A stretch of 64,000 nt of DNA. Origin: Microbacterium invictum. Lineage in GTDB: Bacteria > Actinomycetota > Actinomycetes > Actinomycetales > Microbacteriaceae. Where the stretch lies: NCBI RefSeq assembly GCF_014197265.1, contig NZ_JACIFH010000001.1:1240001-1304000 (forward strand). Direction: 5' to 3'. Position numbers and translations under genes: made by a program. The notes beneath the pieces are model-generated. The model was not told where the DNA came from, made no database searches, and saw only the letters and a program-made list of their open reading frames with translations. The first letter of the stretch is position 1. Each line of letters starts with the position of its first letter. Below are positions 1 to 64,000 of the stretch, piece after piece.

Positions 1-185
1 TTCGTCAGCGGGGCCTCGCGGATCCGCTCGTAGACCCGCTCGAATTCCTTCGTGCTGAAGACGTAGAGGCACCGCTCCTGACCGCGGGTGACGACCAGGC
101 CGTCGCCGAGGTCGGTGCGGAACTTCGCCGGGAGGATGACCCGCCCTTTGTCGTCGAGCTTGGGGGTGTACGTGCCCAGCAACAT
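1..185 (-). CDS. mraZ: Transcriptional regulator MraZ (partial, C-terminus outside window)
   Basis: First gene of the division and cell wall (dcw) cluster; MraZ is a small AbrB-fold DNA-binding protein that represses its own operon. The 61 visible residues begin [15 protein letters not shown] and continue with the ILPAKFR and [14 protein letters not shown] stretches typical of the first SpoVT/AbrB-like half. The ATG at 185 is preceded by an AAAGGGGG ribosome site. Direct repeats of the MraZ box lie about 40-70 bp upstream. The gene runs off the left edge, so the rest of the dcw cluster (mraW, ftsL, ftsI and so on) is expected just outside. Confidence 0.95.
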
Positions 186-224
186 CGGCCACCACCCCCT
201 TTCGACCCGGCCGTCTCAATTGCG

Positions 225-254
225 CGCCACTTTACTCCACTTTCCTCCACTTCA
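225..254 (-). promoter_or_regulatory. MraZ-box direct repeats upstream of mraZ
   Basis: Read on the minus strand, three copies of AAGTGG recur at 10-bp intervals (plus-strand CCACTT at 227, 237 and 247), in the form GTGGAGGAAAGTGGAGTAAA. MraZ boxes in other bacteria are short TGG-containing direct repeats on 10-bp spacing just upstream of mraZ, so this is very likely the autoregulatory operator. Confidence 0.8.
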
Positions 255-289
255 CTATCCATTCCGGAAGGTCGTCTCCACTCGGGCAC

Positions 290-319
290 AAAAAAAGCAC
301 CGACCCGAAGGTCGGTGCT
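290..319 (-). terminator. Intrinsic terminator of the DUF3040 gene
   Basis: A perfect 10-bp stem AGCACCGACC / GGTCGGTGCT (296-305 with 310-319) with a CGAA loop is followed, on the minus strand, by a run of T (plus-strand A run at 290-296). It sits 27 bp past the DUF3040 stop and just upstream of the mraZ promoter region, so it insulates mraZ from readthrough. Confidence 0.9.
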
Positions 320-345
320 CTGTATCCGGTGCGGCGGCGGGGCGA

Positions 346-720
346 TCAGCCCTTGTCGTTGCGGCGATCCCAGCGTTCGTTCATGCGGTCCATGAAGGAT
401 CCGGACGACTGCGGCGCCGGGGATGCCTTCTTCGTGCCCGCGTCCGCCCGCGGCGCGGAGGCGGTCCGCGACGGCGTGACCGCGAGGATGACTCCGGCGA
501 CCATGATCAGGAAGGCGATGACGCCGACGATGATGAGACTGCTGGAGATGCCCACGATCAGGGCGGCGATGCCGACCAGCACGAGGATCGAACCGTAGAC
601 GATGTTGCGGTAGCTGAGGGACTTGCCGGCGCGCGATGCGCTGACGACGTCTGCGTCGTTGTGCATGAGATGGCGTTCCATCTCATCGAGCAGCCGCTGC
701 TCCTGCTCTGACAGTGGCAT
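346..720 (-). CDS. DUF3040 small membrane protein
   Basis: A 124-residue protein of the DUF3040 family, common next to mraZ in actinobacteria; its function is unknown. It starts MPLSEQEQRLLDEMERHL, the family signature, has two adjacent hydrophobic segments (about residues 45-62 and 64-85) forming a membrane hairpin, and ends in a charged tail (MDRMNERWDRRNDKG). The ATG at 720 follows an AGAGGGGGA ribosome site, and a TAGAAT -10 (plus-strand ATTCTA at 752-757) lies upstream. It is divergent from the polyprenyl synthase gene and ends in a clear terminator. Confidence 0.9.
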   Translation of the reverse strand: MPLSEQEQRLLDEMERHLMHNDADVVSASRAGKSLSYRNIVYGSILVLVGIAALIVGISSSLIIVGVIAFLIMVAGVILAVTPSRTASAPRADAGTKKASPAPQSSGSFMDRMNERWDRRNDKG

Positions 721-774
721 GCTTCCCCCTCTGGAGTGTTCAGTCCATTCGATTCTAGCCGTCCCGACGAGAAC

Positions 775-780
775 TAGGCT
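775..780 (+). promoter_or_regulatory. -10 box of a leaderless promoter for the polyprenyl synthase
   Basis: TAGGCT is separated by six bases from the GTG start at 787, so transcription should begin at the start codon itself. The same TAGRCT-N6-start layout recurs at three other genes in this window (pknB, aroG, lpdA). Confidence 0.6.
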
Positions 781-786
781 AGGCCC

Positions 787-1872
787 GTGTACTCCGACGG
801 CGACCCGATCGAGGCGGTTTCCCAGCGACTGGATAGCTTCGTCCAAGATCAGCGGGCGGTCGTGGGCGATTGGGGCGACGAAGCCGCCCGGTTCGTCGAT
901 GCGGGAGCTGCGGCTCTCCGCGGTGGAAAGCGCCTGCGTGCGCGTTTCTGCCTCACCGGCTGGCAGGCCGTGGCCGCGCACCGCCGGCCTGCGACGCCCG
1001 GCGCCGATGTGATCACGGCGGCGGCCGCGCTCGAGGTGTTCCAGGCCGCGGCACTGGTGCACGACGATCTCGTCGACAACTCCGACACACGCCGAGGCCG
1101 GCCCGCCTCCCACCGTGCCCTCGAGGCCGCGCACCGCTCGAGCGGATGGGACGGCGACGCCGCCGAGTTCGGTCGCTCCGCCGCGATCCTGCTCGGCGAC
1201 CTGCTCGTGGCGTGGAGCGACGATCTGCTCGAGACGGGGCTGAGCGAATCCGCGCACGCCGCCGCCGCCCGCGGCGTCTACGCGACCATGCGTCGCGATG
1301 TGACCATCGGGCAGTTCCTCGACGTGGCCGAGGAAGCGGCATTCCGGTCGGCGCCGGAGTCCGAGCATGCGGCGCGCGCCCTGCGCGTGGCGTCGCTGAA
1401 GTCCGCCCGGTACAGCGTGCAGCAGCCGCTGCTGCTGGGTGCTGCGCTCGCGGGGGCGGATGCCGCGCAGAACGACGCGCTGGAGGCCTTCGGCCATCCG
1501 GTGGGCATGGCGTTCCAGCTGCGCGACGACGTGCTGGGCGTGTTCGGCGACGCCGCCGTGACCGGCAAGCCGTCCGGCGACGATCTGCGCGAGGGCAAGC
1601 GCACTCTGCTGGTCGCCTACGCGCGAGAGAATCTCGCACCCGGCGCCCGCCGGGTCTTCGACGAGCTCGTCGGCGACCCGGCCCTCGACGACGAGCAGGT
1701 CGCCAGCCTGCAGTCCACGATCATCGACACCGGTGCGCTGACTCGCGTCGAAGCTCACATCGCGGCCTACGCCGGCGACGCCGACCGCGCCCTGCGCGGC
1801 GCTCCGCTGGACAACGCCGCCGTCAGCACGCTGCGCGATCTCGCGCGCGCGGCGACCGCACGGGTCTCCTAG
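787..1872 (+). CDS. Polyprenyl (isoprenoid) diphosphate synthase
   Basis: A 361-residue trans-prenyltransferase that condenses allylic diphosphates with isopentenyl diphosphate, supplying precursors for undecaprenyl, menaquinone or carotenoid pathways. The first aspartate-rich motif DDLVD with following RRG is at about residues 95-105, preceded by LRARFCLTGW and the GGKR motif. The second region FQLRDDVLGVFGD is at about 245-257, followed by DDLREGKRTLL. Chain-length specificity (FPP, GGPP or longer) cannot be read from the sequence. The GTG start has no ribosome site but sits six bases after TAGGCT, consistent with a leaderless mRNA. Product class is confident, exact product is not. Confidence 0.9.
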   Translation: MYSDGDPIEAVSQRLDSFVQDQRAVVGDWGDEAARFVDAGAAALRGGKRLRARFCLTGWQAVAAHRRPATPGADVITAAAALEVFQAAALVHDDLVDNSDTRRGRPASHRALEAAHRSSGWDGDAAEFGRSAAILLGDLLVAWSDDLLETGLSESAHAAAARGVYATMRRDVTIGQFLDVAEEAAFRSAPESEHAARALRVASLKSARYSVQQPLLLGAALAGADAAQNDALEAFGHPVGMAFQLRDDVLGVFGDAAVTGKPSGDDLREGKRTLLVAYARENLAPGARRVFDELVGDPALDDEQVASLQSTIIDTGALTRVEAHIAAYAGDADRALRGAPLDNAAVSTLRDLARAATARVS

Positions 1873-1910
1873 CTCGGCTCAGGCGCTCAGGCGCTCAGTC
1901 GTGCAGTCGC

Positions 1911-2270
1911 TCAGGCGAGCGTCTGCGCGACCCGGCGCACTTCGCTCTTGCGCCCCTGCCGCAGCGCCTCGATCGGAGCGATGCCGATCGAGTCGTCGGC
2001 CGCGAGGAGCCAGTCGATGACCTCGTCGTCGCCGAACCCGGCATCCTGCAGCACGATCACCGTGCCCCGCAGCGAGCCGAGCGGCTCGCCGTCGACGAAG
2101 AACACCGACGGCACCTTGAACGCGCCGTCGCGGCGGGAGCCGACCAGATGCCGTTCATCGAGCAGGCGACGCACGCGCCCGAGGGACTCGCCGGTCAGGG
2201 CGACGACCTCGGGAAGGGCGAGCCATTCGGTCGGGACTGTCGGAGTGGTTTCACCGGTCACGAGTTCCAC
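1911..2270 (-). CDS. Rv2175c-like DNA-binding protein
   Basis: A 119-residue protein of the Rv2175c family. In Mycobacterium tuberculosis Rv2175c is a winged-helix DNA-binding protein phosphorylated by the Ser/Thr kinase PknL. The N-terminal half (WLALPEVVALTGESLGRVRRLL, HLVGSRRDGAFKVP) is the helix-turn-helix/wing. The C-terminal half (GTVIVLQDAGFGDDEVIDWLL) is the conserved family tail. A GTG start at 2270 is used. It lies tail-to-tail with the polyprenyl synthase and about 2 kb from a PASTA kinase gene, which is the family's usual neighbourhood and suggests kinase control here too. Confidence 0.88.
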   Translation of the reverse strand: MELVTGETTPTVPTEWLALPEVVALTGESLGRVRRLLDERHLVGSRRDGAFKVPSVFFVDGEPLGSLRGTVIVLQDAGFGDDEVIDWLLAADDSIGIAPIEALRQGRKSEVRRVAQTLA

Positions 2271-2416
2271 TATTCCACCCGGAGCACGCCCGCGTTCGCC
2301 ATCCTCCGGGGTCGGCGTCTGATCACTTTCGTCACATCTGTCACTCCTATATCACTGGTTGACACGAATTTACTTCCGTGACACGGTGGCTGAGTCTAAA
2401 AAAGAGGGGGAAGCTC

Positions 2417-3865
2417 TTGCGACGACACCATCACCGCGGCCGCCCATCGGCCCCGTCCCGCTTCGGATTGCCGGCCGCCATCCTCGGATCGATAGCGCTC
2501 TCGCTGTCGGCGATTCCCGCTCACGGCGCAACGGAGCCGACGCGCGACGCCGATCACGAGTCGCACCGGCAGCCCGTCTCGCTTCGCGACACGGTCACCG
2601 TCACCGGCGCCGGCGCGGCGACCCCGGCATCCACCTCCACCTTCTCGGCGGCGTCCGTGGTCGGCGCGGCCGCGGCATCGACGACCTACACGGTCAAGCG
2701 CGGCGACACGATCAGCGCGATCGCCGCGCGGCACGGCCTGCGCACGAAGGATCTGCTCGCCTGGAACGGACTCGGCTGGTCGTCGACCATCTTCCCCGGT
2801 CAGACGCTGAAGCTGTCCGGGACGGCCGCCGCCTCGGCACCCGCCGCTCCGAAGGCCGCGACATCGGCCGGCAACACCTACACGGTCAAGCGCGGCGACA
2901 CGCTGTGGGCGATCTCGCGCACCCAGGGCACCTCGGTGGCGAACCTGATGAAGCTCAATGGGCTCAGCGCCGGGTCGATCATCCACCCCGGTCAGAAGCT
3001 CGCACTCTCGGCCGGGACCACCGCGCCCGCCTCGGCGCCCGCGGCGTCGAAGCCCGCGGCATCCACTCCCCCGGCATCGACGGGAAGCGCATCGAAGACC
3101 CACACCGTCGCCAAGGGCGACACACTGTGGGCGATCGCGAACACGCACGGCGTGTCGGTATCGACGCTGCTCACCCTCAACGGGCTGAAGAGCTCGTCGA
3201 TCATCTACCCCGGGCAGAAGCTCTCGGTCAAGATGGCGGCGGCGCCGGCGTCGTCGTCCGCTGCGCCTGCGCCGAGTGCACCCGCACCGAAGCCCGCCGC
3301 CCCAGGCGGAGCCTCGCACACCGTCGCCGCCGGCGAGACGGTGTGGGCGATCGCGCAGAAGCACGGCACGTCGGTCGCCGCTCTGCTGAGCGCGAACGGG
3401 CTCGGCGATGCGTCGATCATCTACCCCGGGCAGAAGCTGACGATCCCGTCGGCGACGGGGCTGGATGCCGAGCAGACCGCGAACGCACAGCTCATCATCA
3501 AGGTCGGCCGCGACCGCGGCGTTCCCGAACGCGGCATCGCGATCGCCCTCGCCACCGCGATGGTCGAATCCGGCATCCGGAACCTCGACTACGGCGACCG
3601 CGACTCGCAGGGACTGTTCCAGCAGCGGCCGAGCCAGGGCTGGGGAACGGTGGCGCAGATCACCGACCCGTATCGCTCGACGGCGACGTTCTACGGGGGA
3701 CCACAGGACCCGAACGGCGCGACCACGCGGGGGCTCTTGGATATCGCGGGGTGGCAGTCGATGGCGTTCACCGACGCGGCCCAGGCGGTGCAGATCTCGG
3801 CGTTCCCGGATCGTTATGGACAGTGGGAGACCACGGCCTTCGGCTGGCTGGCCGCGCTCGGCTGA
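2417..3865 (+). CDS. Secreted protein with four LysM repeats and a lysozyme-like C-terminal domain
   Basis: A peptidoglycan-binding exported protein of about 482 residues. A basic N-terminus and hydrophobic core (LPAAILGSIALSLSAI) ending AHGA form a signal peptide. Four LysM modules follow, each opening with TYTVKRGDT-like and closing with IxPGQKL-like sequence, separated by Ala/Pro/Ser linkers. The C-terminal approximately 130 residues carry ATAMVESGIRNLDYG and DSQGLFQQRPSQGWG, typical of actinobacterial transglycosylase-like domains, so wall hydrolysis is likely. I chose TTG at 2417 because GAGGGGGAAG stands directly before it; an in-frame GTG at 2378 would add 13 residues. A TTGACA at 2359 could be the -35. 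The PASTA kinase follows 111 bp downstream. Confidence 0.88.
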   Translation: MRRHHHRGRPSAPSRFGLPAAILGSIALSLSAIPAHGATEPTRDADHESHRQPVSLRDTVTVTGAGAATPASTSTFSAASVVGAAAASTTYTVKRGDTISAIAARHGLRTKDLLAWNGLGWSSTIFPGQTLKLSGTAAASAPAAPKAATSAGNTYTVKRGDTLWAISRTQGTSVANLMKLNGLSAGSIIHPGQKLALSAGTTAPASAPAASKPAASTPPASTGSASKTHTVAKGDTLWAIANTHGVSVSTLLTLNGLKSSSIIYPGQKLSVKMAAAPASSSAAPAPSAPAPKPAAPGGASHTVAAGETVWAIAQKHGTSVAALLSANGLGDASIIYPGQKLTIPSATGLDAEQTANAQLIIKVGRDRGVPERGIAIALATAMVESGIRNLDYGDRDSQGLFQQRPSQGWGTVAQITDPYRSTATFYGGPQDPNGATTRGLLDIAGWQSMAFTDAAQAVQISAFPDRYGQWETTAFGWLAALG

Positions 3866-3964
3866 ACGTTTCCCCGGGTGAACGCCCGATTTCGCCGCGC
3901 GGACACGGGCATCTCCGTGCCCGCGAGGGGTGAGCCGCTCCCCGGGGTGGGGGTATCGGCTCCG

Positions 3965-3970
3965 TAGACT
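3965..3970 (+). promoter_or_regulatory. -10 box of a leaderless promoter for pknB
   Basis: TAGACT stands exactly six bases before the GTG start at 3977, and no ribosome site lies between, so the kinase mRNA is probably leaderless. Confidence 0.65.
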
Positions 3971-3976
3971 CTTCGC

Positions 3977-5917
3977 GTGAGCACGAGCCAGCAGACCGAC
4001 CCGCTGATCGGCCGTCTGGTCGACAGCCGGTACCGGGTGCGCGCTCGCATCGCCCGCGGCGGGATGGCGACGGTGTACGTCGCGACCGACCTGCGGCTCG
4101 AGCGCCGCGTCGCGCTCAAGGTCATGCACAGCCACCTGTCCGACGACACCGTGTTCCAGGGCCGGTTCATCCAGGAGGCGCGTGCCGCGGCGCGGCTGGC
4201 CGACCCGCACGTCGTGAACGTGTTCGATCAGGGCCAGGACGGCGAGATGGCCTACCTGGTGATGGAGTACCTGCCGGGCATCACGCTGCGCGAGCTGCTG
4301 CGCGAGCAGCGCCGCCTGTCGATCCCGCAGACGATCACGATCATGGATGCCATTCTCTCGGGCCTGGCCGCCGCTCACCGCGCCGGGATCGTGCACCGCG
4401 ACGTCAAGCCCGAGAACGTGCTGCTGGCCGAGGACGGCCGCATCAAGATCGGTGACTTCGGCCTCGCTCGCGCGACGACCGCGAACACCGCCAGCGGACA
4501 GATGCTGCTGGGCACGATCGCCTACCTGGCGCCCGAGCTCGTCACCCGCGGCACCGCCGACGCCCGCAGCGACATCTACGCGCTGGGCATCATGCTGTAC
4601 GAGATGCTCGTGGGCGAGCAGCCGTACAAGGGCGAGCAGCCCATGCAGATCGCCTACCAGCACGCGACCGACTCGGTGCCGCGCCCGAGCGCGAAGAACC
4701 CGGGCGTACCCGAGCAGCTCGACGAACTCGTGATGTGGTCGACCGAGCGCGAGCCGGACGATCGCCCCCTCGACGCGCGCGCGATGCTCGATCGCCTGCG
4801 CGAGATCGAGAAGGATCTCGGCGTGTACCCGCAGGTCGTCCGGCAGGCGCCTGCGGGCGGCGTGGTGGGAGTGGTGGGCGTGGACGACGCCCTCGACTCC
4901 GACGAGCTCACGAAGGTGATGCCCGGAACCTTCACCGCTCCGACGGTCACCGAGGACGTCGACAACGCGACACTGCTGCGTCGCCGCACGCGCCGCAACG
5001 CGAACAAGGGCATCTGGCTGCTGCTGATCGTGCTCCTGCTCGCCGGACTCGCCGCCGGGACAGGCTGGTGGTTCGGCTCCGGTCCGGGTTCGCTCGTCGC
5101 GGTGCCGACGATCGAGGGCGGCACGTTCGACCAGGCCCGGGCGACGCTCGAGGAGTACGATCTGGTGGCCGTCGAGGGCAGCGACACCAGCCTCGAGGTC
5201 CCGGCGGGCACCGTCATCCGCACCGACCCCGGCGCGGGCGTCCGGCTGGACAAGGGCGCCGAGGTCACGGTCGTGGTCTCTGCCGGCCCCGCCTCGCAGG
5301 ACATCCCGCCACTGGCGGGCGCGACGCTGGACGACGCCACGGCGGCGCTCGACGGCATCCACATCACCGTCAGCGACACTCCCGAGCGCTTCACCGAGGA
5401 GGCCGCCGGCACGGTCATCGATGCGACCATCACCACCGGAGTGGGCGGCGATGCCCACGAGGTCGGCTGCGCCCAGGGCTGCACCGCGCTGGAAGGCTCC
5501 ACCGCCGTCCTGTACGTCTCGCTCGGCCCGGTGCCCGACGTCGTCGGCGATACGCTCGATGAGGCGACGTCGACTCTGAAGGACGTCGAGCTCGAGGTGA
5601 CGAGCGCCGAGGAATACAGCGACACCGTCGAGTCGGGCCGCGTGATCAGCATGGGTGAGCGCGAGGACGGCGGCAACTTCCGCCCCGGCGACACCGTGCA
5701 CCTCGTGGTGTCGAAGGGCCCGGCTCCGATCCAGGTGCCCGACGTGGTCGGACGCACCGTCGCCGACGCGATGCAGATCCTCCGCGACGCCGGCTTCGAG
5801 GCCGGCACCGCGCTGCCCGAGCTCGTCTGGGGCATCTTCACCGTCAGCAGCACAGATCCCGAGGCGTGGGAGTGGCGGCAGCGCGGTACGAACGTCACCG
5901 TGCGGGCGACCGGCTGA
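3977..5917 (+). CDS. pknB: PknB/Stk1-type serine/threonine kinase with PASTA repeats
   Basis: A 646-residue transmembrane kinase that senses peptidoglycan fragments or lipid II and phosphorylates wall, division and metabolic proteins. The kinase domain occupies about residues 17-275: glycine loop ARGGMATVY, Lys in VALKVM, catalytic HRDVKPEN near 139-146 and DFGLA near 160. An activation segment with several Thr residues follows. After a juxtamembrane linker one membrane helix (IWLLLIVLLLAGLAAG, about 344-362) leads to four extracellular PASTA units, marked by motifs such as VPDVVGDTLDEA and VPDVVGRTVADA. The GarA-like FHA protein at 19.3 kb carries a TT-containing phosphorylation motif and is a plausible substrate. 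Confidence 0.95.
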   Translation: MSTSQQTDPLIGRLVDSRYRVRARIARGGMATVYVATDLRLERRVALKVMHSHLSDDTVFQGRFIQEARAAARLADPHVVNVFDQGQDGEMAYLVMEYLPGITLRELLREQRRLSIPQTITIMDAILSGLAAAHRAGIVHRDVKPENVLLAEDGRIKIGDFGLARATTANTASGQMLLGTIAYLAPELVTRGTADARSDIYALGIMLYEMLVGEQPYKGEQPMQIAYQHATDSVPRPSAKNPGVPEQLDELVMWSTEREPDDRPLDARAMLDRLREIEKDLGVYPQVVRQAPAGGVVGVVGVDDALDSDELTKVMPGTFTAPTVTEDVDNATLLRRRTRRNANKGIWLLLIVLLLAGLAAGTGWWFGSGPGSLVAVPTIEGGTFDQARATLEEYDLVAVEGSDTSLEVPAGTVIRTDPGAGVRLDKGAEVTVVVSAGPASQDIPPLAGATLDDATAALDGIHITVSDTPERFTEEAAGTVIDATITTGVGGDAHEVGCAQGCTALEGSTAVLYVSLGPVPDVVGDTLDEATSTLKDVELEVTSAEEYSDTVESGRVISMGEREDGGNFRPGDTVHLVVSKGPAPIQVPDVVGRTVADAMQILRDAGFEAGTALPELVWGIFTVSSTDPEAWEWRQRGTNVTVRATG

Positions 5918-5947
5918 TCACCGAGTCGCACAACCGCGCCAGTTCGC

Positions 5948-5981
5948 GGCATCCGCGCCATCAATACCTGGAGCGGATGCC
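5948..5981. terminator. Inverted GGCATCC/GGATGCC pair downstream of pknB (candidate hairpin terminator)
   Basis: GGCATCCGC (5948-5956) and GCGGATGCC (5973-5981) form a perfect 9-bp stem with a 16-base loop, 30 bp after the pknB stop and before minus-strand gene remnants. There is no T run. The stem is built from the heptamer that is over-represented throughout the window. Confidence 0.55.
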
Positions 5982-5996
5982 AGAAACAGGCGCGGA

Positions 5997-6128
5997 TCAA
6001 GCGTGAGGGCGCCGTGAGAAGGCGCGAATGCCGCGCGCGCGTCGGCGGCTACGCCGGCTCGGCATCGTCGCCGCTTCGAGGTATTCGTGCACGGCCGCGT
6101 CGGTCGGCACGGTCTTCAGTTCGCTCAT
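5997..6128 (-). pseudogene. Truncated DUF1801-family gene remnant
   Basis: An open frame of 43 codons starts MSELKTVPTDAAVHEYL and reaches SRR, matching the beginning of DUF1801 (YdhG-like) proteins, which normally run to about 120-140 residues. After roughly 26 residues the similarity stops and the remainder is arginine-rich, out-of-family sequence up to the stop. The 38 bp immediately upstream repeat the 3' end of aroG, suggesting rearrangement. It could still be translated as a short peptide, but loss of the conserved core argues for a relic. Confidence 0.5.
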
Positions 6129-6132
6129 GGGA

Positions 6133-6170
6133 GCCAGCTCCAAGCTCTGCATGTGGTTCGGGCGCGGGTC
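6133..6170. repeat. 38-bp partial duplication of the aroG 3' end
   Basis: 6133-6170 matches 6396-6433 (inside aroG) at 35 of 38 positions in the same orientation. In the aroG frame it would encode DPRPNHMQSLELA, compared with DPRLNHMQSLELA in the intact gene. It lies five bases upstream of the ATG of the DUF1801 remnant. Confidence 0.8.
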
Positions 6171-6243
6171 CAATGTGACGGCTGGGTGCGCCCGCCTCAC
6201 AGCCTGAATAGCTGCGGTCACCTGAGTTGGGGAGCGGGCGTCG

Positions 6244-6307
6244 TCGCCGGAGGAAGGCGATTCGCCGGAGGAAGGCGAAATGCGGCGCAAAACTGCCTTC
6301 CTCCGGC
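6244..6307. repeat. 17-bp direct repeat plus inverted copy downstream of aroG
   Basis: TCGCCGGAGGAAGGCGA occurs at 6244-6260 and again at 6262-6278, and its core GCCGGAGGAAGGC is present in perfect inverted form at 6295-6307. A 13-bp stem (6264-6276 with 6295-6307) with an 18-base loop can form 55 bp past the aroG stop. It may end aroG transcription, although no T run follows. The rest of 5918-6361 holds only this, the hairpin at 5948 and the gene debris. Confidence 0.6.
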
Positions 6308-6361
6308 TATCTGCCTTCGGCGGGCGAGGGCCGGTGAGGGATGGCGACGGGCGCCCGCGCC

Positions 6362-7699
6362 TCAGAGCTTCTCGAGCTCCTCGGCCACCAGGAACGCCAG
6401 CTCCAGGCTCTGCATGTGGTTCAGTCGCGGGTCGCACAGCGACTCGTAGCGGGTCGCGAGGGTCGCCTCGTCGATCTGCTCCGAACCGCCCAGGCATTCG
6501 GTGACGTCGTCGCCGGTGAGCTCGACGTGGATGCCGCCCGGGAACGTCCCGACCGCGCGGTGCGCCTCGAAGAAGCCGCGCACCTCGTCGACCACGTCGT
6601 CGAAGCGACGCGTCTTGTAGCCCGTGGGGGTCGTGATGCCGTTGCCGTGCATCGGGTCGGTGACCCACAGCGGCGTCGCGCCCGAGTCCTTCACGGCCTG
6701 CAGCAGCGGCGGCAGCGCGTCGCGGATCTTGCCGGCGCCCATGCGCGTGATGAACGTGAGACGCCCGGGCTCGCGCTCGGGGTCGAGCTTGTCGATCAGC
6801 GCCAGCGCCGTCTCGGGCGACGTGGTCGGTCCGAGCTTCACGCCGATGGGGTTGCGGATCTTCGAGAAGTAGTCGACGTGCGCGCCGTCGAGGTCGCGCG
6901 TGCGCTCGCCGATCCACAGGAAGTGGGCCGACGTGTTGTACGGGGTCATGGTGCGCGAGTCGATCCGCGTCATGGGCCGCTCGTAGTCCATGAGCAGGCC
7001 CTCGTGGCCGGTGTAGAACTCGACGCGCTTGAGCTCGTCGAAGTCGGCGCCGGCAGCCTCCATGAACTTGATGGCCCGGTCGATCTCGTTCGCGAGACGC
7101 TCGTACTGCTGATTGGCGGGGTTCTTCGCGAAGCCCTTGTTCCAGGAGTGCACCTCACGCAGGTCGGCGAAGCCGCCGGTGGTGAACGCGCGGATCAGGT
7201 TGATCGTCGACGCGGCGGTGTGGTACCCCTTCAGCAGCCGCTGCGGGTCGGCCTGGCGCGAGAGGTCGGTGAAGTCGTAGCCGTTGACGATGTCGCCGCG
7301 GTATGCGGGCAGGGTCACATCGCCGCGGGTCTCGGTGTCGGACGAGCGCGGCTTGGCGAACTGGCCCGCCATGCGACCCATCTTCACGACCGGCATCGAG
7401 GCGCCATAGGTCAGCACGACCGCCATCTGCAGCACCGTCTTGATGCGGTTGCGGATCTGCTCGGCCGTCGCCCCGGCGAACGTCTCGGCGCAGTCGCCGC
7501 CCTGCAGCAGGAACGCCTTGCCGCTTGCGGCACGCGCGAGCCGGTCGCGCAGGTTGTCGACCTCACCGGCGAAGACGAGCGGCGGCAGCGTCGCGATGTC
7601 AGCGGACACCGCGGCGACGGCATCCGGATCGGGCCAGGAGGGCTGCTGCTTGATCTCAAGAGCGCGCCAGTGATCGAGATCATCGTGCAGGGAGGGCAT
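6362..7699 (-). CDS. aroG: Class II 3-deoxy-7-phosphoheptulonate (DAHP) synthase
   Basis: Catalyses the first step of the shikimate pathway: phosphoenolpyruvate plus erythrose 4-phosphate to DAHP, in the cytosol. The 445-residue protein is the plant/actinobacterial (type II) form, with characteristic stretches LQGGDCAET (about 65-73), MGRMAGQFAKPRS (about 107-120), YRGDIVN, EAAGADFDELKRVEFYTGHEGLLMDYE (split by position around 210-235), VTDPMHGNG and HVELTGDDVTECLGG near the C-terminus. Cysteine and His/Glu metal ligands lie in these motifs. A TAGACT box six bases before the ATG suggests a leaderless transcript of its own. The 3' end has been partly duplicated downstream. Confidence 0.96.
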   Translation of the reverse strand: MPSLHDDLDHWRALEIKQQPSWPDPDAVAAVSADIATLPPLVFAGEVDNLRDRLARAASGKAFLLQGGDCAETFAGATAEQIRNRIKTVLQMAVVLTYGASMPVVKMGRMAGQFAKPRSSDTETRGDVTLPAYRGDIVNGYDFTDLSRQADPQRLLKGYHTAASTINLIRAFTTGGFADLREVHSWNKGFAKNPANQQYERLANEIDRAIKFMEAAGADFDELKRVEFYTGHEGLLMDYERPMTRIDSRTMTPYNTSAHFLWIGERTRDLDGAHVDYFSKIRNPIGVKLGPTTSPETALALIDKLDPEREPGRLTFITRMGAGKIRDALPPLLQAVKDSGATPLWVTDPMHGNGITTPTGYKTRRFDDVVDEVRGFFEAHRAVGTFPGGIHVELTGDDVTECLGGSEQIDEATLATRYESLCDPRLNHMQSLELAFLVAEELEKL

Positions 7700-7705
7700 C
7701 CGCCA

Positions 7706-7711
7706 AGTCTA
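7706..7711 (-). promoter_or_regulatory. -10 box of a leaderless promoter for aroG
   Basis: On the minus strand TAGACT is followed by six bases and then the ATG of aroG at 7699. It lies in the 38-bp gap after the acyltransferase stop, so aroG can be transcribed independently of the genes upstream. Confidence 0.6.
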
Positions 7712-7737
7712 GCCATGCGCGGCGGTCCCCCGGCGCC

Positions 7738-8421
7738 TCATGACGGGGGTCTGCGGTCCTTCACCGTCGATGCGTAGACGTCGTCGTACTCCTGCGCGCC
7801 GAGCCGCTGCAGCGCGACCATGATCTCGTCGGTCACCGATCGCAGCACGTAGCGGTCGGACTCCATTCCGGCGAAGCGGGAGAAGTCCAGCGGCTCGCCG
7901 ATGATCATTCCCACGCGGCCGATGCGCGGAACCGGGCGGCCGATCGGCATGATGGCCCCGGTGTCGACCATCACGACCGGGATCACCGGGACGCGGGCCT
8001 CGAGCGCCATGCGCGCCAGCCCGGTGCGACCCCGGTAGAGCTTGCCGTCGGGACTGCGGGTGCCTTCGGGGTAGATCCCGAGCAGGCTCCCGGAGCCGAG
8101 CACCTGCAGGCCGGTGTTGAGCGAGTCCTCCGACGCCTTGCCGCCGGTGCGGTCGATCGCGATCTGGCCCGTCGCCTTCATGAACATCCGGGTCGCCCAG
8201 CCCTTGATGCCCTTGCCGGTGAAATAGTCGCTCTTGGCGAGGAACGACATCGGCCGGTCGATCATCAGCGGCAGGAAGACCGAGTCGCTGACCGACAGGT
8301 GATTGCTGGCGAGGATCCCCGGACCCGAAGCGGGGATGTTCGTCCGGCCCACGATCCACGGCCGGAAGATCGCCTTCACGATCGGTCCGATCACGATGTA
8401 CTTCATGAACCAGTAGAACAT
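7738..8421 (-). CDS. 1-acyl-sn-glycerol-3-phosphate acyltransferase (PlsC-like)
   Basis: A 227-residue membrane-associated acyltransferase that would add the second acyl chain to lysophosphatidic acid or a related lysolipid. It has the HX4D-type catalytic block in the form NHLSVSDS (about residues 40-47), then GIYPEGTRSPDG (about 115-126) for acceptor binding and VPVIPVVMVDTG further on. A hydrophobic N-terminus (MFYWFMKYIVIGPIVKAIF) anchors it. It starts three bases after the glucokinase stop and is presumably cotranscribed with it. Note that Ser takes the place of the usual His in the NHxSxxD motif only if the block is aligned differently, since the essential His and Asp are both present. 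Confidence 0.88.
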   Translation of the reverse strand: MFYWFMKYIVIGPIVKAIFRPWIVGRTNIPASGPGILASNHLSVSDSVFLPLMIDRPMSFLAKSDYFTGKGIKGWATRMFMKATGQIAIDRTGGKASEDSLNTGLQVLGSGSLLGIYPEGTRSPDGKLYRGRTGLARMALEARVPVIPVVMVDTGAIMPIGRPVPRIGRVGMIIGEPLDFSRFAGMESDRYVLRSVTDEIMVALQRLGAQEYDDVYASTVKDRRPPS

Positions 8422-8424
8422 CGG

Positions 8425-9360
8425 CTACCCCCGGATGTGGGCCAGGTCTGCGACGCCGATGAGGCCGGCGTCGTTTCCGAGCGTAGCGATGGCGAAGGAT
8501 GCCACGGGGCGCGCGCCGTGGCCCGGGAGCGCCGTGGCGTACGCGGCCTTGACCGGTTCGAGCAGCCGGTCGCCGAGGCTGGCGACCCCGCCGCCGATGA
8601 CGAACAGGTCGGGGTCGAGGACCGCCTGGAACTCGCCGCAGGCCTCGCCGAGGGCCGTCGCCACGCGGTGGATGGCCTCGAGGGCACCGGCATCCCCCGC
8701 CTGGACGAGACGTTCCATCTCGGCGCCCGGGATGACCCCTTCGGCCGTGCGCGCGTCGGCCAGAGCGGCGCCGATGCCGCCCGCATCGGCGATCTCGTTC
8801 GCCTCGCGCTGCAGGGCGCGGCCCGACGCGTACTGCTCGAGGCAGCCCAGCTGTCCGCAGCCGCAGGGGCGCCCGCCGCGGATGAAGCGGATGTGGCCCA
8901 GCTCGCCGCCGATGCCGTTGCCGCCGATCAGCAGCTCGCCGCCGATGATGACGGCGCCGCCCACGCCGGTGCCGAGCGTCAGCATCGTCATGTTCGCGGA
9001 GCCCCGCCCGGCGCCGAAGCGGTACTCGCCCCAGCCGGCCGCGTTGGCGTCGTTCTCGAGGGTGACGGGGCGGCCGATGCGCTGCTCGAGCTCTGCGCGC
9101 AGCGGCTCGTCGTGCCAGTCGATGTTGGGGGCGTGGATGATCACCGAGCGGGTCGCGTCGATGAACCCGGCCGCGGCGACGCCGACGGCGTGGATCTCAT
9201 GGCGCTCGGCGAGGGCCCCGACCATCTCGGCGACGGCATCGGCCAGCGCAGCCGGCGCTTTCGGGGTCGACACCCGCAGCCGCTCCATGATCGTGCCGTC
9301 CTCTGCCACGACGCCACCGGCGATCTTGGTGCCCCCGATGTCGATGCCGACGTTGCGCAC
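8425..9360 (-). CDS. glk: ROK-family glucokinase
   Basis: ATP-dependent phosphorylation of glucose to glucose 6-phosphate in the cytosol. The protein (311 residues from the chosen start) opens VRNVGIDIGGTKIAGG, the ATP-binding DxGGTK motif. It continues with ENDANAAGWGEYRFGAG, GTGVGGAVI, GELGHIRF and the zinc-binding ROK signature CGCGQLGCLEQYASG. I chose GTG at 9360 because AGAGGAG stands immediately upstream and the family motif begins right after it; an in-frame ATG at 9444 would add 28 unconserved residues. A TAGACT -10 (plus-strand AGTCTA 9402-9407) lies upstream. It shares a divergent promoter region with the acyl-CoA synthetase gene. Confidence 0.92.
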   Translation of the reverse strand: MRNVGIDIGGTKIAGGVVAEDGTIMERLRVSTPKAPAALADAVAEMVGALAERHEIHAVGVAAAGFIDATRSVIIHAPNIDWHDEPLRAELEQRIGRPVTLENDANAAGWGEYRFGAGRGSANMTMLTLGTGVGGAVIIGGELLIGGNGIGGELGHIRFIRGGRPCGCGQLGCLEQYASGRALQREANEIADAGGIGAALADARTAEGVIPGAEMERLVQAGDAGALEAIHRVATALGEACGEFQAVLDPDLFVIGGGVASLGDRLLEPVKAAYATALPGHGARPVASFAIATLGNDAGLIGVADLAHIRG

Positions 9361-9401
9361 GCCACTCCTCTCCGTCGTCGCGGATGGTGCGACAACCCTG
9401 A

Positions 9402-9407
9402 AGTCTA
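9402..9407 (-). promoter_or_regulatory. -10 box of the glk promoter
   Basis: Minus-strand TAGACT about 42 bases before the glk GTG start, leaving a short leader that contains the AGAGGAG ribosome site. No convincing -35 was identified. Confidence 0.45.
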
Positions 9408-9501
9408 GTGCGCTGCCGAACCCATCCGCAGGCGGCGCGGTCACGCGCGGCCCGTCCCGCGACGAGCGGACTGAGACCGGTATTCGGGCCGGACCGGCAG
9501 G

Positions 9502-9507
9502 TAGACT
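9502..9507 (+). promoter_or_regulatory. -10 box of the acyl-CoA synthetase promoter
   Basis: TAGACT lies 53 bases before the ATG at 9561, and the leader carries an AAAGGAG ribosome site at 9544-9550. No strong -35 is visible. Confidence 0.45.
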
Positions 9508-9560
9508 CGGGGCAACCCGAAGCCACCTGGCCCCACCGGTACCAAAGGAGTTGCCGCCTC

Positions 9561-11399
9561 ATGAGCGCCGTACAGTTCGAAGTCCCCGCCATCGTCCCCC
9601 CGGACCCGCAGGCGGGTGTCGCCGATCTGCTCGTGGAGCGGGTCAAGAGCACACCCTCCCTGGCGCTGTTCGCCGTCCCCGACGGTGAGGGCTGGCGCGA
9701 CATCACGGCTGCCGAGTTCGAGCGCGACGTCATCGCCCTGGCCAAGGGCTTCGCCGCCGCCGGCATCGAGCCCGGCGACAAGGTCGGCTTCATCGCCCGC
9801 ACCACCTACGAGTGGTCACTGGTCGACTTCGCGCTGTTCTACGCCGGCGCCGTGATGGTCCCGATCTACGAGACGAGCTCGCCCGCCCAGGTCAGCTGGA
9901 TCCTGTCGGACTCCGGCGCGATCGCGGTCGTCGCCGAGTCGGCCGACCACGCCGCCCGCATCGCCGAGATCCGCTCGGAGGTGCCGCTGGTCCGCGAGGT
10001 GTGGACCATGGCATCCGGTGACCTCGACACGCTGCGCGGCAAGGGTGCCGAGGTCGGCGACGAAGAGATCGCCCGGCGCCGCCAGCTCGCCGTCGGCAGC
10101 GACATCGCGACGCTCATCTACACCTCGGGGTCGACCGGTCGGCCGAAGGGCTGCGTGCTCACGCACAGCAACTTCGTCGAGCTGTCGCGCAACTCCGCCA
10201 AGGCGCTCAAGGAAGTCCTCGACGCGCCCGGCGGCGCCTCGACCCTGCTGTTCATCACCACGGCGCACGTGTTCGCGCGGTTCATCTCGATCCTCAACAT
10301 CCACGCCGGTGTGAAGACGGGCCACCAGCCCGACACGAAGCACCTGCTGCCGGCGCTGGGCTCGTTCAAGCCGACCTATCTGCTGGCCGTGCCGCGCGTG
10401 TTCGAGAAGGTCTACAACTCGGCCGAGCAGAAGGCCGAGGCCGGTGGCAAGGGCAAGATCTTCCGCGCCGCGGCGGCCACGGCCGTGCAGCATTCGCAGC
10501 TGCTCGAAGACGGCAAGAAGATCCCGTTCGGCATGAAGATCAAGTTCGCCCTGTTCGACAAGCTCGTCTACAGCAAGCTGCGCACCGCCATGGGCGGCCG
10601 CGTGACATACGCCGTGTCGGGCTCGGCCCCGCTCGGCCCGCGCCTGGGTCACTTCTTCCACAGCCTCGGCGTCACGATCCTCGAGGGGTACGGCCTGACC
10701 GAGACCACGGCACCGGCGACGGTGAACCTGGCCACCAAGTCGAAGATCGGCACCGTCGGACCGGCGCTTCCCGGTGTCGGCGTCCGCCTCGCCGAGGACG
10801 GCGAGGTCGAGGTGCGCGGCATCAACGTCTTCAAGGAGTACTGGCAGAATCCCGAGGCGACGGCGGCGACGTTCGACGGCGACTGGTTCAAGACCGGAGA
10901 CATCGGCTCGTTCGACGACGAGGGCTTCCTCACGATCACGGGCCGCAAGAAGGAGATCATCGTCACTGCCGGCGGCAAGAACGTCGCCCCGGCCGCGCTC
11001 GAAGACCCGATCCGCGGCAACCCGGTCGTCGGCCAGGTCGTCGTCGTCGGCGACCAGAAGCCGTTCATCGCGGCGCTGATCACCCTCGACTCCGAGATGC
11101 TGCCGACGTGGCTGGGTAACAACGGCCTGCCCGCCGACATGTCGCTGGCGGATGCCGCGAACAACGCCTCGGTGCGCGCCGAGGTCCAGCGGGCGATCGA
11201 CATCGCCAACAAGAACGTGTCGCGCGCAGAGTCGATCCGCAAGTTCACGATCCTCGACACCGAGTGGACCGAGGACAGCGGACACCTGACCCCGAAGCTG
11301 TCGATCAAGCGCAATGTGATCCTCGACGACTTCGCCGGTCACATCGATGAGATCTACAACGTCGGCGTCAACACCACCAACGTCGCCCTGGGCGGCTGA
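9561..11399 (+). CDS. Long-chain fatty-acid--CoA ligase (AMP-binding, FadD15-like)
   Basis: A 612-residue adenylate-forming enzyme that activates long-chain fatty acids to acyl-CoA through an acyl-AMP intermediate. The P-loop-like motif IYTSGSTGRPKG is at about residues 187-198, LEGYGLTETTA at about 374-384, DWFKTGDIG and ITGRKKEIIVTAGGKNVAP in the C-terminal hinge. Length and the GKNVAP motif fit the FadD15/AMP-dependent long-chain ligase subgroup. The ATG at 9561 follows AAAGGAG at good spacing, and the longer frame from 9408 has no family similarity. It is divergent from glk and tail-to-tail with def. Confidence 0.93.
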   Translation: MSAVQFEVPAIVPPDPQAGVADLLVERVKSTPSLALFAVPDGEGWRDITAAEFERDVIALAKGFAAAGIEPGDKVGFIARTTYEWSLVDFALFYAGAVMVPIYETSSPAQVSWILSDSGAIAVVAESADHAARIAEIRSEVPLVREVWTMASGDLDTLRGKGAEVGDEEIARRRQLAVGSDIATLIYTSGSTGRPKGCVLTHSNFVELSRNSAKALKEVLDAPGGASTLLFITTAHVFARFISILNIHAGVKTGHQPDTKHLLPALGSFKPTYLLAVPRVFEKVYNSAEQKAEAGGKGKIFRAAAATAVQHSQLLEDGKKIPFGMKIKFALFDKLVYSKLRTAMGGRVTYAVSGSAPLGPRLGHFFHSLGVTILEGYGLTETTAPATVNLATKSKIGTVGPALPGVGVRLAEDGEVEVRGINVFKEYWQNPEATAATFDGDWFKTGDIGSFDDEGFLTITGRKKEIIVTAGGKNVAPAALEDPIRGNPVVGQVVVVGDQKPFIAALITLDSEMLPTWLGNNGLPADMSLADAANNASVRAEVQRAIDIANKNVSRAESIRKFTILDTEWTEDSGHLTPKLSIKRNVILDDFAGHIDEIYNVGVNTTNVALGG

Positions 11400-11414
11400 C
11401 CCGTCCGATTCAGG

Positions 11415-11444
11415 AGCCCCGGTCCACCGCGGTGGGCCGGGGCT
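11415..11444. terminator. Bidirectional hairpin between acyl-CoA synthetase and def
   Basis: AGCCCCGGTCCACC (11415-11428) pairs with GGTGGGCCGGGGCT (11431-11444) around a two-base loop; the T/G positions are near-complementary and the stem is very GC-rich. It lies 15 bp past the synthetase stop and 21 bp from the def stop, so it can end both convergent transcripts. No long T run. Confidence 0.65.
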
Positions 11445-11465
11445 TCGTCGTGGGCGGGGCCGGCG

Positions 11466-11954
11466 TCAGAACCAGTCGCTCTCGCGGACCTCGCGCATCG
11501 CGACCTTGCGATCCTCGGGCGTCAGACGCGACAGGTAGAGCATGCCGTCGAGATGGTCGCACTCGTGCTGCAGCGCCTGGGCCATCAGCCCGTCGCCCTC
11601 GAGGACGATCTCGTTGCCGTCGAGGTCGATTCCGGTGACCTTGGCATGGGGATGCCGGATCGCATCGTGCCATAGCCCGGGTACCGACAGGCATCCCTCG
11701 CCCACCGGCTCGGGCTCGCCCGACACCTCGAGCACGGGGTTGAGCACGTAGCCGATGTCACCGTCGATGTTGTAGCTGAACGCGCGCACGCCCACACCGA
11801 TCTGCGGCGCCGCGACGCCGGCGCGGCCGGGCGGGGTGACCGAGTCGATCAGATCCTGAACGAGCGCGCGCACGCCCTCGTCGATGGTCTCGATCGGCGC
11901 ACACGCGGCGCGCAGCACAGGGTCGCCGAAGAGGCGGATCTGCCGGACGGCCAT
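11466..11954 (-). CDS. def: Peptide deformylase
   Basis: Removes the N-formyl group from nascent proteins at the ribosome exit. The 162-residue protein has the three deformylase motifs: [12 protein letters not shown] (a GxGVAAPQ-type motif with Ala in place of the usual Leu context, about residues 44-55), EGCLSVPG (about 93-100) with the metal-binding Cys, and QHECDHLDG (about 135-143) with the HExxH His ligands. The gene overlaps the end of the upstream MinD-like gene by one base on the same strand. Actinobacteria often carry two def copies, and the other is not in this window. Confidence 0.95.
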
Positions 11955-13414
11955 CAGGCCGGGACCTGCGCGCGCAGACCTTCGACCACGGCGGCCGCGA
12001 GATTGCGCGCGGCCAGACGTGTCGCGGGCTGCAGGTCCTTGAAGTTGATGGCGCTTCCGGCGGCGATGTGCGCGTCGTAGGGCATGCGCACGACGGTGCG
12101 GACCCGGCTGCGGAAGTGCGCCTCGAGCTCGTCGGCGCGCACCAGAGCGGTGCCGGGACGCGACGTGTTCAGCACGACGACAGCACCGCGGACCTGCTCG
12201 GCGAAGCCGTTGGTCTCGAGCCAGGTGAGGGTCTCGGCGGCCAGGCGTGCCTCGTCCACGCTGAGTCCGGCCACGATCACCATCTGGTCGGACAGCTCGA
12301 GGGTCGCCTCCATCACCGAGTGGACGATGCCCGTGCCGGTGTCGGTGAGTACGACCGAGTAGTAGTGCGCGGCGATCGCGGCGACGTCGTGATAGTCGCG
12401 GTCGTTGAACGCCTCGGAGACGCGCGGGTCGGAATCGGATGCCACGACGTCCAGTCGCGTCTCGTCGCGGGCGACGACGGCGGACAGGTCGTTGAACCCG
12501 ACCACTTCGCCGCGCATGCGCACGAGGTCACGGACGGTCTTGCCGCTGGTGCCGCCGATCCGCTCGGCCAGGGTGCCGCGGTCGGGGTTGGCGTCGACGG
12601 CGATGACACGGTCGTCGCGGGCGTCGGCCAGTGCCATGCCGAGCAGGGTCGTGACGGTCGTCTTGCCGACGCCGCCCTTGCGCGAGAGCACCGGGACGAA
12701 CCGGGCCCCGCCGTTCAGTGGTGCGGCGATGCGGTGGTCCAGCTCCTTGCGGGCCCGCGCCCGCTTGCCGTCACCGAGGTTCACCTTGCGCGCGGTGACC
12801 GTGTAGACGAAGTGCTGCCACGCGCCCTCGGGCTCGGGACGCACGCGCTGCGACGGCTCGAGCAGACGGTCGGCGGTCAGCAGGTCGCTGGTCTCGCGGT
12901 CCGCCTCGAACTCGCCGAGCCGGCGCGACTGCAGCGCGACATCGGCCGTGCGGGGGTTGCGGATCCGCTCCACGGCGTGCCTCTCGTCGCTGTCGTGGTG
13001 GAACGCCGCGCGCCTGGTCGCCGGAAGCGCTCCGGTCGAGGTGTCCTCGACCACATCGGCGTCGACGGTGTCGCCGGTGCCGCGTGTGCTCTCGGCGATG
13101 GTCGCCTCGGCGGCGTCGTCCTCGAGCACCTCAGCGGTGTACGTCTCCCCCGTGTACGGCTCGGCGGTGATCGGCTCGTCCTCGACCGCGGCATCCTCGA
13201 TCGCAGCGCTCGTGCGTGCGTCGTCGGCCACCGCGACCGAGACGTCGTCGTCGACGAGGTCGTCGTCCTCGGCGCCCAGCGGCGGCAGTGTCACGTCGAC
13301 CTGCGCGGTGGCGCCGTCGGTGATGCCGAAGGCAGCGGTGTCGAGGTTGCCGGTGCTGGCGAGCACGCCGTTCTCGGCCTCGTCGGGCACGTTGTCATTT
13401 CGGTCAGGCGTCAC
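11954..13414 (-). CDS. MinD/ParA-superfamily ATPase with long acidic N-terminal region
   Basis: A protein of about 486 residues. The N-terminal approximately 200 residues are acidic and low in complexity (rich in Asp, Glu, Ala, Thr) and probably disordered. The C-terminal approximately 260 residues form a deviant-Walker ATPase: [39 protein letters not shown] and a [11 protein letters not shown] switch region. Similar proteins near ESX loci or with CpaE-like roles position or power membrane machinery, but no such partner is adjacent here, so its job is unassigned. I start at GTG 13414, which has GGAGAGAG upstream; GTG 13429 would add five residues. Confidence 0.8.
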
Positions 13415-13460
13415 AGCTGCTCTCTCCACGTCTCAGGGCGCGCACGCCCGACGCTCCAGA

Positions 13461-16400
13461 TTAGTCCGTGGGCTTCACCACGAGCAAAAGGTCGCCGGCT
13501 TCGACGGGCGCGGTCTCGGCGATCGCGAGCCGTTCGACGGTGCCGTCGACGGGGGCGGTGATGGCCGCCTCCATCTTCATCGCTTCGATGGATGCCACCG
13601 GCTGACCCGCTTTGACGGTGTCGCCGACGTCGACCTTCAGCGTCACGACGCCCGAGAACGGCGCGGCGACCTGGCCCGGCTTGGACGTGTCAGCCTTCTC
13701 GGCCTGACGCGCCTGGACCTCGACCGAACGGTCGCGGACGAACACCGGGCGCAGCTGACCGTTGAGGGTCGTCATCACGGTGCGCATGCCCTTGTCGTCG
13801 ACCTCGCCGATCGCCTCGAGCCCGAAGAACAGCTGCACGCCGCGCTCGAGCTCGACCACGTGCTCGGTGCCGGGCACCATGCCGTACAGGTAGTCGGCGG
13901 TGTCGAGCATGCTGAGGTCACCGTAGGTCTCGCGAACCTCCCGGAATGCCCGCGTCGGCGCCGGGAACAGCAGGCGGTTGAGCATGTCGCGGCGCTCCGC
14001 CGACTCGGCGCCCAGCGCTGCGGACTCTTCGTCGGTCAGCTCGGTGATCCCCACCCTGACCTCGCGGCCGGCGAGGACCTTGGTGCGGAACGGTTCGGGC
14101 CACCCACCGGGCAGGTCACCCAGCTCCCCAGCCATGAAGCCGACGACCGAGTCGGGCACGTCGTACTTGTGCGGATTGGCCTCGAAGTCGGCGGGGTCGG
14201 CCTTCACTGCCGCCAGGTGCAGCGCGAGGTCGCCGACGACCTTCGACGACGGGGTGACCTTGGGCACGCGGCCGAGGATGTCGTTCGCGGCGGCGTACAT
14301 GTCCTCGATGAGCTCGAAGTCGTCCGCCAGCCCGAGCGCGATGGCCTGCTGACGCAGGTTCGACAGCTGGCCGCCCGGGATCTCGTGGTGGTACACGCGG
14401 CCGGTGGGGCCGGGCAGGCCCGACTCGAACGGCCGGTATATGTGGCGCACCGCCTCCCAGTACGGCTCCAGATCCGTGACCGCCGCCAGGTCGAGGCCGG
14501 TGTCGCGGTCGGTGTGCGACAGCGAGGCCACCAGGGCCGACAGCGAGGGCTGGCTCGTGGTGCCCGCCATGGGCGCAGAGGCCGCGTCCACGGCATCCGC
14601 CCCCGCAGCACTCGCGGCGAGCAGGGTGGCAAGCTGTCCGCCGGCGGTGTCGTGGGTGTGGACGTGGACCGGAAGGTCGAACCGCTCGCGCAGCGCCGTG
14701 ACGAGGGTCGTCGCGGCGGCCGGCCGCAGAAGCCCGGCCATGTCCTTGATCGCCAGCACGTGCGCACCGGCGTCGACGATCTGCTCCGCGAGGCCCAGGT
14801 AGTAGTCCAGCGTGTAGAGATCTTCGCCCGGCGAGAGCAGGTCGCCGGTGTAGCAGAGGGCGACCTCGGCCACCGCCGTGCCGGTGTTCAGGACCGCGTC
14901 GATCGCGGGCCGCATCTGGTTCACGTCGTTGAGCGCGTCGAAGATGCGGAAGATGTCGACCCCGGATGCCGCGGCCTCGGCCACGAACGCGTCGGTCACC
15001 TGCGTGGGGTAGGGCGTGTAGCCGACGGTGTTGCGGCCGCGCAGGAGCATCTGGATGGCCACGTTCGGCAGAGCCTGGCGCAGTGCGTCGAGACGCTCCC
15101 AGGGGTCCTCGCCGAGGAACCGCAGCGCGACGTCGTAGGTGGCCCCGCCCCACGCCTCCACGGACAGCAACTGCGGGGTCAGCCGGGCCACGTACGGCGC
15201 GGCGGTGACGAGGTCCTTCGTGCGGACGCGCGTGGCCAGCAGGGACTGGTGCGCGTCGCGGAATGTGGTCTCGGTGACGGCGAGGGCCGTCTGCTCGCGC
15301 AGGGCCTTCGCGAAGCCGGCGGGGCCGAGCTCGAGCAGGCGCTGGCGCGAACCGGGAACGGGCTCGGCAGTGCGGTCGATCGTGGGGAGCTTGGATGCCG
15401 GGTCGACCGACACCGGGTTCTCTCCGTGCGGCCGGTTGACGGTGACGTCGGCCAGCCACGAGACGATCTTCGTGCCGCGGTCCTTCGACTCGCGGCCGTT
15501 GACCAGATCGGGCCGCTCGTCGATGAACGCCGTGCTGAGGTCGCCCGCGATGAACGCCGGGTCGTCGAGCACGCGCTGCAGGAACGGGATGTTGGTGGAG
15601 ACGCCGCGGATGCGGAACTCGGCAAGGGCCCGGCGCGAGCGCTGCACGGCGGCGGCGAAGTCACGGCCGCGGCAGGTGAGCTTGGTGAGCATGGAGTCGA
15701 AGTGCGGGCTGACCTGCGAGCCGGCGGCGGTCGTCCCGCCGTCGAGGCGGATGCCGGCGCCGCCGGGCGACCGGTAGGTGGTGATCTTGCCGGTGTCGGG
15801 CCGGAATCCCTGGGCGGGGTCCTCGGTCGTGATGCGGCACTGCAGGGCGGCGCCGCGCAGGTGGATGTCCTCTTGCCGCAGCCCGAGCTCGTCGAGGGTC
15901 TGGCCGGCGGCGATGCGCATCTGCGACTGGACGAGGTCGACGTCGGTCACTTCTTCGGTGACGGTGTGCTCGACCTGGATGCGCGGGTTCATCTCGATGA
16001 AGACGAACTCGCCGGTGCGGGGGCCGGCGGTCTCGAGCAGGAACTCGACGGTGCCGGCGTTCTCGTAGCCGATCGACTTCGCGAAGGCGATGGCGTGTGC
16101 GTGGAGCGCGTCGCGGACGTCGGGTTCCAGGTGGGGGGCCGGGGCGATCTCGACGACCTTCTGGTGGCGGCGCTGCACCGAGCAGTCGCGCTCGAACAGG
16201 TGCACGGTGTGCCCGGTCTTGTCGGCGAGGATCTGCACCTCGACGTGACGCGGCCGCTGCACCGCCTGCTCGAGGAACACCCGGGCGTCGCCGAATGCGC
16301 TGCCGGCTTCGCGCATCGCCTCGGCGAGGGCGGGCGCCAGCTGCTCGGGCGTGGCGACGCGGCGCATCCCGCGCCCGCCACCGCCGGCGACGGCTTTGAC

Positions 16401-16868
16401 GAAGATGGGGAAGCCGATGTCGGCGGCCTGCGAGACGAGCAGATCGACGTCGTCCGACGCCTGGGTCGACCGCAGCACCGGCACGCCGGCGGCGATGGCG
16501 TGCTCCTTCGCGGTGACCTTGTTGCCGGCCATCTCCAGCGCGCCCTCGGGCGGACCGATGAAGGCGATACCGATCTCAGCCGCTTTGGCGGCCAGCTCCG
16601 GGTTCTCAGAGAGGAACCCGTAGCCCGGGTAGATGGCATCCGCCCCGCTCTCGGTCGCGACGCGGATGATCTCGTCGACATCGAGGTAAGCGCGCACCGG
16701 GTGACCCCGCTCGCCGATCTGGTAGGCCTCGTCCGCCTTGAGCCGGTGCAGCGAATAGCGATCCTCGTAGGGGAAGACCGCGACCGTGCGCGCCCCGAGT
16801 TCGAAGGCCGCGCGGAATGCGCGGATCGCGATTTCGCCGCGATTGGCCACCAGGATCTTGCGGAACAT
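13461..16868 (-). CDS. pyc: Pyruvate carboxylase
   Basis: Biotin-dependent anaplerotic enzyme converting pyruvate, bicarbonate and ATP to oxaloacetate. At 1135 residues it is full length: biotin carboxylase domain from MFRKILVANRGEIAIR (residues 1-450, with GGGGRGMR and FIEMNPRIQVEHTVTEEV), carboxyltransferase domain (GGATYDVALRFLGEDPWERL, LRGRNTVGY, HVHTHDT metal site, about 525-800), and the C-terminal biotinyl domain with the lysine in EAMKMEA near residue 1095. ATG 16868 is chosen because it has AAGAGGTG upstream and begins the family motif; the frame continues to 16934 without similarity. It is divergent from the ParA gene. Confidence 0.97.
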   Translation of the reverse strand: MFRKILVANRGEIAIRAFRAAFELGARTVAVFPYEDRYSLHRLKADEAYQIGERGHPVRAYLDVDEIIRVATESGADAIYPGYGFLSENPELAAKAAEIGIAFIGPPEGALEMAGNKVTAKEHAIAAGVPVLRSTQASDDVDLLVSQAADIGFPIFVKAVAGGGGRGMRRVATPEQLAPALAEAMREAGSAFGDARVFLEQAVQRPRHVEVQILADKTGHTVHLFERDCSVQRRHQKVVEIAPAPHLEPDVRDALHAHAIAFAKSIGYENAGTVEFLLETAGPRTGEFVFIEMNPRIQVEHTVTEEVTDVDLVQSQMRIAAGQTLDELGLRQEDIHLRGAALQCRITTEDPAQGFRPDTGKITTYRSPGGAGIRLDGGTTAAGSQVSPHFDSMLTKLTCRGRDFAAAVQRSRRALAEFRIRGVSTNIPFLQRVLDDPAFIAGDLSTAFIDERPDLVNGRESKDRGTKIVSWLADVTVNRPHGENPVSVDPASKLPTIDRTAEPVPGSRQRLLELGPAGFAKALREQTALAVTETTFRDAHQSLLATRVRTKDLVTAAPYVARLTPQLLSVEAWGGATYDVALRFLGEDPWERLDALRQALPNVAIQMLLRGRNTVGYTPYPTQVTDAFVAEAAASGVDIFRIFDALNDVNQMRPAIDAVLNTGTAVAEVALCYTGDLLSPGEDLYTLDYYLGLAEQIVDAGAHVLAIKDMAGLLRPAAATTLVTALRERFDLPVHVHTHDTAGGQLATLLAASAAGADAVDAASAPMAGTTSQPSLSALVASLSHTDRDTGLDLAAVTDLEPYWEAVRHIYRPFESGLPGPTGRVYHHEIPGGQLSNLRQQAIALGLADDFELIEDMYAAANDILGRVPKVTPSSKVVGDLALHLAAVKADPADFEANPHKYDVPDSVVGFMAGELGDLPGGWPEPFRTKVLAGREVRVGITELTDEESAALGAESAERRDMLNRLLFPAPTRAFREVRETYGDLSMLDTADYLYGMVPGTEHVVELERGVQLFFGLEAIGEVDDKGMRTVMTTLNGQLRPVFVRDRSVEVQARQAEKADTSKPGQVAAPFSGVVTLKVDVGDTVKAGQPVASIEAMKMEAAITAPVDGTVERLAIAETAPVEAGDLLLVVKPTD

Positions 16869-16962
16869 GCTCACCTCTTGAGATGCCAGGGCGCCTCTGC
16901 GTCGGGTCGCCGTGCGCGTGCTGAGTACCTTCACAGCCTAGGGGAAGGTAACGTAGAGCCTC

Positions 16963-17772
16963 GTGCACGTACTCTCCGTCAGCTCGCTGAAGGGCGGCGT
17001 CGGCAAGACGACCGTAACCCTCGGGCTCGCCTCTGCGGCGTTCGCCCGTGGGGTGCGGACCCTCGTCGTCGACCTCGACCCGCAGTCCGACGTGTCTACG
17101 GGCATGGACATCCAGGTCGCCGGCCGCCTCAATGTGGCCGATGTCCTCGCGAACCCGAAGGAGAAGGTCGTCCGTCAGGCGATCACTTCGAGCGGGTGGG
17201 CGAAGGTGCATCCGGGCACCATCGACGTCATGATCGGCAGTCCGTCGGCGATCAACTTCGACGGCCCGCACCCGAGCGTCCGCGATGTGTGGAAGCTCGA
17301 AGAGGCCCTCGCGACGATCGAGAGCGAGTACGACCTCGTGCTCATCGACTGCGCGCCATCGCTGAACGCACTCACGCGCACGGCGTGGGCGGCCTCGGAC
17401 CGGGTGGTCGTCGTCACCGAGCCGGGCCTGTTCTCGGTCGCCGCCGCCGACCGCGCGCTGCGGGCGATCGAGGAGATCCGCCGCGGCCTCTCCCCCCGTC
17501 TGCAGCCGCTGGGCATCGTCGTCAACCGCGTGCGCCCGCAGTCGATCGAGCACCAGTTCCGCATCAAGGAGCTGCGCGACATGTTCGGCCCGCTGGTGCT
17601 CTCACCCCAGCTGCCCGAGCGCACCTCACTGCAGCAGGCGCAGGGCGCGGCCAAGCCGCTGCACATCTGGCCCGGCGACTCCGCTCAGGAGCTCGCGGCC
17701 GACTTCGACTCGCTGCTGGACCGCGTGCTGCGCACCGGCCGGATCGCCGGCACCGGCGAAGCCCGCGCCTGA
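16963..17772 (+). CDS. ParA-family ATPase
   Basis: A 269-residue ParA/Soj-type ATPase that uses ATP-driven DNA binding to move or place cargo. Deviant Walker [17 protein letters not shown] is at about residues 7-22, VDLDPQSDVSTGMDI at about 38-52 and LIDCAPSLNALT at about 126-137. No ParB partner is adjacent, so it is more likely an orphan ParA (cell-pole or division placement) than the chromosomal parAB pair. The next genes are the two MerR regulators and the FHA protein, a division-linked cluster in Corynebacterium and Mycobacterium. The GTG start has TAACGT about eight bases upstream and no obvious ribosome site. Confidence 0.9.
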   Translation: MHVLSVSSLKGGVGKTTVTLGLASAAFARGVRTLVVDLDPQSDVSTGMDIQVAGRLNVADVLANPKEKVVRQAITSSGWAKVHPGTIDVMIGSPSAINFDGPHPSVRDVWKLEEALATIESEYDLVLIDCAPSLNALTRTAWAASDRVVVVTEPGLFSVAAADRALRAIEEIRRGLSPRLQPLGIVVNRVRPQSIEHQFRIKELRDMFGPLVLSPQLPERTSLQQAQGAAKPLHIWPGDSAQELAADFDSLLDRVLRTGRIAGTGEARA

Positions 17773-17828
17773 GCCGGTCCGGTTCGCGCCGAGTTCGGGC
17801 CGGACACGCGCCTCACAGTGCGTCCGAG

Positions 17829-17913
17829 GTTCGATTCGCAGGACAGAAGCCCGATCCCGGGCGTGGCGGCGGGGTGACACGCCGTGCGCGACAGAATCTC
17901 CTGCGAGCCGAAC
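17829..17913. repeat. Nested imperfect palindrome between convergent ParA and MerR genes
   Basis: The outer arms GTTCGATTCGCAGGA (17829-17843) and TCCTGCGAGCCGAAC (17899-17913) pair at 13 of 15 positions. Inside them GGCGTG (17860-17865) and CACGCC (17878-17883) form a second stem. The 206-bp gap has no open frame that looks coding. It could be a bidirectional terminator, a small structured RNA or a dispersed palindromic repeat. Confidence 0.5.
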
Positions 17914-17978
17914 GCGCGGCGGGTGCGTCGTCAGGCTGAGCGGGGCGGGATGCCGGGGCTCCGCCGGACGGGAGCGGG

Positions 17979-18536
17979 TCAGGCGGACTTGACGGCGCGA
18001 CGCGCGGCGAGTTCGTCCACCGGGTCGGGCACCTGCGGGTCGAAGTCGAGCAGGGTCGACTCCACCTCGTGGAGCACCTTGCCCACGGCGATGCCGAACA
18101 CGCCCTGGCCGCGGCTGACCAGGTCGATGACCTCGTCGTTCGAGGTGCACAGGTAGACCGAGGCACCGTCGCTCATGAGCGTGGTGCCGGCGAGATCCCG
18201 GATGCCGGCGGCGCGCAGCTGGTCGACCGCGGTGCGGATCTGCTGCAGCGAGATGCCGGTGTCGAGCAGTCGCTTGACGAGTTTGAGCACGAGGATGTCG
18301 CGGAACCCGTACAGTCGCTGCGAGCCCGAGCCGCTGGCACCGCGGACGGTGGGGACGACCAGTTCGGTGCGAGCCCAGTAGTCGAGCTGGCGGTAGGTGA
18401 TGCCGGCGGCGCGCGCCGCGACGGCGCCGCGGTAGCCGACCTCGTCGTCCATCGCGGGAAGACCGTCGGTGAACAGCAGCTCGTTGGCGAACTGGGGACC
18501 GGACGGCGGTCCGCCGGGCGCATCGTGCGCAGTCAT
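17979..18536 (-). CDS. MerR-family regulator (Rv1830/ResR-like)
   Basis: A 185-residue MerR-type protein. The DNA-binding region includes GYRGAVAARAAGITYRQLDYW (about residues 33-53), PTVRGASGSGSQRLYGFRDIL and a coiled helix LVKRLLDTGISLQQIR; the C-terminal part VYLCTSNDEVIDLVSRGQGVFGI is typical of the Rv1830 group. In mycobacteria this regulator influences cell growth and division. Here it follows the FtsR-like gene directly. The DUF151 gene (Rv1829 type) that normally lies between the two is missing, with only 100 bp separating them. It is convergent with the ParA gene. Confidence 0.88.
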   Translation of the reverse strand: MTAHDAPGGPPSGPQFANELLFTDGLPAMDDEVGYRGAVAARAAGITYRQLDYWARTELVVPTVRGASGSGSQRLYGFRDILVLKLVKRLLDTGISLQQIRTAVDQLRAAGIRDLAGTTLMSDGASVYLCTSNDEVIDLVSRGQGVFGIAVGKVLHEVESTLLDFDPQVPDPVDELAARRAVKSA

Positions 18537-18636
18537 GTTCGCCTCCTGCCGTGTTCGGGGTGTGATCCCACGCTAGATGCTCCGGACGGTCGCGGCAACG
18601 ACATCCGGCCGTGTCGCCCCGGCGTGTCGTGACCGT

Positions 18637-19317
18637 TCAGGGCAGCAGCCGCTCGAGGGCGACCTGCACGAAGCCGGCACGCACCTCATCGAGGCGTCGC
18701 ACGAGCTCGGGTGCGAGCTCGCCGGCACGCCCGCGCGATGCGGCATCCGTCCGCCGCAGCAGCGGCGCCAGCGCGCTCTCGACGAGGGCGACCTCACGCT
18801 CGGCGGCCTGGCGCAGACCCCGCACGTGACGCGGCTGGATGCCGTGCGCCTCGAGCGCGACGAGCGCGCGCAGCAGCGCCAGGGTGTGTTCGTCGTAGGT
18901 CTCGGCCGCGGCGATCAGACCCGCACTGACCGCGTCGTTGAGCAGCGGCGCCGCGGCACCGGCGGTCTTCAGCAGCTCCTCGCGCTTGTAGCGCCGCGCG
19001 GCGGGCACGAGCGAGGTGGGCACGGTCGGGGCTGCCCCGTTGCCGTTCTCATCGAGGTACTCGCGGATGCGTGCCAGCGGCAGGTAGTGGTCGCGCTGCA
19101 GGGTGAGCGCGACGCGCAGCCGATTGACGTCGGCGGGCGAGAACTTGCGGTATCCCGACTCGGTGCGCATCGGTGTGACGATGCCCTGCACCTCGAGGAA
19201 ACGCAGCTTGCTGCTGGTGAGATTCGGGAACTCGGGCGTCAGTCGCGCCAGGACCTGGCCAATGCTGAGGTGACCCGCGGCCGCCGAGCGGCTTCGGGGA
19301 GAGGCGGCGGGCGTCAC
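18637..19317 (-). CDS. ftsR: MerR-family regulator FtsR
   Basis: A 226-residue MerR regulator of the FtsR (Cg1631/Rv1828) type, which activates ftsZ expression in Corynebacterium glutamicum. The helix-turn-helix and wing are HLSIGQVLARLTPEFPNLTSSKLRFLEVQGIV, split around residues 16-48, followed by RTESGYRKFSPADVNRL. A linker helix ALTLQRDHYLPLARIREYLDE and a C-terminal helical region follow. The GTG start overlaps the stop of the FHA gene by four bases, so the two are translationally coupled, as in the odhI-ftsR pair elsewhere. Confidence 0.88.
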   Translation of the reverse strand: MTPAASPRSRSAAAGHLSIGQVLARLTPEFPNLTSSKLRFLEVQGIVTPMRTESGYRKFSPADVNRLRVALTLQRDHYLPLARIREYLDENGNGAAPTVPTSLVPAARRYKREELLKTAGAAAPLLNDAVSAGLIAAAETYDEHTLALLRALVALEAHGIQPRHVRGLRQAAEREVALVESALAPLLRRTDAASRGRAGELAPELVRRLDEVRAGFVQVALERLLP

Positions 19318-19802
19318 GCTCCGTTCACCGAACCGCGGTCGAGTGGGGCGGCGAAGAAGTTCAGACGGAACTTGCCGATGCGCAGCTCGGCACCGTCGGC
19401 GAGGGTGGCACGATCGACGCGCTCGCCGTTGACGTACGTGCCGTTGAGCGAGCGCTGGTCGACGAGTTCGAACACGGTGCCGGTGCGGACGATCTCCGCG
19501 TGCCGGCGCGAGACGGTGACGTCGTCGAAGAAGATGTCGGCCTCGGGGTGACGACCCACGGTGGTCACATCGGTGTCGAGCAGGTAGCGGGCGCCCGCCG
19601 TCGGTCCGGAGCGCACGAGCAGCAGCGCGGAGCGTGACGGAAGCGCCGCGATCGCCTCGCGCTCGACGTCGCTCAGCTCGCTGCCGAACGGCACGAACGA
19701 CAGGTCGGAGTCATGCCCGAACGTCTGGGTCGTGTCCGACGGACGTTGCTGTGCAGCATCGCCCTCACGCCGAATGTCGCCGGGTCGACTGTTCTCCTCC
19801 AC
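19314..19802 (-). CDS. garA: FHA-domain protein, GarA/OdhI-like
   Basis: A 162-residue regulator that in related genera inhibits 2-oxoglutarate dehydrogenase and tunes glutamate metabolism until phosphorylated by Ser/Thr kinases. The N-terminal tail holds SDTTQTFGHDSD (about residues 24-35), the equivalent of the ETT phosphorylation motif. The FHA domain follows, with TVGRHPEADIFFDDVTVSRRHAEI split around residues 80-103 and LNGTYVNGERV at about 117-127, including the phosphothreonine-binding Arg, Ser and Asn. I start at GTG 19802, preceded by AGGAGG; GTG 19823 would add seven residues. The PASTA kinase at 3977 is a plausible kinase. Confidence 0.92.
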   Translation of the reverse strand: MEENSRPGDIRREGDAAQQRPSDTTQTFGHDSDLSFVPFGSELSDVEREAIAALPSRSALLLVRSGPTAGARYLLDTDVTTVGRHPEADIFFDDVTVSRRHAEIVRTGTVFELVDQRSLNGTYVNGERVDRATLADGAELRIGKFRLNFFAAPLDRGSVNGA

Positions 19803-19978
19803 CGTGGCCTCCTCCTGACCCACCCTAACGGATCGACCGGCCGGGCGAAGGGTCGGATTCGGGCCGAACGGGCGATGACTCCGTGTTTCGCCATGTGTCG
19901 CCCGGCATGACGCGCGCGGCGGGGGCGGCTTAGCCTGACGGCATCCTCAATCGGAGGACCATCGGAAAGGAATCGCTC

Positions 19979-20326
19979 GTGTCCACGTCGCAGAATCACC
20001 TCACGCCCACCCCGGTGCGTCAGGACACGGTCTGCATGTGCGCGCGCGGCGGCGCCTGCTCGTCCTTCGCGCCGGGTCACGCGGTGCATCTGATCCAGGC
20101 GCGGCTCGTGTCGGCGACGCCTGCCGAGTGGGTGGATGCCACGGTCTCCGAGCACCACGAAGACGGCACCCTCGTGCTGCATACGCTGGACGGCGAGCGC
20201 ATCGAGCTGTGGAACGGCGCCGGCGCGGCCGGCACTGTGCGCAGTGGCGAGCCGGTGGCCCTCCACTCCCGCTACCACGCACTGTCTGCCGCGGGACGCC
20301 TGTTCAACGCCCTGCGACTGAGCTGA
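19979..20326 (+). CDS. Conserved hypothetical protein with N-terminal CxCx5C motif
   Basis: A 115-residue cytosolic-looking protein of unknown function. Near the N-terminus it has CMCARGGACSSF (about residues 19-30), a cluster of three cysteines followed by H residues that could bind a metal. The rest (WVDATVSEHHEDGTLVLHTLDGERIELWN) reads as a small beta-rich domain. The GTG start at 19979 follows GGAAAGGA. A TAGCCT around 19932 could be the -10. It is followed convergently by the Met/Cys-rich copper-binding protein gene, which makes a metal-related role conceivable but not shown. Confidence 0.75.
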   Translation: MSTSQNHLTPTPVRQDTVCMCARGGACSSFAPGHAVHLIQARLVSATPAEWVDATVSEHHEDGTLVLHTLDGERIELWNGAGAAGTVRSGEPVALHSRYHALSAAGRLFNALRLS

Positions 20327-20336
20327 TCCGGCCGGT

Positions 20337-20750
20337 TCAGCCGGCCATCATCATCTCGCGCATCTTCATGCAGGCGTCCATGCACGCCTGACACGACTCC
20401 GCGCACATCTTGCAGACCGGGCTCATGTCGGCGTGCGGCATGCACATGTCCATGCAGTTCTGACACATCGCGATGCAGGCGTCGAGCATCGCCATCATCG
20501 TGGCCGGCGTCATGCCCTGCATGCGCATCATCGAACGCATCATCGTGTTGCACATGTCGGCGCAGTTCATGCAGGCCGGTGCGCAGTCCATCATCTGCGT
20601 CGAGCAGACCGTGCAGGCCTGTTCGCATGCGGCGCACGCGTCCATGCACGCCTGCATGACGGCCATATCCATGGCGGGCATGCCCTCCATCGACATCATC
20701 TCGCCGGACTGCATTCCCTCGGTCATGGCCTTCATCACCATGGCATCCAT
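20337..20750 (-). CDS. Four-helix bundle copper-binding protein (Csp/DUF326-like)
   Basis: A 137-residue cytosolic protein with more than 20 methionines and about 15 cysteines arranged in CxxxC-type helical repeats (ACMDACAACEQAC, CAPACMNCADMC, CIAMCQNCMDMC, CKMCAESCQACMDACM). This is the pattern of copper storage proteins, whose four-helix bundle binds many Cu(I) ions through inward-facing Cys. No signal peptide is seen, so it resembles the cytosolic Csp3 class. ATG 20750 is chosen from the upstream GGAGGAG; the frame continues to 20831. It is divergent from a CopC-like gene, consistent with copper homeostasis. Confidence 0.9.
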   Translation of the reverse strand: MDAMVMKAMTEGMQSGEMMSMEGMPAMDMAVMQACMDACAACEQACTVCSTQMMDCAPACMNCADMCNTMMRSMMRMQGMTPATMMAMLDACIAMCQNCMDMCMPHADMSPVCKMCAESCQACMDACMKMREMMMAG

Positions 20751-20850
20751 TCGCGTCTCCTCCGTCGCCGTCGCGAGCAGGTGCCCGCCTTGCCGCCATG
20801 GTAGATCCGCGGCCCCGCCGGCACCAGGCATCGGTACGCTCGATCAGGTG

Positions 20851-21402
20851 ATGTCATCAGGAATTAACAGGCGCTCCCGGATCCGCGCATCGATCGCGGT
20901 GCTGCTCGGACTGGTGCTGGCCGGCATCGCCTCCCCCGCTTTCGCCCACGATGAGCTGATCGGCACCGAGCCCGCCGCGCAGTCGACGGTCGAGGCGCTG
21001 CCGGATGAACTGGTCCTCACCTTCAGTGGCGTGCTGCTGGACGACGCCGGAGCGACCGCGGTCGCGGTGCTCGACGCGTCGTGCACATCGCTGACCGCCG
21101 GCGATCCCGTCATCGACGGCACCAAGGTCATCCAGCCGGTGACGGCAGGGGCGGACGGCGTGGTCACCGTGCAGTGGCGGGTGGTCTCCAGCGACGGTCA
21201 CCCCATCTCGGGCGAGTACACGTTCACCGCCGGCGAGGGCGGGTCGGCGCAGGCCTGCGACGCTGCTCCCGATGAGGAGACGGATGCCGGGGCCTTCCCG
21301 ATCGGGATCGTCATCGCCGTGCTGGGCGTGGGCATCGTCGCCGCCGGCGGCGGGGCGCTCGCGCTCATGCTCAGGCGCCGTCCGGCGCAGCACGAGGACT
21401 AG
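20851..21402 (+). CDS. copC: CopC-domain copper resistance protein
   Basis: A 183-residue exported, membrane-anchored CopC-like protein that binds copper outside the membrane. A signal peptide (IRASIAVLLGLVLAGIASPAFA) ends so that the mature chain begins H-DELIGTEPA, the N-terminal His typical of CopC Cu(II) binding. The domain continues LPDELVLTFSGVLLDD and VTVQWRVVSSDGHPISGEYTFTAG (about residues 95-118, holding the DGH motif). A C-terminal membrane helix (IGIVIAVLGVGIVAAGGGALALML) follows. GTG 20848 immediately precedes the ATG, and a TACGCT box seven bases before it could give a leaderless start. There is no CopD/YcnJ gene adjacent. Confidence 0.9.
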   Translation: MSSGINRRSRIRASIAVLLGLVLAGIASPAFAHDELIGTEPAAQSTVEALPDELVLTFSGVLLDDAGATAVAVLDASCTSLTAGDPVIDGTKVIQPVTAGADGVVTVQWRVVSSDGHPISGEYTFTAGEGGSAQACDAAPDEETDAGAFPIGIVIAVLGVGIVAAGGGALALMLRRRPAQHED

Positions 21403-21405
21403 GCT
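21400..21405 (+). promoter_or_regulatory. -10 box of a leaderless promoter for lpdA
   Basis: TAGGCT overlaps the copC stop region and stands six bases before the ATG at 21412, with no ribosome site between; the transcript would begin at the start codon. Confidence 0.6.
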
Positions 21406-21411
21406 TGACGC

Positions 21412-22812
21412 ATGCCTCATTACGACGTCGTCATCCTCGGTGCCGGCCCCGGCGGCTATGTCGCGGCAGTGCGATCCGCCCAGCTCGGCCTCTCCGTCGC
21501 CATCATCGAAGAGAAGTACTGGGGCGGTGTCTGCCTGAACGTGGGCTGCATCCCCTCCAAGGCTCTCCTGCGCAACGCCGACCTCGCGCACACCTTCACC
21601 CACCAGGCCGAGCTGTTCGGCATCCGCGGTGACGTGACGTTCGACTTCGGCACCGCGTTCGACCGCAGCCGCAAGGTGTCCGAGACCCACGTCAAGGGCA
21701 TCCACTTCCTGATGAAGAAGAACAAGGTCACCGAGTACGAGGGCCGTGGGTCGTTCACCGGACCCAAGGCCATCACCGTGACCCGCGCCGACGGCTCGAC
21801 CGAAGACGTCACCTTCGACAACGCGATCATCGCCACCGGCTCGACCGTGCGGCTGCTCCCCGGCGTGCAGCTGAGCGACAACGTCGTGACCTACGAAGAG
21901 CAGATCATGACGCGCGAGCTGCCCCGCTCGATCGTCATCGTCGGCGCCGGCGCGATCGGCATGGAGTTCGCCTATGTGCTCTCCAACTACGGCGTGAAGG
22001 TCACCATCATCGAGTTCCTCGACCGCGCCCTCCCCAACGAGGACGTCGACGTCTCGAAGGAGATCACCCGCCAGTACAAGAAGTACGGCATCGACATCCT
22101 CGCCTCGACCAAGGTCGAGTCGGTCGTCGACAACGGCTCGTCGGTCACCGTCTCGTACAGCGCGAACGCCGACGGCACCCAGGGCCAGATCGAGGCCGAC
22201 AAGGTGCTCATGTCGATCGGCTTCGCCCCGAACATCGAGGGCTTCGGTCTGGACAAGACCGGCGTGAAGCTCACCGAGCGCGGCGCGATCGAGATCGACG
22301 ACTACATGCGCACGAACGTCGAGGGCATCTACGCGATCGGCGACGTCACCGCGAAGCTGCAGCTGGCGCACGTCGCCGAGGCGCAGGCGGTCGTGGCGGC
22401 CGAGACCATCGGCAAGGCCGAGACCCAGACGCTGGGCGACTACCGCATGATGCCGCGCGCGACGTTCTGCTCGCCGCAGGTGGCCTCGTTCGGCCTCACC
22501 GAGCAGCAGGCGCGCGACGCCGGCTACGACGTGAAGGTCGCGAAGTTCCCGTTCAGCGCGAACGGCAAGGCCAACGGCCTGGGCGAGCCCATCGGATTCG
22601 TCAAGCTCATCGCCGACGGCGAGCACCTCGAGCTGCTCGGCGGCCACCTCATCGGCCCCGACGTGTCGGAACTGCTGCCCGAGCTCACGCTGGCGCAGAA
22701 GTGGGATCTGACCGCCCTCGAGGCCGCGCGCAACGTGCACACGCACCCGACGCTGTCGGAGGCATTGCAGGAGGGCTTTCACGGCCTCGCCGGTCACATG
22801 ATCAACATGTAG
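21412..22812 (+). CDS. lpdA: Dihydrolipoyl dehydrogenase
   Basis: The E3 flavoprotein shared by pyruvate, 2-oxoglutarate and branched-chain dehydrogenase complexes; it reoxidises dihydrolipoamide using NAD+. The 466 residues contain the FAD dinucleotide fold [14 protein letters not shown] near the N-terminus, the redox disulfide in [13 protein letters not shown] (Cys41 and Cys46), a second nucleotide fold [15 protein letters not shown] (about 164-178), GIYAIGDVT for FAD and the catalytic His-containing [10 protein letters not shown] near the C-terminus. It is a single-gene unit ending in a strong hairpin. The other complex subunits are not in this window. Confidence 0.96.
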
Positions 22813-22827
22813 GCTGACTGACCATAG

Positions 22828-22864
22828 CTGACGCCGCCCCAACCGAAGCCGGGGGCGGCGTCAG
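22828..22864. terminator. Hairpin terminator downstream of lpdA
   Basis: CTGACGCCGCCCC (22828-22840) and GGGGCGGCGTCAG (22852-22864) form a perfect 13-bp GC-rich stem with an 11-base loop between the convergent lpdA and YciI-remnant genes. There is no T run, as is common for actinobacterial terminators. Confidence 0.75.
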
Positions 22865-22879
22865 TGCGTTCGGGGGTGT

Positions 22880-23002
22880 TCAGCCGGCGGCGTCGTCCAT
22901 GAACTCGCGCTGCTCCTGCCGGCACCGGCACGCCGTCGCGATCTTGGCGGCCCACTCGACGGCTTCCTCGCGCGTGGCCTGCAGGTCGCCGGTCAGATCC
23001 AT
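22880..23002 (-). CDS. Short 40-residue ORF resembling a YciI/DGPF-family C-terminus
   Basis: An ATG-started frame of 40 residues containing EEAVEWAAKIATACRCRQEQREFM. This resembles the C-terminal helix and tail of YciI-related (YCII/DGPF) proteins, which are normally 90-120 residues; the catalytic-looking His/Asp N-terminal half is absent. It begins 17 bp after the CYTH gene stop on the same strand. It could be a genuine small protein cotranscribed with the CYTH gene, or the residue of a truncated gene. Function unassigned. Confidence 0.5.
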   Translation of the reverse strand: MDLTGDLQATREEAVEWAAKIATACRCRQEQREFMDDAAG

Positions 23003-23018
23003 CTCACCGCGAGCCGAC

Positions 23019-23702
23019 TCAGCCGCCCAGGGCGCGTGCGAGTTTCGATCCGGATGCCGAGACGTGCCCGCCGGCCCGCTCGACCAGCGTGTCCGCGGCG
23101 GCGAACAGCACGGCCCGGGCGGTCGCGGCGGTCGGCGCGGCGGGGCCGAGTTCGAGTTCCCACTCCCGCCACGTGGTCTCCACGCGTCGGCGCAGGTCGG
23201 TGGCGGTGACGCGGTCGTCGACGAACTCCGCGAGCACACCCCCGTCGGTGTCGTACAGCGCGTACGCGGTGCGGGCGTTGCGAATGCGCGCGACGACGGC
23301 GAACGGCCCGGCCGTGATCTCTGTCAGCGCCGCGATGACCGCTGCCGGCGGGAGCGGTGCGATATCGGCCGCATCACCGGCATCCACCCGCCCTGCGGGA
23401 ACCCGCTCGATGCCCGCCTCGAGCGGCCACTGCGTCTCGAGCTTGCCCTCCGGCGTGGAGCGCTTGATGTGCCAGCCGGCGTCGGGTCCGCCGGTGCGTC
23501 GGCGCAGCGCCGTGAGCGCCTGCGCGAGTGCGGCGTCGGCCGTGTCGAAGTATCGCGCGTCGAGGTCGCGCGGCTCGGGCTCGCCGACGCGCGCGACGCC
23601 CGGCAGCGCCGACCAGTCCGGGACGCGCGTGTCGTCATCGACGTCGTACTTGCGCTCGATCTCGAGCGAGTGGGCGGGCGTCGTGTTCTCTGCCGCGGTC
23701 AC
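23019..23702 (-). CDS. CYTH-domain protein (triphosphate tunnel metalloenzyme)
   Basis: A 227-residue protein of the CYTH/triphosphate tunnel fold, which hydrolyses triphosphate substrates (inorganic triphosphate, thiamine triphosphate or similar) with a divalent metal. The signature LEIERKYDVD is at about residues 13-22. Tunnel strands follow: ARYFDTADAALAQ, LRRRTGG, WHIKRSTPEGKLETQWPL, RNARTAYALYDTDGGVLAEFVDDRV. The GTG start overlaps the stop of the upstream 77-residue gene by four bases. Substrate cannot be decided from sequence. There is no CHAD domain. Confidence 0.88.
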   Translation of the reverse strand: MTAAENTTPAHSLEIERKYDVDDDTRVPDWSALPGVARVGEPEPRDLDARYFDTADAALAQALTALRRRTGGPDAGWHIKRSTPEGKLETQWPLEAGIERVPAGRVDAGDAADIAPLPPAAVIAALTEITAGPFAVVARIRNARTAYALYDTDGGVLAEFVDDRVTATDLRRRVETTWREWELELGPAAPTAATARAVLFAAADTLVERAGGHVSASGSKLARALGG

Positions 23703-23932
23703 TCGCCGTTGTCGTGCTCGTCGGGGTCGGGGTCGATGTCGTCCTCGGCGTGCACGAACCGGAACTCCGCCTCGGTGGGGCCGTCGCCGCTGCCCGTGTT
23801 CTCGAGCGCACCGGCGCGCGCGTAGACGATCTGCGTCTCGCTGTACGGCAGGATCAGCTGGTCCTGCTTCGGGTCGTCGAGCGGGATGACCTGTCCGTCC
23901 AGCGGACCTCCGTGCAGTCGTGCAATCGCCAT
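23699..23932 (-). CDS. Conserved hypothetical small acidic protein
   Basis: A 77-residue protein beginning MAIARLHGGPLDGQVIPLDD and ending in a very acidic tail (HAEDDIDPDPDEHDNGE). Proteins with this LxGGPLDGQ opening are widespread small uncharacterised proteins in actinobacteria. ATG 23932 follows AGGAGGTCACC, an excellent ribosome site; the frame extends to 23950. It is translationally coupled to the CYTH gene by a GTGA overlap. No function assigned. Confidence 0.8.
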   Translation of the reverse strand: MAIARLHGGPLDGQVIPLDDPKQDQLILPYSETQIVYARAGALENTGSGDGPTEAEFRFVHAEDDIDPDPDEHDNGE

Positions 23933-23997
23933 GGTGACCTCCTGCGGCAAGCCTAGACCCGCACCCGGCCGGGTGGCCGCAGGAGGTCCCGTGGTTC

Positions 23998-25506
23998 TCA
24001 GTGGGTGGGGAACCCCAGGCTGATCTGGCTCTCGCTCGGGTCGGGCCAGCGGGTGGTGACGACCTTGCGGCGCGTGTAGAAGTTGAACGCCTCGGCCCCG
24101 TACATGTGGGTGTCGCCGAACAGCGAGTCCTTCCAGCCGCCGAACGAGAACGCGCCCACCGGCACCGGGATCGGCACGTTGATGCCGACCATGCCGACCT
24201 CGATGTCGTACTCGAACTGCCGCGCGGTCTTGCCGTCGCGCGTGAAGACGGCGGTGCCGTTGGCGTACCGGTTGCCGTTGATGAGCGCGACGGCCTCGTC
24301 GTAGGTGTCCACGCGCACGACCGACAGCACCGGTCCGAAGATCTCCTCGTCGTAGACGCGCATGCCGGGGGTGACCTTGTCGACCAGCGAGGGCCCGATG
24401 AAGAAGCCGTCACCGTCCACCTGCAGCTCGCGCCCGTCGACCACCAGCCGGGCGCCCTCTCCCTCGGCGCCGGCGACGAAGCCGTCGACGCGGTCGAGGG
24501 CGTCGCGCGTGATGAGCGGACCCATCTCGCTGGCGGGGTCGGTGCCGTCGCCGACCTTCAGCCCGCCGATGCGCTCGGACACCTTCGCGATGAGGTCGTC
24601 GGCGACCTCGCCCACGGCCACGACGACCGAGACGGCCATGCACCGCTCCCCCGCCGATCCGTACCCGGCCGACACCGCAGCGTCGGCAGCGGCATCGAGG
24701 TCGGCGTCGGGCATGACGATCATGTGGTTCTTCGCCCCGCCGAGGGCCTGCACGCGCTTGCCGTTCTCGGCGGCGCGGGCGTAGATGTATTTCGCGATCG
24801 GGGTCGAGCCGACGAACGAGACGGCGCGGATGATCGGATCGTCGAGGATCGCGTCGACCGCCTCCTTGTCGCCGTGGACGACGTTGAGGATGCCGTCGGG
24901 CACCCCGGCCTCGGCGAAGATGTCGGCGAGCCAGACGGCGGCGGAGGGGTCGCGCTCGCTGGGCTTGAGGATGACCGCGTTGCCGGCGGCGACCGCGGTC
25001 GTGACCATCCACAGCGGCACCATCGCCGGGAAGTTGAACGGCGTGATGCAGGCGACCACGCCGACCGGCTGGCGCACCTGGTGCACGTCGACGCCGCCGG
25101 CGACCTGCTCGGAGTACTCGCCCTTGAGGTGATGCATGAGGCTGGTGCAGAACTCGACGTTCTCCAGGCCCCGGGTCACCTCGCCGTGGGCGTCGCTCAC
25201 GGTCTTGCCGTGCTCGGCGGTGATGATGCGCGCGAGCTCGTCGCCGCGTGAGGCGATCAGGTCGCGCAGCCGGAAGATGATCTGCTGCCGCTTCACCAGG
25301 CCGGTGTCGCGCCAGGCCCGCTGGGCGGCCTGCGCGGTGCGGGCCGCCTCGTGCACGAGATCGGCCGATGCCAGGGCGACCTCACCCGTCTGCTGCCCGG
25401 TGGCGGGGTTGAACACCGGCCCGACGCGGCCGTCGGCGGGCACGTGGCGCCCGCCGATGACGTGTGGGATCGCGGTGAGGGTCGTGGTCTCAGTGGTGGT
25501 GCTCAT
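23998..25506 (-). CDS. mmsA: CoA-acylating methylmalonate-semialdehyde dehydrogenase
   Basis: Oxidises methylmalonate semialdehyde to propionyl-CoA (and malonate semialdehyde to acetyl-CoA) in valine and inositol catabolism. The 502-residue aldehyde-dehydrogenase fold includes FNFPAMVPLWM (about 165-175), FVGSTPIAKYIY, LGGAKNHMIVMPDADLD and the catalytic Cys in AGERCMAVS (near 289). KNHMIVMPD and the absence of the usual catalytic Glu-type motif are characteristic of the MmsA subgroup. It is 22 bp downstream of mmsB and both lie opposite a LysR gene, a classical valine-degradation cassette. Confidence 0.94.
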   Translation of the reverse strand: MSTTTETTTLTAIPHVIGGRHVPADGRVGPVFNPATGQQTGEVALASADLVHEAARTAQAAQRAWRDTGLVKRQQIIFRLRDLIASRGDELARIITAEHGKTVSDAHGEVTRGLENVEFCTSLMHHLKGEYSEQVAGGVDVHQVRQPVGVVACITPFNFPAMVPLWMVTTAVAAGNAVILKPSERDPSAAVWLADIFAEAGVPDGILNVVHGDKEAVDAILDDPIIRAVSFVGSTPIAKYIYARAAENGKRVQALGGAKNHMIVMPDADLDAAADAAVSAGYGSAGERCMAVSVVVAVGEVADDLIAKVSERIGGLKVGDGTDPASEMGPLITRDALDRVDGFVAGAEGEGARLVVDGRELQVDGDGFFIGPSLVDKVTPGMRVYDEEIFGPVLSVVRVDTYDEAVALINGNRYANGTAVFTRDGKTARQFEYDIEVGMVGINVPIPVPVGAFSFGGWKDSLFGDTHMYGAEAFNFYTRRKVVTTRWPDPSESQISLGFPTH

Positions 25507-25528
25507 GGTTCTCCCTGGGTGAAGCGAG

Positions 25529-26461
25529 TCAGACGTGGGCGGTGTCGAGGGCGGGCTCGTAGCCGCGCAGCGTGCCGTCGGGGGTGTTGAAGCGGGCGAC
25601 GAGGGTGCAGTCCTTGTCGGCGAGGCCCTCGTCGACGAGCTGCTGCAGCTGCGCGACGGCGAGCGTGCCGGCGGGCAGATGGATGCCGGTGGTCTCACCG
25701 GCGGCGACCGCGAGGCCGCCGTCCTTGTGGGCGAGCCCGACCGAGAACGTGGCATCGAAGTTGCGGTTCGACGCGGCCGTGTCGACGACGCCGGGCACGG
25801 GGTACCAGGTCTTCAGCGCCCACGATGAGCCGCTCGAGACGCTCGCGACGTCCCAGAACACCTTCGGGTCGAGGCCGAGCTGCTCGGCCAGCTGCGCGCC
25901 CTCGGACATGGCCATCACGTTGATCAGCAGGATGAGGTTGTTCGCGAGCTTCGCCGCGATGCCGGTGCCGTCGCCGCCGCACCGGATGACGTTGCCGGCC
26001 ATCGGGTCGACCAGCGCGGCCGCGCGTTCGACGGCGTCGGGCTGCCCGCCGAGCATGAACGTGAGCGTGCCGGCCTCGGCGCCGGCGGTGCCGCCCGAGA
26101 TCGGCGAGTCTACGAAGGCGAGTCCGCGGGCCGCCGCCTCGTCATGGCACCAGCGCGAGGTCTCGACATCGACGGTCGAGGTGTCCAGCAGCAGCATGTC
26201 CGCCGTCGCGTGCGCGAAGACGCCGTCGGGGCCGCCGAACACCGCGCGGACGTGCTCGGGTTTGGGCAGCGATGTGACCACCGCGTCTGCCCCGGTGACG
26301 GCTTCGGCGATGGATGCCACGACCTCGACGCCGTGCGCGGCGGCAGCCGCCGCGGCATCCGGATTCGGATCCACTCCCCGCACGGTGTGGCCGGCGGCGA
26401 TGAGGTGGGCGGTCATCGGCGCACCCATGTGGCCGAGTCCGATCCAGGCGATCGTGGTCAT
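25529..26461 (-). CDS. mmsB: 3-hydroxyisobutyrate dehydrogenase
   Basis: NAD-dependent oxidation of 3-hydroxyisobutyrate to methylmalonate semialdehyde, the step before MmsA in valine catabolism. The 310-residue beta-hydroxyacid dehydrogenase has the nucleotide fold IAWIGLGHMGAPM (residues 4-16), the substrate motif DSPISGGTAGA (about 120-130) and KLANNLILLINVMAMSEG with the catalytic Lys (about 170). ATG 26461 begins the family motif; the open frame runs up to 26557 without similarity. First gene of the mmsBA operon, divergent from the LysR regulator. Confidence 0.93.
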   Translation of the reverse strand: MTTIAWIGLGHMGAPMTAHLIAAGHTVRGVDPNPDAAAAAAAHGVEVVASIAEAVTGADAVVTSLPKPEHVRAVFGGPDGVFAHATADMLLLDTSTVDVETSRWCHDEAAARGLAFVDSPISGGTAGAEAGTLTFMLGGQPDAVERAAALVDPMAGNVIRCGGDGTGIAAKLANNLILLINVMAMSEGAQLAEQLGLDPKVFWDVASVSSGSSWALKTWYPVPGVVDTAASNRNFDATFSVGLAHKDGGLAVAAGETTGIHLPAGTLAVAQLQQLVDEGLADKDCTLVARFNTPDGTLRGYEPALDTAHV

Positions 26462-26589
26462 GTTCTGCTCCCTGCGACGTCGAAGGTGAGGGGGCGTGCC
26501 ATGGTCGGCCCTCCCCGTGCCTACGTCCAGGCTAGGCAGACTCGTTCTGCCGATCAATGCACATGCCCGTCACAATCTTGCACCGACGC

Positions 26590-26605
26590 TGTGCATCAGT
26601 GCACA
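26590..26605. promoter_or_regulatory. TGTGCA-N4-TGCACA operator for the LysR regulator
   Basis: A perfect inverted repeat TGTGCATCAGTGCACA lies just upstream of the LysR start. Further TGCA-containing half-sites stand at about 26558-26578. LysR proteins bind such interrupted dyads (T-N11-A type), so this is a likely autoregulatory and mmsBA-activating site. Confidence 0.55.
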
Positions 26606-26613
26606 CTCGATGG

Positions 26614-27543
26614 GTGCCCCCCACGCCACAGCAGCCACCGCTCGACGCCCTGATGACCTTCCTCGCGGTCGCGCGGCTCGGCCGCTACACCGCGGCTGCC
26701 GAAGTCCTCGGCGTGAACCACTCGACGGTCTCGCGCCGCATCGCCGCTTTGGAAGAGGCGATGGGCGGCCGGGTACTCGTGCGCTCGGCCGGCGGGTGGG
26801 AAGTGACGATGCTCGGCCGCCGCGCGGTCGAGGTCGCCGAGCGCATCGAGGCGTCGATGGGCGAACTGGTCGCCGGCGACGACGGCAACCTGGTGCGCGG
26901 GGTCGTGCGCATCGCCGCACCGGAGGCGTTCACGTCGGTCTTCCTGGTGCCCGCGATGGCGCGGTTGCGCGAGCGGCACCCGGATCTGTCGATCGAGCTG
27001 CTCGCCGCAACACGGCGCGTGCGCCAGAACCGCTCCGGCGTCGACCTCGAGATCGTCGTGGGCCGCCCGCAGGTGCTGCGCGCGTACGCGACGCCGGTGT
27101 GCACCTACGAGCTGCGGCTCTACGCGACCCCGCAGTACCTCGCGCGGACGAGCACGCCGACGTCGCTGGCCGACCTCGCCGCCCACCCGCTCGTCTACTA
27201 CGTCGAGGCGTCGCTGCAGGTCGACGAGCTCGACCGGGCGGTGCAGTCGCTGCCGGCCTCTCCCCCGTCGATCCGGTCGACGAGCGTGTTCGCGCACGTC
27301 GAGGCGACTGCCGCGGGGGCCGGCATCGGGGTGCTGCCCGACTTCCTGGGCGAGCACGATCCGCGCCTCGTGCAGGTGCTTCCGGGCGCCTACTCGCATC
27401 CGCTCGCCTATTGGGCGGTCGCCCGCGACGAGGGTGCGCGCAACGTCGCGATCGCCGAGACGCTCGCGGCGATCGCCCGTCACACCCGCGTCGCGCAGGC
27501 CGATCAGCGGACCGGCTCGGCCCTCCAGATGCGGTCGAGGTAG
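26614..27543 (+). CDS. LysR-family regulator, probable activator of mmsBA
   Basis: A 309-residue LysR-type regulator: N-terminal winged helix (DALMTFLAVARLGRYTAAAEVLGVNHSTVSRRIAALEEAM, within residues 10-50), then the periplasmic-binding-like effector domain with RGVVRIAAPEAFTSVFLVPAM at about 88-108. GTG 26614 gives the usual length; in-frame ATG codons at 26557 and 26563 would add up to 19 residues that overlap the operator. Divergent orientation to mmsB suggests it senses 3-hydroxyisobutyrate or another valine intermediate, which is an inference from position. The last 40 bases overlap the 3' end of glgP on the other strand. Confidence 0.88.
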   Translation: MPPTPQQPPLDALMTFLAVARLGRYTAAAEVLGVNHSTVSRRIAALEEAMGGRVLVRSAGGWEVTMLGRRAVEVAERIEASMGELVAGDDGNLVRGVVRIAAPEAFTSVFLVPAMARLRERHPDLSIELLAATRRVRQNRSGVDLEIVVGRPQVLRAYATPVCTYELRLYATPQYLARTSTPTSLADLAAHPLVYYVEASLQVDELDRAVQSLPASPPSIRSTSVFAHVEATAAGAGIGVLPDFLGEHDPRLVQVLPGAYSHPLAYWAVARDEGARNVAIAETLAAIARHTRVAQADQRTGSALQMRSR

Positions 27544-30005
27544 TCGCGCATCGAGCGGTCGGACGAGAAGTAGCCGGTGCGGGCGACGTTGAGGATCGCG
27601 GAGCGGGTCCACGACTCGGTGTCGGCGTACGCGGCATCCACCCTCTCCTGCGCCTGCAGATACGACGAGTAGTCGGCGAGGACCATGAAGCGGTCGTCGT
27701 AGAGCAGGTTCGACACGATCGGCTCGAACACCGACGCGTCGCCGCCCGAGAACGCGCCCGAGGCGATGAGGTCGATCGCGCGGCGCAGGCTGTCGTCGGC
27801 CTGATAGAAGTCGGCGGGGCGGTAGCCGCGCGCCCACAGCGCCTCGACCTCGGGCTCGCTCTGGCCGAACAGGAAGAAGTGGTCGTCGCCGACGAGTTCG
27901 CGGATCTCGACGTTCGCGCCGTCGTCGGTGCCGATGGTGAGGGCTCCGTTCAGCGCGAACTTCATGTTTCCGGTGCCCGACGCCTCCTTGCCGGCGAGCG
28001 AGATCTGCTCCGACAGGTCGGCCGCGGGAATCAGGCGCTCGGCGAGGGTCACGTTGTAGTTCGGCGGGAACAAGACCCCCAGCCGCCCCTCGACGCGCGG
28101 GTCGGCGTTGACGACCTTTCCGACCGCGTTGATCAGGTGGATGATGCGCTTGGCCATCACGTAGCCCGGCGCCGCCTTCGCGCCGAACACGAACGTGCGC
28201 GGCGTGACGTCGGCGGCGGCCACCCGGCCCGAGGTGATCCCCTCGTACAGCGTGACGATGTGGAGCAGCTTCAGCATCTGCCGCTTGTACTCGTGCAGGC
28301 GCTTGACCATGACGTCGACCATGTGGCCGTCGGCGATCTCGAAGCCGTCGCGGGCGCGGAGCACGTCGTTGAGGTGGCGCTTGTTGGCCGCCTTCACTTC
28401 GGCGAACGCGGTGCGGAAGTCCGGGTTCTCGGCGTACGACTCCAGCTCGCGGAGCCGCTCGAGATCGGTCAGCCAGCCGGTGCCGATCGCCTCGGTGATG
28501 AGGTCGGACAGGCCCGGGTTGGCGAGCTTGATGAACCGGCGCGGCGTGATGCCGTTGGTGACGTTGATGAACTTGTCGGGGAAGAACTCGCTGAACTGCG
28601 GCAGCACCTTGTCGCGCAGCAGCTGGGAGTGCAGCTCGGCGACGCCGTTGACCTTGGCTCCGGCGATGGTCGCGAGGTAGGCCATCCGGACGCTGCGCTC
28701 GGGGAACTCCGCGATGATCGACATGTCGCGCAGGCGCATGAGGTCGTCGCCGTAGCGCTCGCGCACCCGATCGAGGAACTCCTCGTTGATGCGGTAGATG
28801 ATCTCGAGGTGGCGCGGCAGCAGGCGGCCGAGCAGCTCGACCGACCAGACTTCGAGCGCTTCGGGCAGCAGCGTGTGGCACGTGTAGGCGAAGCACTTCT
28901 GGGTGATCTCCCACGCGGCATCCCATTCGAGATGCATGTCGTCGACCAGCACGCGCATGAGCTCGGGGACGGCGATGACCGGGTGGGTGTCGTTGAGCTG
29001 GAAGATGACGCGGTCGGGCAGCGTCGACGGGTCGCCGTTCGGCAGCAGCCGGACGACGTCGGCGATCGAGGCCGCGACGAAGAAGTACTGCTGCTGCAGG
29101 CGCAGCTCCTTGCCCTGCGGCGTGGAGTCTTCGGGGTACAGGACCTGCGAGATGTTCTCGGCGTAGGTCTGCGAGCGGACGGCCTCTTCGAAGTCGCCGG
29201 AGTTGAAGATGCGCAGGTCGAACGCGTTGGTCGCCTTCGCGCGCCACAGGCGCAGCGTGTTGACGCGGCCGTTGAGGTAGCCGGGCACCATGTAGTTGTA
29301 GGGCACGGCTTTGACGCCCCACGCCGGGATCCAGCGGCTGCGAGTGACGCCGTCGTCGTCGTAGGTCTCGGTGTGCCCGCCGAAGCGGACGTCCTGCGCG
29401 AACTCGGGGTGGGGGAACTCCCACGGCGAGCCCATCGTCAGCCACGAGTCGGGCTGCTCGACCTGCTGGCCGTCCTCGAAGGTCTGCCGGAAGATGCCGT
29501 ACTCGTAGCGGATGCCGTAGCCGACGTTGGCGACGCCCATCGTGGCCAGCGAGTCGATGAAGCAGGCGGCGAGGCGCCCGAGGCCGCCGTTGCCGAGGCC
29601 GGGCTCGACCTCTTGCTCGCGCAGCTCGTAGATGTCGATGCCGCATGCGGCCATCGCCTCGGTGGCGATGTCGGTCAGGCCGCTCGCGAGCAGGTTGTTG
29701 TCGAGCTGGCGGCCGAGCAGGTACTCCGCCGAGAGGTAGCAGACGACCTTCGCCTTCGACGCGAGCTGGCGGCGCAGGTCTTCGAGCCAGCGCGCCATGA
29801 GATAGTCGCGCACGGTCATGGCGAACGCGAAGTAGCGGTCGGCGACATTCGATGCGGACAGCGTGACGCCGCGTTCGTAGTTCAGATTGCGCAGGAACTG
29901 CCGGACGAAGCCGTCGACAGAGCTCGCGGGCCCCGCGACGGGGGCGAGGGCGAGCGGGTGGGTGGCGCCTGTTGCGGGCGCAGGTGTGATGTCGTTCTCG
30001 GGCAC
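27504..30005 (-). CDS. glgP: Glycogen/alpha-glucan phosphorylase
   Basis: Phosphorolysis of alpha-1,4-glucans to glucose 1-phosphate, cytosolic, PLP-dependent. The 833-residue protein has the GT35 landmarks: YLSAEYLLGRQLDNN (about 90-104), EPGLGNGGLGRLAACFIDS (about 127-145), IFQLNDTHPVIAVPELMR (within 335-355), ITPRRFIKLANPGL, and EASGTGNMKFALNGALTIGTDDGANVEI near 670-695 carrying the PLP lysine. A GTG start is used. It is a standalone gene; with the glucokinase at 8.4 kb it fits glycogen turnover into glycolysis. Confidence 0.95.
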   Translation of the reverse strand: MPENDITPAPATGATHPLALAPVAGPASSVDGFVRQFLRNLNYERGVTLSASNVADRYFAFAMTVRDYLMARWLEDLRRQLASKAKVVCYLSAEYLLGRQLDNNLLASGLTDIATEAMAACGIDIYELREQEVEPGLGNGGLGRLAACFIDSLATMGVANVGYGIRYEYGIFRQTFEDGQQVEQPDSWLTMGSPWEFPHPEFAQDVRFGGHTETYDDDGVTRSRWIPAWGVKAVPYNYMVPGYLNGRVNTLRLWRAKATNAFDLRIFNSGDFEEAVRSQTYAENISQVLYPEDSTPQGKELRLQQQYFFVAASIADVVRLLPNGDPSTLPDRVIFQLNDTHPVIAVPELMRVLVDDMHLEWDAAWEITQKCFAYTCHTLLPEALEVWSVELLGRLLPRHLEIIYRINEEFLDRVRERYGDDLMRLRDMSIIAEFPERSVRMAYLATIAGAKVNGVAELHSQLLRDKVLPQFSEFFPDKFINVTNGITPRRFIKLANPGLSDLITEAIGTGWLTDLERLRELESYAENPDFRTAFAEVKAANKRHLNDVLRARDGFEIADGHMVDVMVKRLHEYKRQMLKLLHIVTLYEGITSGRVAAADVTPRTFVFGAKAAPGYVMAKRIIHLINAVGKVVNADPRVEGRLGVLFPPNYNVTLAERLIPAADLSEQISLAGKEASGTGNMKFALNGALTIGTDDGANVEIRELVGDDHFFLFGQSEPEVEALWARGYRPADFYQADDSLRRAIDLIASGAFSGGDASVFEPIVSNLLYDDRFMVLADYSSYLQAQERVDAAYADTESWTRSAILNVARTGYFSSDRSMRDYLDRIWRAEPVR

Positions 30006-30107
30006 CCTAGAACGCTATCGTGACCGGCTGACTGCGACGCCCGCTGCGAGCGTGAATTCACCTGGCCGTGACACGAGTTCGCCTGCGCGTCACGCGGTGG
30101 CGTCGCG

Positions 30108-30866
30108 TCATACGGACATGTCGCTGAAGCGTGTGACCTGTGCCGAGCCGGCTCCGTCGGGCAGTGGAAGGCCGAGGTCGACGAGAACGATCTCGCCGGT
30201 GAGGCCCCGGGCTGCGGCGAGTCCGGTCTTGACGGCACCGAAGGTGACGGTGATGGATGCCGGCAGGACGACGTCGTCGGCCGTGCGGCCGGTGTCGGGC
30301 TGAAGGCCGCTGGGCAGGTCGACGGCGACGACCCGGGTGCGTCCGTCACGGATGGCGGGCAGCAGCGCCGACACCACGGTGCGGGCGGTGCCGCGGAGGG
30401 CGGGTTCGGCGCCGGTGCCGATGCCGAGGATTCCGTCGACCACGATCTCGTAGTCTGCGGCCACGATCGGGTCGTGCGGCACGGCTCCGGCCGCCGTTGC
30501 GGCAGCGAGCGCCTGAGGATGCGCCCGGGTGCCGGTGAGAATGACGTCGACGTCGGCACGCTCGGTGAGGTGGGCGGCGGCGAACAGTGCGTCGGCGCCG
30601 TTGTCGCCGCTGCCGGCGAGCACGAGCACGCGCGGGCGAGCGGGCGCCGATGCGGGTGAGGCCGGTGAGAGGGAGCTGTCTGTGGCCGGTGAGTCGGCAG
30701 CGTCTTCGGCCGCAGCGCCCGTCGTCTCGGGCAAGAGGCTGAGCACGACGCGGGCGAGGGCGTCGGAGGCCTGCGCCATGAGCGGGACGCCCGCCTCCAG
30801 CAGCGGGGCCTCGGCCGAGCGGACCTGCGCGGCCGAATAGGTGGGGACGCGTACGTGATCAGTCAT
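30108..30866 (-). CDS. nnrE: NAD(P)H-hydrate epimerase (YjeF N-terminal domain)
   Basis: Epimerises damaged R-NAD(P)HX to the S form for repair. The 252-residue protein contains only the YjeF_N domain: YSAAQVRSAEAPLL near the N-terminus, VLVLAGSGDNGADALFAA (about 93-110), VVDGILGIGTGAEPALRG and VVAVDLPSGLQPDTG. An Ala/Ser/Pro-rich low-complexity insert (about residues 50-85) precedes the core and is unusual. The dehydratase half (NnrD) found fused in many bacteria is absent and must be encoded elsewhere. It overlaps the upstream YihY gene by eight bases. Confidence 0.9.
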   Translation of the reverse strand: MTDHVRVPTYSAAQVRSAEAPLLEAGVPLMAQASDALARVVLSLLPETTGAAAEDAADSPATDSSLSPASPASAPARPRVLVLAGSGDNGADALFAAAHLTERADVDVILTGTRAHPQALAAATAAGAVPHDPIVAADYEIVVDGILGIGTGAEPALRGTARTVVSALLPAIRDGRTRVVAVDLPSGLQPDTGRTADDVVLPASITVTFGAVKTGLAAARGLTGEIVLVDLGLPLPDGAGSAQVTRFSDMSV

Positions 30867-32022
30867 CGGGCTCGTCCTTTCTCACCGGGCTGACCGGAGC
30901 GCTGACGTCGGCGCGGCGTCTGGCTTCGGGTGCCGCGTCGGGCCTGGCACCGCGTTCGACCTCGGGCGCTTCTTCGGCCTGAGGGGTGCGCTCCTCGGCT
31001 TCGGCCTTGTGGGCCTCCTCGGCCTGTTGAGCGCGCTCGTCGGCTTCGGCCTCGCGGGCGGTGCGCAGCTCGGCGCTCGCGACGGCGACGGCGTCTTCGG
31101 CGCGGCGGACGCGACGCTGCGCGAAGGTCTCGGCGCCGTAGCGCGCGCGGATCCGGTCTTCGTCCTCTTCGACGCCGGTGACGATGTACGACGAGGCGAT
31201 GAGGATGACCTGTGCCGACAGGTTGAGCCACAGCAGCAGGGCGATCAGCGACGCGAAAGAGGCGAGGAGCGGGTTCGAGGAGGCGCCGCCGACGAACAGT
31301 CCGGAGAGCTGCTGCAGCACGGTGAGCCCGACAGCTCCGAGCAGCGCACCGCTCCACAGGGCGCGGGCGCGGGCGCGGACTCCGGAGAGCACGCGGAACA
31401 GGACGGCGATGATCGCGGCATCCAGGACGAAGGTGACGAGGATGACGATCCAGCGGCCGCCCCAGGTGACGAGCGGATGCCCGTGCGGCAGGCCGAAGAC
31501 GTCGGCCATGATGTCGAGTCCGGCTGTTCCGATGACCGTCGCTGCCGCCGACGCCCCGAGTCCTGCGCCGATGCCGACGGCGAGGGCGAGGTTGCGCAGC
31601 ATCACCCAGCCGAACCAGAGGTCGTCCGAGAGGGTGCCGGCGATGGTGCGCATGGCGATGCGCAGCGATCCGATCGCGCCGATGGCGGCGCCGACGAGAC
31701 CGATGAGCGAGATGATGCCGGTCAGCGAGAAGCCGATCGGCTGGCTGAGCGCATCGAGCTGGATGAGGCCGTTCTCCCCGACGAGTCCGGGAATCACGTT
31801 GTCGACGGCGTCGACGAGCGCATCGATCGCGTCCGGATTGCCCGCGAGCCAGAGCCCGGCGATCGAGAAGCCGAGCAGGACGCCGGCGAAGACGCTGAAC
31901 AGGGTGCGGTAGGTGACGCTGTCGGCGAGCATCGGCCCGCGGCTCTCGCCGTAGCGGAGGAATGCGCGGACGGCCTTGAGGGTGAGAACCCACGCGATGA
32001 CCTTCGAGATGATCCGCTTCAT
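30859..32022 (-). CDS. YihY/BrkB-family inner membrane protein
   Basis: A 387-residue polytopic membrane protein of the YihY/virulence factor BrkB family, whose function is not settled. Six or so hydrophobic segments are visible (for example LFSVFAGVLLGFSIAGLWLA and ITGIISLIGLVGAAIGAIGSL) with the conserved SLxxAMRTI-like block and LSAQVILIASSYI near residue 280. The C-terminal approximately 90 residues are a charged Ala/Glu/Arg-rich, probably coiled or disordered cytosolic tail (REAEADERAQQAEEAHKAEA), longer than in most homologues. Coupled to nnrE by overlap. Confidence 0.88.
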   Translation of the reverse strand: MKRIISKVIAWVLTLKAVRAFLRYGESRGPMLADSVTYRTLFSVFAGVLLGFSIAGLWLAGNPDAIDALVDAVDNVIPGLVGENGLIQLDALSQPIGFSLTGIISLIGLVGAAIGAIGSLRIAMRTIAGTLSDDLWFGWVMLRNLALAVGIGAGLGASAAATVIGTAGLDIMADVFGLPHGHPLVTWGGRWIVILVTFVLDAAIIAVLFRVLSGVRARARALWSGALLGAVGLTVLQQLSGLFVGGASSNPLLASFASLIALLLWLNLSAQVILIASSYIVTGVEEDEDRIRARYGAETFAQRRVRRAEDAVAVASAELRTAREAEADERAQQAEEAHKAEAEERTPQAEEAPEVERGARPDAAPEARRRADVSAPVSPVRKDEPDD

Positions 32023-32128
32023 CGCGCCAGGCTAACCATTCCGGGTGACGGGTGTCACAGGGGTCGACAGGAGCATCACTGTTCGCTACATGTCGGTAGG
32101 CGTCACAGATGCCACATGAACCTCACTG

Positions 32129-32158
32129 TTCACATCTGCCCCGTGAGCAGAATATGAT
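32129..32158 (+). promoter_or_regulatory. Promoter of pilB
   Basis: TTCACA (32129-32134) and TATGAT (32153-32158) are separated by 18 bases, followed by a short leader with GGGGAAGGAAG before the ATG at 32182. The octamer CACTGTTC occurs at 32077 and 32124, the second overlapping the -35, and CAGATG/CATCTG half-sites flank it, so regulation by a DNA-binding protein is likely. Confidence 0.6.
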
Positions 32159-32181
32159 CTAGCACAGGGGAAGGAAGTTCC

Positions 32182-33849
32182 ATGCGAGGACTCGCCGAAA
32201 CCCTCGTGCGTTCTGGGGTCGTGGGCGCTGAGGACATGTGGGATGCCGTTGCCGAAGTCGGTGAGGGCGAAGAATTGCGCGCGCGTTTGGTCGCGGCGAA
32301 GTTGGCGACTGAGACGCAGATCGCGCAGGGTATCGCCGAGCAGACGGGCTACACATTCGTCGATCTCTCGGGGCTGACGATGACAGCCGAGGTGATCGGT
32401 GCGGTGCCCGCAGCGCTGTGCCGCCGGTATCGGTTGATCCCTATTGAACGGGGTCGACGCAGCCTGACGATCGGCATGGTCGATCCCACCGATCTGATCG
32501 CGATCGACGACATCTCGACGGCGACGGAGTTGAACATCCGCCCGGCCGTGGTGGCGGTGGATGCGCTCAATACGGCGTTCTCACGGTTCCTGCGGTCGGA
32601 TGAGGAACTGAGCGACCTGTCGGAGCAGATCGGCGAGAGCGCCATCGCCGACGGCTCATCTTCGACCGAGTCGATCGAAGACACCGCTGACGATGCGCCG
32701 ATCGTCCGGTTCGTGAATCTGCTCATCTCGCAGGCGATCAGCGACAGGGCCAGTGATATCCATATCGAGCCCGGCGAGAAGCAGCTGACGGTCCGATACC
32801 GCATTGATGGTGTGCTGCATGAGATGCAGCGGGCCGATCGGGCCATTCAGGACGGCGTGATCTCGAGGCTGAAGATCATGGCATCCGTCGATATCGCCGA
32901 GCGCCGCAAGCCGCAGGACGGGCGTTTGTCGGTGCATCATGACGGTCGCCAGATCGATCTGCGGCTGGCGACGCTGCCGACGGTGTGGGGCGAGAAGATC
33001 GTCATGCGAATTCTCGACAGTTCGGCGCAGTCGCTGACGATGAGCGATCTGCGCTTCTCCATTCGCAATGAGCAACGGTTCCGCGGGGCGATCACTCGCC
33101 CACATGGGATGGTGCTGGTGACCGGCCCGACGGGCTCGGGCAAGTCGACGACGCTGTACACGGCGCTGAACACGGTGGCGAACCCACGCATCAACGTGAT
33201 CACCGTGGAAGATCCGGTCGAGTATCGGATGGCCGGTATCAACCAGGTGCAGGTGAATGTGCGGGCCGGGATGACGTTCCAGGCGGCGCTGCGCTCGATT
33301 CTGCGCTCGGACCCCGATGTGGTGCTGGTGGGCGAGATCCGCGACCAGGAGACGGCGACGATCTCGATCGAGGCGGCGCTGACGGGCCACTTGGTGCTCT
33401 CGACGTTGCATACGAACGACGCGCCGTCGGCGCTGACGCGTCTGGTCGAGATCGGCTGCGAGCCGTTCCTGGTGGGCACTGCCCTGTCGGCGGTGGTGGC
33501 GCAGCGGCTCGCACGGCGGCTGTGCGTCAAGTGCCGCGAGGCGTACACCGAGACGACCGAAGTGCTCGGGTCGGTGAAGTTTCCGCACAATCCGCTCGAT
33601 CCGCCCGTTCTATATCGGGCCGTGGGGTGCTCGGACTGCTCAGGCACGGGGTATCGCGGCCGCGTCGCTCTGCATGAGGTGATGGAGGTGACCGAGGCGC
33701 TGGAGGGTCTGGTCGTCGGCCATGCGACCGGCACCGAGCTGCGGCAGGCTGCGCTCGAGGACGGTATGGTTCCGCTGCGCGACGACGGCTTCAACAAGGT
33801 GCTCGAAGGCGTCACGACGATCGAAGAGGTTCTGCGCGTCTCGATCTGA
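32182..33849 (+). CDS. pilB: Type IV pilus assembly ATPase PilB (GspE family)
   Basis: The hexameric motor that powers pilin polymerisation at the cytoplasmic face. In 555 residues: N-terminal MshEN-type domain (TETQIAQGIAEQTGYTFVDLSGL and later repeats, residues 1-150), then the secretion ATPase core with Walker A GPTGSGKSTT (about 314-323), Asp box NVITVEDPVEYR, Walker B DPDVVLVGEIRDQETA and His box HLVLSTLHTND. A zinc-binding tetracysteine lies near 450-490 (CVKCREA and CSDCSGTGYRGR). It is encoded alone on the + strand, 3.2 kb from the remaining pil genes, with its own promoter. Confidence 0.95.
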   Translation: MRGLAETLVRSGVVGAEDMWDAVAEVGEGEELRARLVAAKLATETQIAQGIAEQTGYTFVDLSGLTMTAEVIGAVPAALCRRYRLIPIERGRRSLTIGMVDPTDLIAIDDISTATELNIRPAVVAVDALNTAFSRFLRSDEELSDLSEQIGESAIADGSSSTESIEDTADDAPIVRFVNLLISQAISDRASDIHIEPGEKQLTVRYRIDGVLHEMQRADRAIQDGVISRLKIMASVDIAERRKPQDGRLSVHHDGRQIDLRLATLPTVWGEKIVMRILDSSAQSLTMSDLRFSIRNEQRFRGAITRPHGMVLVTGPTGSGKSTTLYTALNTVANPRINVITVEDPVEYRMAGINQVQVNVRAGMTFQAALRSILRSDPDVVLVGEIRDQETATISIEAALTGHLVLSTLHTNDAPSALTRLVEIGCEPFLVGTALSAVVAQRLARRLCVKCREAYTETTEVLGSVKFPHNPLDPPVLYRAVGCSDCSGTGYRGRVALHEVMEVTEALEGLVVGHATGTELRQAALEDGMVPLRDDGFNKVLEGVTTIEEVLRVSI

Positions 33850-33916
33850 GCGCGGACCTTGCGGGAGTCGCGCCACGGCGCCTGTCGGCCCCATCCTGTG
33901 GCGCACACCTCCGCGT

Positions 33917-35263
33917 TCACGCTGCGGTGTGGTCGTAGCGGTGGCGCACACCGAGTTGTGGTGTTCGGCCGGGGTCCACATGGGCAGGTGGAATGAACCA
34001 GACTTTCGCTTTGGTGCCGACACCCTCGATGCGGATGTCCCACCCGTTGTCGTGGATCAGATGGTGGCAGGCTTCACAGAGGAGCACGCCGTTGTTCATA
34101 TCGGTGGTCCCGCCTCGCGACCACCATCTGATGTGATGCACCTTGGTGATGCCGGGCGGGGCGCCGCACCTGGCGCAGCCGTGGTCGCGTTCGCAGATCG
34201 CCCGGCGCTGCGCCTTGGTGAATAGGCGCCGCTGCCGGCCCCAGTCGATGATCTCGCTTTCGGTGCCCAGCACGCACGGGATGACGCCGCCGTCGGCGGC
34301 CATCCGTCGCACGGTGCCGATGGAGATCGGTGCGGACAGTCCGTCGATGGTGCCGTGCCCGGTGCCGTTCTCAAGGTCTTCCAGGCTCACCCGGACGATC
34401 ACGGTCGCCCCACCCAGCGGCACGTCGCTGTGCTCGCAGGCCAGGACGTGTTCGCAGAGCCGGACCAGCGCATCGGCTTGGATCATCGGGATCGTCCGGT
34501 GCGGCACGTCCGGGTCGTCCGACGCCTCGGCGGCGCGCTGCGCGGCCAGCTCGGCGGTGACGAACCCTTCGATCACGGTCTTGACGGGGGCGGCATGCTC
34601 GGGTCCGACCCGACCGTTGAACATCAGCGCCCCGTCGGGGTCTTCCCACATCCGCAGGTAGCGGCTCGCCCGCAGCTCTTCCTCTCGGGCAGCGACTCCC
34701 TCGGGGTCGAGGTACGCCTCGGCGCTGCGCACCACCTTCCGCAGCAGGTCGATCGACAGGCCGGCTGCCTGCGCGACGAGGGTCTGTTCGGCCTCGTCGA
34801 CGGCCTCGGCCCCTGCCCGGATCTGCACCCGCTTCAGCATGGTGGTGATCACCGACGCCGCGGCCGCGCCGATACGCCCCGCCGACAGCGCCGCGGCCAC
34901 GTGCGGGAACCGCGCCGGGGCCCTCTCGCCGGTCAGCAGCACGCGGGGCGCCGTCGCCTCGCCCACTTCGATCAGCTTGGCGGCTTCACCACCGGTGGTG
35001 CCGAGTGAACCCGACAGCAGGCTGTTCGCATTGCGGAACCCGTGCTTCTTCGCCAGCGACTCCGGCCCCAGTTCGGGGCGTGACTGCCGCGAGATCTCGG
35101 CAGTCACTTTCGTCACTGCCGCATCCAGCTGCCTCCGCGCGGCGCCCAGCAGATTGTTCACCTTCACCAGGTCGGCGCCCGCGAGCGCGTCGAGCTGCTC
35201 CCCCGGCCACAGCTCGCGCACGGCATGGACCGTGTCGGCGAGGGCGTCGAGAGGGGAACTCAT
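33917..35263 (-). CDS. DUF222 (13E12-type) protein with HNH endonuclease domain
   Basis: A 448-residue member of the actinobacterial 13E12 repeat family: DUF222 in the first approximately 300 residues (GERAPARFPHVAAALSAGRIG, EEELRASRYLRMWEDPDGALMFNGRV nearby), then a C-terminal HNH nuclease ICERDHGCARCGAPPG...VHHIRWWSRGG...LCEACHHLIHDNGW with zinc cysteines and the catalytic His pair. Such proteins occur in many near-copies per genome and their role is unclear; several in mycobacteria are DNA-damage inducible. ATG 35263 is chosen; GTG 35272 is an alternative. It lies between pilB and the SulP gene. No terminal repeats or target duplications were seen. Confidence 0.9.
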   Translation of the reverse strand: MSSPLDALADTVHAVRELWPGEQLDALAGADLVKVNNLLGAARRQLDAAVTKVTAEISRQSRPELGPESLAKKHGFRNANSLLSGSLGTTGGEAAKLIEVGEATAPRVLLTGERAPARFPHVAAALSAGRIGAAAASVITTMLKRVQIRAGAEAVDEAEQTLVAQAAGLSIDLLRKVVRSAEAYLDPEGVAAREEELRASRYLRMWEDPDGALMFNGRVGPEHAAPVKTVIEGFVTAELAAQRAAEASDDPDVPHRTIPMIQADALVRLCEHVLACEHSDVPLGGATVIVRVSLEDLENGTGHGTIDGLSAPISIGTVRRMAADGGVIPCVLGTESEIIDWGRQRRLFTKAQRRAICERDHGCARCGAPPGITKVHHIRWWSRGGTTDMNNGVLLCEACHHLIHDNGWDIRIEGVGTKAKVWFIPPAHVDPGRTPQLGVRHRYDHTAA

Positions 35264-35284
35264 GTATCCCACAATACCTGATTC

Positions 35285-35319
35285 GGTGATTCGAGTCTAG
35301 TTCTTTTGTTCGATTCACC
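35285..35319 (-). promoter_or_regulatory. Inverted repeat and degenerate SOS-like box over the HNH gene promoter
   Basis: GGTGATTCGA (35285-35294) and TCGATTCACC (35310-35319) pair at 9 of 10 positions around 15 bases. The spacer holds a minus-strand TAGACT -10 (plus AGTCTA 35294-35299). At 35298-35313 TAGTTC-TTTT-GTTCGA keeps one perfect half of the actinobacterial LexA box (TCGAAC-N4-GTTCGA). This part of the gap is AT-rich compared with its surroundings. Confidence 0.4.
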
Positions 35320-35461
35320 ATGAGAGTTTTATCATCCTTACCAGGCATTTCTCGGGCCGTTGCATCTTATCGCCCACCTCGGACATCCGTTCGAAACGAC
35401 AACGCCGGGTAGAGTTCCTGAGGCTGGCGAACGCGCGCCACTTCCCCGTCACAGGAGCATC

Positions 35462-36985
35462 ATGACCGCCGTCGTCCCTGCCCGCGATCCGCGGAGTCGC
35501 TACCGCATCGAGCCGACGGTCTGGCAGGCGCTGCGCAGTCCGCGCCTGCTCACTCGCGAGGTGCTCGCCGGCCTGGTCGTGGCCCTCGCGCTCATCCCCG
35601 AGGCGATCGCGTTCTCGATCATCGCCGGCGTCGATCCGCGCGTCGGCCTGTTCTCGTCGTTCGTCATGGCGGTGGCGATCGCGTTCCTCGGCGGACGCCC
35701 AGCGATGATCAGCGCAGCGACCGGGGCCGTGGCACTGGTCATCGCGCCGCTCGTGCGCGACCACGGCATCCATTACCTCATCGCTACGGTCATCCTCGCG
35801 GGGGTGATTCAGATCGTGCTCGGCCTGCTCGGGGTCGCGAAGCTCATGCGGTTCATCCCGCGTTCGGTGATGGTGGGGTTCGTGAACGCGCTCGCCATCC
35901 TCATCTTCATCGCCCAGCTGCCGCAGCTGTTCGACGTGCCATGGATGGTCTACCCGCTCGTGACCGCAGGCCTTGCCATCATCTACTTCTGGCCCAAGCT
36001 GACCAAGGCCGTGCCCGCGCCGCTCGTCGCGATCATCGTGCTGACGGCGACCGTGATCGTGTTCGGCATCGCGGTGCCGACCGTCGGCGATCAGGGCGAG
36101 CTGCCCCAGTCGCTGCCGACGCTGTTCATCCCCGAGGTGCCGTTCACGCTCGAGACGCTCCAGATCATCGCGCCGTATGCCGTCGCGATGGCCGCGGTCG
36201 GGCTGCTCGAGTCGCTGCTGACCGCGAAGCTCGTCGACGACATCACCGACACCCACTCGCGCAAGACCCGCGAGGCGATCGGCCAGGGCGGCGCGAACAT
36301 CCTCTCGGGCCTGTTCGGCGGCATGGGCGGCTGCGCGATGATCGGGCAGACGATGATCAACGTGAAAGTGTCGGGCGCGCGCACGCGCATCTCGACGTTC
36401 CTGGCAGGTGTCTTCCTGCTGATCCTGATCCTGGTGCTCGGCGATGTCGTCGCGGTGATTCCGATGGCGGCGCTGGTCGCGGTCATGATCGTCGTGTCGG
36501 CGTCGACCTTCGACTGGCACTCGGTGCGGCCGGCGACGCTGAAGACCATGCCCAAGAGCGAGACGGCCGTCATGCTCATCACGGTCGTGATGACCGTCTG
36601 GACCAACAACCTCGCCATCGGCGTGCTCGCCGGTGTGCTGACGGCGATGGTGCTGTTCGCGCGGCGCGTGGCGCATTTCACGTCGGTCACCCGCCATGAG
36701 GTGATGGATGCCGGGGTGCCCGCCGTCCGCTATGAGGTCGACGGCGAGCTGTTCTTCGCGTCGAGCAACGACCTCACGACGCAGTTCGAGTACACGCACG
36801 ACCCCGAGCTCGTGGTCATCGACCTGTCGCGGTCGCACGTGTGGGACGCATCCACCGTTGCCGCGCTCGATGCGATCGAGACGAAGTACGAACGACTCGG
36901 CAAGCGTGTCGTGCTCGAGGGCATGAACGACGCCACGACGTCGTTCCACGGGCGGCTCAGCGGCGGTGCGACCGGCGGGCACTGA
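35462..36985 (+). CDS. SulP-family anion transporter with STAS domain
   Basis: A 507-residue inner membrane transporter of the SLC26/SulP family (sulfate, bicarbonate or other anions), with about 11-12 hydrophobic segments from LAGLVVALALIPEAIAFSIIAGVDPRVGLFSS (within residues 28-62), including GRPAMISAATGAVALV and NILSGLFGGMGGCAMIGQTMIN. The C-terminal STAS domain (about 400-500) is recognised by YEVDGELFFASSNDL and VVIDLSRSHVWDASTVAALD. ATG 35462 follows ACAGGAG. Substrate cannot be told. Its presence between pilB and the rest of the pil genes appears incidental. Confidence 0.9.
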   Translation: MTAVVPARDPRSRYRIEPTVWQALRSPRLLTREVLAGLVVALALIPEAIAFSIIAGVDPRVGLFSSFVMAVAIAFLGGRPAMISAATGAVALVIAPLVRDHGIHYLIATVILAGVIQIVLGLLGVAKLMRFIPRSVMVGFVNALAILIFIAQLPQLFDVPWMVYPLVTAGLAIIYFWPKLTKAVPAPLVAIIVLTATVIVFGIAVPTVGDQGELPQSLPTLFIPEVPFTLETLQIIAPYAVAMAAVGLLESLLTAKLVDDITDTHSRKTREAIGQGGANILSGLFGGMGGCAMIGQTMINVKVSGARTRISTFLAGVFLLILILVLGDVVAVIPMAALVAVMIVVSASTFDWHSVRPATLKTMPKSETAVMLITVVMTVWTNNLAIGVLAGVLTAMVLFARRVAHFTSVTRHEVMDAGVPAVRYEVDGELFFASSNDLTTQFEYTHDPELVVIDLSRSHVWDASTVAALDAIETKYERLGKRVVLEGMNDATTSFHGRLSGGATGGH

Positions 36986-37044
36986 CCCGGCGACCCGAGA
37001 GCCGCGACGCCGTGCCGAAGGTGCGAAGGCGCCGAGGTGCCGAA

Positions 37045-37077
37045 CGGATGCCGGATTCTCCCCAGCTCTGGCATCCG
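37045..37077. terminator. Inverted GGATGCC/GGCATCC hairpin between convergent sulP and pilC
   Basis: CGGATGCCGGA (37045-37055) pairs with TCTGGCATCCG (37067-37077) over 11 bp with one G-U pair and an 11-base loop. It lies 59 bp after the sulP stop and 5 bp before the pilC stop, where a shared terminator is expected. The arms are the over-represented GGATGCC heptamer in inverted orientation, as at 5948. Confidence 0.65.
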
Positions 37078-37082
37078 CTCGA

Positions 37083-38318
37083 CTATTGGTTGCCGAGCTC
37101 TCCGTAGATCGAGAAGATCGGCATGTAGAGCGACACGACCATGCCTCCGATGAGGATGCCGATGCCGACGATCAGGATCGGCTCGATCGACGCGGTGAGC
37201 TGCTCGGTGGCCGTCTCGACCTCGCCCTCGTAGAAGTCGGCGATGGATGCCAGCATCTCGGGCAGCGTTCCCGACTCCTCGCCGACGGATGCCATCTGCG
37301 CCACCATCGGCGGGAACACGCCCGCCTTGGCGAGTGGTGCTGAGAACGTCTTGCCCTGCTTGACAGACTCGCCCACCGCGCGCACGGCTTCTTCCACCTT
37401 GTAGTTGTTGGCCGCCTCACCCACGATCTCGAGCGCCTGCACGAGTGGCACGCCGGCCTTGAGCATCATCGACAGCCCGCGGCTGAACCGGGCGACGGCG
37501 ATCTTGGTCGAGAGCGGTCCGAACACGGGCAGCTTCAGCTTCCAGGGGTCGACGACGCGCCGCACCTTTTCGGTGTTCTTGTTTCGCTGCCACCAGAACG
37601 CCCCACCAATGCCGACGACGATCATGAGGGGCAGGAGCCACACCATGTTGTTCGACAGGGTGACGAGGATCTGGGTCGGCAGCGGGAGTTCCGAGCCCAT
37701 CCCGGTGAACATGTTTGCGAACACCGGCACGATGAAGGTGACCATGCCGATGACGCCGAGGATCGCGATGACGAGGACGATCAGCGGGTAGGTCGTCGCG
37801 GACTTGATCTTGTTGTTCAGTTCGGCTTCGTTCTTGTACGTCGCCGCGACGCTGGTCAGCGACTGCCCGAGAAAGCCGCCCGACTCCCCCACGCGCACCA
37901 TGCTGACCATCAGCGGCGGGAACACCCGTTCGTGCTGGGCCATCGCGGTCGACAGCGGCTGCCCCTGTTCCACCGCGGCGTGGACCTGCAGGAGCGCGGC
38001 CTGCAGCTTCTTGTCCTCGGCCTGCTCCGTGAGGATCGCGAGGGTGCGCATGAGCGGCAGGCCGGCGTTGATGAGCCCGGCCATCTGCTTGGCGAACACC
38101 GCGAGCGTGTCGGCCTTGACGTTCTTCTCGAGACCGGGGATTGATATCTCTTGATTGAGCCCGGTCTTCGAGGTCAGCGCGACCTCGAGCGGGGTGAGAC
38201 CCTGGGCGCGCAGCTTCGAGACGACGGCGCTCTCGCTGCCCGCCTCGATCGTGCCCTTGACCATCCCGCCGCCACGCGCGTCGACGGCGCGGTAGGTGTA
38301 CTCCTCGATGAGCGACAT
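37083..38318 (-). CDS. pilC: Type IV pilus platform protein PilC (GspF family)
   Basis: The polytopic inner-membrane platform on which PilB and PilT act. The 411-residue protein has two repeated GspF domains: the first contains FAKQMAGLINAGLPLMRTLAIL (about residues 70-91), the second FSRGLSMMLKAGVPLVQALEIV (about 272-293). Membrane helices include PLIVLVIAILGVIGMVTFIVPVF and the final ILIVGIGILIGGMVVSLYMPIF. The ATG overlaps the pilT stop (TGATG). Last gene of the minus-strand pil operon, followed by a hairpin built of inverted GGATGCC. Confidence 0.94.
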   Translation of the reverse strand: MSLIEEYTYRAVDARGGGMVKGTIEAGSESAVVSKLRAQGLTPLEVALTSKTGLNQEISIPGLEKNVKADTLAVFAKQMAGLINAGLPLMRTLAILTEQAEDKKLQAALLQVHAAVEQGQPLSTAMAQHERVFPPLMVSMVRVGESGGFLGQSLTSVAATYKNEAELNNKIKSATTYPLIVLVIAILGVIGMVTFIVPVFANMFTGMGSELPLPTQILVTLSNNMVWLLPLMIVVGIGGAFWWQRNKNTEKVRRVVDPWKLKLPVFGPLSTKIAVARFSRGLSMMLKAGVPLVQALEIVGEAANNYKVEEAVRAVGESVKQGKTFSAPLAKAGVFPPMVAQMASVGEESGTLPEMLASIADFYEGEVETATEQLTASIEPILIVGIGILIGGMVVSLYMPIFSIYGELGNQ

Positions 38319-39496
38319 CAGTTGCCCCAGCCCGCTGCCGAACGCTCCGAGGCGTGCATCGTCCACGCCTCCGCGTCGTAGTCCACCGGCCGCACGCGTG
38401 CCTCGTCGAACGTCTTCGGGTCTTCCGCGACCTCCTTGGCGAGCGCCAGCGAGATCGTCCCGCTCTCGACGAGACGCTTGAGGTCCTGATCGAGCGTGTG
38501 CATGCCGAGCGCACCACCGGCCTGCATCATCGAGTAGATCTGGCTGATCTCTCCCTCTCGGATGAGGTTCGCGATGGCGGGTGTGTTCACCAGCACCTCG
38601 GTGGCGATGACACGTCCGGCATCCTGCGCCTTCGGCAGCAGCGTCTGCGTGATGATGCCGCGCAAAGTGTCGCCGAGCTGGGTGCGCACTTGATTCTGCT
38701 GATCAGACGGGAACGCGTCGACGATACGGTTGATCGACTTCGCCGCGCTCTGCGTGTGCAACGTGGACATCACGAGGTGACCGGTCTCGGCCGCGGTCAG
38801 CGCCGTCGATATCGACTCGGGATCACGGAGCTCACCGATGAGGATGATGTCGGGGTCCTGACGCAGCACGCGGCGCAGCGCCTCGGAGAACGAGGCCGTG
38901 TCGCTGCCGATCTCACGCTGATGGATGAGCGCCCGCTTGCTCGTGTGCTGGAACTCCACGGGATCTTCGACGGTGACGATGTGGGCGGGCTTCGTCTGGT
39001 TGACGACGTCGATCATCGAGGCCAGCGTCGTCGACTTTCCAGAACCGGTCGGCCCCGTGACGAGCACGAGTCCACGCGGCTTCATCACGAGATCGGCGGC
39101 GACACGCGGCACGCCGAGCTCGGCGAAGCTCTTGATCCGGTCGGGGATGAACCGCAGCGCGACCGCCACCGCGCCGAGCTGGCGGAACACGTTGACGCGG
39201 AAGCGCGCGACGTTGGGCACCGTGATCGAGAGATCGACCTCGCCGTGCTGGCGGAACTCGGTGACCTGGTCACTGGTGAGCATGCCGCCTACCGCTGAGT
39301 CGAGCCAGTTCGCCGTGGTGGGCTCGAGGTATCCGGGGATGTCGGCAAGGTCGCCGTCGACGCGCATGAGCGGTGGGTGGTTCGCCGTCAGGTGCACATC
39401 GGACGCGCGCGAGCGCTGCGCGATGCCCAACAGATCGAACAGCGGCGACACACCAGCCGTCGAGGGCGGGGTCGTGGACGTGGTGGGGATCGACAT
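38318..39496 (-). CDS. pilT: Type IV pilus retraction ATPase PilT
   Basis: Motor for pilus depolymerisation, giving twitching motility and, in competent bacteria, DNA uptake. In 392 residues: ASDVHLTANHPPLMRVDGDL (N-terminal PAS-like domain, about 30-50), Walker A VLVTGPTGSGKSTTLASMID (about 145-164), HIVTVEDPVEF, Walker B ILIGELRDPES and the PilT-specific HLVMSTLHTQSAAKSINRIVDAFP. The N-terminus carries a 20-residue Ser/Thr/Pro extension. It is coupled to pilC downstream and 6 bp from the pilO-like gene upstream. Confidence 0.94.
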   Translation of the reverse strand: MSIPTTSTTPPSTAGVSPLFDLLGIAQRSRASDVHLTANHPPLMRVDGDLADIPGYLEPTTANWLDSAVGGMLTSDQVTEFRQHGEVDLSITVPNVARFRVNVFRQLGAVAVALRFIPDRIKSFAELGVPRVAADLVMKPRGLVLVTGPTGSGKSTTLASMIDVVNQTKPAHIVTVEDPVEFQHTSKRALIHQREIGSDTASFSEALRRVLRQDPDIILIGELRDPESISTALTAAETGHLVMSTLHTQSAAKSINRIVDAFPSDQQNQVRTQLGDTLRGIITQTLLPKAQDAGRVIATEVLVNTPAIANLIREGEISQIYSMMQAGGALGMHTLDQDLKRLVESGTISLALAKEVAEDPKTFDEARVRPVDYDAEAWTMHASERSAAGWGN

Positions 39497-39502
39497 GGCG
39501 GT

Positions 39503-40288
39503 TCAGCCTTCCGTCCGGGTGAAGGTGAGCACCGACAAGGTGAGCTTGCCCGTGGAGTACTCGAGGTTGATCGGTGAGAGCAGGCGTGGTCCGGCGCCGA
39601 GGGCATCGACGAACGCCGCAGCCTTCTGCGCGTCAGCGGTCATCTCCGCACGGACTGCAGCGGTGTCGACGTCCTCAGCATCTCCGCTGTCGGAGTCGTC
39701 ATCCTCGGCGCCGGGCAGGGCATACGGAAGCGTCAGATCGACGGTGACGGTGACGAGCACCTGCATCTGCGGAGACTCGTCCGAGCCGCCGGGCGCTGCG
39801 GGAGCGGTCGTTTCGGGAACTGCCGCGTCGCTCACGGCCGAGTCGGTATCGGTCTGCTCAGTCGACGCAGCATCGGCAGCCCCGGTGCTTGCCGCTGCCT
39901 CCGCGACCGGGTTGCCGTCGGCATCCAGGCCCGTGCGGGGCGTCCACTGCTCCAACTCGCCGGCGACGACACTTTCAATGCGGATGTCAGCTGTCTCCGC
40001 CGCGGCATCGACGATCTCGTGGATGTCATCGAGCTTCGGTGCGGCGGCGATCTCGCTTCGCAGCTCGGCGAGGTTGCGGTCGATCTCGTCGATGCGGTCG
40101 TCGGCTGCGGACAGTGCGTCGATCTGCGTCTGGTAGACCGCGTTGCTCTGGTCGACCGAGTCGGCGTTCGCGTTGATGGTCTGCGCCTGCGCGAACATCG
40201 GCATCCCGATGAGCGCCACGCCCAAGACCAGCACGACGACGAGGAGGAGGATGCCGAGGAGATTGATCAGCTGCTTGTTGAGGGTCAT
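39503..40288 (-). CDS. pilO: PilO-like type IV pilus alignment protein
   Basis: A 261-residue bitopic membrane protein: short cytosolic start, one membrane helix (INLLGILLLVVVLVLGVALIGMPMF, residues 8-32), then a coiled coil (about 45-90, QIDALSAADDRIDEIDRNLAELRSEI region), an acidic Thr/Ala/Asp-rich variable insert (about 125-200) and a C-terminal domain. Position after pilN and the helix plus coiled-coil layout are the main evidence for PilO; sequence similarity is weak, as usual for this family. It overlaps pilN by four bases (ATGA). Confidence 0.75.
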   Translation of the reverse strand: MTLNKQLINLLGILLLVVVLVLGVALIGMPMFAQAQTINANADSVDQSNAVYQTQIDALSAADDRIDEIDRNLAELRSEIAAAPKLDDIHEIVDAAAETADIRIESVVAGELEQWTPRTGLDADGNPVAEAAASTGAADAASTEQTDTDSAVSDAAVPETTAPAAPGGSDESPQMQVLVTVTVDLTLPYALPGAEDDDSDSGDAEDVDTAAVRAEMTADAQKAAAFVDALGAGPRLLSPINLEYSTGKLTLSVLTFTRTEG

Positions 40289-40929
40289 TGCTGTGCCTCC
40301 GCAGCGTAGGTGCCCGTGTACACGGTCTGATCGAACGTGACACGCAGCTCGTAGTCGTATGCGTCGCCGGAGAGGGTCGTCGCCCAGCCATCGGCGTCGA
40401 GGACACCGGGCAGTTGACGCACCTCACGGATGAGGGCGACGAAGTCGGTCGGCGTCGCGCTGATGAAGTGGATGCTGCCGGAGGCACCCGCCTCGGTGGT
40501 CGGATCTTCCGTGTGCGGCAACCCGCCGGGCGCGAGCGAGTACTCCGAGATGCCGACGTCCGCTGGCAGGACATCCTTCACGGTCTCCAGCAGACCTCCC
40601 CATTTCAGGTCGGTGCCCATAGCCTGCGTCCGGAAGTCGCCGAGCTCGGACTCGAGCTGGAGCTTCTGACTGACCGGCTGCAGCGCTGCGACCTGGATGA
40701 GCAGCTCGTTGGTGTGCGCGTTCGCCGCCGCGAGGCGCACCGAGGCGGCGGTCAGCAGCGTGAACACCCCTGCCGTGCCGATGGCGACGACCGCGAGGAC
40801 GGCCACGAAGCCCCAGCCCCACTTGCGCAGCAGACCAGCGCGTTCGCGGCGCTCGACGACGGTGCGCGGCAGCAGGTTTACTCGGGGCGCACCGCCCACG
40901 GTGAGGGTCGGTGCCGATGCGAAGGCCAT
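40285..40929 (-). CDS. pilN: PilN-like type IV pilus assembly protein
   Basis: A 214-residue bitopic protein whose cytosolic N-terminus carries the PilN signature RVNLLPRTVVERR (about residues 15-27), the segment that docks into PilM. A membrane helix follows (GWGFVAVLAVVAIGTAGVFTLL, about 38-60), then a coiled coil and a small ferredoxin-like C-terminal domain (SGSIHFISATPTDFVALIREV). It starts one base inside the pilM stop and overlaps pilO by four bases, so pilMNO are translationally coupled. Confidence 0.85.
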   Translation of the reverse strand: MAFASAPTLTVGGAPRVNLLPRTVVERRERAGLLRKWGWGFVAVLAVVAIGTAGVFTLLTAASVRLAAANAHTNELLIQVAALQPVSQKLQLESELGDFRTQAMGTDLKWGGLLETVKDVLPADVGISEYSLAPGGLPHTEDPTTEAGASGSIHFISATPTDFVALIREVRQLPGVLDADGWATTLSGDAYDYELRVTFDQTVYTGTYAAEAQQ

Positions 40930-41993
40930 CAGCGATCCCCTCCGAGGGCGAGTGCGGCAGTGGTGATGAGATTCAGGTCGTCGTCGGCCGACGCCACCGC
41001 GGTCTTGACTGCGATGACACCACTGGCGGCGAGCACCTGCACGGGCATCGGCAGGCTGGCCCCCAACGCGGCAGGAATGCCGGCGACGGCGGCACCGGCT
41101 CCGCTGACAAGCACCCGGGTGATGGGAGCGTCTGCCGAGCGGTCGGCATAGAACCGCAGCGTGCTGCCCAGGCGCAGCACGAGATCGTCGATGGCTGCGG
41201 GAGTCATCTCCGTGCTCGGCCGGGCGAGTGCGCGCGCCGCGGAGCGTCGCCGCAGCGGCACCTCGCCGCCTGCGGACGCAGGAACGGTCTGGAGGATCTC
41301 CTCCAGAGCGGGCACGTTCTCGGCATCGTGCTCCACGGTCTCGGAGGCGTGGGCGCGCACCGCCGCCGTCGCGATGTCGACCGGGATGATGCGCACGAAG
41401 CGGGGCGCGCCGTCCTGCACGACGACGACGTAACTCGTGTGGTCGCCGAGGTGGAGGGCCGCGACCGTCTCGCCCTGCGCCGCGACGCGCGAGACCGCTC
41501 GGGCCAAGGCGAACGGAGCGAGGTCGACCACCTCGACGTCGATCTTCGCCTTGGCGATGGTGCCGACGAGCTCCTCGACCGTCTCGGCAACGGCCGCGAC
41601 CAGCAGGCCTGACACCTGGTCGCCCTCCTGCGAGATCGGGTAGAAGTCGAGAACCGCCTGATCGGCCGGCACCGGCAGCAGGTCCTGGACCTGGAAGGGC
41701 AGTGCCTGGGCGAGCAGGTCGGGCCGCATCGCCTGGGTCGTATAGTCGCGGACGAGAATGCGACGGCTGCCGATTCCCAGCACGACGCGCTTCGACTTGA
41801 TGCCCGCGCGCGACCAGAGCTGGCGGATGGCCAGCGTCACGGCATCCCGATCGAAGACTTCGGAGTCCTTCGCAGCGCCGGGCGGAAGAGGGACGGCGCC
41901 GTACGCCACCAGGGTCGGGGACTTCCCCGTCGTCACCTCGGCGGCGCGCACGCCCTCTTCGGTGATCTCCAGACCGACGATCGTCTTCGCCAT
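40929..41993 (-). CDS. pilM: Type IV pilus assembly protein PilM (actin-like ATPase fold)
   Basis: A 354-residue cytosolic actin-like protein that links the PilN/PilO membrane subcomplex to the motor. The opening VGLEITEEGVRAAEV (phosphate-1-like strand), VVLGIGSRRILVRDYTTQAM, LPFQVQDLLPVPADQAVLDFYPI (within 95-120) and LVSGAGAAVAGIPAAL near 275-290 are family landmarks. It begins 25 bp after the prepilin peptidase gene on the same strand. Confidence 0.9.
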   Translation of the reverse strand: MAKTIVGLEITEEGVRAAEVTTGKSPTLVAYGAVPLPPGAAKDSEVFDRDAVTLAIRQLWSRAGIKSKRVVLGIGSRRILVRDYTTQAMRPDLLAQALPFQVQDLLPVPADQAVLDFYPISQEGDQVSGLLVAAVAETVEELVGTIAKAKIDVEVVDLAPFALARAVSRVAAQGETVAALHLGDHTSYVVVVQDGAPRFVRIIPVDIATAAVRAHASETVEHDAENVPALEEILQTVPASAGGEVPLRRRSAARALARPSTEMTPAAIDDLVLRLGSTLRFYADRSADAPITRVLVSGAGAAVAGIPAALGASLPMPVQVLAASGVIAVKTAVASADDDLNLITTAALALGGDR

Positions 41994-42018
41994 GTCGCGC
42001 TCCTCTCCCCAGGCCGGC

Positions 42019-42858
42019 TCAGCCGGCGACCAGCATTCCTACGTACCAACGGGCGATCGCCTCGCCCGACAAGACTCCGACCCACGCCCCGGCGACCATG
42101 TACGGGCCGAACGGGATCGCGCTCTTGCGCGTCGCCTTGCGCGTCGCCATCAGCGCGAGACCGACGACTCCGCCGATGAGGAAGGCGGCGAATGCGCCGA
42201 CGACCAGCGCGCCCCAGCCGATCCAGCCGAGCGCGGCTCCGAGCACACCGGCGAGCTTGACATCGCCGCCACCCATACCGCCCGGCTTGACGACGCGCAG
42301 CAGGAAGTAGAACGCGAACAGCGCCAAGCCGCCGATCGCCGCGCGCAGCAGCGCCTCCCACGGCACGCCGAGAAGGCACGCGAGGGCGAACAGCGCGGCC
42401 AGCACGATATAGCTCGGCAGCACGATGACGTTCGGCAGTCGTCGCGTGTCGAGGTCGATCATCGTGAGCGCAATGCTGATGGATGCCAGGTAGAGGTAGG
42501 CGACCAGCACCGGCCAGAACTCGGGCGGGACCGATCCTTGAGCGAGCGCCGCGGAACCGAACGACTCGACCAGCCACCACGTCACGCCGACGAACGCGAC
42601 TCCCGTCGCCAGTTCGACCAGCGGATACCGCGCCGAGATCCGCACACCACACGACGCGCACTTACCGCGCAAAGCTAGCCATGACACGAGGGGCACGTTC
42701 TGCCACGGCCGCACCGGTGCATCGCACACCGGGCACTGGCTGGGCCGGGTGAGCGGGATGCCCGCTGGCACCCGGTAGACCACGACGTTCAGGAACGAGC
42801 CGATGATCAGGCCGAGAACACCTGCGAAGACAAGGAGGACGAGTGCAGGAGCTGTCAC
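42019..42858 (-). CDS. pilD: Prepilin peptidase (type IV leader peptidase/N-methyltransferase)
   Basis: A 279-residue polytopic aspartic protease that cleaves the leader of prepilins before the conserved Phe/Met and methylates the new N-terminus. The first helix GLIIGSFLNVVVYRVP (about 15-30) is followed by a cytosolic zinc loop with CPVCDAP and CASCGVRIS (about 43-76). The catalytic aspartates lie in MIDLDTRRLPN (about 137-147) and GGGDVKLAGVLG (about 196-207). Its GTG start overlaps the stop of the PilX-like gene. Four candidate substrates are encoded upstream. Confidence 0.94.
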   Translation of the reverse strand: MTAPALVLLVFAGVLGLIIGSFLNVVVYRVPAGIPLTRPSQCPVCDAPVRPWQNVPLVSWLALRGKCASCGVRISARYPLVELATGVAFVGVTWWLVESFGSAALAQGSVPPEFWPVLVAYLYLASISIALTMIDLDTRRLPNVIVLPSYIVLAALFALACLLGVPWEALLRAAIGGLALFAFYFLLRVVKPGGMGGGDVKLAGVLGAALGWIGWGALVVGAFAAFLIGGVVGLALMATRKATRKSAIPFGPYMVAGAWVGVLSGEAIARWYVGMLVAG

Positions 42859-44561
42859 GGTGACGCCACATCCCGTCGCGAGAGGAGGTCACCGAGTACG
42901 GCGCCTCCGCCCTCTTCGACGTCTTCATCCTCGCCCGGATCGACGCTCCCGGGGAACCCGACCGGGGTATACCAATAGTTCGGGTTTCCCTTCATCTGGC
43001 CGGCCTGCACCGATCCCAGCCAGTCCTCGCCGGCGTTCGGGAAGTTGACGGTGCACTGCGTGAAGATCATGGCCGAGATCTTCGACTTGCCACCGGCCGG
43101 CAACATGCGCGTCGTCGCGATGCTGACCGTGCCCGAGGTGGCGCAGTCGCGCGTGGGCGATTCGGGAACGATGAACCACAGACGGTGCTCCGCCCCGTCT
43201 GCGGACTCGTAGGTCTGCTGCTGCACGTTCATGGACGGTGCGACGAAGATGATGTCGGTCTTCAGTCGCATCGTCCCGCTGTAGTTGTGCATGTCCAACG
43301 TCGAACAGTGGCTCGCGTCGATGATCGTCGGAGTGGTGAGACTGTTGATCTTGGCGATCATCTCGTGCTCCGGATACCAGCTGTATGCGCACGAACCCGT
43401 CCACGCGATCTTCTGGAACACGCCATCCGTGACGAGTTTGTCCAGATCTGCCTGCGTGATTCCCTGCCATTGCGGGGCGTTCGGCAGCTGAGGCACGGTG
43501 ACATTGGGTTGCAGCGACGTCCTCGTCACCGATGTCACAGCCCAGGCCTCGGCCGGCGGGTTGCTCGGAATGTTGAGAGTACCGCCGTACATGATTCGGT
43601 CGCGCGCCGCCGGTGCGCCGCCCGACAGCGTGAGGTTCCCACCCGCATAGATGCTCTGGACGAAGCGGGAGCTGATACTCGTCGCCACCACATTGGCCTT
43701 CGCGTGAATGCTCCCGTCGATGGTCATACCGCCGCTCAAGGTGACGTTGCCTGCCGATGACACCACGTCGCCGTAGATCCTCGGGCCGCCGGAGAACGTG
43801 ATGTCGCCCTTCGCGTACACGCCGCCGTCGATCGTGCTGCCCCCCGACACGTGCACTTTGCCGTTGAGTGACACGAGATCACCGTGGATGTCCGTGCCGG
43901 ACCCGATGGTGACGTCCTTCTCGGCGTAGACGTCACCCGTGACTTCGCACCCGCCGACGCCGATCACCGTGCCGGCGGGCAGGTACATCGAACCGGCGAT
44001 CGCGCCGCCGGAGTTGCAGGTGAAGTCGCCGGAGATACCCTCCTCCGGGATGACCCACACCGTCGATGGCACCGCCGGGTCGACCGCCTTGATCTTCAGC
44101 GCGGCCAGGTTGAGCGGCGCGCGGGTGATGAGAGCCGGCTCGTTCACGACCATCGGCGCGGGCGTGTACACGTAGACCGCCTCGGTCGTGGTCACGGCGC
44201 CGTCGGCGGCATGCCCCTGGGAGCGGAAGATCACGCGTCCCGAGAGACTCACACAGTCGCGCGTGACGGTGAACGTGGATCCGCTGCCCATGTCGCCGCT
44301 GACGGGGTCGGGCTCGATCGGCGTGTCATCGCAAATGTCGCCATCGCGCAGCGCCACGGCGAGGGCCTCTGCCAGGCCGGCGTCTGCCGCGGCTCGCGAC
44401 TGGGCTGTGCTCCGGCTCGAAACCACAGCGCCCGCGGTGTTGACGACGATGGCCGCCAACGCAAGCCCGCCGATCGTCAGCACGAGCATGACAACGAGCA
44501 CGGTGACGAGCGAGGACCCTCCGTCTCGGTCTCCGCGCAGCCGATCTCTCAGTTCCAGCAC
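42855..44561 (-). CDS. PilX-like pilus-associated protein with beta-solenoid (bactofilin-like) repeats
   Basis: A 568-residue protein with a short charged start, a single hydrophobic helix (SSLVTVLVVMLVLTIGGLALAAIVVNTAG, residues 16-44) and the SRAAADAGLAEAL helix, which resembles the N-terminus of PilX minor pilins though the Glu at mature position 5 is missing. Residues about 165-300 contain seven or so repeats of a VYAEKDVTIGSGTDIHGD / VYAKGDITFSGGPRIYGD pattern with roughly 20-residue period, predicted to form a right-handed beta-solenoid. A cysteine-containing C-terminal domain of about 250 residues follows. Coupled to pilW upstream and pilD downstream. A pilus tip or adhesive role is an inference. 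Confidence 0.75.
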   Translation of the reverse strand: MLELRDRLRGDRDGGSSLVTVLVVMLVLTIGGLALAAIVVNTAGAVVSSRSTAQSRAAADAGLAEALAVALRDGDICDDTPIEPDPVSGDMGSGSTFTVTRDCVSLSGRVIFRSQGHAADGAVTTTEAVYVYTPAPMVVNEPALITRAPLNLAALKIKAVDPAVPSTVWVIPEEGISGDFTCNSGGAIAGSMYLPAGTVIGVGGCEVTGDVYAEKDVTIGSGTDIHGDLVSLNGKVHVSGGSTIDGGVYAKGDITFSGGPRIYGDVVSSAGNVTLSGGMTIDGSIHAKANVVATSISSRFVQSIYAGGNLTLSGGAPAARDRIMYGGTLNIPSNPPAEAWAVTSVTRTSLQPNVTVPQLPNAPQWQGITQADLDKLVTDGVFQKIAWTGSCAYSWYPEHEMIAKINSLTTPTIIDASHCSTLDMHNYSGTMRLKTDIIFVAPSMNVQQQTYESADGAEHRLWFIVPESPTRDCATSGTVSIATTRMLPAGGKSKISAMIFTQCTVNFPNAGEDWLGSVQAGQMKGNPNYWYTPVGFPGSVDPGEDEDVEEGGGAVLGDLLSRRDVASP

Positions 44562-45091
44562 AGCAGGCCTCCGTCGCTCACTGCCTGCGCGGTGACGCCG
44601 TCGGTCACGGCGATCGTGACCTGATCCATCGTGATCTCCATGCCGATGCGGAGGCTCTTACCGCCGTCATCGGCGAATACCTTCGCGTTGTCGAGTGTGC
44701 CGACGACGCCGGTGGCGAGCTTTCCCCAGGAGGAGTCTGCTGCGGGCAGCGCACCACTCGCGTCCACTCGGTACACGAGCGCGCCCCCGGGCAGAAGCTC
44801 CCACGCGCGGCACTCAGGCGTCCCGTCCGGCGCGATGTACGTGGCGTCCACCCGCGTGCCCTCGTCGTTGATGTGAAAGCCGGTCGCGTTGCGAACCGAT
44901 GTCGCGATGCTGCTCGCGACAACATTCGCGGTGCCCGTCGCGCTGTCACGCGCGACACCGTCTCGCTGCACCGTGAATCCGTTGACGAAAGTGATGGCGA
45001 TGAGGGTGAGAGCAATGGCACCGACCGCCACCGCCACAATCAGCTCGACCAGGGTCATGCCCTGCTCATCGCCGCGACCCCAGCAGGTCAT
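44549..45091 (-). CDS. PilW-like minor prepilin
   Basis: A 180-residue class III signal-bearing protein: an 11-residue leader ending in Gly, then MTLVELIVAVAVGAIALTLI, with Glu at mature position 5 and a hydrophobic helix that would be cleaved by PilD. The globular part has a cysteine in CRAWELLPGGALVYRVD and another near the C-terminus (GGLLCWN), which could form the D-loop disulfide. It overlaps pilV by four bases upstream and the PilX-like gene by 13 bases downstream. Confidence 0.85.
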   Translation of the reverse strand: MTCWGRGDEQGMTLVELIVAVAVGAIALTLIAITFVNGFTVQRDGVARDSATGTANVVASSIATSVRNATGFHINDEGTRVDATYIAPDGTPECRAWELLPGGALVYRVDASGALPAADSSWGKLATGVVGTLDNAKVFADDGGKSLRIGMEITMDQVTIAVTDGVTAQAVSDGGLLCWN

Positions 45092-45528
45092 GATGCCGCC
45101 CCCACGCTGATCCTCGTCGGAACCGACACCAGCCGTCCTTCACTGTCGGTCACCGTGAACGTGACGAGGATCGAACGGGGATACGCCGCCGCACCGGTCG
45201 GGCAGACCGGGTCGCCGGCTTTGTCTGGAGATGCGACCGCGGTGACGGTGAGGTCCCGGTTGCTCGGCTCGTCGGGATCGATCGCCGCGACCGCAGTCAG
45301 CAATGCGTTACACGTCCGAACTGTACCCTTCGCCGTCGGGAACTCGTCGCGGAGCTGAGCCAGACGATCGTTCGCGAGAGCAGTCGCCGCGACCACATCA
45401 CGGTTGACCACGCTCAAGCTCACCCCCGAGATCAGCAACGGGAGAACAGCGAGCGAGATTACCGCGAAGAGGAACAAGGCGATAATGACCTCGACGAGGC
45501 TGAAACCGTCGTCTTCGGTCTTGGTCAT
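45088..45528 (-). CDS. PilV-like minor prepilin
   Basis: A 146-residue prepilin with an eight-residue leader (MTKTEDDG) before FSLVEVIIALFLFAVISLAV, the PilD cleavage site and Glu5. Cysteines in RTCNALL and DPVCPTG probably form a disulfide. Position between pilA and pilW and the size fit a minor pilin priming or decorating the fibre. First gene after the hairpin that follows pilA, so its expression probably depends on readthrough. Confidence 0.85.
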   Translation of the reverse strand: MTKTEDDGFSLVEVIIALFLFAVISLAVLPLLISGVSLSVVNRDVVAATALANDRLAQLRDEFPTAKGTVRTCNALLTAVAAIDPDEPSNRDLTVTAVASPDKAGDPVCPTGAAAYPRSILVTFTVTDSEGRLVSVPTRISVGAAS

Positions 45529-45565
45529 GCTAGATCGCCTCCGAGCATGGAGTGACGGGATAGTG

Positions 45566-45600
45566 TCGAAGCCGGCCCGTTCGGGTCGGGCCGGCTTCGA
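45566..45600 (-). terminator. Strong hairpin immediately after pilA (attenuating terminator)
   Basis: TCGAAGCCGGCCCG (45566-45579) and CGGGCCGGCTTCGA (45587-45600) form a perfect 14-bp stem with a seven-base loop, 12 bp downstream of the pilA stop and 37 bp before the pilV start. It would stop most transcripts after the major pilin and let a minority continue into the assembly genes. Confidence 0.8.
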
Positions 45601-45612
45601 TCGTGAAATCGC

Positions 45613-46044
45613 TTACGGGATGATGCAACCCGGTCCCGCGAACGCAGCGGTCTTGCTCGACGCCGCAACCGCGGTCGGCTTCGTCCCCGTGTATGCGACG
45701 ACGCAGATAGTCTCGATCGTCGGGTTTCCCGTGCCCATCTGGGCGACTGTGACGTCGTCCTTAGCCAACTGACCAAGCTCCTTCGTGATCGCCGCCGTGA
45801 GCTCGGTTGCGTCAGTCACCGATGCGACCTGCGACGCCACGGCGGTGGCACCGTTAGCAGCGATCGTCTCGAGCGACTGCTGCTTTGCCTGATCCTGCAG
45901 GCCGGCGAACACCGGGATCGCGATCGCGGCGAGGATGCCGAGGATCACGACGACGACGATCAGTTCGATGAGCGAGAAGCCCTCGTCGCCGTTCTCCTCG
46001 CGACGAGCCTTCACCGCCTGGACATAGTTGTGGATGCTGCGCAT
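45613..46044 (-). CDS. pilA: Major type IV pilin PilA
   Basis: A 143-residue prepilin: a 22-residue charged leader ending DEG, then FSLIELIVVVVILGILAAIAIPVF, the canonical mature N-terminus with Glu5 and the long polymerisation helix. The small C-terminal domain contains ATAVASQVASVTDATELTAAI and cysteines in ETICVVAY and AGPGCIIP, which can close a C-terminal disulfide loop. ATG 46044 is chosen from GGAAAGG upstream; the frame extends to 46095. It has its own promoter and a 168-base leader and is followed by a strong hairpin, so it is probably the most abundant product of the locus. Confidence 0.92.
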   Translation of the reverse strand: MRSIHNYVQAVKARREENGDEGFSLIELIVVVVILGILAAIAIPVFAGLQDQAKQQSLETIAANGATAVASQVASVTDATELTAAITKELGQLAKDDVTVAQMGTGNPTIETICVVAYTGTKPTAVAASSKTAAFAGPGCIIP

Positions 46045-46218
46045 GTGCGTGCCTTTCCTAGGGGGTTGTGTACAGGAACCGGCCCTTGTGCGCACGCCGA
46101 ATAACGGTCCGGGGGGACCTAGCTCTTCGGGGGGCTCTCGGTGTCGGGAAACGCCGAGAAGTGCAGAGCCTGGATCGGAAAGCTCGCCGCGAGGACGGTT
46201 CTCCCTCTCCGACGCCCA

Positions 46219-46246
46219 TCATTAGAGACTTCTCATCTTCTGTCAA
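46219..46246 (-). promoter_or_regulatory. Promoter of pilA
   Basis: On the minus strand TTGACA (plus 46241-46246) is followed after 16 bases by TAATGA (plus 46219-46224), the best sigma-70-type promoter in the window. Transcription would start near 46212 and give a leader of about 168 bases before pilA. The gap 46045-46315 holds only this promoter and leader. Confidence 0.7.
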
Positions 46247-46315
46247 TGGTGAATCTGAGAAACCTGTGAAAAAAGTGTTATCCGTTGCGGATGTGACTGG
46301 AGTGACGTAGGAGGA

Positions 46316-46612
46316 TCACACCTCGAGCACCTCGAGACGCACCCGGATGACGTCGCCCTCACTGAAGCCTTCGGCATCGCGAACCGCACGCTTGAGCGGG
46401 AGAACGTATTCCCGGCGCTGTGCGTCCGGAAAGATCGAGGTGCGCCACTTCGATGTGCCGATCTGCACGTTCACCCGCACAGCACCGAAACCCCGTGGAA
46501 CCCGTGGAATCTCACGGATATCGGCGCTCAACTCGGCGGGAACACCGACGAAGAACCACGCCTCGGTGCGCGCGTCCCACAGGAACACGTCCCCTTCGAA
46601 TTCGACGATCAT
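46316..46612 (-). CDS. DUF1905 protein
   Basis: A 98-residue protein of the DUF1905 family (small beta-barrel, unknown function). Landmarks are WFFVGVPAELSADIREIP (about residues 19-36), RGFGAVRVNVQIGTSKWRTSIFPD (within 40-65) and YVLPLKRAVRDAEGF near the C-terminus. The DUF1801 remnant at 6 kb belongs to a family often found with DUF1905, but the two are far apart here. It sits upstream of the pilA promoter on the same strand and seems to be a separate unit. Confidence 0.9.
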   Translation of the reverse strand: MIVEFEGDVFLWDARTEAWFFVGVPAELSADIREIPRVPRGFGAVRVNVQIGTSKWRTSIFPDAQRREYVLPLKRAVRDAEGFSEGDVIRVRLEVLEV

Positions 46613-46678
46613 GACGCCAGGTTAGCGACCGGCGCCGTTCTTATGCCGCGCCAGGCATGTATTGCCCGGCGCCCGAGC

Positions 46679-47503
46679 TCACATCCCGAAGTCCTGCTCC
46701 AGCTGCGCGACGGCCCGCCCGCGCGGCAGCACCACCGGTCCCCCGGTGTCAGGGTCGGGAATCACCCGGCACGACAGGCCGAACACCTGCTCGACCAGCT
46801 CTTCGGTGACGACCTCGCCCGGCGCGCCCTCGGCCACGATGCGCCCGTCGCGCATCGCGATCAGGTGCGTCGCGTAGCGGGCGGCGAGGTTGATCTCGTG
46901 CAGCACCGCGACGACCGTGCGCCCCTCGGCACGCAAGTGCGCGATGAGGTCGAGCAGCTCGATCTGGTGCGCGATGTCGAGGAACGTGGTCGGCTCGTCG
47001 AGCAGGAGGATCGGCGTCTGCTGCGCCAGCGCCATCGCCACCCACACTCGTTGGCGCTGCCCACCCGACAGCTCGTCAAGAGGCCGGTTGCGCAGGTCGG
47101 TGACTCCCGTGGCATCCATCGCCTCGGCCACCACCCGCTCGTCTTCACGCGACCAGCGCGACATGAGCGACTGGTGCGGAAAGCGGCCCCGCGACACGAG
47201 GTCCACGACGGTGATGCCCTCAGGCGCGGTCGACGACTGCGGCAGCAGCCCGAGCCGGCGTGCCACATCGCGCGACCGGTACTCGTGGATGGCCCGTCCG
47301 TCGAGCACGACCGAACCGTTCGAGACCGGCAGCAGCCGCGCGAGCGCGCGCAGCAGCGTCGACTTGCCGCACGCGTTGGGCCCCACGATGACGGTGAACG
47401 ACCCGTCGGGGATCGTGATGTCCACCCCGTTGATCACGGTGCGATCGTCGTACGCGACCTCGAGGGAGGTTCCGTACAGCCGGTCGGATGTCGAATCGGT
47501 CAT
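46679..47503 (-). CDS. Iron-siderophore ABC transporter ATP-binding protein (FecE/FepC type)
   Basis: A 274-residue ABC ATPase energising ferric-siderophore import. Walker A VGPNACGKSTLLRAL is at about residues 42-56, the signature LSGGQRQRVWVAMALAQ at about 144-160, Walker B ILLLDEPTTFLD follows, and the switch His is in AVLHEINLAARY. It overlaps the second permease gene by four bases, so the AraC-permease-permease-ATPase operon is translationally coupled throughout. Confidence 0.94.
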   Translation of the reverse strand: MTDSTSDRLYGTSLEVAYDDRTVINGVDITIPDGSFTVIVGPNACGKSTLLRALARLLPVSNGSVVLDGRAIHEYRSRDVARRLGLLPQSSTAPEGITVVDLVSRGRFPHQSLMSRWSREDERVVAEAMDATGVTDLRNRPLDELSGGQRQRVWVAMALAQQTPILLLDEPTTFLDIAHQIELLDLIAHLRAEGRTVVAVLHEINLAARYATHLIAMRDGRIVAEGAPGEVVTEELVEQVFGLSCRVIPDPDTGGPVVLPRGRAVAQLEQDFGM

Positions 47504-48570
47504 TTGGACTTGGTCTCCCTTGCCAGCAGCCACACGAGGTAGACCCCGCCGATGCACACCGTGACGGCGCCGACGGGGATCGTGATTCCGGGCAGCGCGT
47601 GCTGCGCGATCAGATCGGCGAACGTCAGCAACGCGGCACCCGTCAGCGCCGACGTCACCAGGTCTACCGACGCGCTCGTGCGGGTCAGCCGGCGCGCGAC
47701 CTGCGGTGCGGCCAGCGCGACGAACGCGATCGGGCCGGCGGTCGCCGTGACGATCGCAGTGAACGCGATGCCCAGCGCAATCATCGTGATCTTCGTGCGC
47801 TCGACCGGCAGTCCCTGCAACCCGGCGAGCTCGTCGCCCAGCTCGAGCTGGCGCAGCCGCGGTGCGGCGAGCGCGATCAGCACCAGGAGGACGGCGATGA
47901 CCGCCAGCGACGGGAGCACCTGCGCCCACGTGACGCCGTTGAGCGTGCCGGCGCCCCACACCGCCGCCTGCATCGCGAAGTCGACGTCGACCTTCACCAT
48001 GATCCACGCGTTCAGCGACGCGAGCATCGCGGCCAGCGCGATGCCCACGATGATGAGCCGGAACCCCTGCACACCCCGTTTGAACGCCAGCAGGTACACG
48101 GCCAACGCGGTGATCAGCCCGCCGGCAGTCGCTCCCCCGGCGATGGCCGCGAACCCGGCACCGCCCGCGAGCATCACCAGCAGCACGCCCGTGAACGACC
48201 CCATGTCGAACCCGATCACATCGGGGCTTCCGAGCGGGTTCTGCGTCAAGGTCTGGAACACCGCGCCGCTGAGCCCGAGTGCCGCGCCGAACGCCGCTGC
48301 GGCCAGGGCCCGCGGCAGCCGCCAGTCGACGACGACCATCCGCACGCGCTCGTCGGCCTGCCCCATCAGCGCCGCGAAGATGTCGGGCACCGACACCGTG
48401 TACGTGCCGAGGGCGAGCTGGGCCAGGATGCCGGCGACGACCACCGCGGCGAGGATCACGCACACGATCACCGCCCGCCGGCGCACCCGCGTCGAGAAGC
48501 CGCCGAGCCGGAGAGTCGTCACGCCCGGGGTGTCGACGACACCGGCATCCATTCTCTCGATCACACTCAC
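47500..48570 (-). CDS. FecCD-family siderophore permease (second subunit)
   Basis: A 356-residue permease with about ten membrane helices. Family landmarks are WRLPRALAAAAFGAALGLSGAVFQTLTQNPLGSPDVIGFDMG (about residues 75-115), GLQGLPVERTKITMIALG and GPIAFVALAAPQVARRL (about 285-301, the coupling region). GTG 48570 overlaps the stop of the first permease (GTGA). It forms a heterodimer with that subunit. Confidence 0.93.
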   Translation of the reverse strand: MSVIERMDAGVVDTPGVTTLRLGGFSTRVRRRAVIVCVILAAVVVAGILAQLALGTYTVSVPDIFAALMGQADERVRMVVVDWRLPRALAAAAFGAALGLSGAVFQTLTQNPLGSPDVIGFDMGSFTGVLLVMLAGGAGFAAIAGGATAGGLITALAVYLLAFKRGVQGFRLIIVGIALAAMLASLNAWIMVKVDVDFAMQAAVWGAGTLNGVTWAQVLPSLAVIAVLLVLIALAAPRLRQLELGDELAGLQGLPVERTKITMIALGIAFTAIVTATAGPIAFVALAAPQVARRLTRTSASVDLVTSALTGAALLTFADLIAQHALPGITIPVGAVTVCIGGVYLVWLLARETKSK

Positions 48571-49610
48571 AGCGCCGCCGCCTTCGTCCGGCGCACGAGG
48601 TAGATGAGCACCGGCGCACCGAGGAACGCCGACACGATGCCGACCTGCAGCTCGGCAGGCCAGACGATCAGGCGCCCGATGATGTCGGAGACCAGCAGCA
48701 GCACGGGCGCGAGCACGAGCGAGAACGGCAGGATCCAGCGCTGATCGGGCCCGGTGAGCCAGCGCACCGCGTGCGGCACCATGAGCCCCACGAACGCGAT
48801 CGGCCCGACGGCCGCCGTCGCCGCGCCGCAGAGCAGGGTGACCGCGACGACCGTGGCCATGCGCGTGATCCCGATGCGCGCCCCGAGCGTGCGGGCGAGG
48901 TCGTCGCCGAGCGCGAACGCGTTGAGCGACCGGGCGAGCAGCAGCGCGATCACGAGACCGCCGACGATGAAGCCCGCGACGACCGGGATCACCTCGGGCT
49001 CGCGGTCGGCGAGGTCGCCCGCGGCCCAGAACCGCAGGTGGTTGAAGGCGGTGGGGTTGATGAGGGCGAGGGTGGATGCCATTCCCCCCAGCACTGCGCT
49101 CAGCGCCAGCCCGACGAGGGTGAGCCGCAGCGGGGTGGCTCCCCCGCCCCCGCGCCGCGCGATGCCGTACACGACCACGGTCGCGCCGATCGCGCCGATG
49201 AACGCGAACGGCAGGTACTGCGTGACCGACGTGACCCCGAAGACCGCGACGCCCAGGACGACGGCGAGGTTCGCGCCCGCGTTGACGCCCAGGATGCCGG
49301 GGTCGGCCAGCGGGTTGCGCGTGAACGCCTGGATGAGCGCGCCCGCCACGCCGAGTGCCGCTCCGACGAGCACGCCCAGCACCGTCCGCGGAATGCGCAG
49401 CTCGGTGATGATGAGGCTGTCCGGCGATCCGTCGGGGTGGAACAGCCCCGCGAGCACCACGTCGAGCGGCAGCGGCTTCGACCCGATCGCGAGGCTCGCC
49501 AGGCACACGATCGCCAGCACGCCGATCGAGACGAGCAGCAGCACCGGGCGCAGTGCGCGCGCCCGGGCCTCGGTCTCGAGCTGGGCCCCGGGTGCGGCGA
49601 TCGCGGTCAT
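48567..49610 (-). CDS. FecCD-family siderophore permease (first subunit)
   Basis: A 347-residue polytopic permease: ELRIPRTVLGVLVGAALGVAGALIQAFTRNPLADPGILGVNAG (within residues 65-110) and GPIAFVGLMVPHAVRWLTGPDQRW (about 270-293) are the typical blocks. The ATG overlaps the AraC stop by four bases and the stop overlaps the next permease start by four. Confidence 0.93.
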   Translation of the reverse strand: MTAIAAPGAQLETEARARALRPVLLLVSIGVLAIVCLASLAIGSKPLPLDVVLAGLFHPDGSPDSLIITELRIPRTVLGVLVGAALGVAGALIQAFTRNPLADPGILGVNAGANLAVVLGVAVFGVTSVTQYLPFAFIGAIGATVVVYGIARRGGGGATPLRLTLVGLALSAVLGGMASTLALINPTAFNHLRFWAAGDLADREPEVIPVVAGFIVGGLVIALLLARSLNAFALGDDLARTLGARIGITRMATVVAVTLLCGAATAAVGPIAFVGLMVPHAVRWLTGPDQRWILPFSLVLAPVLLLVSDIIGRLIVWPAELQVGIVSAFLGAPVLIYLVRRTKAAAL

Positions 49611-50368
49611 GCGGCGGCGTCGAGCAGCGCCAGCGGCCCGTCTTCGTGGGCGATCAGGTCGGCCAGCGGCACCCCGCACTCGCGGCTCATCGCCTTGAGC
49701 AGCCCCTGGCGCGTCTGGAACCCCGACTCGTGCATCGCCGTGCGGATCGTCCCACCCGCGCGCAGGTTCGCGATGGCGGCGTTGAGTCTCGTCCTGGTGC
49801 GCCACCGCGCGAACGTCATACCGGTCTCCTCGAGAAACAGCCGTTGCAGGTGCCGGATGCTCGTGAAATGGCGCTCCGCGAGCTCACTCAGTGTGCCGTC
49901 GTACACCGCGGCATCCATCGCCACGGCATACGCGACCGCGTGCGTCGGGTATTTCAGCGGGAAGTGCTCGCGCGTCAGCGAGTGCAGCAGATCTTCGAGC
50001 GCCTGGCGGAACGGCTCGCGCTCGTCGTCGGTCTCGGGCGCGGCGCACAGCAGCACGGTGATGAAATCCGACAGCATCCGGATCTCCCCCAGGATCCGGG
50101 TGCGACCCTCCGGCGGCACGGCCGTGTCGTGCAGGATCGGCCCCAGTGCCATGCCGTCGTCCGAGAGCACCAGGGCGTGCGGTTCGCGCGCGGGGATCCA
50201 CGCGCTGTGGTGTGCCCGCAGGATCACCGTGCGCCCCTCGACCGTGAGCCGTCCGGTGCCCGACACGAGATGGACGAGGTGCGGCTCGTCGTGGCTGTGC
50301 ATCTCGTGCCCGTGGAACCGGATCGCGTTCGTGCGCGCCACGACGCGACCGAGTTCAGCGAAGTTCAC
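49607..50368 (-). CDS. AraC-family regulator of the siderophore uptake operon
   Basis: A 253-residue regulator with an N-terminal cupin (HGHEMHSHDEPHLVHLVSGTGRL, about residues 19-41, with a His-rich metal or effector pocket) and a C-terminal AraC double helix-turn-helix (HFTSIRHLQRLFLEETGMTFARWRTRTRLNAAIANL, within 180-220). It is the first gene of the operon. Binding of the ferric siderophore and activation of uptake is the role of comparable AraC proteins, but here it is inferred. GTG start follows AAGGAG. A DtxR-type box stands upstream. Confidence 0.88.
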   Translation of the reverse strand: MNFAELGRVVARTNAIRFHGHEMHSHDEPHLVHLVSGTGRLTVEGRTVILRAHHSAWIPAREPHALVLSDDGMALGPILHDTAVPPEGRTRILGEIRMLSDFITVLLCAAPETDDEREPFRQALEDLLHSLTREHFPLKYPTHAVAYAVAMDAAVYDGTLSELAERHFTSIRHLQRLFLEETGMTFARWRTRTRLNAAIANLRAGGTIRTAMHESGFQTRQGLLKAMSRECGVPLADLIAHEDGPLALLDAAA

Positions 50369-50427
50369 GCTCGCTCCTTGTGTCGCGTCCGTTGCGGGAA
50401 TGTCATGCTGGTCGCGATAAACGCGCC

Positions 50428-50448
50428 CAAGGTGAGGCTAGCCTAAAT
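50428..50448. promoter_or_regulatory. DtxR/IdeR-type iron box between araC and the siderophore-binding lipoprotein gene
   Basis: AGGTGAGGCTAGCCTAAAT (50430-50448) lies in the divergent promoter region. Positions 50428-50446 match 15 of 19 of the consensus TTAGGTTAGGCTAACCTAA. Iron-loaded DtxR/IdeR would repress both directions. Confidence 0.8.
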
Positions 50449-50486
50449 CGAGTATCCCCCGTTTCCGACATCCCACCCGAGGAAGC

Positions 50487-51491
50487 ATGACTTCGCTGCG
50501 CCGCACTGTGCCCGCCCTTGCCCTTTCCGCATCGCTGATCGCCATGGCCGGCTGCGCCACCACCGTGCCCGGTGCGGGCGACACCTCCGACGTGGATGCC
50601 GCGGCCCCCGCCACGCGAGTAGTGAGCACCGAGCAGGGCGAGGTCACCATCCCCGCCGATCCCGAGCGCATCATCGTGCTCAACTCGAACCTCGCCGGCT
50701 ACCTGTTCTCGCTGGACGTGCCGGTGCTTGCGACGCTGCCCGAAGAGGTCGGCGAGGTCGACCCCGAGTATCCGGAGTTCTGGGCCGACGAGGCCACCGA
50801 AGCGGGCACCGTGATCCTCCCCTGGAGCGAAGACGGCTTCGACTTCGAGGCCCTGCTCGAACTCGACCCCGACCTGATCATCGCGGGCGGTCAGGGATTC
50901 TCCGCCTTCCAGGCCGTCGAGTCGTACGACCGGCTGACCGAGGTCGCACCGACCGTCATGGTGAGCTCGTCCCTGCTCACGTGGCAGGAGCAGCTGGACT
51001 TCATCGCCGACGACATCCTCGACGACGCCGCCGGCGGTGCCGAACTGCTCGCCGCGTACGACGACCGGGTCGCCGAGGTCGCGGCATCCATCACCGTTCC
51101 CGAGCTGCCGATCGCCTACCTCATCACGACCGTCGACACCCCGTACTCGATCCCCGAGAACGCCGCGCTGCCGCAGGCGCTCGCCGAGCTCGGCTTCGAG
51201 CCGGCCACCGTGATCGCCGACAACCCCGGGTTCGAGACCTATGGCACCGGCGACTCGTTCGAGCTGTCGACCGAGCAGCTGAGCACCGTGTTCACCGCAC
51301 CGAGCATGTTCGTCTTCCCGTTCTTCGAGGGCCAGGGCCCCACGGCCGACGATCTGAAGTCCGACCCGCTGTACTCGTCGCTGCCCGCGTTCCAGAACGA
51401 CCAGGTGTACGAGCTTCCGGCGTGGGTGTATCGCGCCGACTACCTGAAGTCGATGGCGATGCTCGACGAGATCGAAGCCCAGTTCGGCTGA
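50487..51491 (+). CDS. Iron-siderophore ABC transporter substrate-binding lipoprotein
   Basis: A 334-residue binding protein. A signal peptide (LRRTVPALALSASLIAMAGC) ends in the lipobox AMAGC, so the mature protein is anchored by Cys22 or so. The fold shows the FepB/FhuD features: IPADPERIIVLNSNLAGYLFSLDV (about 58-80), LLELDPDLIIAGG, a long helix linking two lobes and SDPLYSSLPAFQNDQVYELPAW near the C-terminus. It is divergent from the AraC-permease-ATPase operon, with an iron box between, and is followed 11 bp later by the SIP-fusion gene. Confidence 0.94.
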   Translation: MTSLRRTVPALALSASLIAMAGCATTVPGAGDTSDVDAAAPATRVVSTEQGEVTIPADPERIIVLNSNLAGYLFSLDVPVLATLPEEVGEVDPEYPEFWADEATEAGTVILPWSEDGFDFEALLELDPDLIIAGGQGFSAFQAVESYDRLTEVAPTVMVSSSLLTWQEQLDFIADDILDDAAGGAELLAAYDDRVAEVAASITVPELPIAYLITTVDTPYSIPENAALPQALAELGFEPATVIADNPGFETYGTGDSFELSTEQLSTVFTAPSMFVFPFFEGQGPTADDLKSDPLYSSLPAFQNDQVYELPAWVYRADYLKSMAMLDEIEAQFG

Positions 51492-51502
51492 GCGGCTCAC
51501 GC

Positions 51503-53266
51503 ATGGCACAGCGCAGCTTCGTCCCCCACCCCATCGTCGTCCGCGAGCTCACCGTCGCGCGGGTCGCCGACGTCACGCCCCGCATGCGCCGGGTGACCCT
51601 GACCGGCGCGCAGCTGGCATCCTTCCACCGCGACGGACTCGACCTGCCCGCTTTCGTGAGCACCGGCTTCGACGACCACGTCAAGCTCGTCTTCGCGACC
51701 GAAGGCGACGTGCGCGACATGCTGCCCATCCAGCGCGCGCACTCGATCGATTGGACCGACGCCGAGCACCGCGCCCTGCGCGACTACACGCCCCGCCGGG
51801 TCACCGCCGATGAGCTCGACCTCGACTTCGTCCGGCACGGCCACGGGCCGGCGGCGTCGTGGGCCGAGTCCACCGCGATCGGCGACAGCCTGTTCATCCT
51901 GGGCCCGAAGTCGTCGATCCTCTTCCCGGACGACGTCGACTGGGTCGTGCTGGCCGGCGACGAGACCGCGCTTCCCGCGATCGGCCGCTACCTCGACGAG
52001 CGCCCGCTCGACGTGCCGGTGCAGATCGTCGTCGAAGTGCACGACACCTCGGCCGTGCAAGAGCTCGCGCTGCGAACCGGCGACACGCTGACCTGGGTCA
52101 AGCCCGGCGAGCTGGTCGACACCGTGACCGGGCTGGAATGGTGGCACGGCAGCGCGTACGTGTGGGCCGGTGCCGAGAGCTCGGCGCTGCTGCCGCTGCG
52201 CCGCTGGCTCAGCCGCGAGAAGCAGGTGCCCAAGACGCACGTGAACATCACCGGCTACTGGCATGTGACCGCCGACGATGCCGAGGCCGGCGAGGTGCCG
52301 GGCGAGGCGAGTGCCGCAGGCGACATCGAACGGCTGCTGTCGCCGATCCCCTGGTTCGCGGTGCGCACGGCCCTGTCGCTCGGGATTCTCGACCGGGTGG
52401 CGGCCGGCCGCCACCGCGCGGCCGACCTGGCTGCCGCGAGCCGCGTTCCGGTGGCCGGGCTGCAGACGCTGCTCGACGTTCTGCTCGCACACGAGATCCT
52501 GAGGTCGGATGCCGGGGTGCTGACCCTCGGGCCGGTCGGCGAGCACGTGCTCGCCGACGACCATCTGCGCGAGAGCCTCGATGACACGGCCGAGGCCCGG
52601 ACGATCCTCGCCCTGGCCCAGCTCGAGGGCGCCCTGCGCGGCGATGTGGCGTTCGCGGAGGTGTCCGGAGCGAGTCTGGCGACGGCCGTGGACGCCGATG
52701 CGGACGGGTACGCGGAGCGCTATGACGAGACCATGGGGTTCGATTTCGTCGCCGCCGGGGTGGTCGATCACCTCGGGGACGCGAGGCGGGTGGCGGTCAC
52801 CGGGCCGGGCAGCGCCGCCTTCTCGAAGGCCGTCGCAGATCGGGCTCACGTGCGCGTGGTCGAGTCGGCCGCGGGTGTCGAGGTGCTGCGCGCGCAGATC
52901 TCCGAGCCCCACCGGTCGTTCACGTCGGGGTTCGACGCCGCTGCCGCCGGGTTCGACGCCGACCTCGCTGTCGCCGCCCTGGCCCTGGCGTACCGCACCG
53001 ACGACGAGGCCACCGAGGTGCTCACCCGCCTGCGCACAGCGTCACCGCGCGGATGGATCATCGAGCAGGTCGCCGCGCCGCACGACGACGCGACGACCCC
53101 GCACGCCCACGAGGCCGAGCACGGCCTGCTGACCTTCATGGGCACCGGCTCCGCTCCGCGCACGGTCGCCGACCTCGCGCGCCTGGCCGCGACATCCGGA
53201 TGGGACGTGGTCTCCCACGAGCCCATCGGCTGGAACCACGAGGTCATCGAGCTGCGCCGGGCTTAG
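51503..53266 (+). CDS. Siderophore-interacting protein (SIP) fused to a methyltransferase-like region
   Basis: A 587-residue two-part protein. Residues 1-260 are a SIP flavoprotein, which uses NAD(P)H and FAD to reduce imported ferric siderophore: PRMRRVTLTGAQLASF, RDYTPRRVTADELDLDFVRHG (FAD site), SWAESTAIGDSLFILGP, WVVLAGDETALPAIGRYL and WAGAESSALLPLRRWL. Residues about 275-350 form a winged-helix dimerisation domain of plant-type O-methyltransferases (IPWFAVRTALSLGILD). Residues about 420-587 retain a Rossmann-like layout, but the SAM loop reads VAVTGPGSAAF instead of DxGxGxG. The second half is therefore probably not a working methyltransferase. Confidence 0.88.
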   Translation: MAQRSFVPHPIVVRELTVARVADVTPRMRRVTLTGAQLASFHRDGLDLPAFVSTGFDDHVKLVFATEGDVRDMLPIQRAHSIDWTDAEHRALRDYTPRRVTADELDLDFVRHGHGPAASWAESTAIGDSLFILGPKSSILFPDDVDWVVLAGDETALPAIGRYLDERPLDVPVQIVVEVHDTSAVQELALRTGDTLTWVKPGELVDTVTGLEWWHGSAYVWAGAESSALLPLRRWLSREKQVPKTHVNITGYWHVTADDAEAGEVPGEASAAGDIERLLSPIPWFAVRTALSLGILDRVAAGRHRAADLAAASRVPVAGLQTLLDVLLAHEILRSDAGVLTLGPVGEHVLADDHLRESLDDTAEARTILALAQLEGALRGDVAFAEVSGASLATAVDADADGYAERYDETMGFDFVAAGVVDHLGDARRVAVTGPGSAAFSKAVADRAHVRVVESAAGVEVLRAQISEPHRSFTSGFDAAAAGFDADLAVAALALAYRTDDEATEVLTRLRTASPRGWIIEQVAAPHDDATTPHAHEAEHGLLTFMGTGSAPRTVADLARLAATSGWDVVSHEPIGWNHEVIELRRA

Positions 53267-53290
53267 CGGCGCTTCGGCGACCCGACCTCG

Positions 53291-53566
53291 ATGGGCGACC
53301 CGACCGACACCGAACGCTGGCTCGGGCCGGTCACCGCCTTTGACGAGATGGCCGAGCTCGAGCTCGCCGGGCGGGAGGGCTGGCACACGGTCGAAGCGGG
53401 AATGCTCGCCCACCGCGTGGTGCTCACCGACACCCGATGGGAGCATCGGCGCATCCTGTGGCGCGGGTCGCTCGCCGCCGAGCAGGCAGCGGGCTGGCAG
53501 GTCGGATGCCGCGCCTTCCCTTGGATCTACCTGGTCCGCGACACCGGTATCCGGGTCGAACGCTGA
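53291..53566 (+). CDS. Hypothetical protein
   Basis: A 91-residue protein starting MGDPTDTERWLGPVTAFDEM with no family I recognise. It is rich in aromatic residues (WHTVEAGML, RWEHRRILWRGS, FPWIYLVRD) and looks like a compact soluble domain with a beta-rich second half. It lies 24 bp after the SIP-fusion stop on the same strand and may be the last gene of that transcript. No function assigned. Confidence 0.65.
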   Translation: MGDPTDTERWLGPVTAFDEMAELELAGREGWHTVEAGMLAHRVVLTDTRWEHRRILWRGSLAAEQAAGWQVGCRAFPWIYLVRDTGIRVER

Positions 53567-53691
53567 CCGCCCGCTGCTTCCTCCACAACGGTCGCCCTGT
53601 GCCTCCTCTCCACAGTTCGCGTAGTTCCGCGGCTGCGGCCGGCACGCCGGTGGCAGGATCGGGGCAACCGATCCACAATGGAGGTGTGTAC

Positions 53692-54045
53692 GTGTCGATC
53701 GAGACCATCAGCATCATCATCAGCGCCGTGGCGCTCCTGGTGACGCTCGGCGGCATGTTCTTCGCCGGGTGCGCCTGGGTGATTCGTCGTATCGACGAAC
53801 TCGAGCAGCGACTCGGTGCGCGCATCGACGCGGGCGATGAAAAGCTCGGCGCGCGCATCGATAGCGTCGAAGAGAAGCTCGGCGCACGCATCGATAGCGT
53901 CGAAGAGAAGCTCGGCGCGCGCATCGATAGCGTCGAAGAGAAGCTCGGCGCACGCATCGACGGCGCGCAGAGGGAACTCGTCGAGCTCAAGATCGGGCTC
54001 GCACGGCTCGAGGGTCCGCCTCGGCACCTGATCCCGGCGCGCTGA
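53692..54045 (+). CDS. Small membrane protein with 11-residue coiled-coil repeats (paralogue A)
   Basis: A 117-residue protein with an N-terminal membrane helix (SIIISAVALLVTLGGMFFAGCAWVI, about residues 6-30). A hydrophilic helix follows, made of tandem 11-residue units of the form ARIDSVEEKLG, five in all with the central ones identical, and then a conserved end (RELVELKIGLARLEGPP). The 11-residue period is a hendecad coiled coil. The GTG at 53692 has GGAGG seven bases upstream. A paralogue with fewer repeats lies at 55343, beyond the serine hydrolase. Function unknown. Confidence 0.8.
   Translation: MSIETISIIISAVALLVTLGGMFFAGCAWVIRRIDELEQRLGARIDAGDEKLGARIDSVEEKLGARIDSVEEKLGARIDSVEEKLGARIDGAQRELVELKIGLARLEGPPRHLIPAR
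53822..53953 (+). repeat. 33-bp in-frame tandem repeat
   Basis: Units begin at 53822, 53855, 53888, 53921 and a degenerate fifth at 53954, exactly 33 bp apart. The three central copies differ from each other at about one position. Each encodes 11 residues of the coiled coil. Near-identity of the copies means unit number could change by slippage or recombination without a frameshift. Confidence 0.9.
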
Positions 54046-54049
54046 TGCT

Positions 54050-55222
54050 GTGCGTCCGGACCGAAGCGTGAGGCCGGCAGCCATCGACGACACCGTCGAC
54101 ACGACCATCGACGCCGGCGCACCCCTCGTCATCGCGGGTGTGACCTCTCCCCACGAGACGACCTACCTGCGGTCCGCCGGGGTGCGCACGCCCGGCAATG
54201 CGGATCCCGCCACGGCCGACACCGTGATCGCCTTGTACTCGGTGACGAAGGCGTTCACCGCGACAGCGGCGCTGCAGTGCGTCGAAGACGGACTGATCGA
54301 CCTCGACGCTCCCGCTCGCGACTACGTGCCCGAGATCGGCGACCTCGAGGTGCTCACCGCGCTCGACGAGGACGGCACCGCACACACCCGGCCCCCGGTG
54401 CGCGACATCACCCCGCGCATGCTGCTGCTGCACACCTCCGGGCTGGGCTACGACATGTTCGATAGTCGCTACGCCGCACTGTCCCGGCGACGGGTAACCT
54501 CGGCGACACCGCTGCGCGACTCGATCACGACGCCGCTGCTGCACGACCCCGGCGACCGCTGGACATACGGCACCTCGATGGACTGGATGGGCCTCGTGAT
54601 CGCCGCGGTGCGCGGGCAACGGCTCGAGGACGTGTTCCGTGAGCGCATATATGCGCCGTGCGGAATGGCATCCACGTCTTTCGACGTGACACCCGACATG
54701 CGGGCACGTCTCGCCACCGTCCACCGGCGCAACCGCGAAGGTGAGATCGTCGCCACGCGTGCAACGCCGCCGGATACGCCCGAACTCGACATGGGCGGTC
54801 AGGGGCTGTTCTCGACCGTGCCCGACATACTCGCGCTGCTGCGCGTCTGGCTCGGCGACGGCACCGCGCCCGGCGGGCAGGCGCTGCGGCCCGAGACCCT
54901 GGAGTGGGCGGTGCGCGGCCGGCCCGGACTGGAGATCACGCCGTTGCCGGCGGCGATCCCGGCGCTGACCCGGCCGGCCGAGTTCTTTCCCGGCCGCGAG
55001 AAGTCGTGGGCCTACTCGTTCCTCGTGAACGACGACGACGTTCCCGGCCGGCGCCGCGCCGGGTCGCTGTCGTGGGCGGGTCTGGGCAACGTCTTCTACT
55101 GGATCGACCGCACCTCGGGCGTGGCCGCCGTCTGGGCGGCGCAGCTGCTGCCGTTCTTCGATCCGGTCGCGGCCGACGGCGTCGACGCGTTCGAACGCGC
55201 GGTGTATGACGGTGCCCGCTGA
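54050..55222 (+). CDS. Serine hydrolase of the beta-lactamase/penicillin-binding family
   Basis: A 390-residue class C-type serine hydrolase: SxxK motif in LYSVTKAFT (Ser64, Lys67 from this start), TPRMLLLHTSGLGYD (about 124-138), the YxN equivalent in RWTYGTSMDWMG (about 166-177) and a GLGNVFYW-type third strand (SWAGLGNVFY, about 343). There is no signal peptide, so it is probably a cytosolic esterase or peptidase rather than a secreted beta-lactamase. It starts five bases after paralogue A and ends 120 bp before paralogue B. GTG start. Confidence 0.88.
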   Translation: MRPDRSVRPAAIDDTVDTTIDAGAPLVIAGVTSPHETTYLRSAGVRTPGNADPATADTVIALYSVTKAFTATAALQCVEDGLIDLDAPARDYVPEIGDLEVLTALDEDGTAHTRPPVRDITPRMLLLHTSGLGYDMFDSRYAALSRRRVTSATPLRDSITTPLLHDPGDRWTYGTSMDWMGLVIAAVRGQRLEDVFRERIYAPCGMASTSFDVTPDMRARLATVHRRNREGEIVATRATPPDTPELDMGGQGLFSTVPDILALLRVWLGDGTAPGGQALRPETLEWAVRGRPGLEITPLPAAIPALTRPAEFFPGREKSWAYSFLVNDDDVPGRRRAGSLSWAGLGNVFYWIDRTSGVAAVWAAQLLPFFDPVAADGVDAFERAVYDGAR

Positions 55223-55342
55223 CGGTGCCTCCTCCCCAATCGGTGCCACGCGGCATCCATCCACAAAATCCCGTGGATCCCCGCTCCGACCGCACTGCCA
55301 GTGGCACGATCGGATCATTCGACCGACAATAGGAGGGTGCTC

Positions 55343-55597
55343 GTGTCGCTCGAGATCATCACCACCGTCATCAGCGCCGCCGCGTTGCTGCTGACGATGA
55401 TCGGCATGTTCATCGGAGGGTTCGCCTGGGTGATCCGACGCGTCGACGTGCGTATCGGCCGCGGTGAGGACCGGCTCGGCGAACGCATCGACGGGCTCGG
55501 CGAACGCATCGGAGGCGTCGAGCGTGAGCTCGTCGAGGTGAAGATCGGCATCGCACGTATCGAGGGACCACCCCGGCGCCTCATGCCCGCGCGGTGA
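55343..55597 (+). CDS. Small membrane protein with short coiled coil (paralogue B)
   Basis: An 84-residue paralogue of the protein at 53692: membrane helix (IITTVISAAALLLTMIGMFIGGFAWVI), then GEDRLGERIDGLGERIGG and the shared ending RELVEVKIGIARIEGPPRRLMPAR. It has about two repeat units rather than five. GTG at 55343 follows AGGAGG. The stretch upstream also resembles that of paralogue A (CCAGTGGCACGATCGG against CCGGTGGCAGGATCGG), so the promoter region was duplicated together with the gene. Confidence 0.8.
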   Translation: MSLEIITTVISAAALLLTMIGMFIGGFAWVIRRVDVRIGRGEDRLGERIDGLGERIGGVERELVEVKIGIARIEGPPRRLMPAR

Positions 55598-55605
55598 GGC
55601 CGAAC

Positions 55606-56526
55606 CTACGGGTGGATCACCACCGGCGTGCCGGCCGGCAGCTGCGCCAGCCGATCGGTCGCGGGGCCGTCGAGGTAGATGCACCCGAACGAGTTCGGGC
55701 CCGACCGCACCTTGTAATAGTGGAACGCGGTCACAGCGACCTCTCCCCCGTCGAACCCGGCCATCGCCGGTGACTGCACGCCCAAGTAGACCAGCGGATG
55801 CCCCTTCGTGTACGCGAACCGCGGCTCGACCTTGGTGAGCATGATGAACGTGCGACCCGTGGGAGTGGGCGTGGAGGTCTTGCCCCACGAGAAGTCGTTC
55901 GCGACACGCTCCCACCCGCCGGCGGTCACGATGTCGATCGTGCGGTCCTCGAGGTGCACGTCGACGTACGAGTCGTTGCGACGCAGCTCGACATCGGCGG
56001 TGCGGAACCAGCCGGCCGCCTGACCGGCATCCCCCGACGGCGGCACGCCCTGCCGCCCCGGCAGCAGCACCTTCACCCAGTGCGTGTGTCGCTCGATCAC
56101 CGGCACGGTCGTCCCGCCGTACGTCTGATTGCGCGGCAGATACGCGAAAGGGTCCTCGCCCGGTTCGGCGAACACCGGTGCGCCCGGATCGAGCGGCTGG
56201 GCGACCAAGCCGCTGAGCGCCCCGAACGGGTCATCGTCGACGGGCAGCCGGTGATCGACCACCCAGACGTCGAGCCGCGGCAGGCTCGCGATCCGGTACT
56301 CGCCGGTGTCGGCATCCGGTCCCGTTGCGGCGGGGACGACGTCTTCCGGCCCGTCGGCCGGCGGGGTGGATGCCGGGGCCCGGACCTCGATGTCGGCGAG
56401 CGCCGCTTCCGGCGCGGTGTCGCCGGGGTGGGTCAGCGCGGCGGCTCCCACCAGCCCAAGCACGCTGAGCACCGACAGCGCCGTGATCAGCCACGGCGCG
56501 ACCGGAGTCCGGCGGTGCGCGCTCAC
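55606..56526 (-). CDS. L,D-transpeptidase (YkuD) family protein
   Basis: A 306-residue exported enzyme that would form 3-3 crosslinks in peptidoglycan or attach wall proteins. A membrane anchor (APWLITALSVLSVLGLVGAAAL, about residues 10-31) is followed by an Ala/Pro-rich linker and a putative SH3-like segment (about 130-190). The C-terminal YkuD domain ends with FHYYKVRSGPNSFGCIYLDG (His about 269, catalytic Cys about 282). The conserved SHGC is SFGC here. It is convergent with paralogue B and stops 9 bp from its stop codon. Confidence 0.88.
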   Translation of the reverse strand: MSAHRRTPVAPWLITALSVLSVLGLVGAAALTHPGDTAPEAALADIEVRAPASTPPADGPEDVVPAATGPDADTGEYRIASLPRLDVWVVDHRLPVDDDPFGALSGLVAQPLDPGAPVFAEPGEDPFAYLPRNQTYGGTTVPVIERHTHWVKVLLPGRQGVPPSGDAGQAAGWFRTADVELRRNDSYVDVHLEDRTIDIVTAGGWERVANDFSWGKTSTPTPTGRTFIMLTKVEPRFAYTKGHPLVYLGVQSPAMAGFDGGEVAVTAFHYYKVRSGPNSFGCIYLDGPATDRLAQLPAGTPVVIHP

Positions 56527-56568
56527 CCTTCCATGGTCCGCGCCGCCGAGCTCACACGCAACCGGTCG

Positions 56569-57558
56569 TCACCAGCGCGGGTGGATGCTCTCGCGCAGCA
56601 GCCGGTCGTAGACCTCGACCACGGCCGCCTCGAACCCCGACAGATCGACCCCGGCAGCGGTCTCGGCCGCAGCCGCGTTGGCCGCAGCCTGTGCGACGTT
56701 GCGGGCACCGGGGATCACGGTCGTCACGCCCGGCCGCGTCGCCGCCCACGCCAGCGCCGCCGCGGGCAGGTTCACGCCGTCCGGCAGTGCGTCGCTCAGC
56801 TCGGCGACGGCCTGCAGGCCGGTCTCGAACTCCACGCCCGAGAACGTCTCACCCTGATCGAACGCCTCGCCGTGCCGGTTGTAGGTGCGGTGATCGTCGG
56901 CCGCGAACGTCGTCGACGCCGTGTACTTTCCGCTGAGCAGCCCTGATGCCAGGGGCACCCGCGCGAAGATCGAGACCCCGGCATCCACGGCCGCCGGCAG
57001 CACCTCGTCGAGCGGCTTCAGCCGGAACGGGTTGAGGATGATCTGCACGTTCGTCACACCCGGCCGCGCAATGGCGGCGAGCGCCTGGGTGCACGTCTCG
57101 ACCGAGACGCCGTAGGCGGCGATGCTGCCCGCGGCGACGAGGTCGTCGAGGGCGTCGTAGGTGCCATCCGCGTCGATGACGGCGCTGGGCGGGCAGTGCA
57201 GCTGCACCAGGTCGAGCGTGTCGACCCCCAGGTTGCGCCGCGACCGGTCGGTCCAGGCGCGGAAGTTGTCGGGCGTGTAGTTCTCGGGCTCCTGCTCCAG
57301 GCGCCGGCCCATCTTGGTGGCCACGGTGATGCCGTGGCCGGGGCGGGCGGCGAGGAACCGGCCGATCAACGTCTCGCTGCGGCCGTCGCCGTACACGTCG
57401 GCGGTGTCGAACAGGGTGACGCCGGCGTCGGCGGACGCGGCGAGCACGTCGAGCGCCGCGTCTTCGGAGACGTCGCCCCAGTCGGCGCCGAGCTGCCAGG
57501 TTCCGAGGCCGATGACGGATACATCGCGGCCGGTGCGGCCGAGGGGGTGTTGCTGCAT
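56569..57558 (-). CDS. Aldo/keto reductase
   Basis: A 329-residue NADPH-dependent oxidoreductase with the (beta/alpha)8 fold. SVIGLGTWQLGADWGDV, LFDTADVYGDGRSETLIG (catalytic Asp and Tyr, about residues 50-67), VATKMGRR (catalytic Lys) and LDLVQLHCPP (catalytic His) make up the tetrad. PLASGLLSGKYTA and VIPGARNVAQ are the cofactor-binding segments of the YajO/general-stress AKR group. Substrate unknown. It is followed in the same direction by the L,D-transpeptidase gene with a 42-bp gap. Confidence 0.93.
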   Translation of the reverse strand: MQQHPLGRTGRDVSVIGLGTWQLGADWGDVSEDAALDVLAASADAGVTLFDTADVYGDGRSETLIGRFLAARPGHGITVATKMGRRLEQEPENYTPDNFRAWTDRSRRNLGVDTLDLVQLHCPPSAVIDADGTYDALDDLVAAGSIAAYGVSVETCTQALAAIARPGVTNVQIILNPFRLKPLDEVLPAAVDAGVSIFARVPLASGLLSGKYTASTTFAADDHRTYNRHGEAFDQGETFSGVEFETGLQAVAELSDALPDGVNLPAAALAWAATRPGVTTVIPGARNVAQAAANAAAAETAAGVDLSGFEAAVVEVYDRLLRESIHPRW

Positions 57559-57567
57559 GCCTTCAGG

Positions 57568-58602
57568 CTACGCGTTCGGGCGCTCTTGGCGACCGCGCAC
57601 GTAGGCCGAGACCACCGCCACCGCGGTGCCCACCACGACGCCGATCAGGGTGTCGAGCGTCCGGTCCACGAGCAGCGTGATCGGGTCGGACGGGTACGCC
57701 AGCTCGACCATGAGCAGCGCCAGCGGGGTGATGAACAGCATCGCCAGCCCGTAGTTGCGGTTCACGTAGAGTTCCGCGCCGACCTGACACAGCACGGCGA
57801 CGAGGATCGTCGCCAGCGGCGGCAGGTGCAGCGCGAGCAGTCCGGCGGCGATGACCACACCCAGAAGGGTGCCGACCAGCCGCTGCGACCCGCGCACGAG
57901 CCGCGCCTGCAGGTGCGCACCGCCCAGTGCCGCGACGGCCGCGACCATCGCCCAGTACCAGTGGTCGCCGATCAGCAGCAGCCCGACGATGCCCGCGAGC
58001 AGCGCGCCGATGCCGATGGTGAGCGCGGCCCCCTTCGCGTGCCGGTCGGCCGGCAGCGGAGCAGGCGCCGGGGCCAGCACGCTCCGGCCGCGACGGGCGA
58101 AGGCGATGGCGATCGTGAGCGCGATGCTGAACAGTGCCGAGGCTCCCCCGATGATGATCACGTCGAGAAAGGACGAGACCGTCGCCGGCAGGCTCGCGCA
58201 CGCACCCGCGGAGAAGACGGCGAACAGCGAGGACGGTGGATGCCAGCGCCAGGCGTGCGCGAGCAGTGCTACCAGCCCTGCGACGACCGCCACGACCACG
58301 ACGCGCAGAGCGGCCGGGGTGCCGACGACGGACAGCGCTGTGCCGATCAGCATGCAGACGACCATCGTCACGCCGGCCGCGATCTGCATGCGGATGCGAT
58401 CGGCGTACCGGTCGTAGCGGCCGTACAGCGAGGCGAACGCGCCGAAGCTGGCGTACACGCTCAGGTCGACGCGCCCGACAGCCCAGAGGATCAGCAGCGG
58501 CACGGCGATCGAGACCGCGGCCCGGATCGCGACGCGGTGGTCGCCTCGGTGCGGGGCGATGCGGATGAGGCCCGTCATGAACCGACCCTGACTCTCACCC
58601 AT
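57568..58602 (-). CDS. FUSC-family membrane protein
   Basis: A 344-residue protein of the fusaric acid resistance/aromatic acid exporter (FUSC) family with about ten hydrophobic segments. ASFGAFASLYGRYDRYADRIRMQ (within residues 60-85) and GGAHLQARLVRGSQRLVGTLLGVVIAAG (about 225-252) are the repeated signature halves, and LVDRTLDTLIGVVVGTAVAVV lies near the end. It probably exports aromatic or other weak acids, inferred from family. ATG 58602 is used; ATG 58578 (MTGLIR) is equally possible. Confidence 0.85.
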   Translation of the reverse strand: MGESQGRFMTGLIRIAPHRGDHRVAIRAAVSIAVPLLILWAVGRVDLSVYASFGAFASLYGRYDRYADRIRMQIAAGVTMVVCMLIGTALSVVGTPAALRVVVVAVVAGLVALLAHAWRWHPPSSLFAVFSAGACASLPATVSSFLDVIIIGGASALFSIALTIAIAFARRGRSVLAPAPAPLPADRHAKGAALTIGIGALLAGIVGLLLIGDHWYWAMVAAVAALGGAHLQARLVRGSQRLVGTLLGVVIAAGLLALHLPPLATILVAVLCQVGAELYVNRNYGLAMLFITPLALLMVELAYPSDPITLLVDRTLDTLIGVVVGTAVAVVSAYVRGRQERPNA

Positions 58603-58704
58603 GCTTCGATCGTACGGCGGTGCCGGTCTCCGGCATCCATTCGCCGGCATTTGTCACGCCGATCTGGCGGTGCGCGGCAGCCGACGGCGGCGCAGACTGG
58701 CCGC

Positions 58705-59133
58705 ATGCCGAAGGTGCCGGTGTACTACTACTCCTCTGTGTCGAACCTGACCGGACGATTCGCCGAGCACCTGGCCGCCGTCGACGGCCGCCCCGTGTTC
58801 AATCTCGCCGATGCGATGGTGCGCCGCCGCGAAGCCGGCGGGCCGTGGGTGCTGCTCACCCCGTCTTACAAGGCCGGCAATGCCGACGAGGTCACCCTGC
58901 CCGCGCCGGTGCGCAGCTTTCTGCGCTCGCCCATGAACCGGAGACGGCTGATCGGCATCATCGGGTCGGGCAACCGCAACTTCGGCGTGTACTACCAGGC
59001 CGCGGCACGCCAGCTCGCGCAGCTGTCCGGACGGCCGGTGCTGTTCGAGTTCGAGCTGTCCGGCACGCCCGAAGACGTCGAGCGGTGCGTGGAGATCCTC
59101 GACCGGCTCGACGCCGCCGTCGCCGCGGGATGA
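58705..59133 (+). CDS. nrdI: NrdI-family flavodoxin
   Basis: A 142-residue NrdI-like protein. NrdI is the flavodoxin that supplies oxidant for assembling the dimanganese cofactor of class Ib ribonucleotide reductase. Landmarks are VYYYSSVSNLTGRFAEHL (phosphate loop, about 5-22), LLTPSYKAGN where NrdI usually has PTYGGG-like sequence, IIGSGNRNFGVYYQAAARQLA (about 85-105) and VLFEFELSGTPEDVERC. Unlike the standard nrdHIEF cluster, no nrdE, nrdF or nrdH is nearby. Its stop overlaps the ATG of the aidB gene by three bases, so the two are translationally coupled. Confidence 0.85.
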   Translation: MPKVPVYYYSSVSNLTGRFAEHLAAVDGRPVFNLADAMVRRREAGGPWVLLTPSYKAGNADEVTLPAPVRSFLRSPMNRRRLIGIIGSGNRNFGVYYQAAARQLAQLSGRPVLFEFELSGTPEDVERCVEILDRLDAAVAAG

Positions 59134-60794
59134 GTCCCTGGCGCCACCCATCCCCGCCTGATTCGATGGACAGCGTGAGCACCCACGACGTCGTGAACCA
59201 GTCCCCGCCCCGCACCGGCCTCGACGAGTACGGCACCCACACGGCGCTCGTCGAAGCCGTCGAGCGGCACGATGCGGGCTGGGCGCACCATCGGCTGCAT
59301 CTGACCGGCCAGCGCGTCGGCACGGCATCCTTCCAGCGCGACGCGGCACGCGCGAACCGGCACGAGCCCGTCCTGCACACCCACGACCGGTACGGACACC
59401 GCATCGACGAGGTGGAGTACGACGACGCCTACCACCGGATCATCGGCGCCGCCGTCGCCGACGGGGCGCACACCTCGGCGTATGTCGAGCCGCGGCCGGG
59501 AGCGAGCGTCGCCCGCGCGGCGACCTTCATGCTCTACGCGCAGATCGAGCCCGGCCACGCGTGCCCGATCTCGATGACGCACTCCGTCGTCCCGGTGCTC
59601 CAGCAGCACGCCGAGGTCGGCGCCGCCTGGCTCGACCGCGTGTACGCCACCTCGTACGATCCGGCTCTGCACTCCGGCAAGCACAGCGCCCTGTTCGGCA
59701 TGGCGATGACCGAGAAACAGGGCGGGTCGGACGTGCGCGCCGGCGCCACCGCCGCGCGTCCACTCGGCGACGGGCGATACAGCCTCACTGGGCACAAGTG
59801 GTTCTGCAGCGCCCCGATGTCCGACGCGTTCCTGGTGCTCGCCCAGGCGCCCGGCGGCCTCTCCTGCTTCCTCGTGCCGCGGCTGACCGATGAGGGCGAG
59901 CGCAACGGCATCCGCATCCAACGACTCAAGGACAAGCTCGGCAACCGGGCGAACGCCTCGAGCGAGGTCGAGTACGTGGATGCCGTGGGCCGGCTCCTCG
60001 GCGACGAAGGCCGCGGCGTGCGCACGATCATCGACATGGTCGCCCGCACTCGCCTCGACTGCGTGTACGGATCGACCGCCGGCATGCGGCAGGCCGTCGC
60101 CGAGGCCGCGTGGCACGCCCGGCACCGCGCCGCGTTCGGACGCGCGCTCATCGATCAGCCGGCGATGACGGCCGTGCTGGCCGATCTGCAACTCGAGACC
60201 GAGGCGGCCACCGTCACCGCGATGCGGCTGGCGCGGGCGCATGACGAGGACGCCTCGGACACCGAGCGCGCCTTCCGGCGCCTCGCCACCGCCGTGTCGA
60301 AGTACTGGATCTGCAAGCGCGGTCCCGGGCACGCCTACGAGGCACTCGAATGCTTGGGCGGCAACGGCTACACCGAGGAGTTCCCGCTCGCGATGCGCTA
60401 CCGCGAGCAGCCGGTGATGGCGGTGTGGGAGGGCTCGGGAAACGTCATCGCCCTCGACGTGCTGCGCGCGATAGCCCGCGAGCCGGCGTCGCTCGAGGCG
60501 TTCGACGCCGAGGTGTCGCTCGCCCGCGGCGCAGATGCGCGCCTGGACGCCCACCTCGACCGGACCCGGCGAATGGTCGCGGACGTCGCGGCGGATGTGG
60601 AACCGGATGCCGGTGCCCGCGGCCTCGTCACCGCGCTCGCCCTCGCACTGCAGGCCTCACTGCTCGTACGTTTCGCGCCGGCCGCCGTCGCCGATGCGTT
60701 CACGGCGACGCGACTGGGCGACGCGGCATCCCTCGGTCTCTACGGCGCGCTCCCTGGTGGGGTGGATGCCGCGGCCATCGCCGCCCGCATCTGA
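59130..60794 (+). CDS. aidB: AidB-like acyl-CoA dehydrogenase family protein
   Basis: A 554-residue FAD protein closely following E. coli AidB of the adaptive response to DNA alkylation: FGMAMTEKQGGSDVRAG (about residues 188-204), GHKWFCSAPMSDAFLVLAQAPGG (about 218-240), RLKDKLGNRANASSEVEY and CLGGNGYTEEFPLAMRYREQPVMAVWEGSGN (about 408-438). The C-terminal helical part that binds DNA in AidB is present (to about residue 550). Its true activity is debated. ATG 59130 is coupled to nrdI; ATG 59166 would be an internal alternative. Confidence 0.92.
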   Translation: MSPWRHPSPPDSMDSVSTHDVVNQSPPRTGLDEYGTHTALVEAVERHDAGWAHHRLHLTGQRVGTASFQRDAARANRHEPVLHTHDRYGHRIDEVEYDDAYHRIIGAAVADGAHTSAYVEPRPGASVARAATFMLYAQIEPGHACPISMTHSVVPVLQQHAEVGAAWLDRVYATSYDPALHSGKHSALFGMAMTEKQGGSDVRAGATAARPLGDGRYSLTGHKWFCSAPMSDAFLVLAQAPGGLSCFLVPRLTDEGERNGIRIQRLKDKLGNRANASSEVEYVDAVGRLLGDEGRGVRTIIDMVARTRLDCVYGSTAGMRQAVAEAAWHARHRAAFGRALIDQPAMTAVLADLQLETEAATVTAMRLARAHDEDASDTERAFRRLATAVSKYWICKRGPGHAYEALECLGGNGYTEEFPLAMRYREQPVMAVWEGSGNVIALDVLRAIAREPASLEAFDAEVSLARGADARLDAHLDRTRRMVADVAADVEPDAGARGLVTALALALQASLLVRFAPAAVADAFTATRLGDAASLGLYGALPGGVDAAAIAARI

Positions 60795-60935
60795 CGCGGA
60801 CGGGGCGCGTGAACCATCGGCGCCGCGGCACCCCAGCGACCCGACGAACCGAATCGGGGTCACCTGTTGCCGCCTCACCCGGCCCGACCCGGCCACACGC
60901 GACCCCACTGTCGATCGCGGGCTCAAGACGAGGAA

Positions 60936-61505
60936 CTACGCGCGCACGAGCGCGTCGACCAGGCGCGCGGCGTCGCCGGGCTGGCCCGCCCTGCCGCTCA
61001 GCGCCTTGAGCAGCACGGCGCCGACGAGCGCCTCGCTCAGCTCGACCACGGGGGCATCGGCCGGCAGCTGCCCGGCCGCGACGCCTGCGGTCAGCCGCGT
61101 GGTCACCGACTCCGCGCCGCCGAGACTGTCACGCAGCCGTGCGCCGATCTCGACGTTCGCCGTCGCCGCGGCGACCAGCGACGTGACCAGTCCGCGCCCG
61201 GTCGGCTCGTCCATCAGCGCGAAGATCTGCTCCACCCAGCCGACGAGGTCGCCGCGCAGATCGCCGGTGTCGGGCAGCGTGAGCTGCCCGGGCAGCAGGC
61301 GCCCCTCGAGCAGGCACTCCGCGACCAGCGCACTCTTGGTGGGCCACCAGCGGTAGATCGTCTGCTTGCCCACACCCGCCTCGGCGGCGATGCCCTCGAT
61401 CGTCAGCTGCTCATACCCGCGCTCGGCGAACAGCTGCGCGGTCGCAGCGAGAATCGCCTGCCGCGCGGCCTCGCTGCGCGGCGCACCGCGGCGCTGTTCC
61501 GACAT
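60936..61505 (-). CDS. TetR-family regulator
   Basis: A 189-residue TetR protein with N-terminal helix-turn-helix ILAATAQLFAERGYEQLTIEGIAAEAGVGKQTIYRWWPTKSALV (split within residues 18-62) and a helical ligand domain ending in a leucine-rich C-terminus. ATG 61505 is chosen; GTG 61511 would add two residues. On the other side of its promoter is only the tail of an MMPL transporter, so it has probably lost the pump it controlled. Confidence 0.9.
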   Translation of the reverse strand: MSEQRRGAPRSEAARQAILAATAQLFAERGYEQLTIEGIAAEAGVGKQTIYRWWPTKSALVAECLLEGRLLPGQLTLPDTGDLRGDLVGWVEQIFALMDEPTGRGLVTSLVAAATANVEIGARLRDSLGGAESVTTRLTAGVAAGQLPADAPVVELSEALVGAVLLKALSGRAGQPGDAARLVDALVRA

Positions 61506-61527
61506 GTTCACATCGTATTCGGCAATT

Positions 61528-61544
61528 GCAAGACGGCGCGTTGC
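61528..61544. promoter_or_regulatory. Possible TetR operator
   Basis: GCAA-N9-TTGC (61528-61531, 61541-61544) is a short dyad within the TetR upstream region. It is weak on sequence alone and supported mainly by position. Confidence 0.3.
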
Positions 61545-61554
61545 GTATTATTAG

Positions 61555-61749
61555 TCGGCCACCATTCGGCTGCTCGGCGTCGGGCTCGCGTTCGGCGTGC
61601 TGCTCGACGCATTCGTGGTGCGCCTGCTGCTCATGCCCGCGCTCATGCACCTGCTCGGCGCGTCGGCCTGGTGGTTCCCGCGCCGGCTCGACCGGATCGT
61701 GCCGAACGTCGAGGGTGCCACGCTGGAGCGCCGCCACCACCTGCGCTGA
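61555..61749 (+). pseudogene. C-terminal remnant of an MMPL-family transporter
   Basis: The frame reads ATIRLLGVGLAFGVLLDAFVVR and continues to WWFPRRLDRIVPNVEG, the last membrane helix and tail of MMPL/RND transporters of about 700 or more residues. There is no start codon in frame, a stop lies immediately before (61552-61554), and everything upstream of the last helix is gone. The junction falls in AT-rich sequence (GCGTATTATTAG). A hairpin 7 bp beyond the stop is probably the old gene's terminator. Confidence 0.85.
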
Positions 61750-61755
61750 GAAGCC

Positions 61756-61793
61756 GGCGCGCCGCTCGGTCTGGGGAAACCGAACGGCGCGCC
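61756..61793 (+). terminator. Hairpin after the MMPL remnant
   Basis: GGCGCGCCGCTCGGT (61756-61770) pairs with ACCGAACGGCGCGCC (61779-61793), 14 of 15 positions, with an eight-base loop. It lies between the + strand remnant and the IclR gene's 3' end. Confidence 0.75.
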
Positions 61794-61949
61794 ATCACGG
61801 AGAACGATCCGGTTTCGCGATCATGCGCGAGGTCCTGACGCCGCTCTGGGGGAAGCGGGCCGGCGCACCGGATGCCGTTACAGCTCCCACGGTACGACCG
61901 CCGATCCGCAGGCGACAGTGCCCGGTTTTCAGATGATGAAGCCCCGGGG

Positions 61950-62729
61950 TTACGCCGACGAGTCGCCGAGCTGTTCGGCGCCGAGTCGCAGCGACAGGCG
62001 ATTCGCGATCGTGCGCAGCCGCGCGGCGAGCTCGTCGGGGCTCCCTTCGACCGTGTGGGTCGGCAAGGAGACGGCGAGGGATGCCATGACCCCCGGCGCC
62101 CGGACCGGCACGGCCAGGCAGGTGAAGCCGATGGCGTACTCCTGGCGGTCGAGGACGGGACCGACGGGCTGCTCGAGCTGCTGCAGCAAGAGCCGGCGGT
62201 CGCTGATCGTGTACGGCGTGAGCTCTTCGAGGACATGCCGCGACAGGTAGTCGTTGCGCTCGTCCTGCGACAGCTCGGCGAGGATCTGCTTGCCGAGCGC
62301 GGTGGCATGCGCGCTCGAGTGCAGCCCGACCCACAACTCGACCCGCGGGCTGGACTTCGCATCGACGATGTCGACGAGATGCACCTCGCCGTCGTCGTAG
62401 CGCGAGAGGTAGGCGGTCGCACCCAGGCCGTCGGCGACCTCCCGCAGCGACTCGCGCACGCGCGCGACGAAGACCCCGGAGCTCTGCTCGGGCACCCCGA
62501 GGAACCGCGATCCGAGCACGAGTCCGTCGGGCTCAGCGGTGAGATACCCCTCGCGCAGCAGCGTGCGCACGAGGTTGTAGGTCGTGCCGAGCGTGAGGCC
62601 CGCCACGTGCGCGAGGGATTTCGCGGTGACCGGTCGGGGTGCGTTGGCGACGATGTCGACCAGTCGCAGGGCGCGCTGAACCGAGGCGATCAGCGTCTCG
62701 CCGTGCCCCCGCACATCTGAGCTCATCAT
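61950..62729 (-). CDS. IclR-family regulator
   Basis: A 259-residue IclR-type regulator: N-terminal winged helix (ASVQRALRLVDIVANAPRPVTAKSLAHVAGLTLGTTYNLVRTLLREGYL, within residues 15-64) and C-terminal effector GAF-like domain (YAIGFTCLAVPVRAPGVMASLAVSLP, about 196-221). Two ATG codons in tandem (62729 and 62726) follow GGGGGAG; the second has better spacing. It is divergent from the DJ-1/PfpI gene, which it may control. Effector not recognisable. Confidence 0.9.
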   Translation of the reverse strand: MMSSDVRGHGETLIASVQRALRLVDIVANAPRPVTAKSLAHVAGLTLGTTYNLVRTLLREGYLTAEPDGLVLGSRFLGVPEQSSGVFVARVRESLREVADGLGATAYLSRYDDGEVHLVDIVDAKSSPRVELWVGLHSSAHATALGKQILAELSQDERNDYLSRHVLEELTPYTISDRRLLLQQLEQPVGPVLDRQEYAIGFTCLAVPVRAPGVMASLAVSLPTHTVEGSPDELAARLRTIANRLSLRLGAEQLGDSSA

Positions 62730-62922
62730 CGGCTCCCCCGTGTCATCAGGATAGGGCCCCGGGCGCCGGCGCGGGAGGTCGACTTCTCATCCGGCGGCTC
62801 CGCCGATCCTCCCCGGCAGGTTCGGACGCGCGCGGAGGATGTCAACCCCCGTGCGACCCGCTCCGGCAGTCCCGTACCGTGCACACGACAGCCGACCTAT
62901 CGAACGGAGATGAGTGAGAACG

Positions 62923-63471
62923 ATGGCGACTTTGACTGGAAAGAATGTGGCGTTCCTGGCGACGAACGGGTTCGAAGACAGCGAGCTGACCTCGCCCTGG
63001 TCTGCGGTGGTGGATGCCGGTGCCACGGCGACGCTGGTCTCGCCGGCGAGCGGATCGATCGAGGGCAAGAAGGGCCACTCCCAGCAGGTCGAGCTGGCCG
63101 CCGCAGATGCGCGGGCCGACGACTTCGACGCGCTGATCCTGCCCGGTGGGGTCGTCAACGGCGACCACCTGCGGATGGATGGCGACTCGATCGCGTTCGC
63201 CAAGGCGTTCTTCGAGCAGCACAAGCCCGTCGGGGCCATCTGCCACGCCGCGTGGATCCTCGTCGAGGCGGGCGTCGTCGACGGTCGTACGATGACCAGC
63301 TATCCGAGCCTGCAGACCGACCTCCGCAATGCCGGAGCCGACTGGGTCGACGAAGAGGTGGTGGTCGACGCGGGCTTCGTCACGAGCCGGAACCCCGACG
63401 ATCTGCCGGCATTCAACGCGAAACTCGTCGAGGAGATCGCCGAGGGCCCGCATCGGGACCAGACGGCCTGA
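62923..63471 (+). CDS. DJ-1/PfpI-family protein (type 1 glutamine amidotransferase fold)
   Basis: A 182-residue cytosolic protein of the DJ-1/PfpI superfamily, close to the general stress YraA/YhbO-type deglycase or protease group. The fold shows VAFLATNGFEDSELTSPWSAV (catalytic Glu about 17), DALILPGGVVNGD and the nucleophile in VGAICHAAWILVEAG (Cys about 107, followed by His). ATG 62923 follows GGAGATGA; GTG 62914 is an alternative. Ends in a hairpin at 63485-63525. Confidence 0.93.
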   Translation: MATLTGKNVAFLATNGFEDSELTSPWSAVVDAGATATLVSPASGSIEGKKGHSQQVELAAADARADDFDALILPGGVVNGDHLRMDGDSIAFAKAFFEQHKPVGAICHAAWILVEAGVVDGRTMTSYPSLQTDLRNAGADWVDEEVVVDAGFVTSRNPDDLPAFNAKLVEEIAEGPHRDQTA

Positions 63472-63484
63472 CTCGACCACGTGC

Positions 63485-63525
63485 GCGCCGGTGGCGGAGA
63501 CCTCAGCCCTCTCCGCCGCCGGCGC
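63485..63525 (+). terminator. Hairpin after the DJ-1/PfpI gene
   Basis: GCGCCGGTGGCGGAGA (63485-63500) and TCTCCGCCGCCGGCGC (63510-63525) form a 16-bp stem with one T-G pair and a nine-base loop, 13 bp past the stop codon. The gap to 63599 holds nothing else convincing. Confidence 0.8.
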
Positions 63526-63599
63526 TTTCGGTCGAACAGGAGCGGATCGACTGGGAGTGGGCGACCGCACGCCTCGGTGACGCCTGACAGGTGCGCCCG

Positions 63600-63791
63600 T
63601 CAGTGCGAGCCGTCGTCGGCCGTGCCGTCGAGCGCGAGGTCAGGATCGACGTCGGTCGACTCACCGGCGCCGAAGCCCTCTTCGGGACGATCGGGGCGCG
63701 GGGGCGTCTCGGTGTCGCCTTCATCCGGCAGCGAGGGCTCCTGGGGAAGCCCGGTATCCGGGTCGAGCGGAGTCTGGTCGGGGGTGCTCAT
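63600..63791 (-). CDS. Small acidic hypothetical protein
   Basis: A 63-residue protein rich in Pro, Asp, Glu and Gly (TPLDPDTGLPQEPSLPDEGD) with no hydrophobic core and no cysteine, so it is probably disordered. Comparable short DPDTGLP-containing proteins are common as single genes in Microbacteriaceae. The ATG at 63791 follows AAAGGAT. Function unknown. Confidence 0.7.
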   Translation of the reverse strand: MSTPDQTPLDPDTGLPQEPSLPDEGDTETPPRPDRPEEGFGAGESTDVDPDLALDGTADDGSH

Positions 63792-63924
63792 GCTGAGATC
63801 CTTTCGTCAGGTCCGTCGAGCGTGCGCGCCGGGGCGCGACCGGCACACGGTCTTGACGCTGCGCCGGCACGGGTGTAGCGATCGTGCGTGCGTCAACCCC
63901 GTGGCATCCATTCGACGACGCTTC

Positions 63925-63930
63925 TAAGGT
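63925..63930 (+). promoter_or_regulatory. -10 box of a probable leaderless promoter
   Basis: TAAGGT lies seven bases before the ATG at 63938 with no ribosome site between. Confidence 0.45.
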
Positions 63931-63937
63931 GACGTGC

Positions 63938-64000
63938 ATGGCGAAAGACGATGCGGTCACACTCGATGTCGGCGACCATGAGGTGCGCATCACGCACCCC
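63938..64000 (+). CDS. Probable LigD-type DNA polymerase/ligase domain protein (partial, N-terminus only)
   Basis: Only 21 residues are visible: MAKDDAVTLDVGDHEVRITHP. The VxVxGHEVRITxP opening followed by a Pro-Asp-Lys stretch is typical of LigD polymerase-domain (eukaryotic-type primase) proteins of bacterial non-homologous end joining. The gene leaves the right edge, so domain content and length cannot be judged. Confidence 0.55.
   Translation, partial: MAKDDAVTLDVGDHEVRITHP

Follow-up and report, generated by a model that had tools for sequence, protein, structure and literature searches.

GGATGCC and its dialect words in Microbacteriaceae: a possible methylated self-DNA mark with a candidate orphan methyltransferase

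The window, i.e. the whole stretch of DNA that was analysed, comprised 64,000 nt of the Microbacterium invictum genome, 91% of which was covered by called genes. It contained a type IVa pilus locus and a DUF222/HNH endonuclease gene (Table 1). The most over-represented 7-mer was GGATGCC. With both strands counted, it occurred 97 times (51 forward, 46 reverse), compared with a mean of 16.5 in dinucleotide-shuffled sequence (sd 4.0; maximum 26 in 100 shuffles), and 86 of the 97 copies were located within called genes. A sequence-only reading of this DNA had counted about 85 copies and estimated about 15 from base composition; this over-representation was confirmed, and all 12 coordinates it had listed fell no more than 4 bases from a copy. 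Copies were spaced at random (gap CV about 1). The supposed depletion over the minor-pilin genes was not upheld, as 42.5-47.1 kb held two copies and the longest gap of the window, 3,177 bases, was compatible with random placement (P about 0.55). The supposed lack of copies over pilB and the HNH gene held for the HNH gene but not for PilB, which had two. Inverted pairs showed no excess among copies less than 60 bases apart (+- 15, -+ 13, -- 12 and ++ 7).

Table 1. Features of the 64,000-nt window, with positions counted from its first base.
Feature	Position	Strand	Remarks
GGATGCC/GGCATCC copies (first bases)	421, 1458, 2040, 2626, 3058, 3463, 3572, 4345, 5354, 5948, 5975, 6529, 7619, 7695, 8497, 8689, 10010, 11150, 11650, 11690, 12437, 13190, 13590, 14592, 14964, 15393, 15749, 16635, 17948, 18200, 18742, 18837, 19940, 20134, 20742, 21282, 21619, 21697, 23052, 23379, 24888, 25681, 26312, 26354, 27633, 28917, 29510, 30255, 31417, 31475, 32241, 32880, 35765, 36706, 37046, 37070, 37154, 37245, 37287, 38618, 39920, 40200, 40249, 41841, 42481, 42756, 45933, 47111, 48426, 48544, 49074, 49292, 49910, 50594, 51083, 51616, 52507, 53504, 54667, 55252, 55796, 56026, 56311, 56368, 56980, 58238, 58632, 59324, 59907, 59978, 60605, 60725, 60764, 61870, 62079, 63012, 63903	both	n = 97, whole window
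Tightest GGATGCC cluster	37046..37293	37046+, 37070-, 37154+, 37245+, 37287+	5 copies in 248 bases
DUF222/HNH endonuclease gene	33917..35263	-	zero GGATGCC copies; lies in the gap 32880-35765, second in length within the window
Type IVa pilus locus	32182..46044	.	context only, not required by the motif
PilB-like T2SSE	32182-33849		type IVa pilus locus
T2SSF/PilC	37083-38366		type IVa pilus locus
PilT-like T2SSE	38318-39496		type IVa pilus locus
PilM	40929-41993		type IVa pilus locus
N_methyl pilin-like genes	45088-45528 and 45613-46044		type IVa pilus locus

The same word pervaded the whole 3.58-Mb genome, with 4,798 copies (2,395 forward and 2,403 reverse) versus 318 (148 + 170) for the reversed pattern used as control. 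Gross over-representation on both strands and genome-wide, one of the criteria for a DNA uptake sequence, was thus found for GGATGCC. Competence machinery was present as well: ComEA and ComEC genes were adjacent in M. invictum, and ComEC was detected in 133 of 135 family genomes and in 30 of 30 of a second set. However, ComEC was equally universal in word-poor genera and is therefore not diagnostic. The sequence-only reading had tied the motif to the type IV pilus of the window, and this tie was not supported. A PilB-type ATPase was not found in eight of 13 GGATGCC-rich genomes examined, type IVa pili were sporadic and the enrichment also occurred in relatives without them, so the pilus of the window was rejected as a required uptake machine. 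A Tad cluster designated type A was likewise rejected as the pilus tracking the word, as searches did not find it in G009 or G069, both among the word-richest genomes; across 74 genera, its presence was weakly associated with word density (Mann-Whitney P 0.014, not phylogeny-corrected).

Among relatives, GGATGCC was frequent but unevenly distributed over Microbacteriaceae. Of 119 congeneric genomes, 102 had at least 2,000 copies of it; G099, the richest genome, had 9,877. In some genera (e.g. G214) the reversed pattern was a poor control, and a first-order Markov expectation on the sequence was used there instead. The new observation was that several GGATGCC-poor genomes carried a different word: CGGATCCG, CGGAACCA, CGGATGCGG, CGGATGCTGC or GGATGGCC. 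Of these, CGGAACCA was the word of G117, and CGGATGCGG, CGGATGCTGC and GGATGGCC were those of other genomes; GGATGCGG was the word of G053 and GGATGCTG that of further genomes. Among 118 congeners, six GGATGCC-poor genomes had between 4,115 and 9,980 copies of CGGATCC, and the remainder had at most 1,674. The dialects were scattered over the RpoB tree, on which about seven word origins were counted. GGATGCC and most dialects were asymmetric, GGATCC being the sole palindrome. Four genomes, G037, G060, G088 and G096, had no standout word. As a side observation, ACACCGATG and GCGGATC were the words of genomes G207 and G202.

A candidate for the enzyme acting on these words was a conserved beta-class (CcrM/RsrI-like) adenine methyltransferase, which is apparently an orphan. 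A PF01555 (N6_N4_Mtase) match was detected in 39 of 40 genomes searched; the sole miss was the word-richest genome, G099, in which the gene may have been overlooked because the assembly consists of about 60 contigs. The enzyme scored above the Pfam N6_N4_Mtase cut-off and matched the CcrM, RsrI and MboIIA structures by sequence, and its scores fell far short of the cut-offs curated for two NCBIfam models, CcrM and PRK11524. Its gene adjoined an lplA-like gene in Microbacterium. Restriction-modification did not describe the system, since GGATGCC was enriched rather than avoided and no nuclease gene was seen beside the methyltransferase in five 2.4-kb loci.

Some dialects covaried with this enzyme. 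In 31 genomes, 123 columns were invariant, and one of these was changed in all three Microbacterium lineages with GGATCC or GGAACC, the lineages whose word had lost the middle G, whereas 0.0024 were expected; omission of G231 gave one of 126 columns with 0.0040 expected. RpoB served as the control protein, and LplA was uninformative as a control for G117 because no lplA-like gene was present at that locus. The changed column follows DPPF and precedes the next helix, a position that matches the base-reading Loop-2B region of CcrM, described as reading the first three bases (PMC6787082). Unlike CcrM, whose site is GANTC, the Microbacteriaceae enzyme has a long variable insert after DPPF, and its apparent target varies between congeners. 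An Arg just behind the changed column was present in 22 of 22 GGATGCC sequences and in none of seven GGATCC/GGAACC sequences (a post hoc comparison), and it was likewise absent in G053 (GGATGCGG) and in the wordless G060. The loop in question carries the pattern R-G-x-L-R. The key Gly was retained in G231, which carries GGATCC, meaning that the Gly change is not shared by every switched genome. In the methyltransferase tree the G117 enzyme clustered with other genera; it grouped with G231 (support 0.79), so the Arg losses in the switched lineages represent three events rather than four. A Leu/Ile switch in FLNE[L/I] was rejected as a second covarying residue, having fitted 20 genomes and failed when 17 were added. 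No common loop change was seen in the GGATGCGG, GGATGCTG and GGATGGCC genomes, and all four wordless genomes nevertheless carried the methyltransferase. The enzyme probably reads the word, and the idea of a methylation motif, listed as an alternative in the sequence-only reading, has the best molecular lead in this apparent orphan with a likely base-reading loop that varies with some dialects. Because some exchanges of the word are accompanied by altered residues in the loop that probably reads the DNA, a self-DNA recognition mark is suggested.

An uptake or self-recognition motif, now with dialects resembling those of uptake sequences, remained the leading reading. We propose that the word, once methylated, marks DNA as self, probably in transformation, and give this proposal as a whole a probability of roughly 0.4; for a role of the word in DNA uptake, the chances appear not far short of even. 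GGATGCC would be a genome-wide self-DNA word of Microbacteriaceae, read by the orphan beta-class methyltransferase, which would most likely N6-methylate its adenine. Competent cells with ComEA-ComEC and a supposed Tad/Flp pilus would, by way of a presumed receptor, preferentially import or retain DNA carrying the methylated word. The working model for this preference is Campylobacter jejuni with its CtsM-methylated RAATTY, described as a methyltransferase and self-DNA mark in a ComEC organism (PMC10046745); the counterpart here is predicted from sequence, and its word differs in having 7-8 bases, in its great abundance and in its changes of dialect between congeners. With uptake and recombination biased in this way, copies would build up on either strand in core genes and in spacers, whereas islands and most phages would remain close to background. 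Cause would presumably run from enzyme to word: after a loop change or a replacement of the enzyme, the preferred word would change and the genome would slowly be rewritten in the new dialect. In its fullest form, which is tentative and somewhat doubtful, the proposal is that methylation encodes a self-DNA language with switching dialects in Microbacteriaceae. The orphan methyltransferase would both write and define the word, competent cells would go by it in their choice of DNA, and a few loop residues or an enzyme swap could change thousands of sites, so that sexual barriers arise between species.

Other explanations of the word fared poorly. The idea that it is a by-product of how codons are used or paired, or of mutation that depends on context, has practically no chance of being correct and is already refuted. 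The largest class of copies did lie in reading frame 2 (Asp-Ala), as such a by-product might. However, in a 464-kb sample of the M. invictum genome (the window plus 20 stretches, with genes from a simple in-house caller), Asp in nnG-GAY-GCC was GAT in 200 of 270 cases versus 1,636 of 8,690 elsewhere, and Ala in nnG-GCN-TCC was GCA in 130 of 164 versus 1,338 of 18,721, bearing out the earlier suggestion that codon preference is overridden to build GGATGCC/GGCATCC. Synonymous shuffling of codons within each gene (20 shuffles) yielded 195 +/- 12 copies versus 540 observed, with GGATGCC as the most enriched 7-mer; because this shuffle keeps the protein and hence its dipeptides, the word also withstood the codon- and dipeptide-preserving comparison proposed for its refutation. 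Density in spacers was on a par with that in genes (1.56 and 1.32 per kb), both strands were alike and some congeners of similar GC lacked the enrichment. A deamination origin was rejected, since the source word GGACGCC stood at 0.97 of its level in other-dialect congeners and was not depleted. A role in chromosome polarity or architecture (as a Chi-, KOPS- or matS-like motif or a nucleoid-protein site) would agree with the genome-wide abundance and lineage specificity; this chromosome-organising role, also raised in the sequence-only reading, is already largely refuted and very improbable. The strand ratio did not vary across the 21 stretches (309 forward, 318 reverse; strand-by-stretch heterogeneity P 0.49), the palindromic dialect GGATCC cannot be polar, and the repeated replacement of thousands of sites inside one genus is hard to square with essential sites.

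The main rival, which we regard as unlikely, is that the word piles up as an orphan methyltransferase site via methylation-directed repair or strand marking, without DNA uptake, in the manner of cyanobacterial HIP1. The loop covariation fits this equally, and no tested pilus or competence gene clearly tracked the word. In the model of Elhai, HIP sites reportedly arise by biased retention of mutations at near-cognate sites, and the source words should be depleted. With other-dialect congeners as the reference, the 1-mismatch neighbours of GGATGCC instead had relative levels of 0.70-1.54, except for GGATCCC at 0.15, the dialect word of the control clade; this lack of depletion speaks against conversion from a single precursor word. 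Four of five phages, at 0.7-1.7 of expectation, also argue against the HIP-like explanation. Both HIP1 and GGATGCC occur about once per kb, and HIP1 is described as giving way in some cases to alternate HIPs, which are then accompanied by a methyltransferase of their own (PMC4390886). HIPs are palindromic, whereas the main word here is asymmetric and a single gene, adenine-type by family, is altered in a loop. Should the HIP-like explanation hold, methyltransferase-linked iterated motifs would have arisen outside cyanobacteria, with a non-palindromic, adenine-methylated counterpart of HIP sequences in Actinobacteria, which would help explain HIP1. Distinctly less probable is a classical unmethylated uptake sequence, with an extracellular minor pilin or ComEA as reader and the methyltransferase covariation coincidental or secondary; the loop covariation would then have to be chance. 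Thousands of copies on both strands, inside and outside coding sequence, and dialects that share a core (CTG there, GGA/GGAT here) and switch between species match the Neisseriaceae DUS as described in PMC3630211, and the adjacent ComEA and ComEC genes fit as well. So do the small TadE-like proteins, which were among the most divergent parts of the topA-linked Tad cluster in the few genomes compared. None of the tested pilus clusters followed the word, however, and ComEA regions showed no clear dialect split by eye. Compared with the Neisseria sequences, the word has a shorter core, is randomly spaced without the inverted-pair excess, resides in monoderm actinomycetes and has some dialects that covary with a methyltransferase loop.

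Uptake sequences in the literature cited here are those of Neisseriaceae and Pasteurellaceae plus the methylated Campylobacter motif, all from Gram-negative bacteria. If the self-DNA proposal is correct, a family-wide counterpart would exist in monoderm actinomycetes, with several dialects within a single genus and a candidate specificity gene, and the origin of self-DNA recognition would be testable by swapping one gene. The words might also guide DNA delivery into Microbacterium. In line with the self-DNA proposal, two low-GC stretches of the M. invictum genome were poor in GGATGCC, with 0.35 and 0.60 copies per kb; one of them matched a dndC gene. The small Microbacterium phage Efeko was enriched in the word, with 19 copies versus 4.3 expected, which counts against the proposal.

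The heptamer GGATGCC (reverse complement GGCATCC) was the most over-represented 7-mer of the window, with 97 copies (51 + 46 by strand) compared with 16.5 in dinucleotide shuffles. Twelve positions listed by the sequence-only reading were all correct within 4 bases. The genome of Microbacterium invictum (G000), one contig of 3,580,260 bases with the window at 1,240,001-1,304,000, held 2,395 + 2,403 copies and 148 + 170 of the reversed word, the control. PilT of the window has its closest relatives in Microbacterium. Density and codon tests were based on 464 kb, comprising the window and 20 stretches of 20 kb, with genes from a simple in-house gene caller. This sample contained 627 copies, with a density of 1.32 per kb within genes compared with 1.56 elsewhere. 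The strand ratio was constant between stretches (chi-square 19.5, 20 d.f., P 0.49) and gaps were random (CV 0.94-1.05). No paired orientation was in clear excess. The gap noted over the minor-pilin genes was within chance expectation, and pilB, described as free or nearly free of the word, carried two copies. Two low-GC stretches showed 0.35 and 0.60 copies per kb. The sparser one, L127, is an island matching dndC (DNA phosphorothioation) of Streptomyces plasmids. A tandem repeat with GGATGCC inside contained the 14-mer GGATGCCGGGTGCC three times, identical, at 42-base spacing.

Codon usage as the source of GGATGCC was rejected by synonymous shuffling and codon choice. Coding sequence of the 464-kb sample contained 540 copies, compared with 195 +/- 12 after synonymous shuffling within each gene (20 shuffles, largest value 212). 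By this score GGATGCC ranked top of all 7-mers, with the overlapping CGGCATC a close second. The claim that the word overrides codon preference was borne out. Asp codons able to complete it were GAT in 200 of 270 cases (elsewhere 1,636 of 8,690), and Ala codons able to do so were GCA in 130 of 164 (elsewhere 1,338 of 18,721). A simple mutational origin was rejected on the levels of one-mismatch neighbours. Relative to congeners with a different hyper-abundant word, the perfect word was at 5.7-fold and its neighbours at 0.70-1.54. The one exception was GGATCCC (0.15), which belongs to the dialect of the control itself. GGACGCC, from which deamination would yield GGATGCC, was at 0.97.

At least 2,000 copies were present in 102 of the 119 Microbacterium genomes, which include G000 and some incomplete assemblies, with a maximum of 9,877 in G099. 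Across Microbacteriaceae (259 genomes, 85 genera) the word was common, unevenly so, down to 229 copies in the 2.9-Mb G248 and fewer in some genomes below 2 Mb. In other families of the order, represented by 79 genomes, it was found at 1.1-6.6 times the reversed control, mostly one to four times. In family f4, GGATGCC numbered 1,361 in G183 and 1,415 in G196, genomes of 2.0-2.1 Mb with control counts of 206 and 280, respectively; some related word may thus also be present beyond Microbacteriaceae.

Several genomes poor in GGATGCC held another abundant word. Genome-wide, CGGATCC reached 6,303 copies in G042, 7,188 in G056, 9,980 in G063, 4,115 in G102, 9,284 in G110 and 8,706 in G114, and at most 1,674 in the remaining congeners (118 counted genome-wide). 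These six genomes contained only 434-1,441 GGATGCC. In 20-kb samples CGGATCC was the top 7-mer of G056, G063 and G114, not of G110. G067 showed six CGGATCC at exact 16-base spacing. In G117, a 60-kb sample contained 59 copies of CGGAACCA (2.5 expected). Samples of 60-80 kb yielded CGGATGCGG in G034 and G053 (CCGCATCC 90 vs 8.3 and 66 vs 7.9 expected, respectively), CGGATGCTGC in G049 (CAGCATCC 43 vs 3.0), GGATGGCC in G031 (40 vs 5.2), GGATCC in G231 of another genus (278 vs 69, the palindrome being counted on both strands), AGCGGATC in G202 (26 vs 1.6) and ACACCGAT in G207 (35 vs 1.7). The small-genome relatives (1.4 Mb) G207 (L108-L110, L252) and G202 (L159, L269, L270) had the hyper-abundant words ACACCGATG and GCGGATC, respectively. 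No standout word was seen in 60-80 kb samples of G037, G060, G088 and G096, nor in the sampled sequence of G211, G214 and G248. GC-rich 8-mers of the 0.9-Mb genome G212, CGTGCGGC and GCAGGGCC, with about 20 copies in 20 kb at 46% GC, are probably a repeat array. GGA or GGAT was common to all dialect words except that of G207. GGATGCC persisted at 2.8-fold in G053 alongside its own word, as if this genome were in transition between dialects. An RpoB codon tree built from 28 genomes placed separate origins of GGATCC in G110/G114, G042/G056 and G231, with G110/G114 inside GGATGCC species (support 0.98-1.0). GGAACC, GGATGCGG, GGATGCTG and GGATGGCC had other positions of origin.

The competence gene comEC (PF03772) was present in 133 of the 135 family genomes searched, and a chosen set of 30 genomes all had it; in G000 it lies between comEA and a gene read as holA. 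Of 30 genomes, seven had a complete PilB-type ATPase and an eighth had a partial one; none was seen in 8 of 13 GGATGCC-rich genomes. The type IVa pilus locus of the window has a lower GC (0.66-0.67), includes a DUF222/HNH gene and is sporadic in the genus. Tad-type ATPases formed two clusters. Among 74 other genera, kinship ignored, GGATGCC density was higher with the type-A cluster (medians 665 vs 404 per Mb, P 0.014); no such cluster was found in G009 or G069, both among the GGATGCC-richest genomes. In G034 the type-A TadA gene consists of two parts separated by about 12 kb (L246), as if split by an insertion, and this genome still keeps a strong word. The topA-linked Tad cluster of G000 was matched in seven other genomes for TadB/C-like proteins (7/7) and TadA (6/7). 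In the actinomycete Micrococcus luteus, transformation needs Flp pilus genes (PMC4322843); a term search of the text of that paper found no mention of uptake sequences. The competence apparatus thus exists, yet the word is explained by no pilus type.

Coordinates of features described in the text
Feature	Sequence	Positions	Size
Type IVa pilus locus	Window	32182-46044	
PF01555 match, single	G000	3,208,397-3,209,266	
Methyltransferase gene	L313	638-1708	356 aa
Low-GC island (L127)	G000:C1	2400001-2420000	
Tandem repeat with GGATGCC	G000:C1	1886908-1887005	
Stretch with split TadA gene (L246)	G034:C1	1934001-1954000	
CGGATCC array	G067:C1	30365-30451	
Stretch with GC-rich 8-mers (L153)	G212:C1	100001-120000	

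A candidate reader of the word was found among the DNA methyltransferases. In a search of 40 genomes, C5 methyltransferases (PF00145) were present in 19 and not found in G000; PF01555 was present in 39, G099 being the sole miss. The PF01555 gene overlaps a gene read as lplA by four bases, and no nuclease neighbour was present in five 2.4-kb loci examined. Its product scored above the Pfam N6_N4_Mtase cut-off, matched the NCBIfam PRK11524 and CcrM models far under their cut-offs and resembles the solved enzymes RsrI, CcrM and MboIIA by sequence. Sequences were taken from all of the 39 genomes except G047, whose best match (a 290-aa frame) was assumed, unchecked, to be another gene. The reading frame was full in 37 of these 38, and G041 has N across the catalytic motif. 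Of the 22 sequences labelled GGATGCC, only two, G000 and G254, carry a label based on de novo detection of the word in the genome's own sequence; the other 20 were labelled from genome-wide counts.

Leaving aside the GGATCC and GGAACC lineages of Microbacterium, 31 genomes, G231 among them, shared 123 invariant columns of the methyltransferase, and 115 of these were also unchanged in those lineages. Exactly one column was changed in all three lineages, compared with 0.0024 expected from the product of single-lineage rates (one of 126 vs 0.0040 with G231 left out). Its Gly is replaced by Gln in G042 and G056, Glu in G063, G110 and G114, and Lys in G117. The same test on RpoB gave no such column (0.0003 expected). 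A branch-length-weighted simulation on the methyltransferase tree without the loop reached the pattern in 85 of 200,000 draws, a value for this one column, uncorrected for all columns looked at. This column falls in the stretch from DPPF to the helix DDRFDDY, the place of Loop-2B in the CcrM-DNA structure. In CcrM, Loop-2B reads the first three bases, its Arg44 being on a guanine (PMC6787082); the loop lengths differ and the enzyme here is known from sequence alone. Behind R-G-x-L, at a distance of one or two residues, an Arg was present in all 22 GGATGCC sequences and in none of seven GGATCC/GGAACC sequences, G231 included, a pattern noticed post hoc and reached in 520 of 200,000 draws. Dialects without the middle G in the word are therefore also without the Arg, which is missing from G053 and G060 as well. 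The G117 gene (L327) does not adjoin lplA and groups with other genera (support 0.98; with G231, 0.79), and the RpoB of this genome is that of Microbacterium. These observations suggest that the dialect switch came with gene replacement from another genus, which would make G117 a natural swap experiment.

The data agree with a word being read by the methyltransferase and accumulating by a drive-like process, because thousands of sites were replaced several times within one genus. Biased uptake of self DNA would be one such process. Campylobacter jejuni, which imports only DNA methylated by CtsM at RAATTY (PMC10046745), is a precedent for a methylated uptake mark. The dialects of classical DUS have a core in common, and their copies number up to nearly 6,000 in 2.4 Mb (PMC3630211). 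The nearest rival is a history like that of cyanobacterial HIP1, in which alternate HIPs are accompanied by matching methyltransferases (PMC4390886). Uptake is preferred by a small margin, because near-cognates of GGATGCC were not depleted and phages were mostly spared. Five Microbacterium phages, not sorted by host dialect, together held 67 GGATGCC vs 42 expected: Min1 16 vs 11.0, SanaSana 6 vs 8.7, Quenya 10 vs 8.8, Abigail 16 vs 9.3 and Efeko 19 vs 4.3. Among the matches listed in open-licence literature on Actinobacteria uptake sequences, Microbacterium transformation, dialects and Microbacteriaceae uptake or methylation, no report of GGATGCC was recognised; its methylation may already be on record somewhere, REBASE lying outside that search.

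CGGATCC was almost missing from L274, L275, L276 and L277, phages of M. foliorum and M. paraoxydans (1, 0, 4 and 0 copies vs 14.0, 13.8, 13.5 and 5.4 expected), as if GGATCC were avoided. Min1 was without this avoidance (28 vs 21.2 expected). Efeko (L277, NC_052941.1, 17 kb), a phage of M. paraoxydans, differs from the four other phages in its GGATGCC enrichment and may be adapted to the word of its host.
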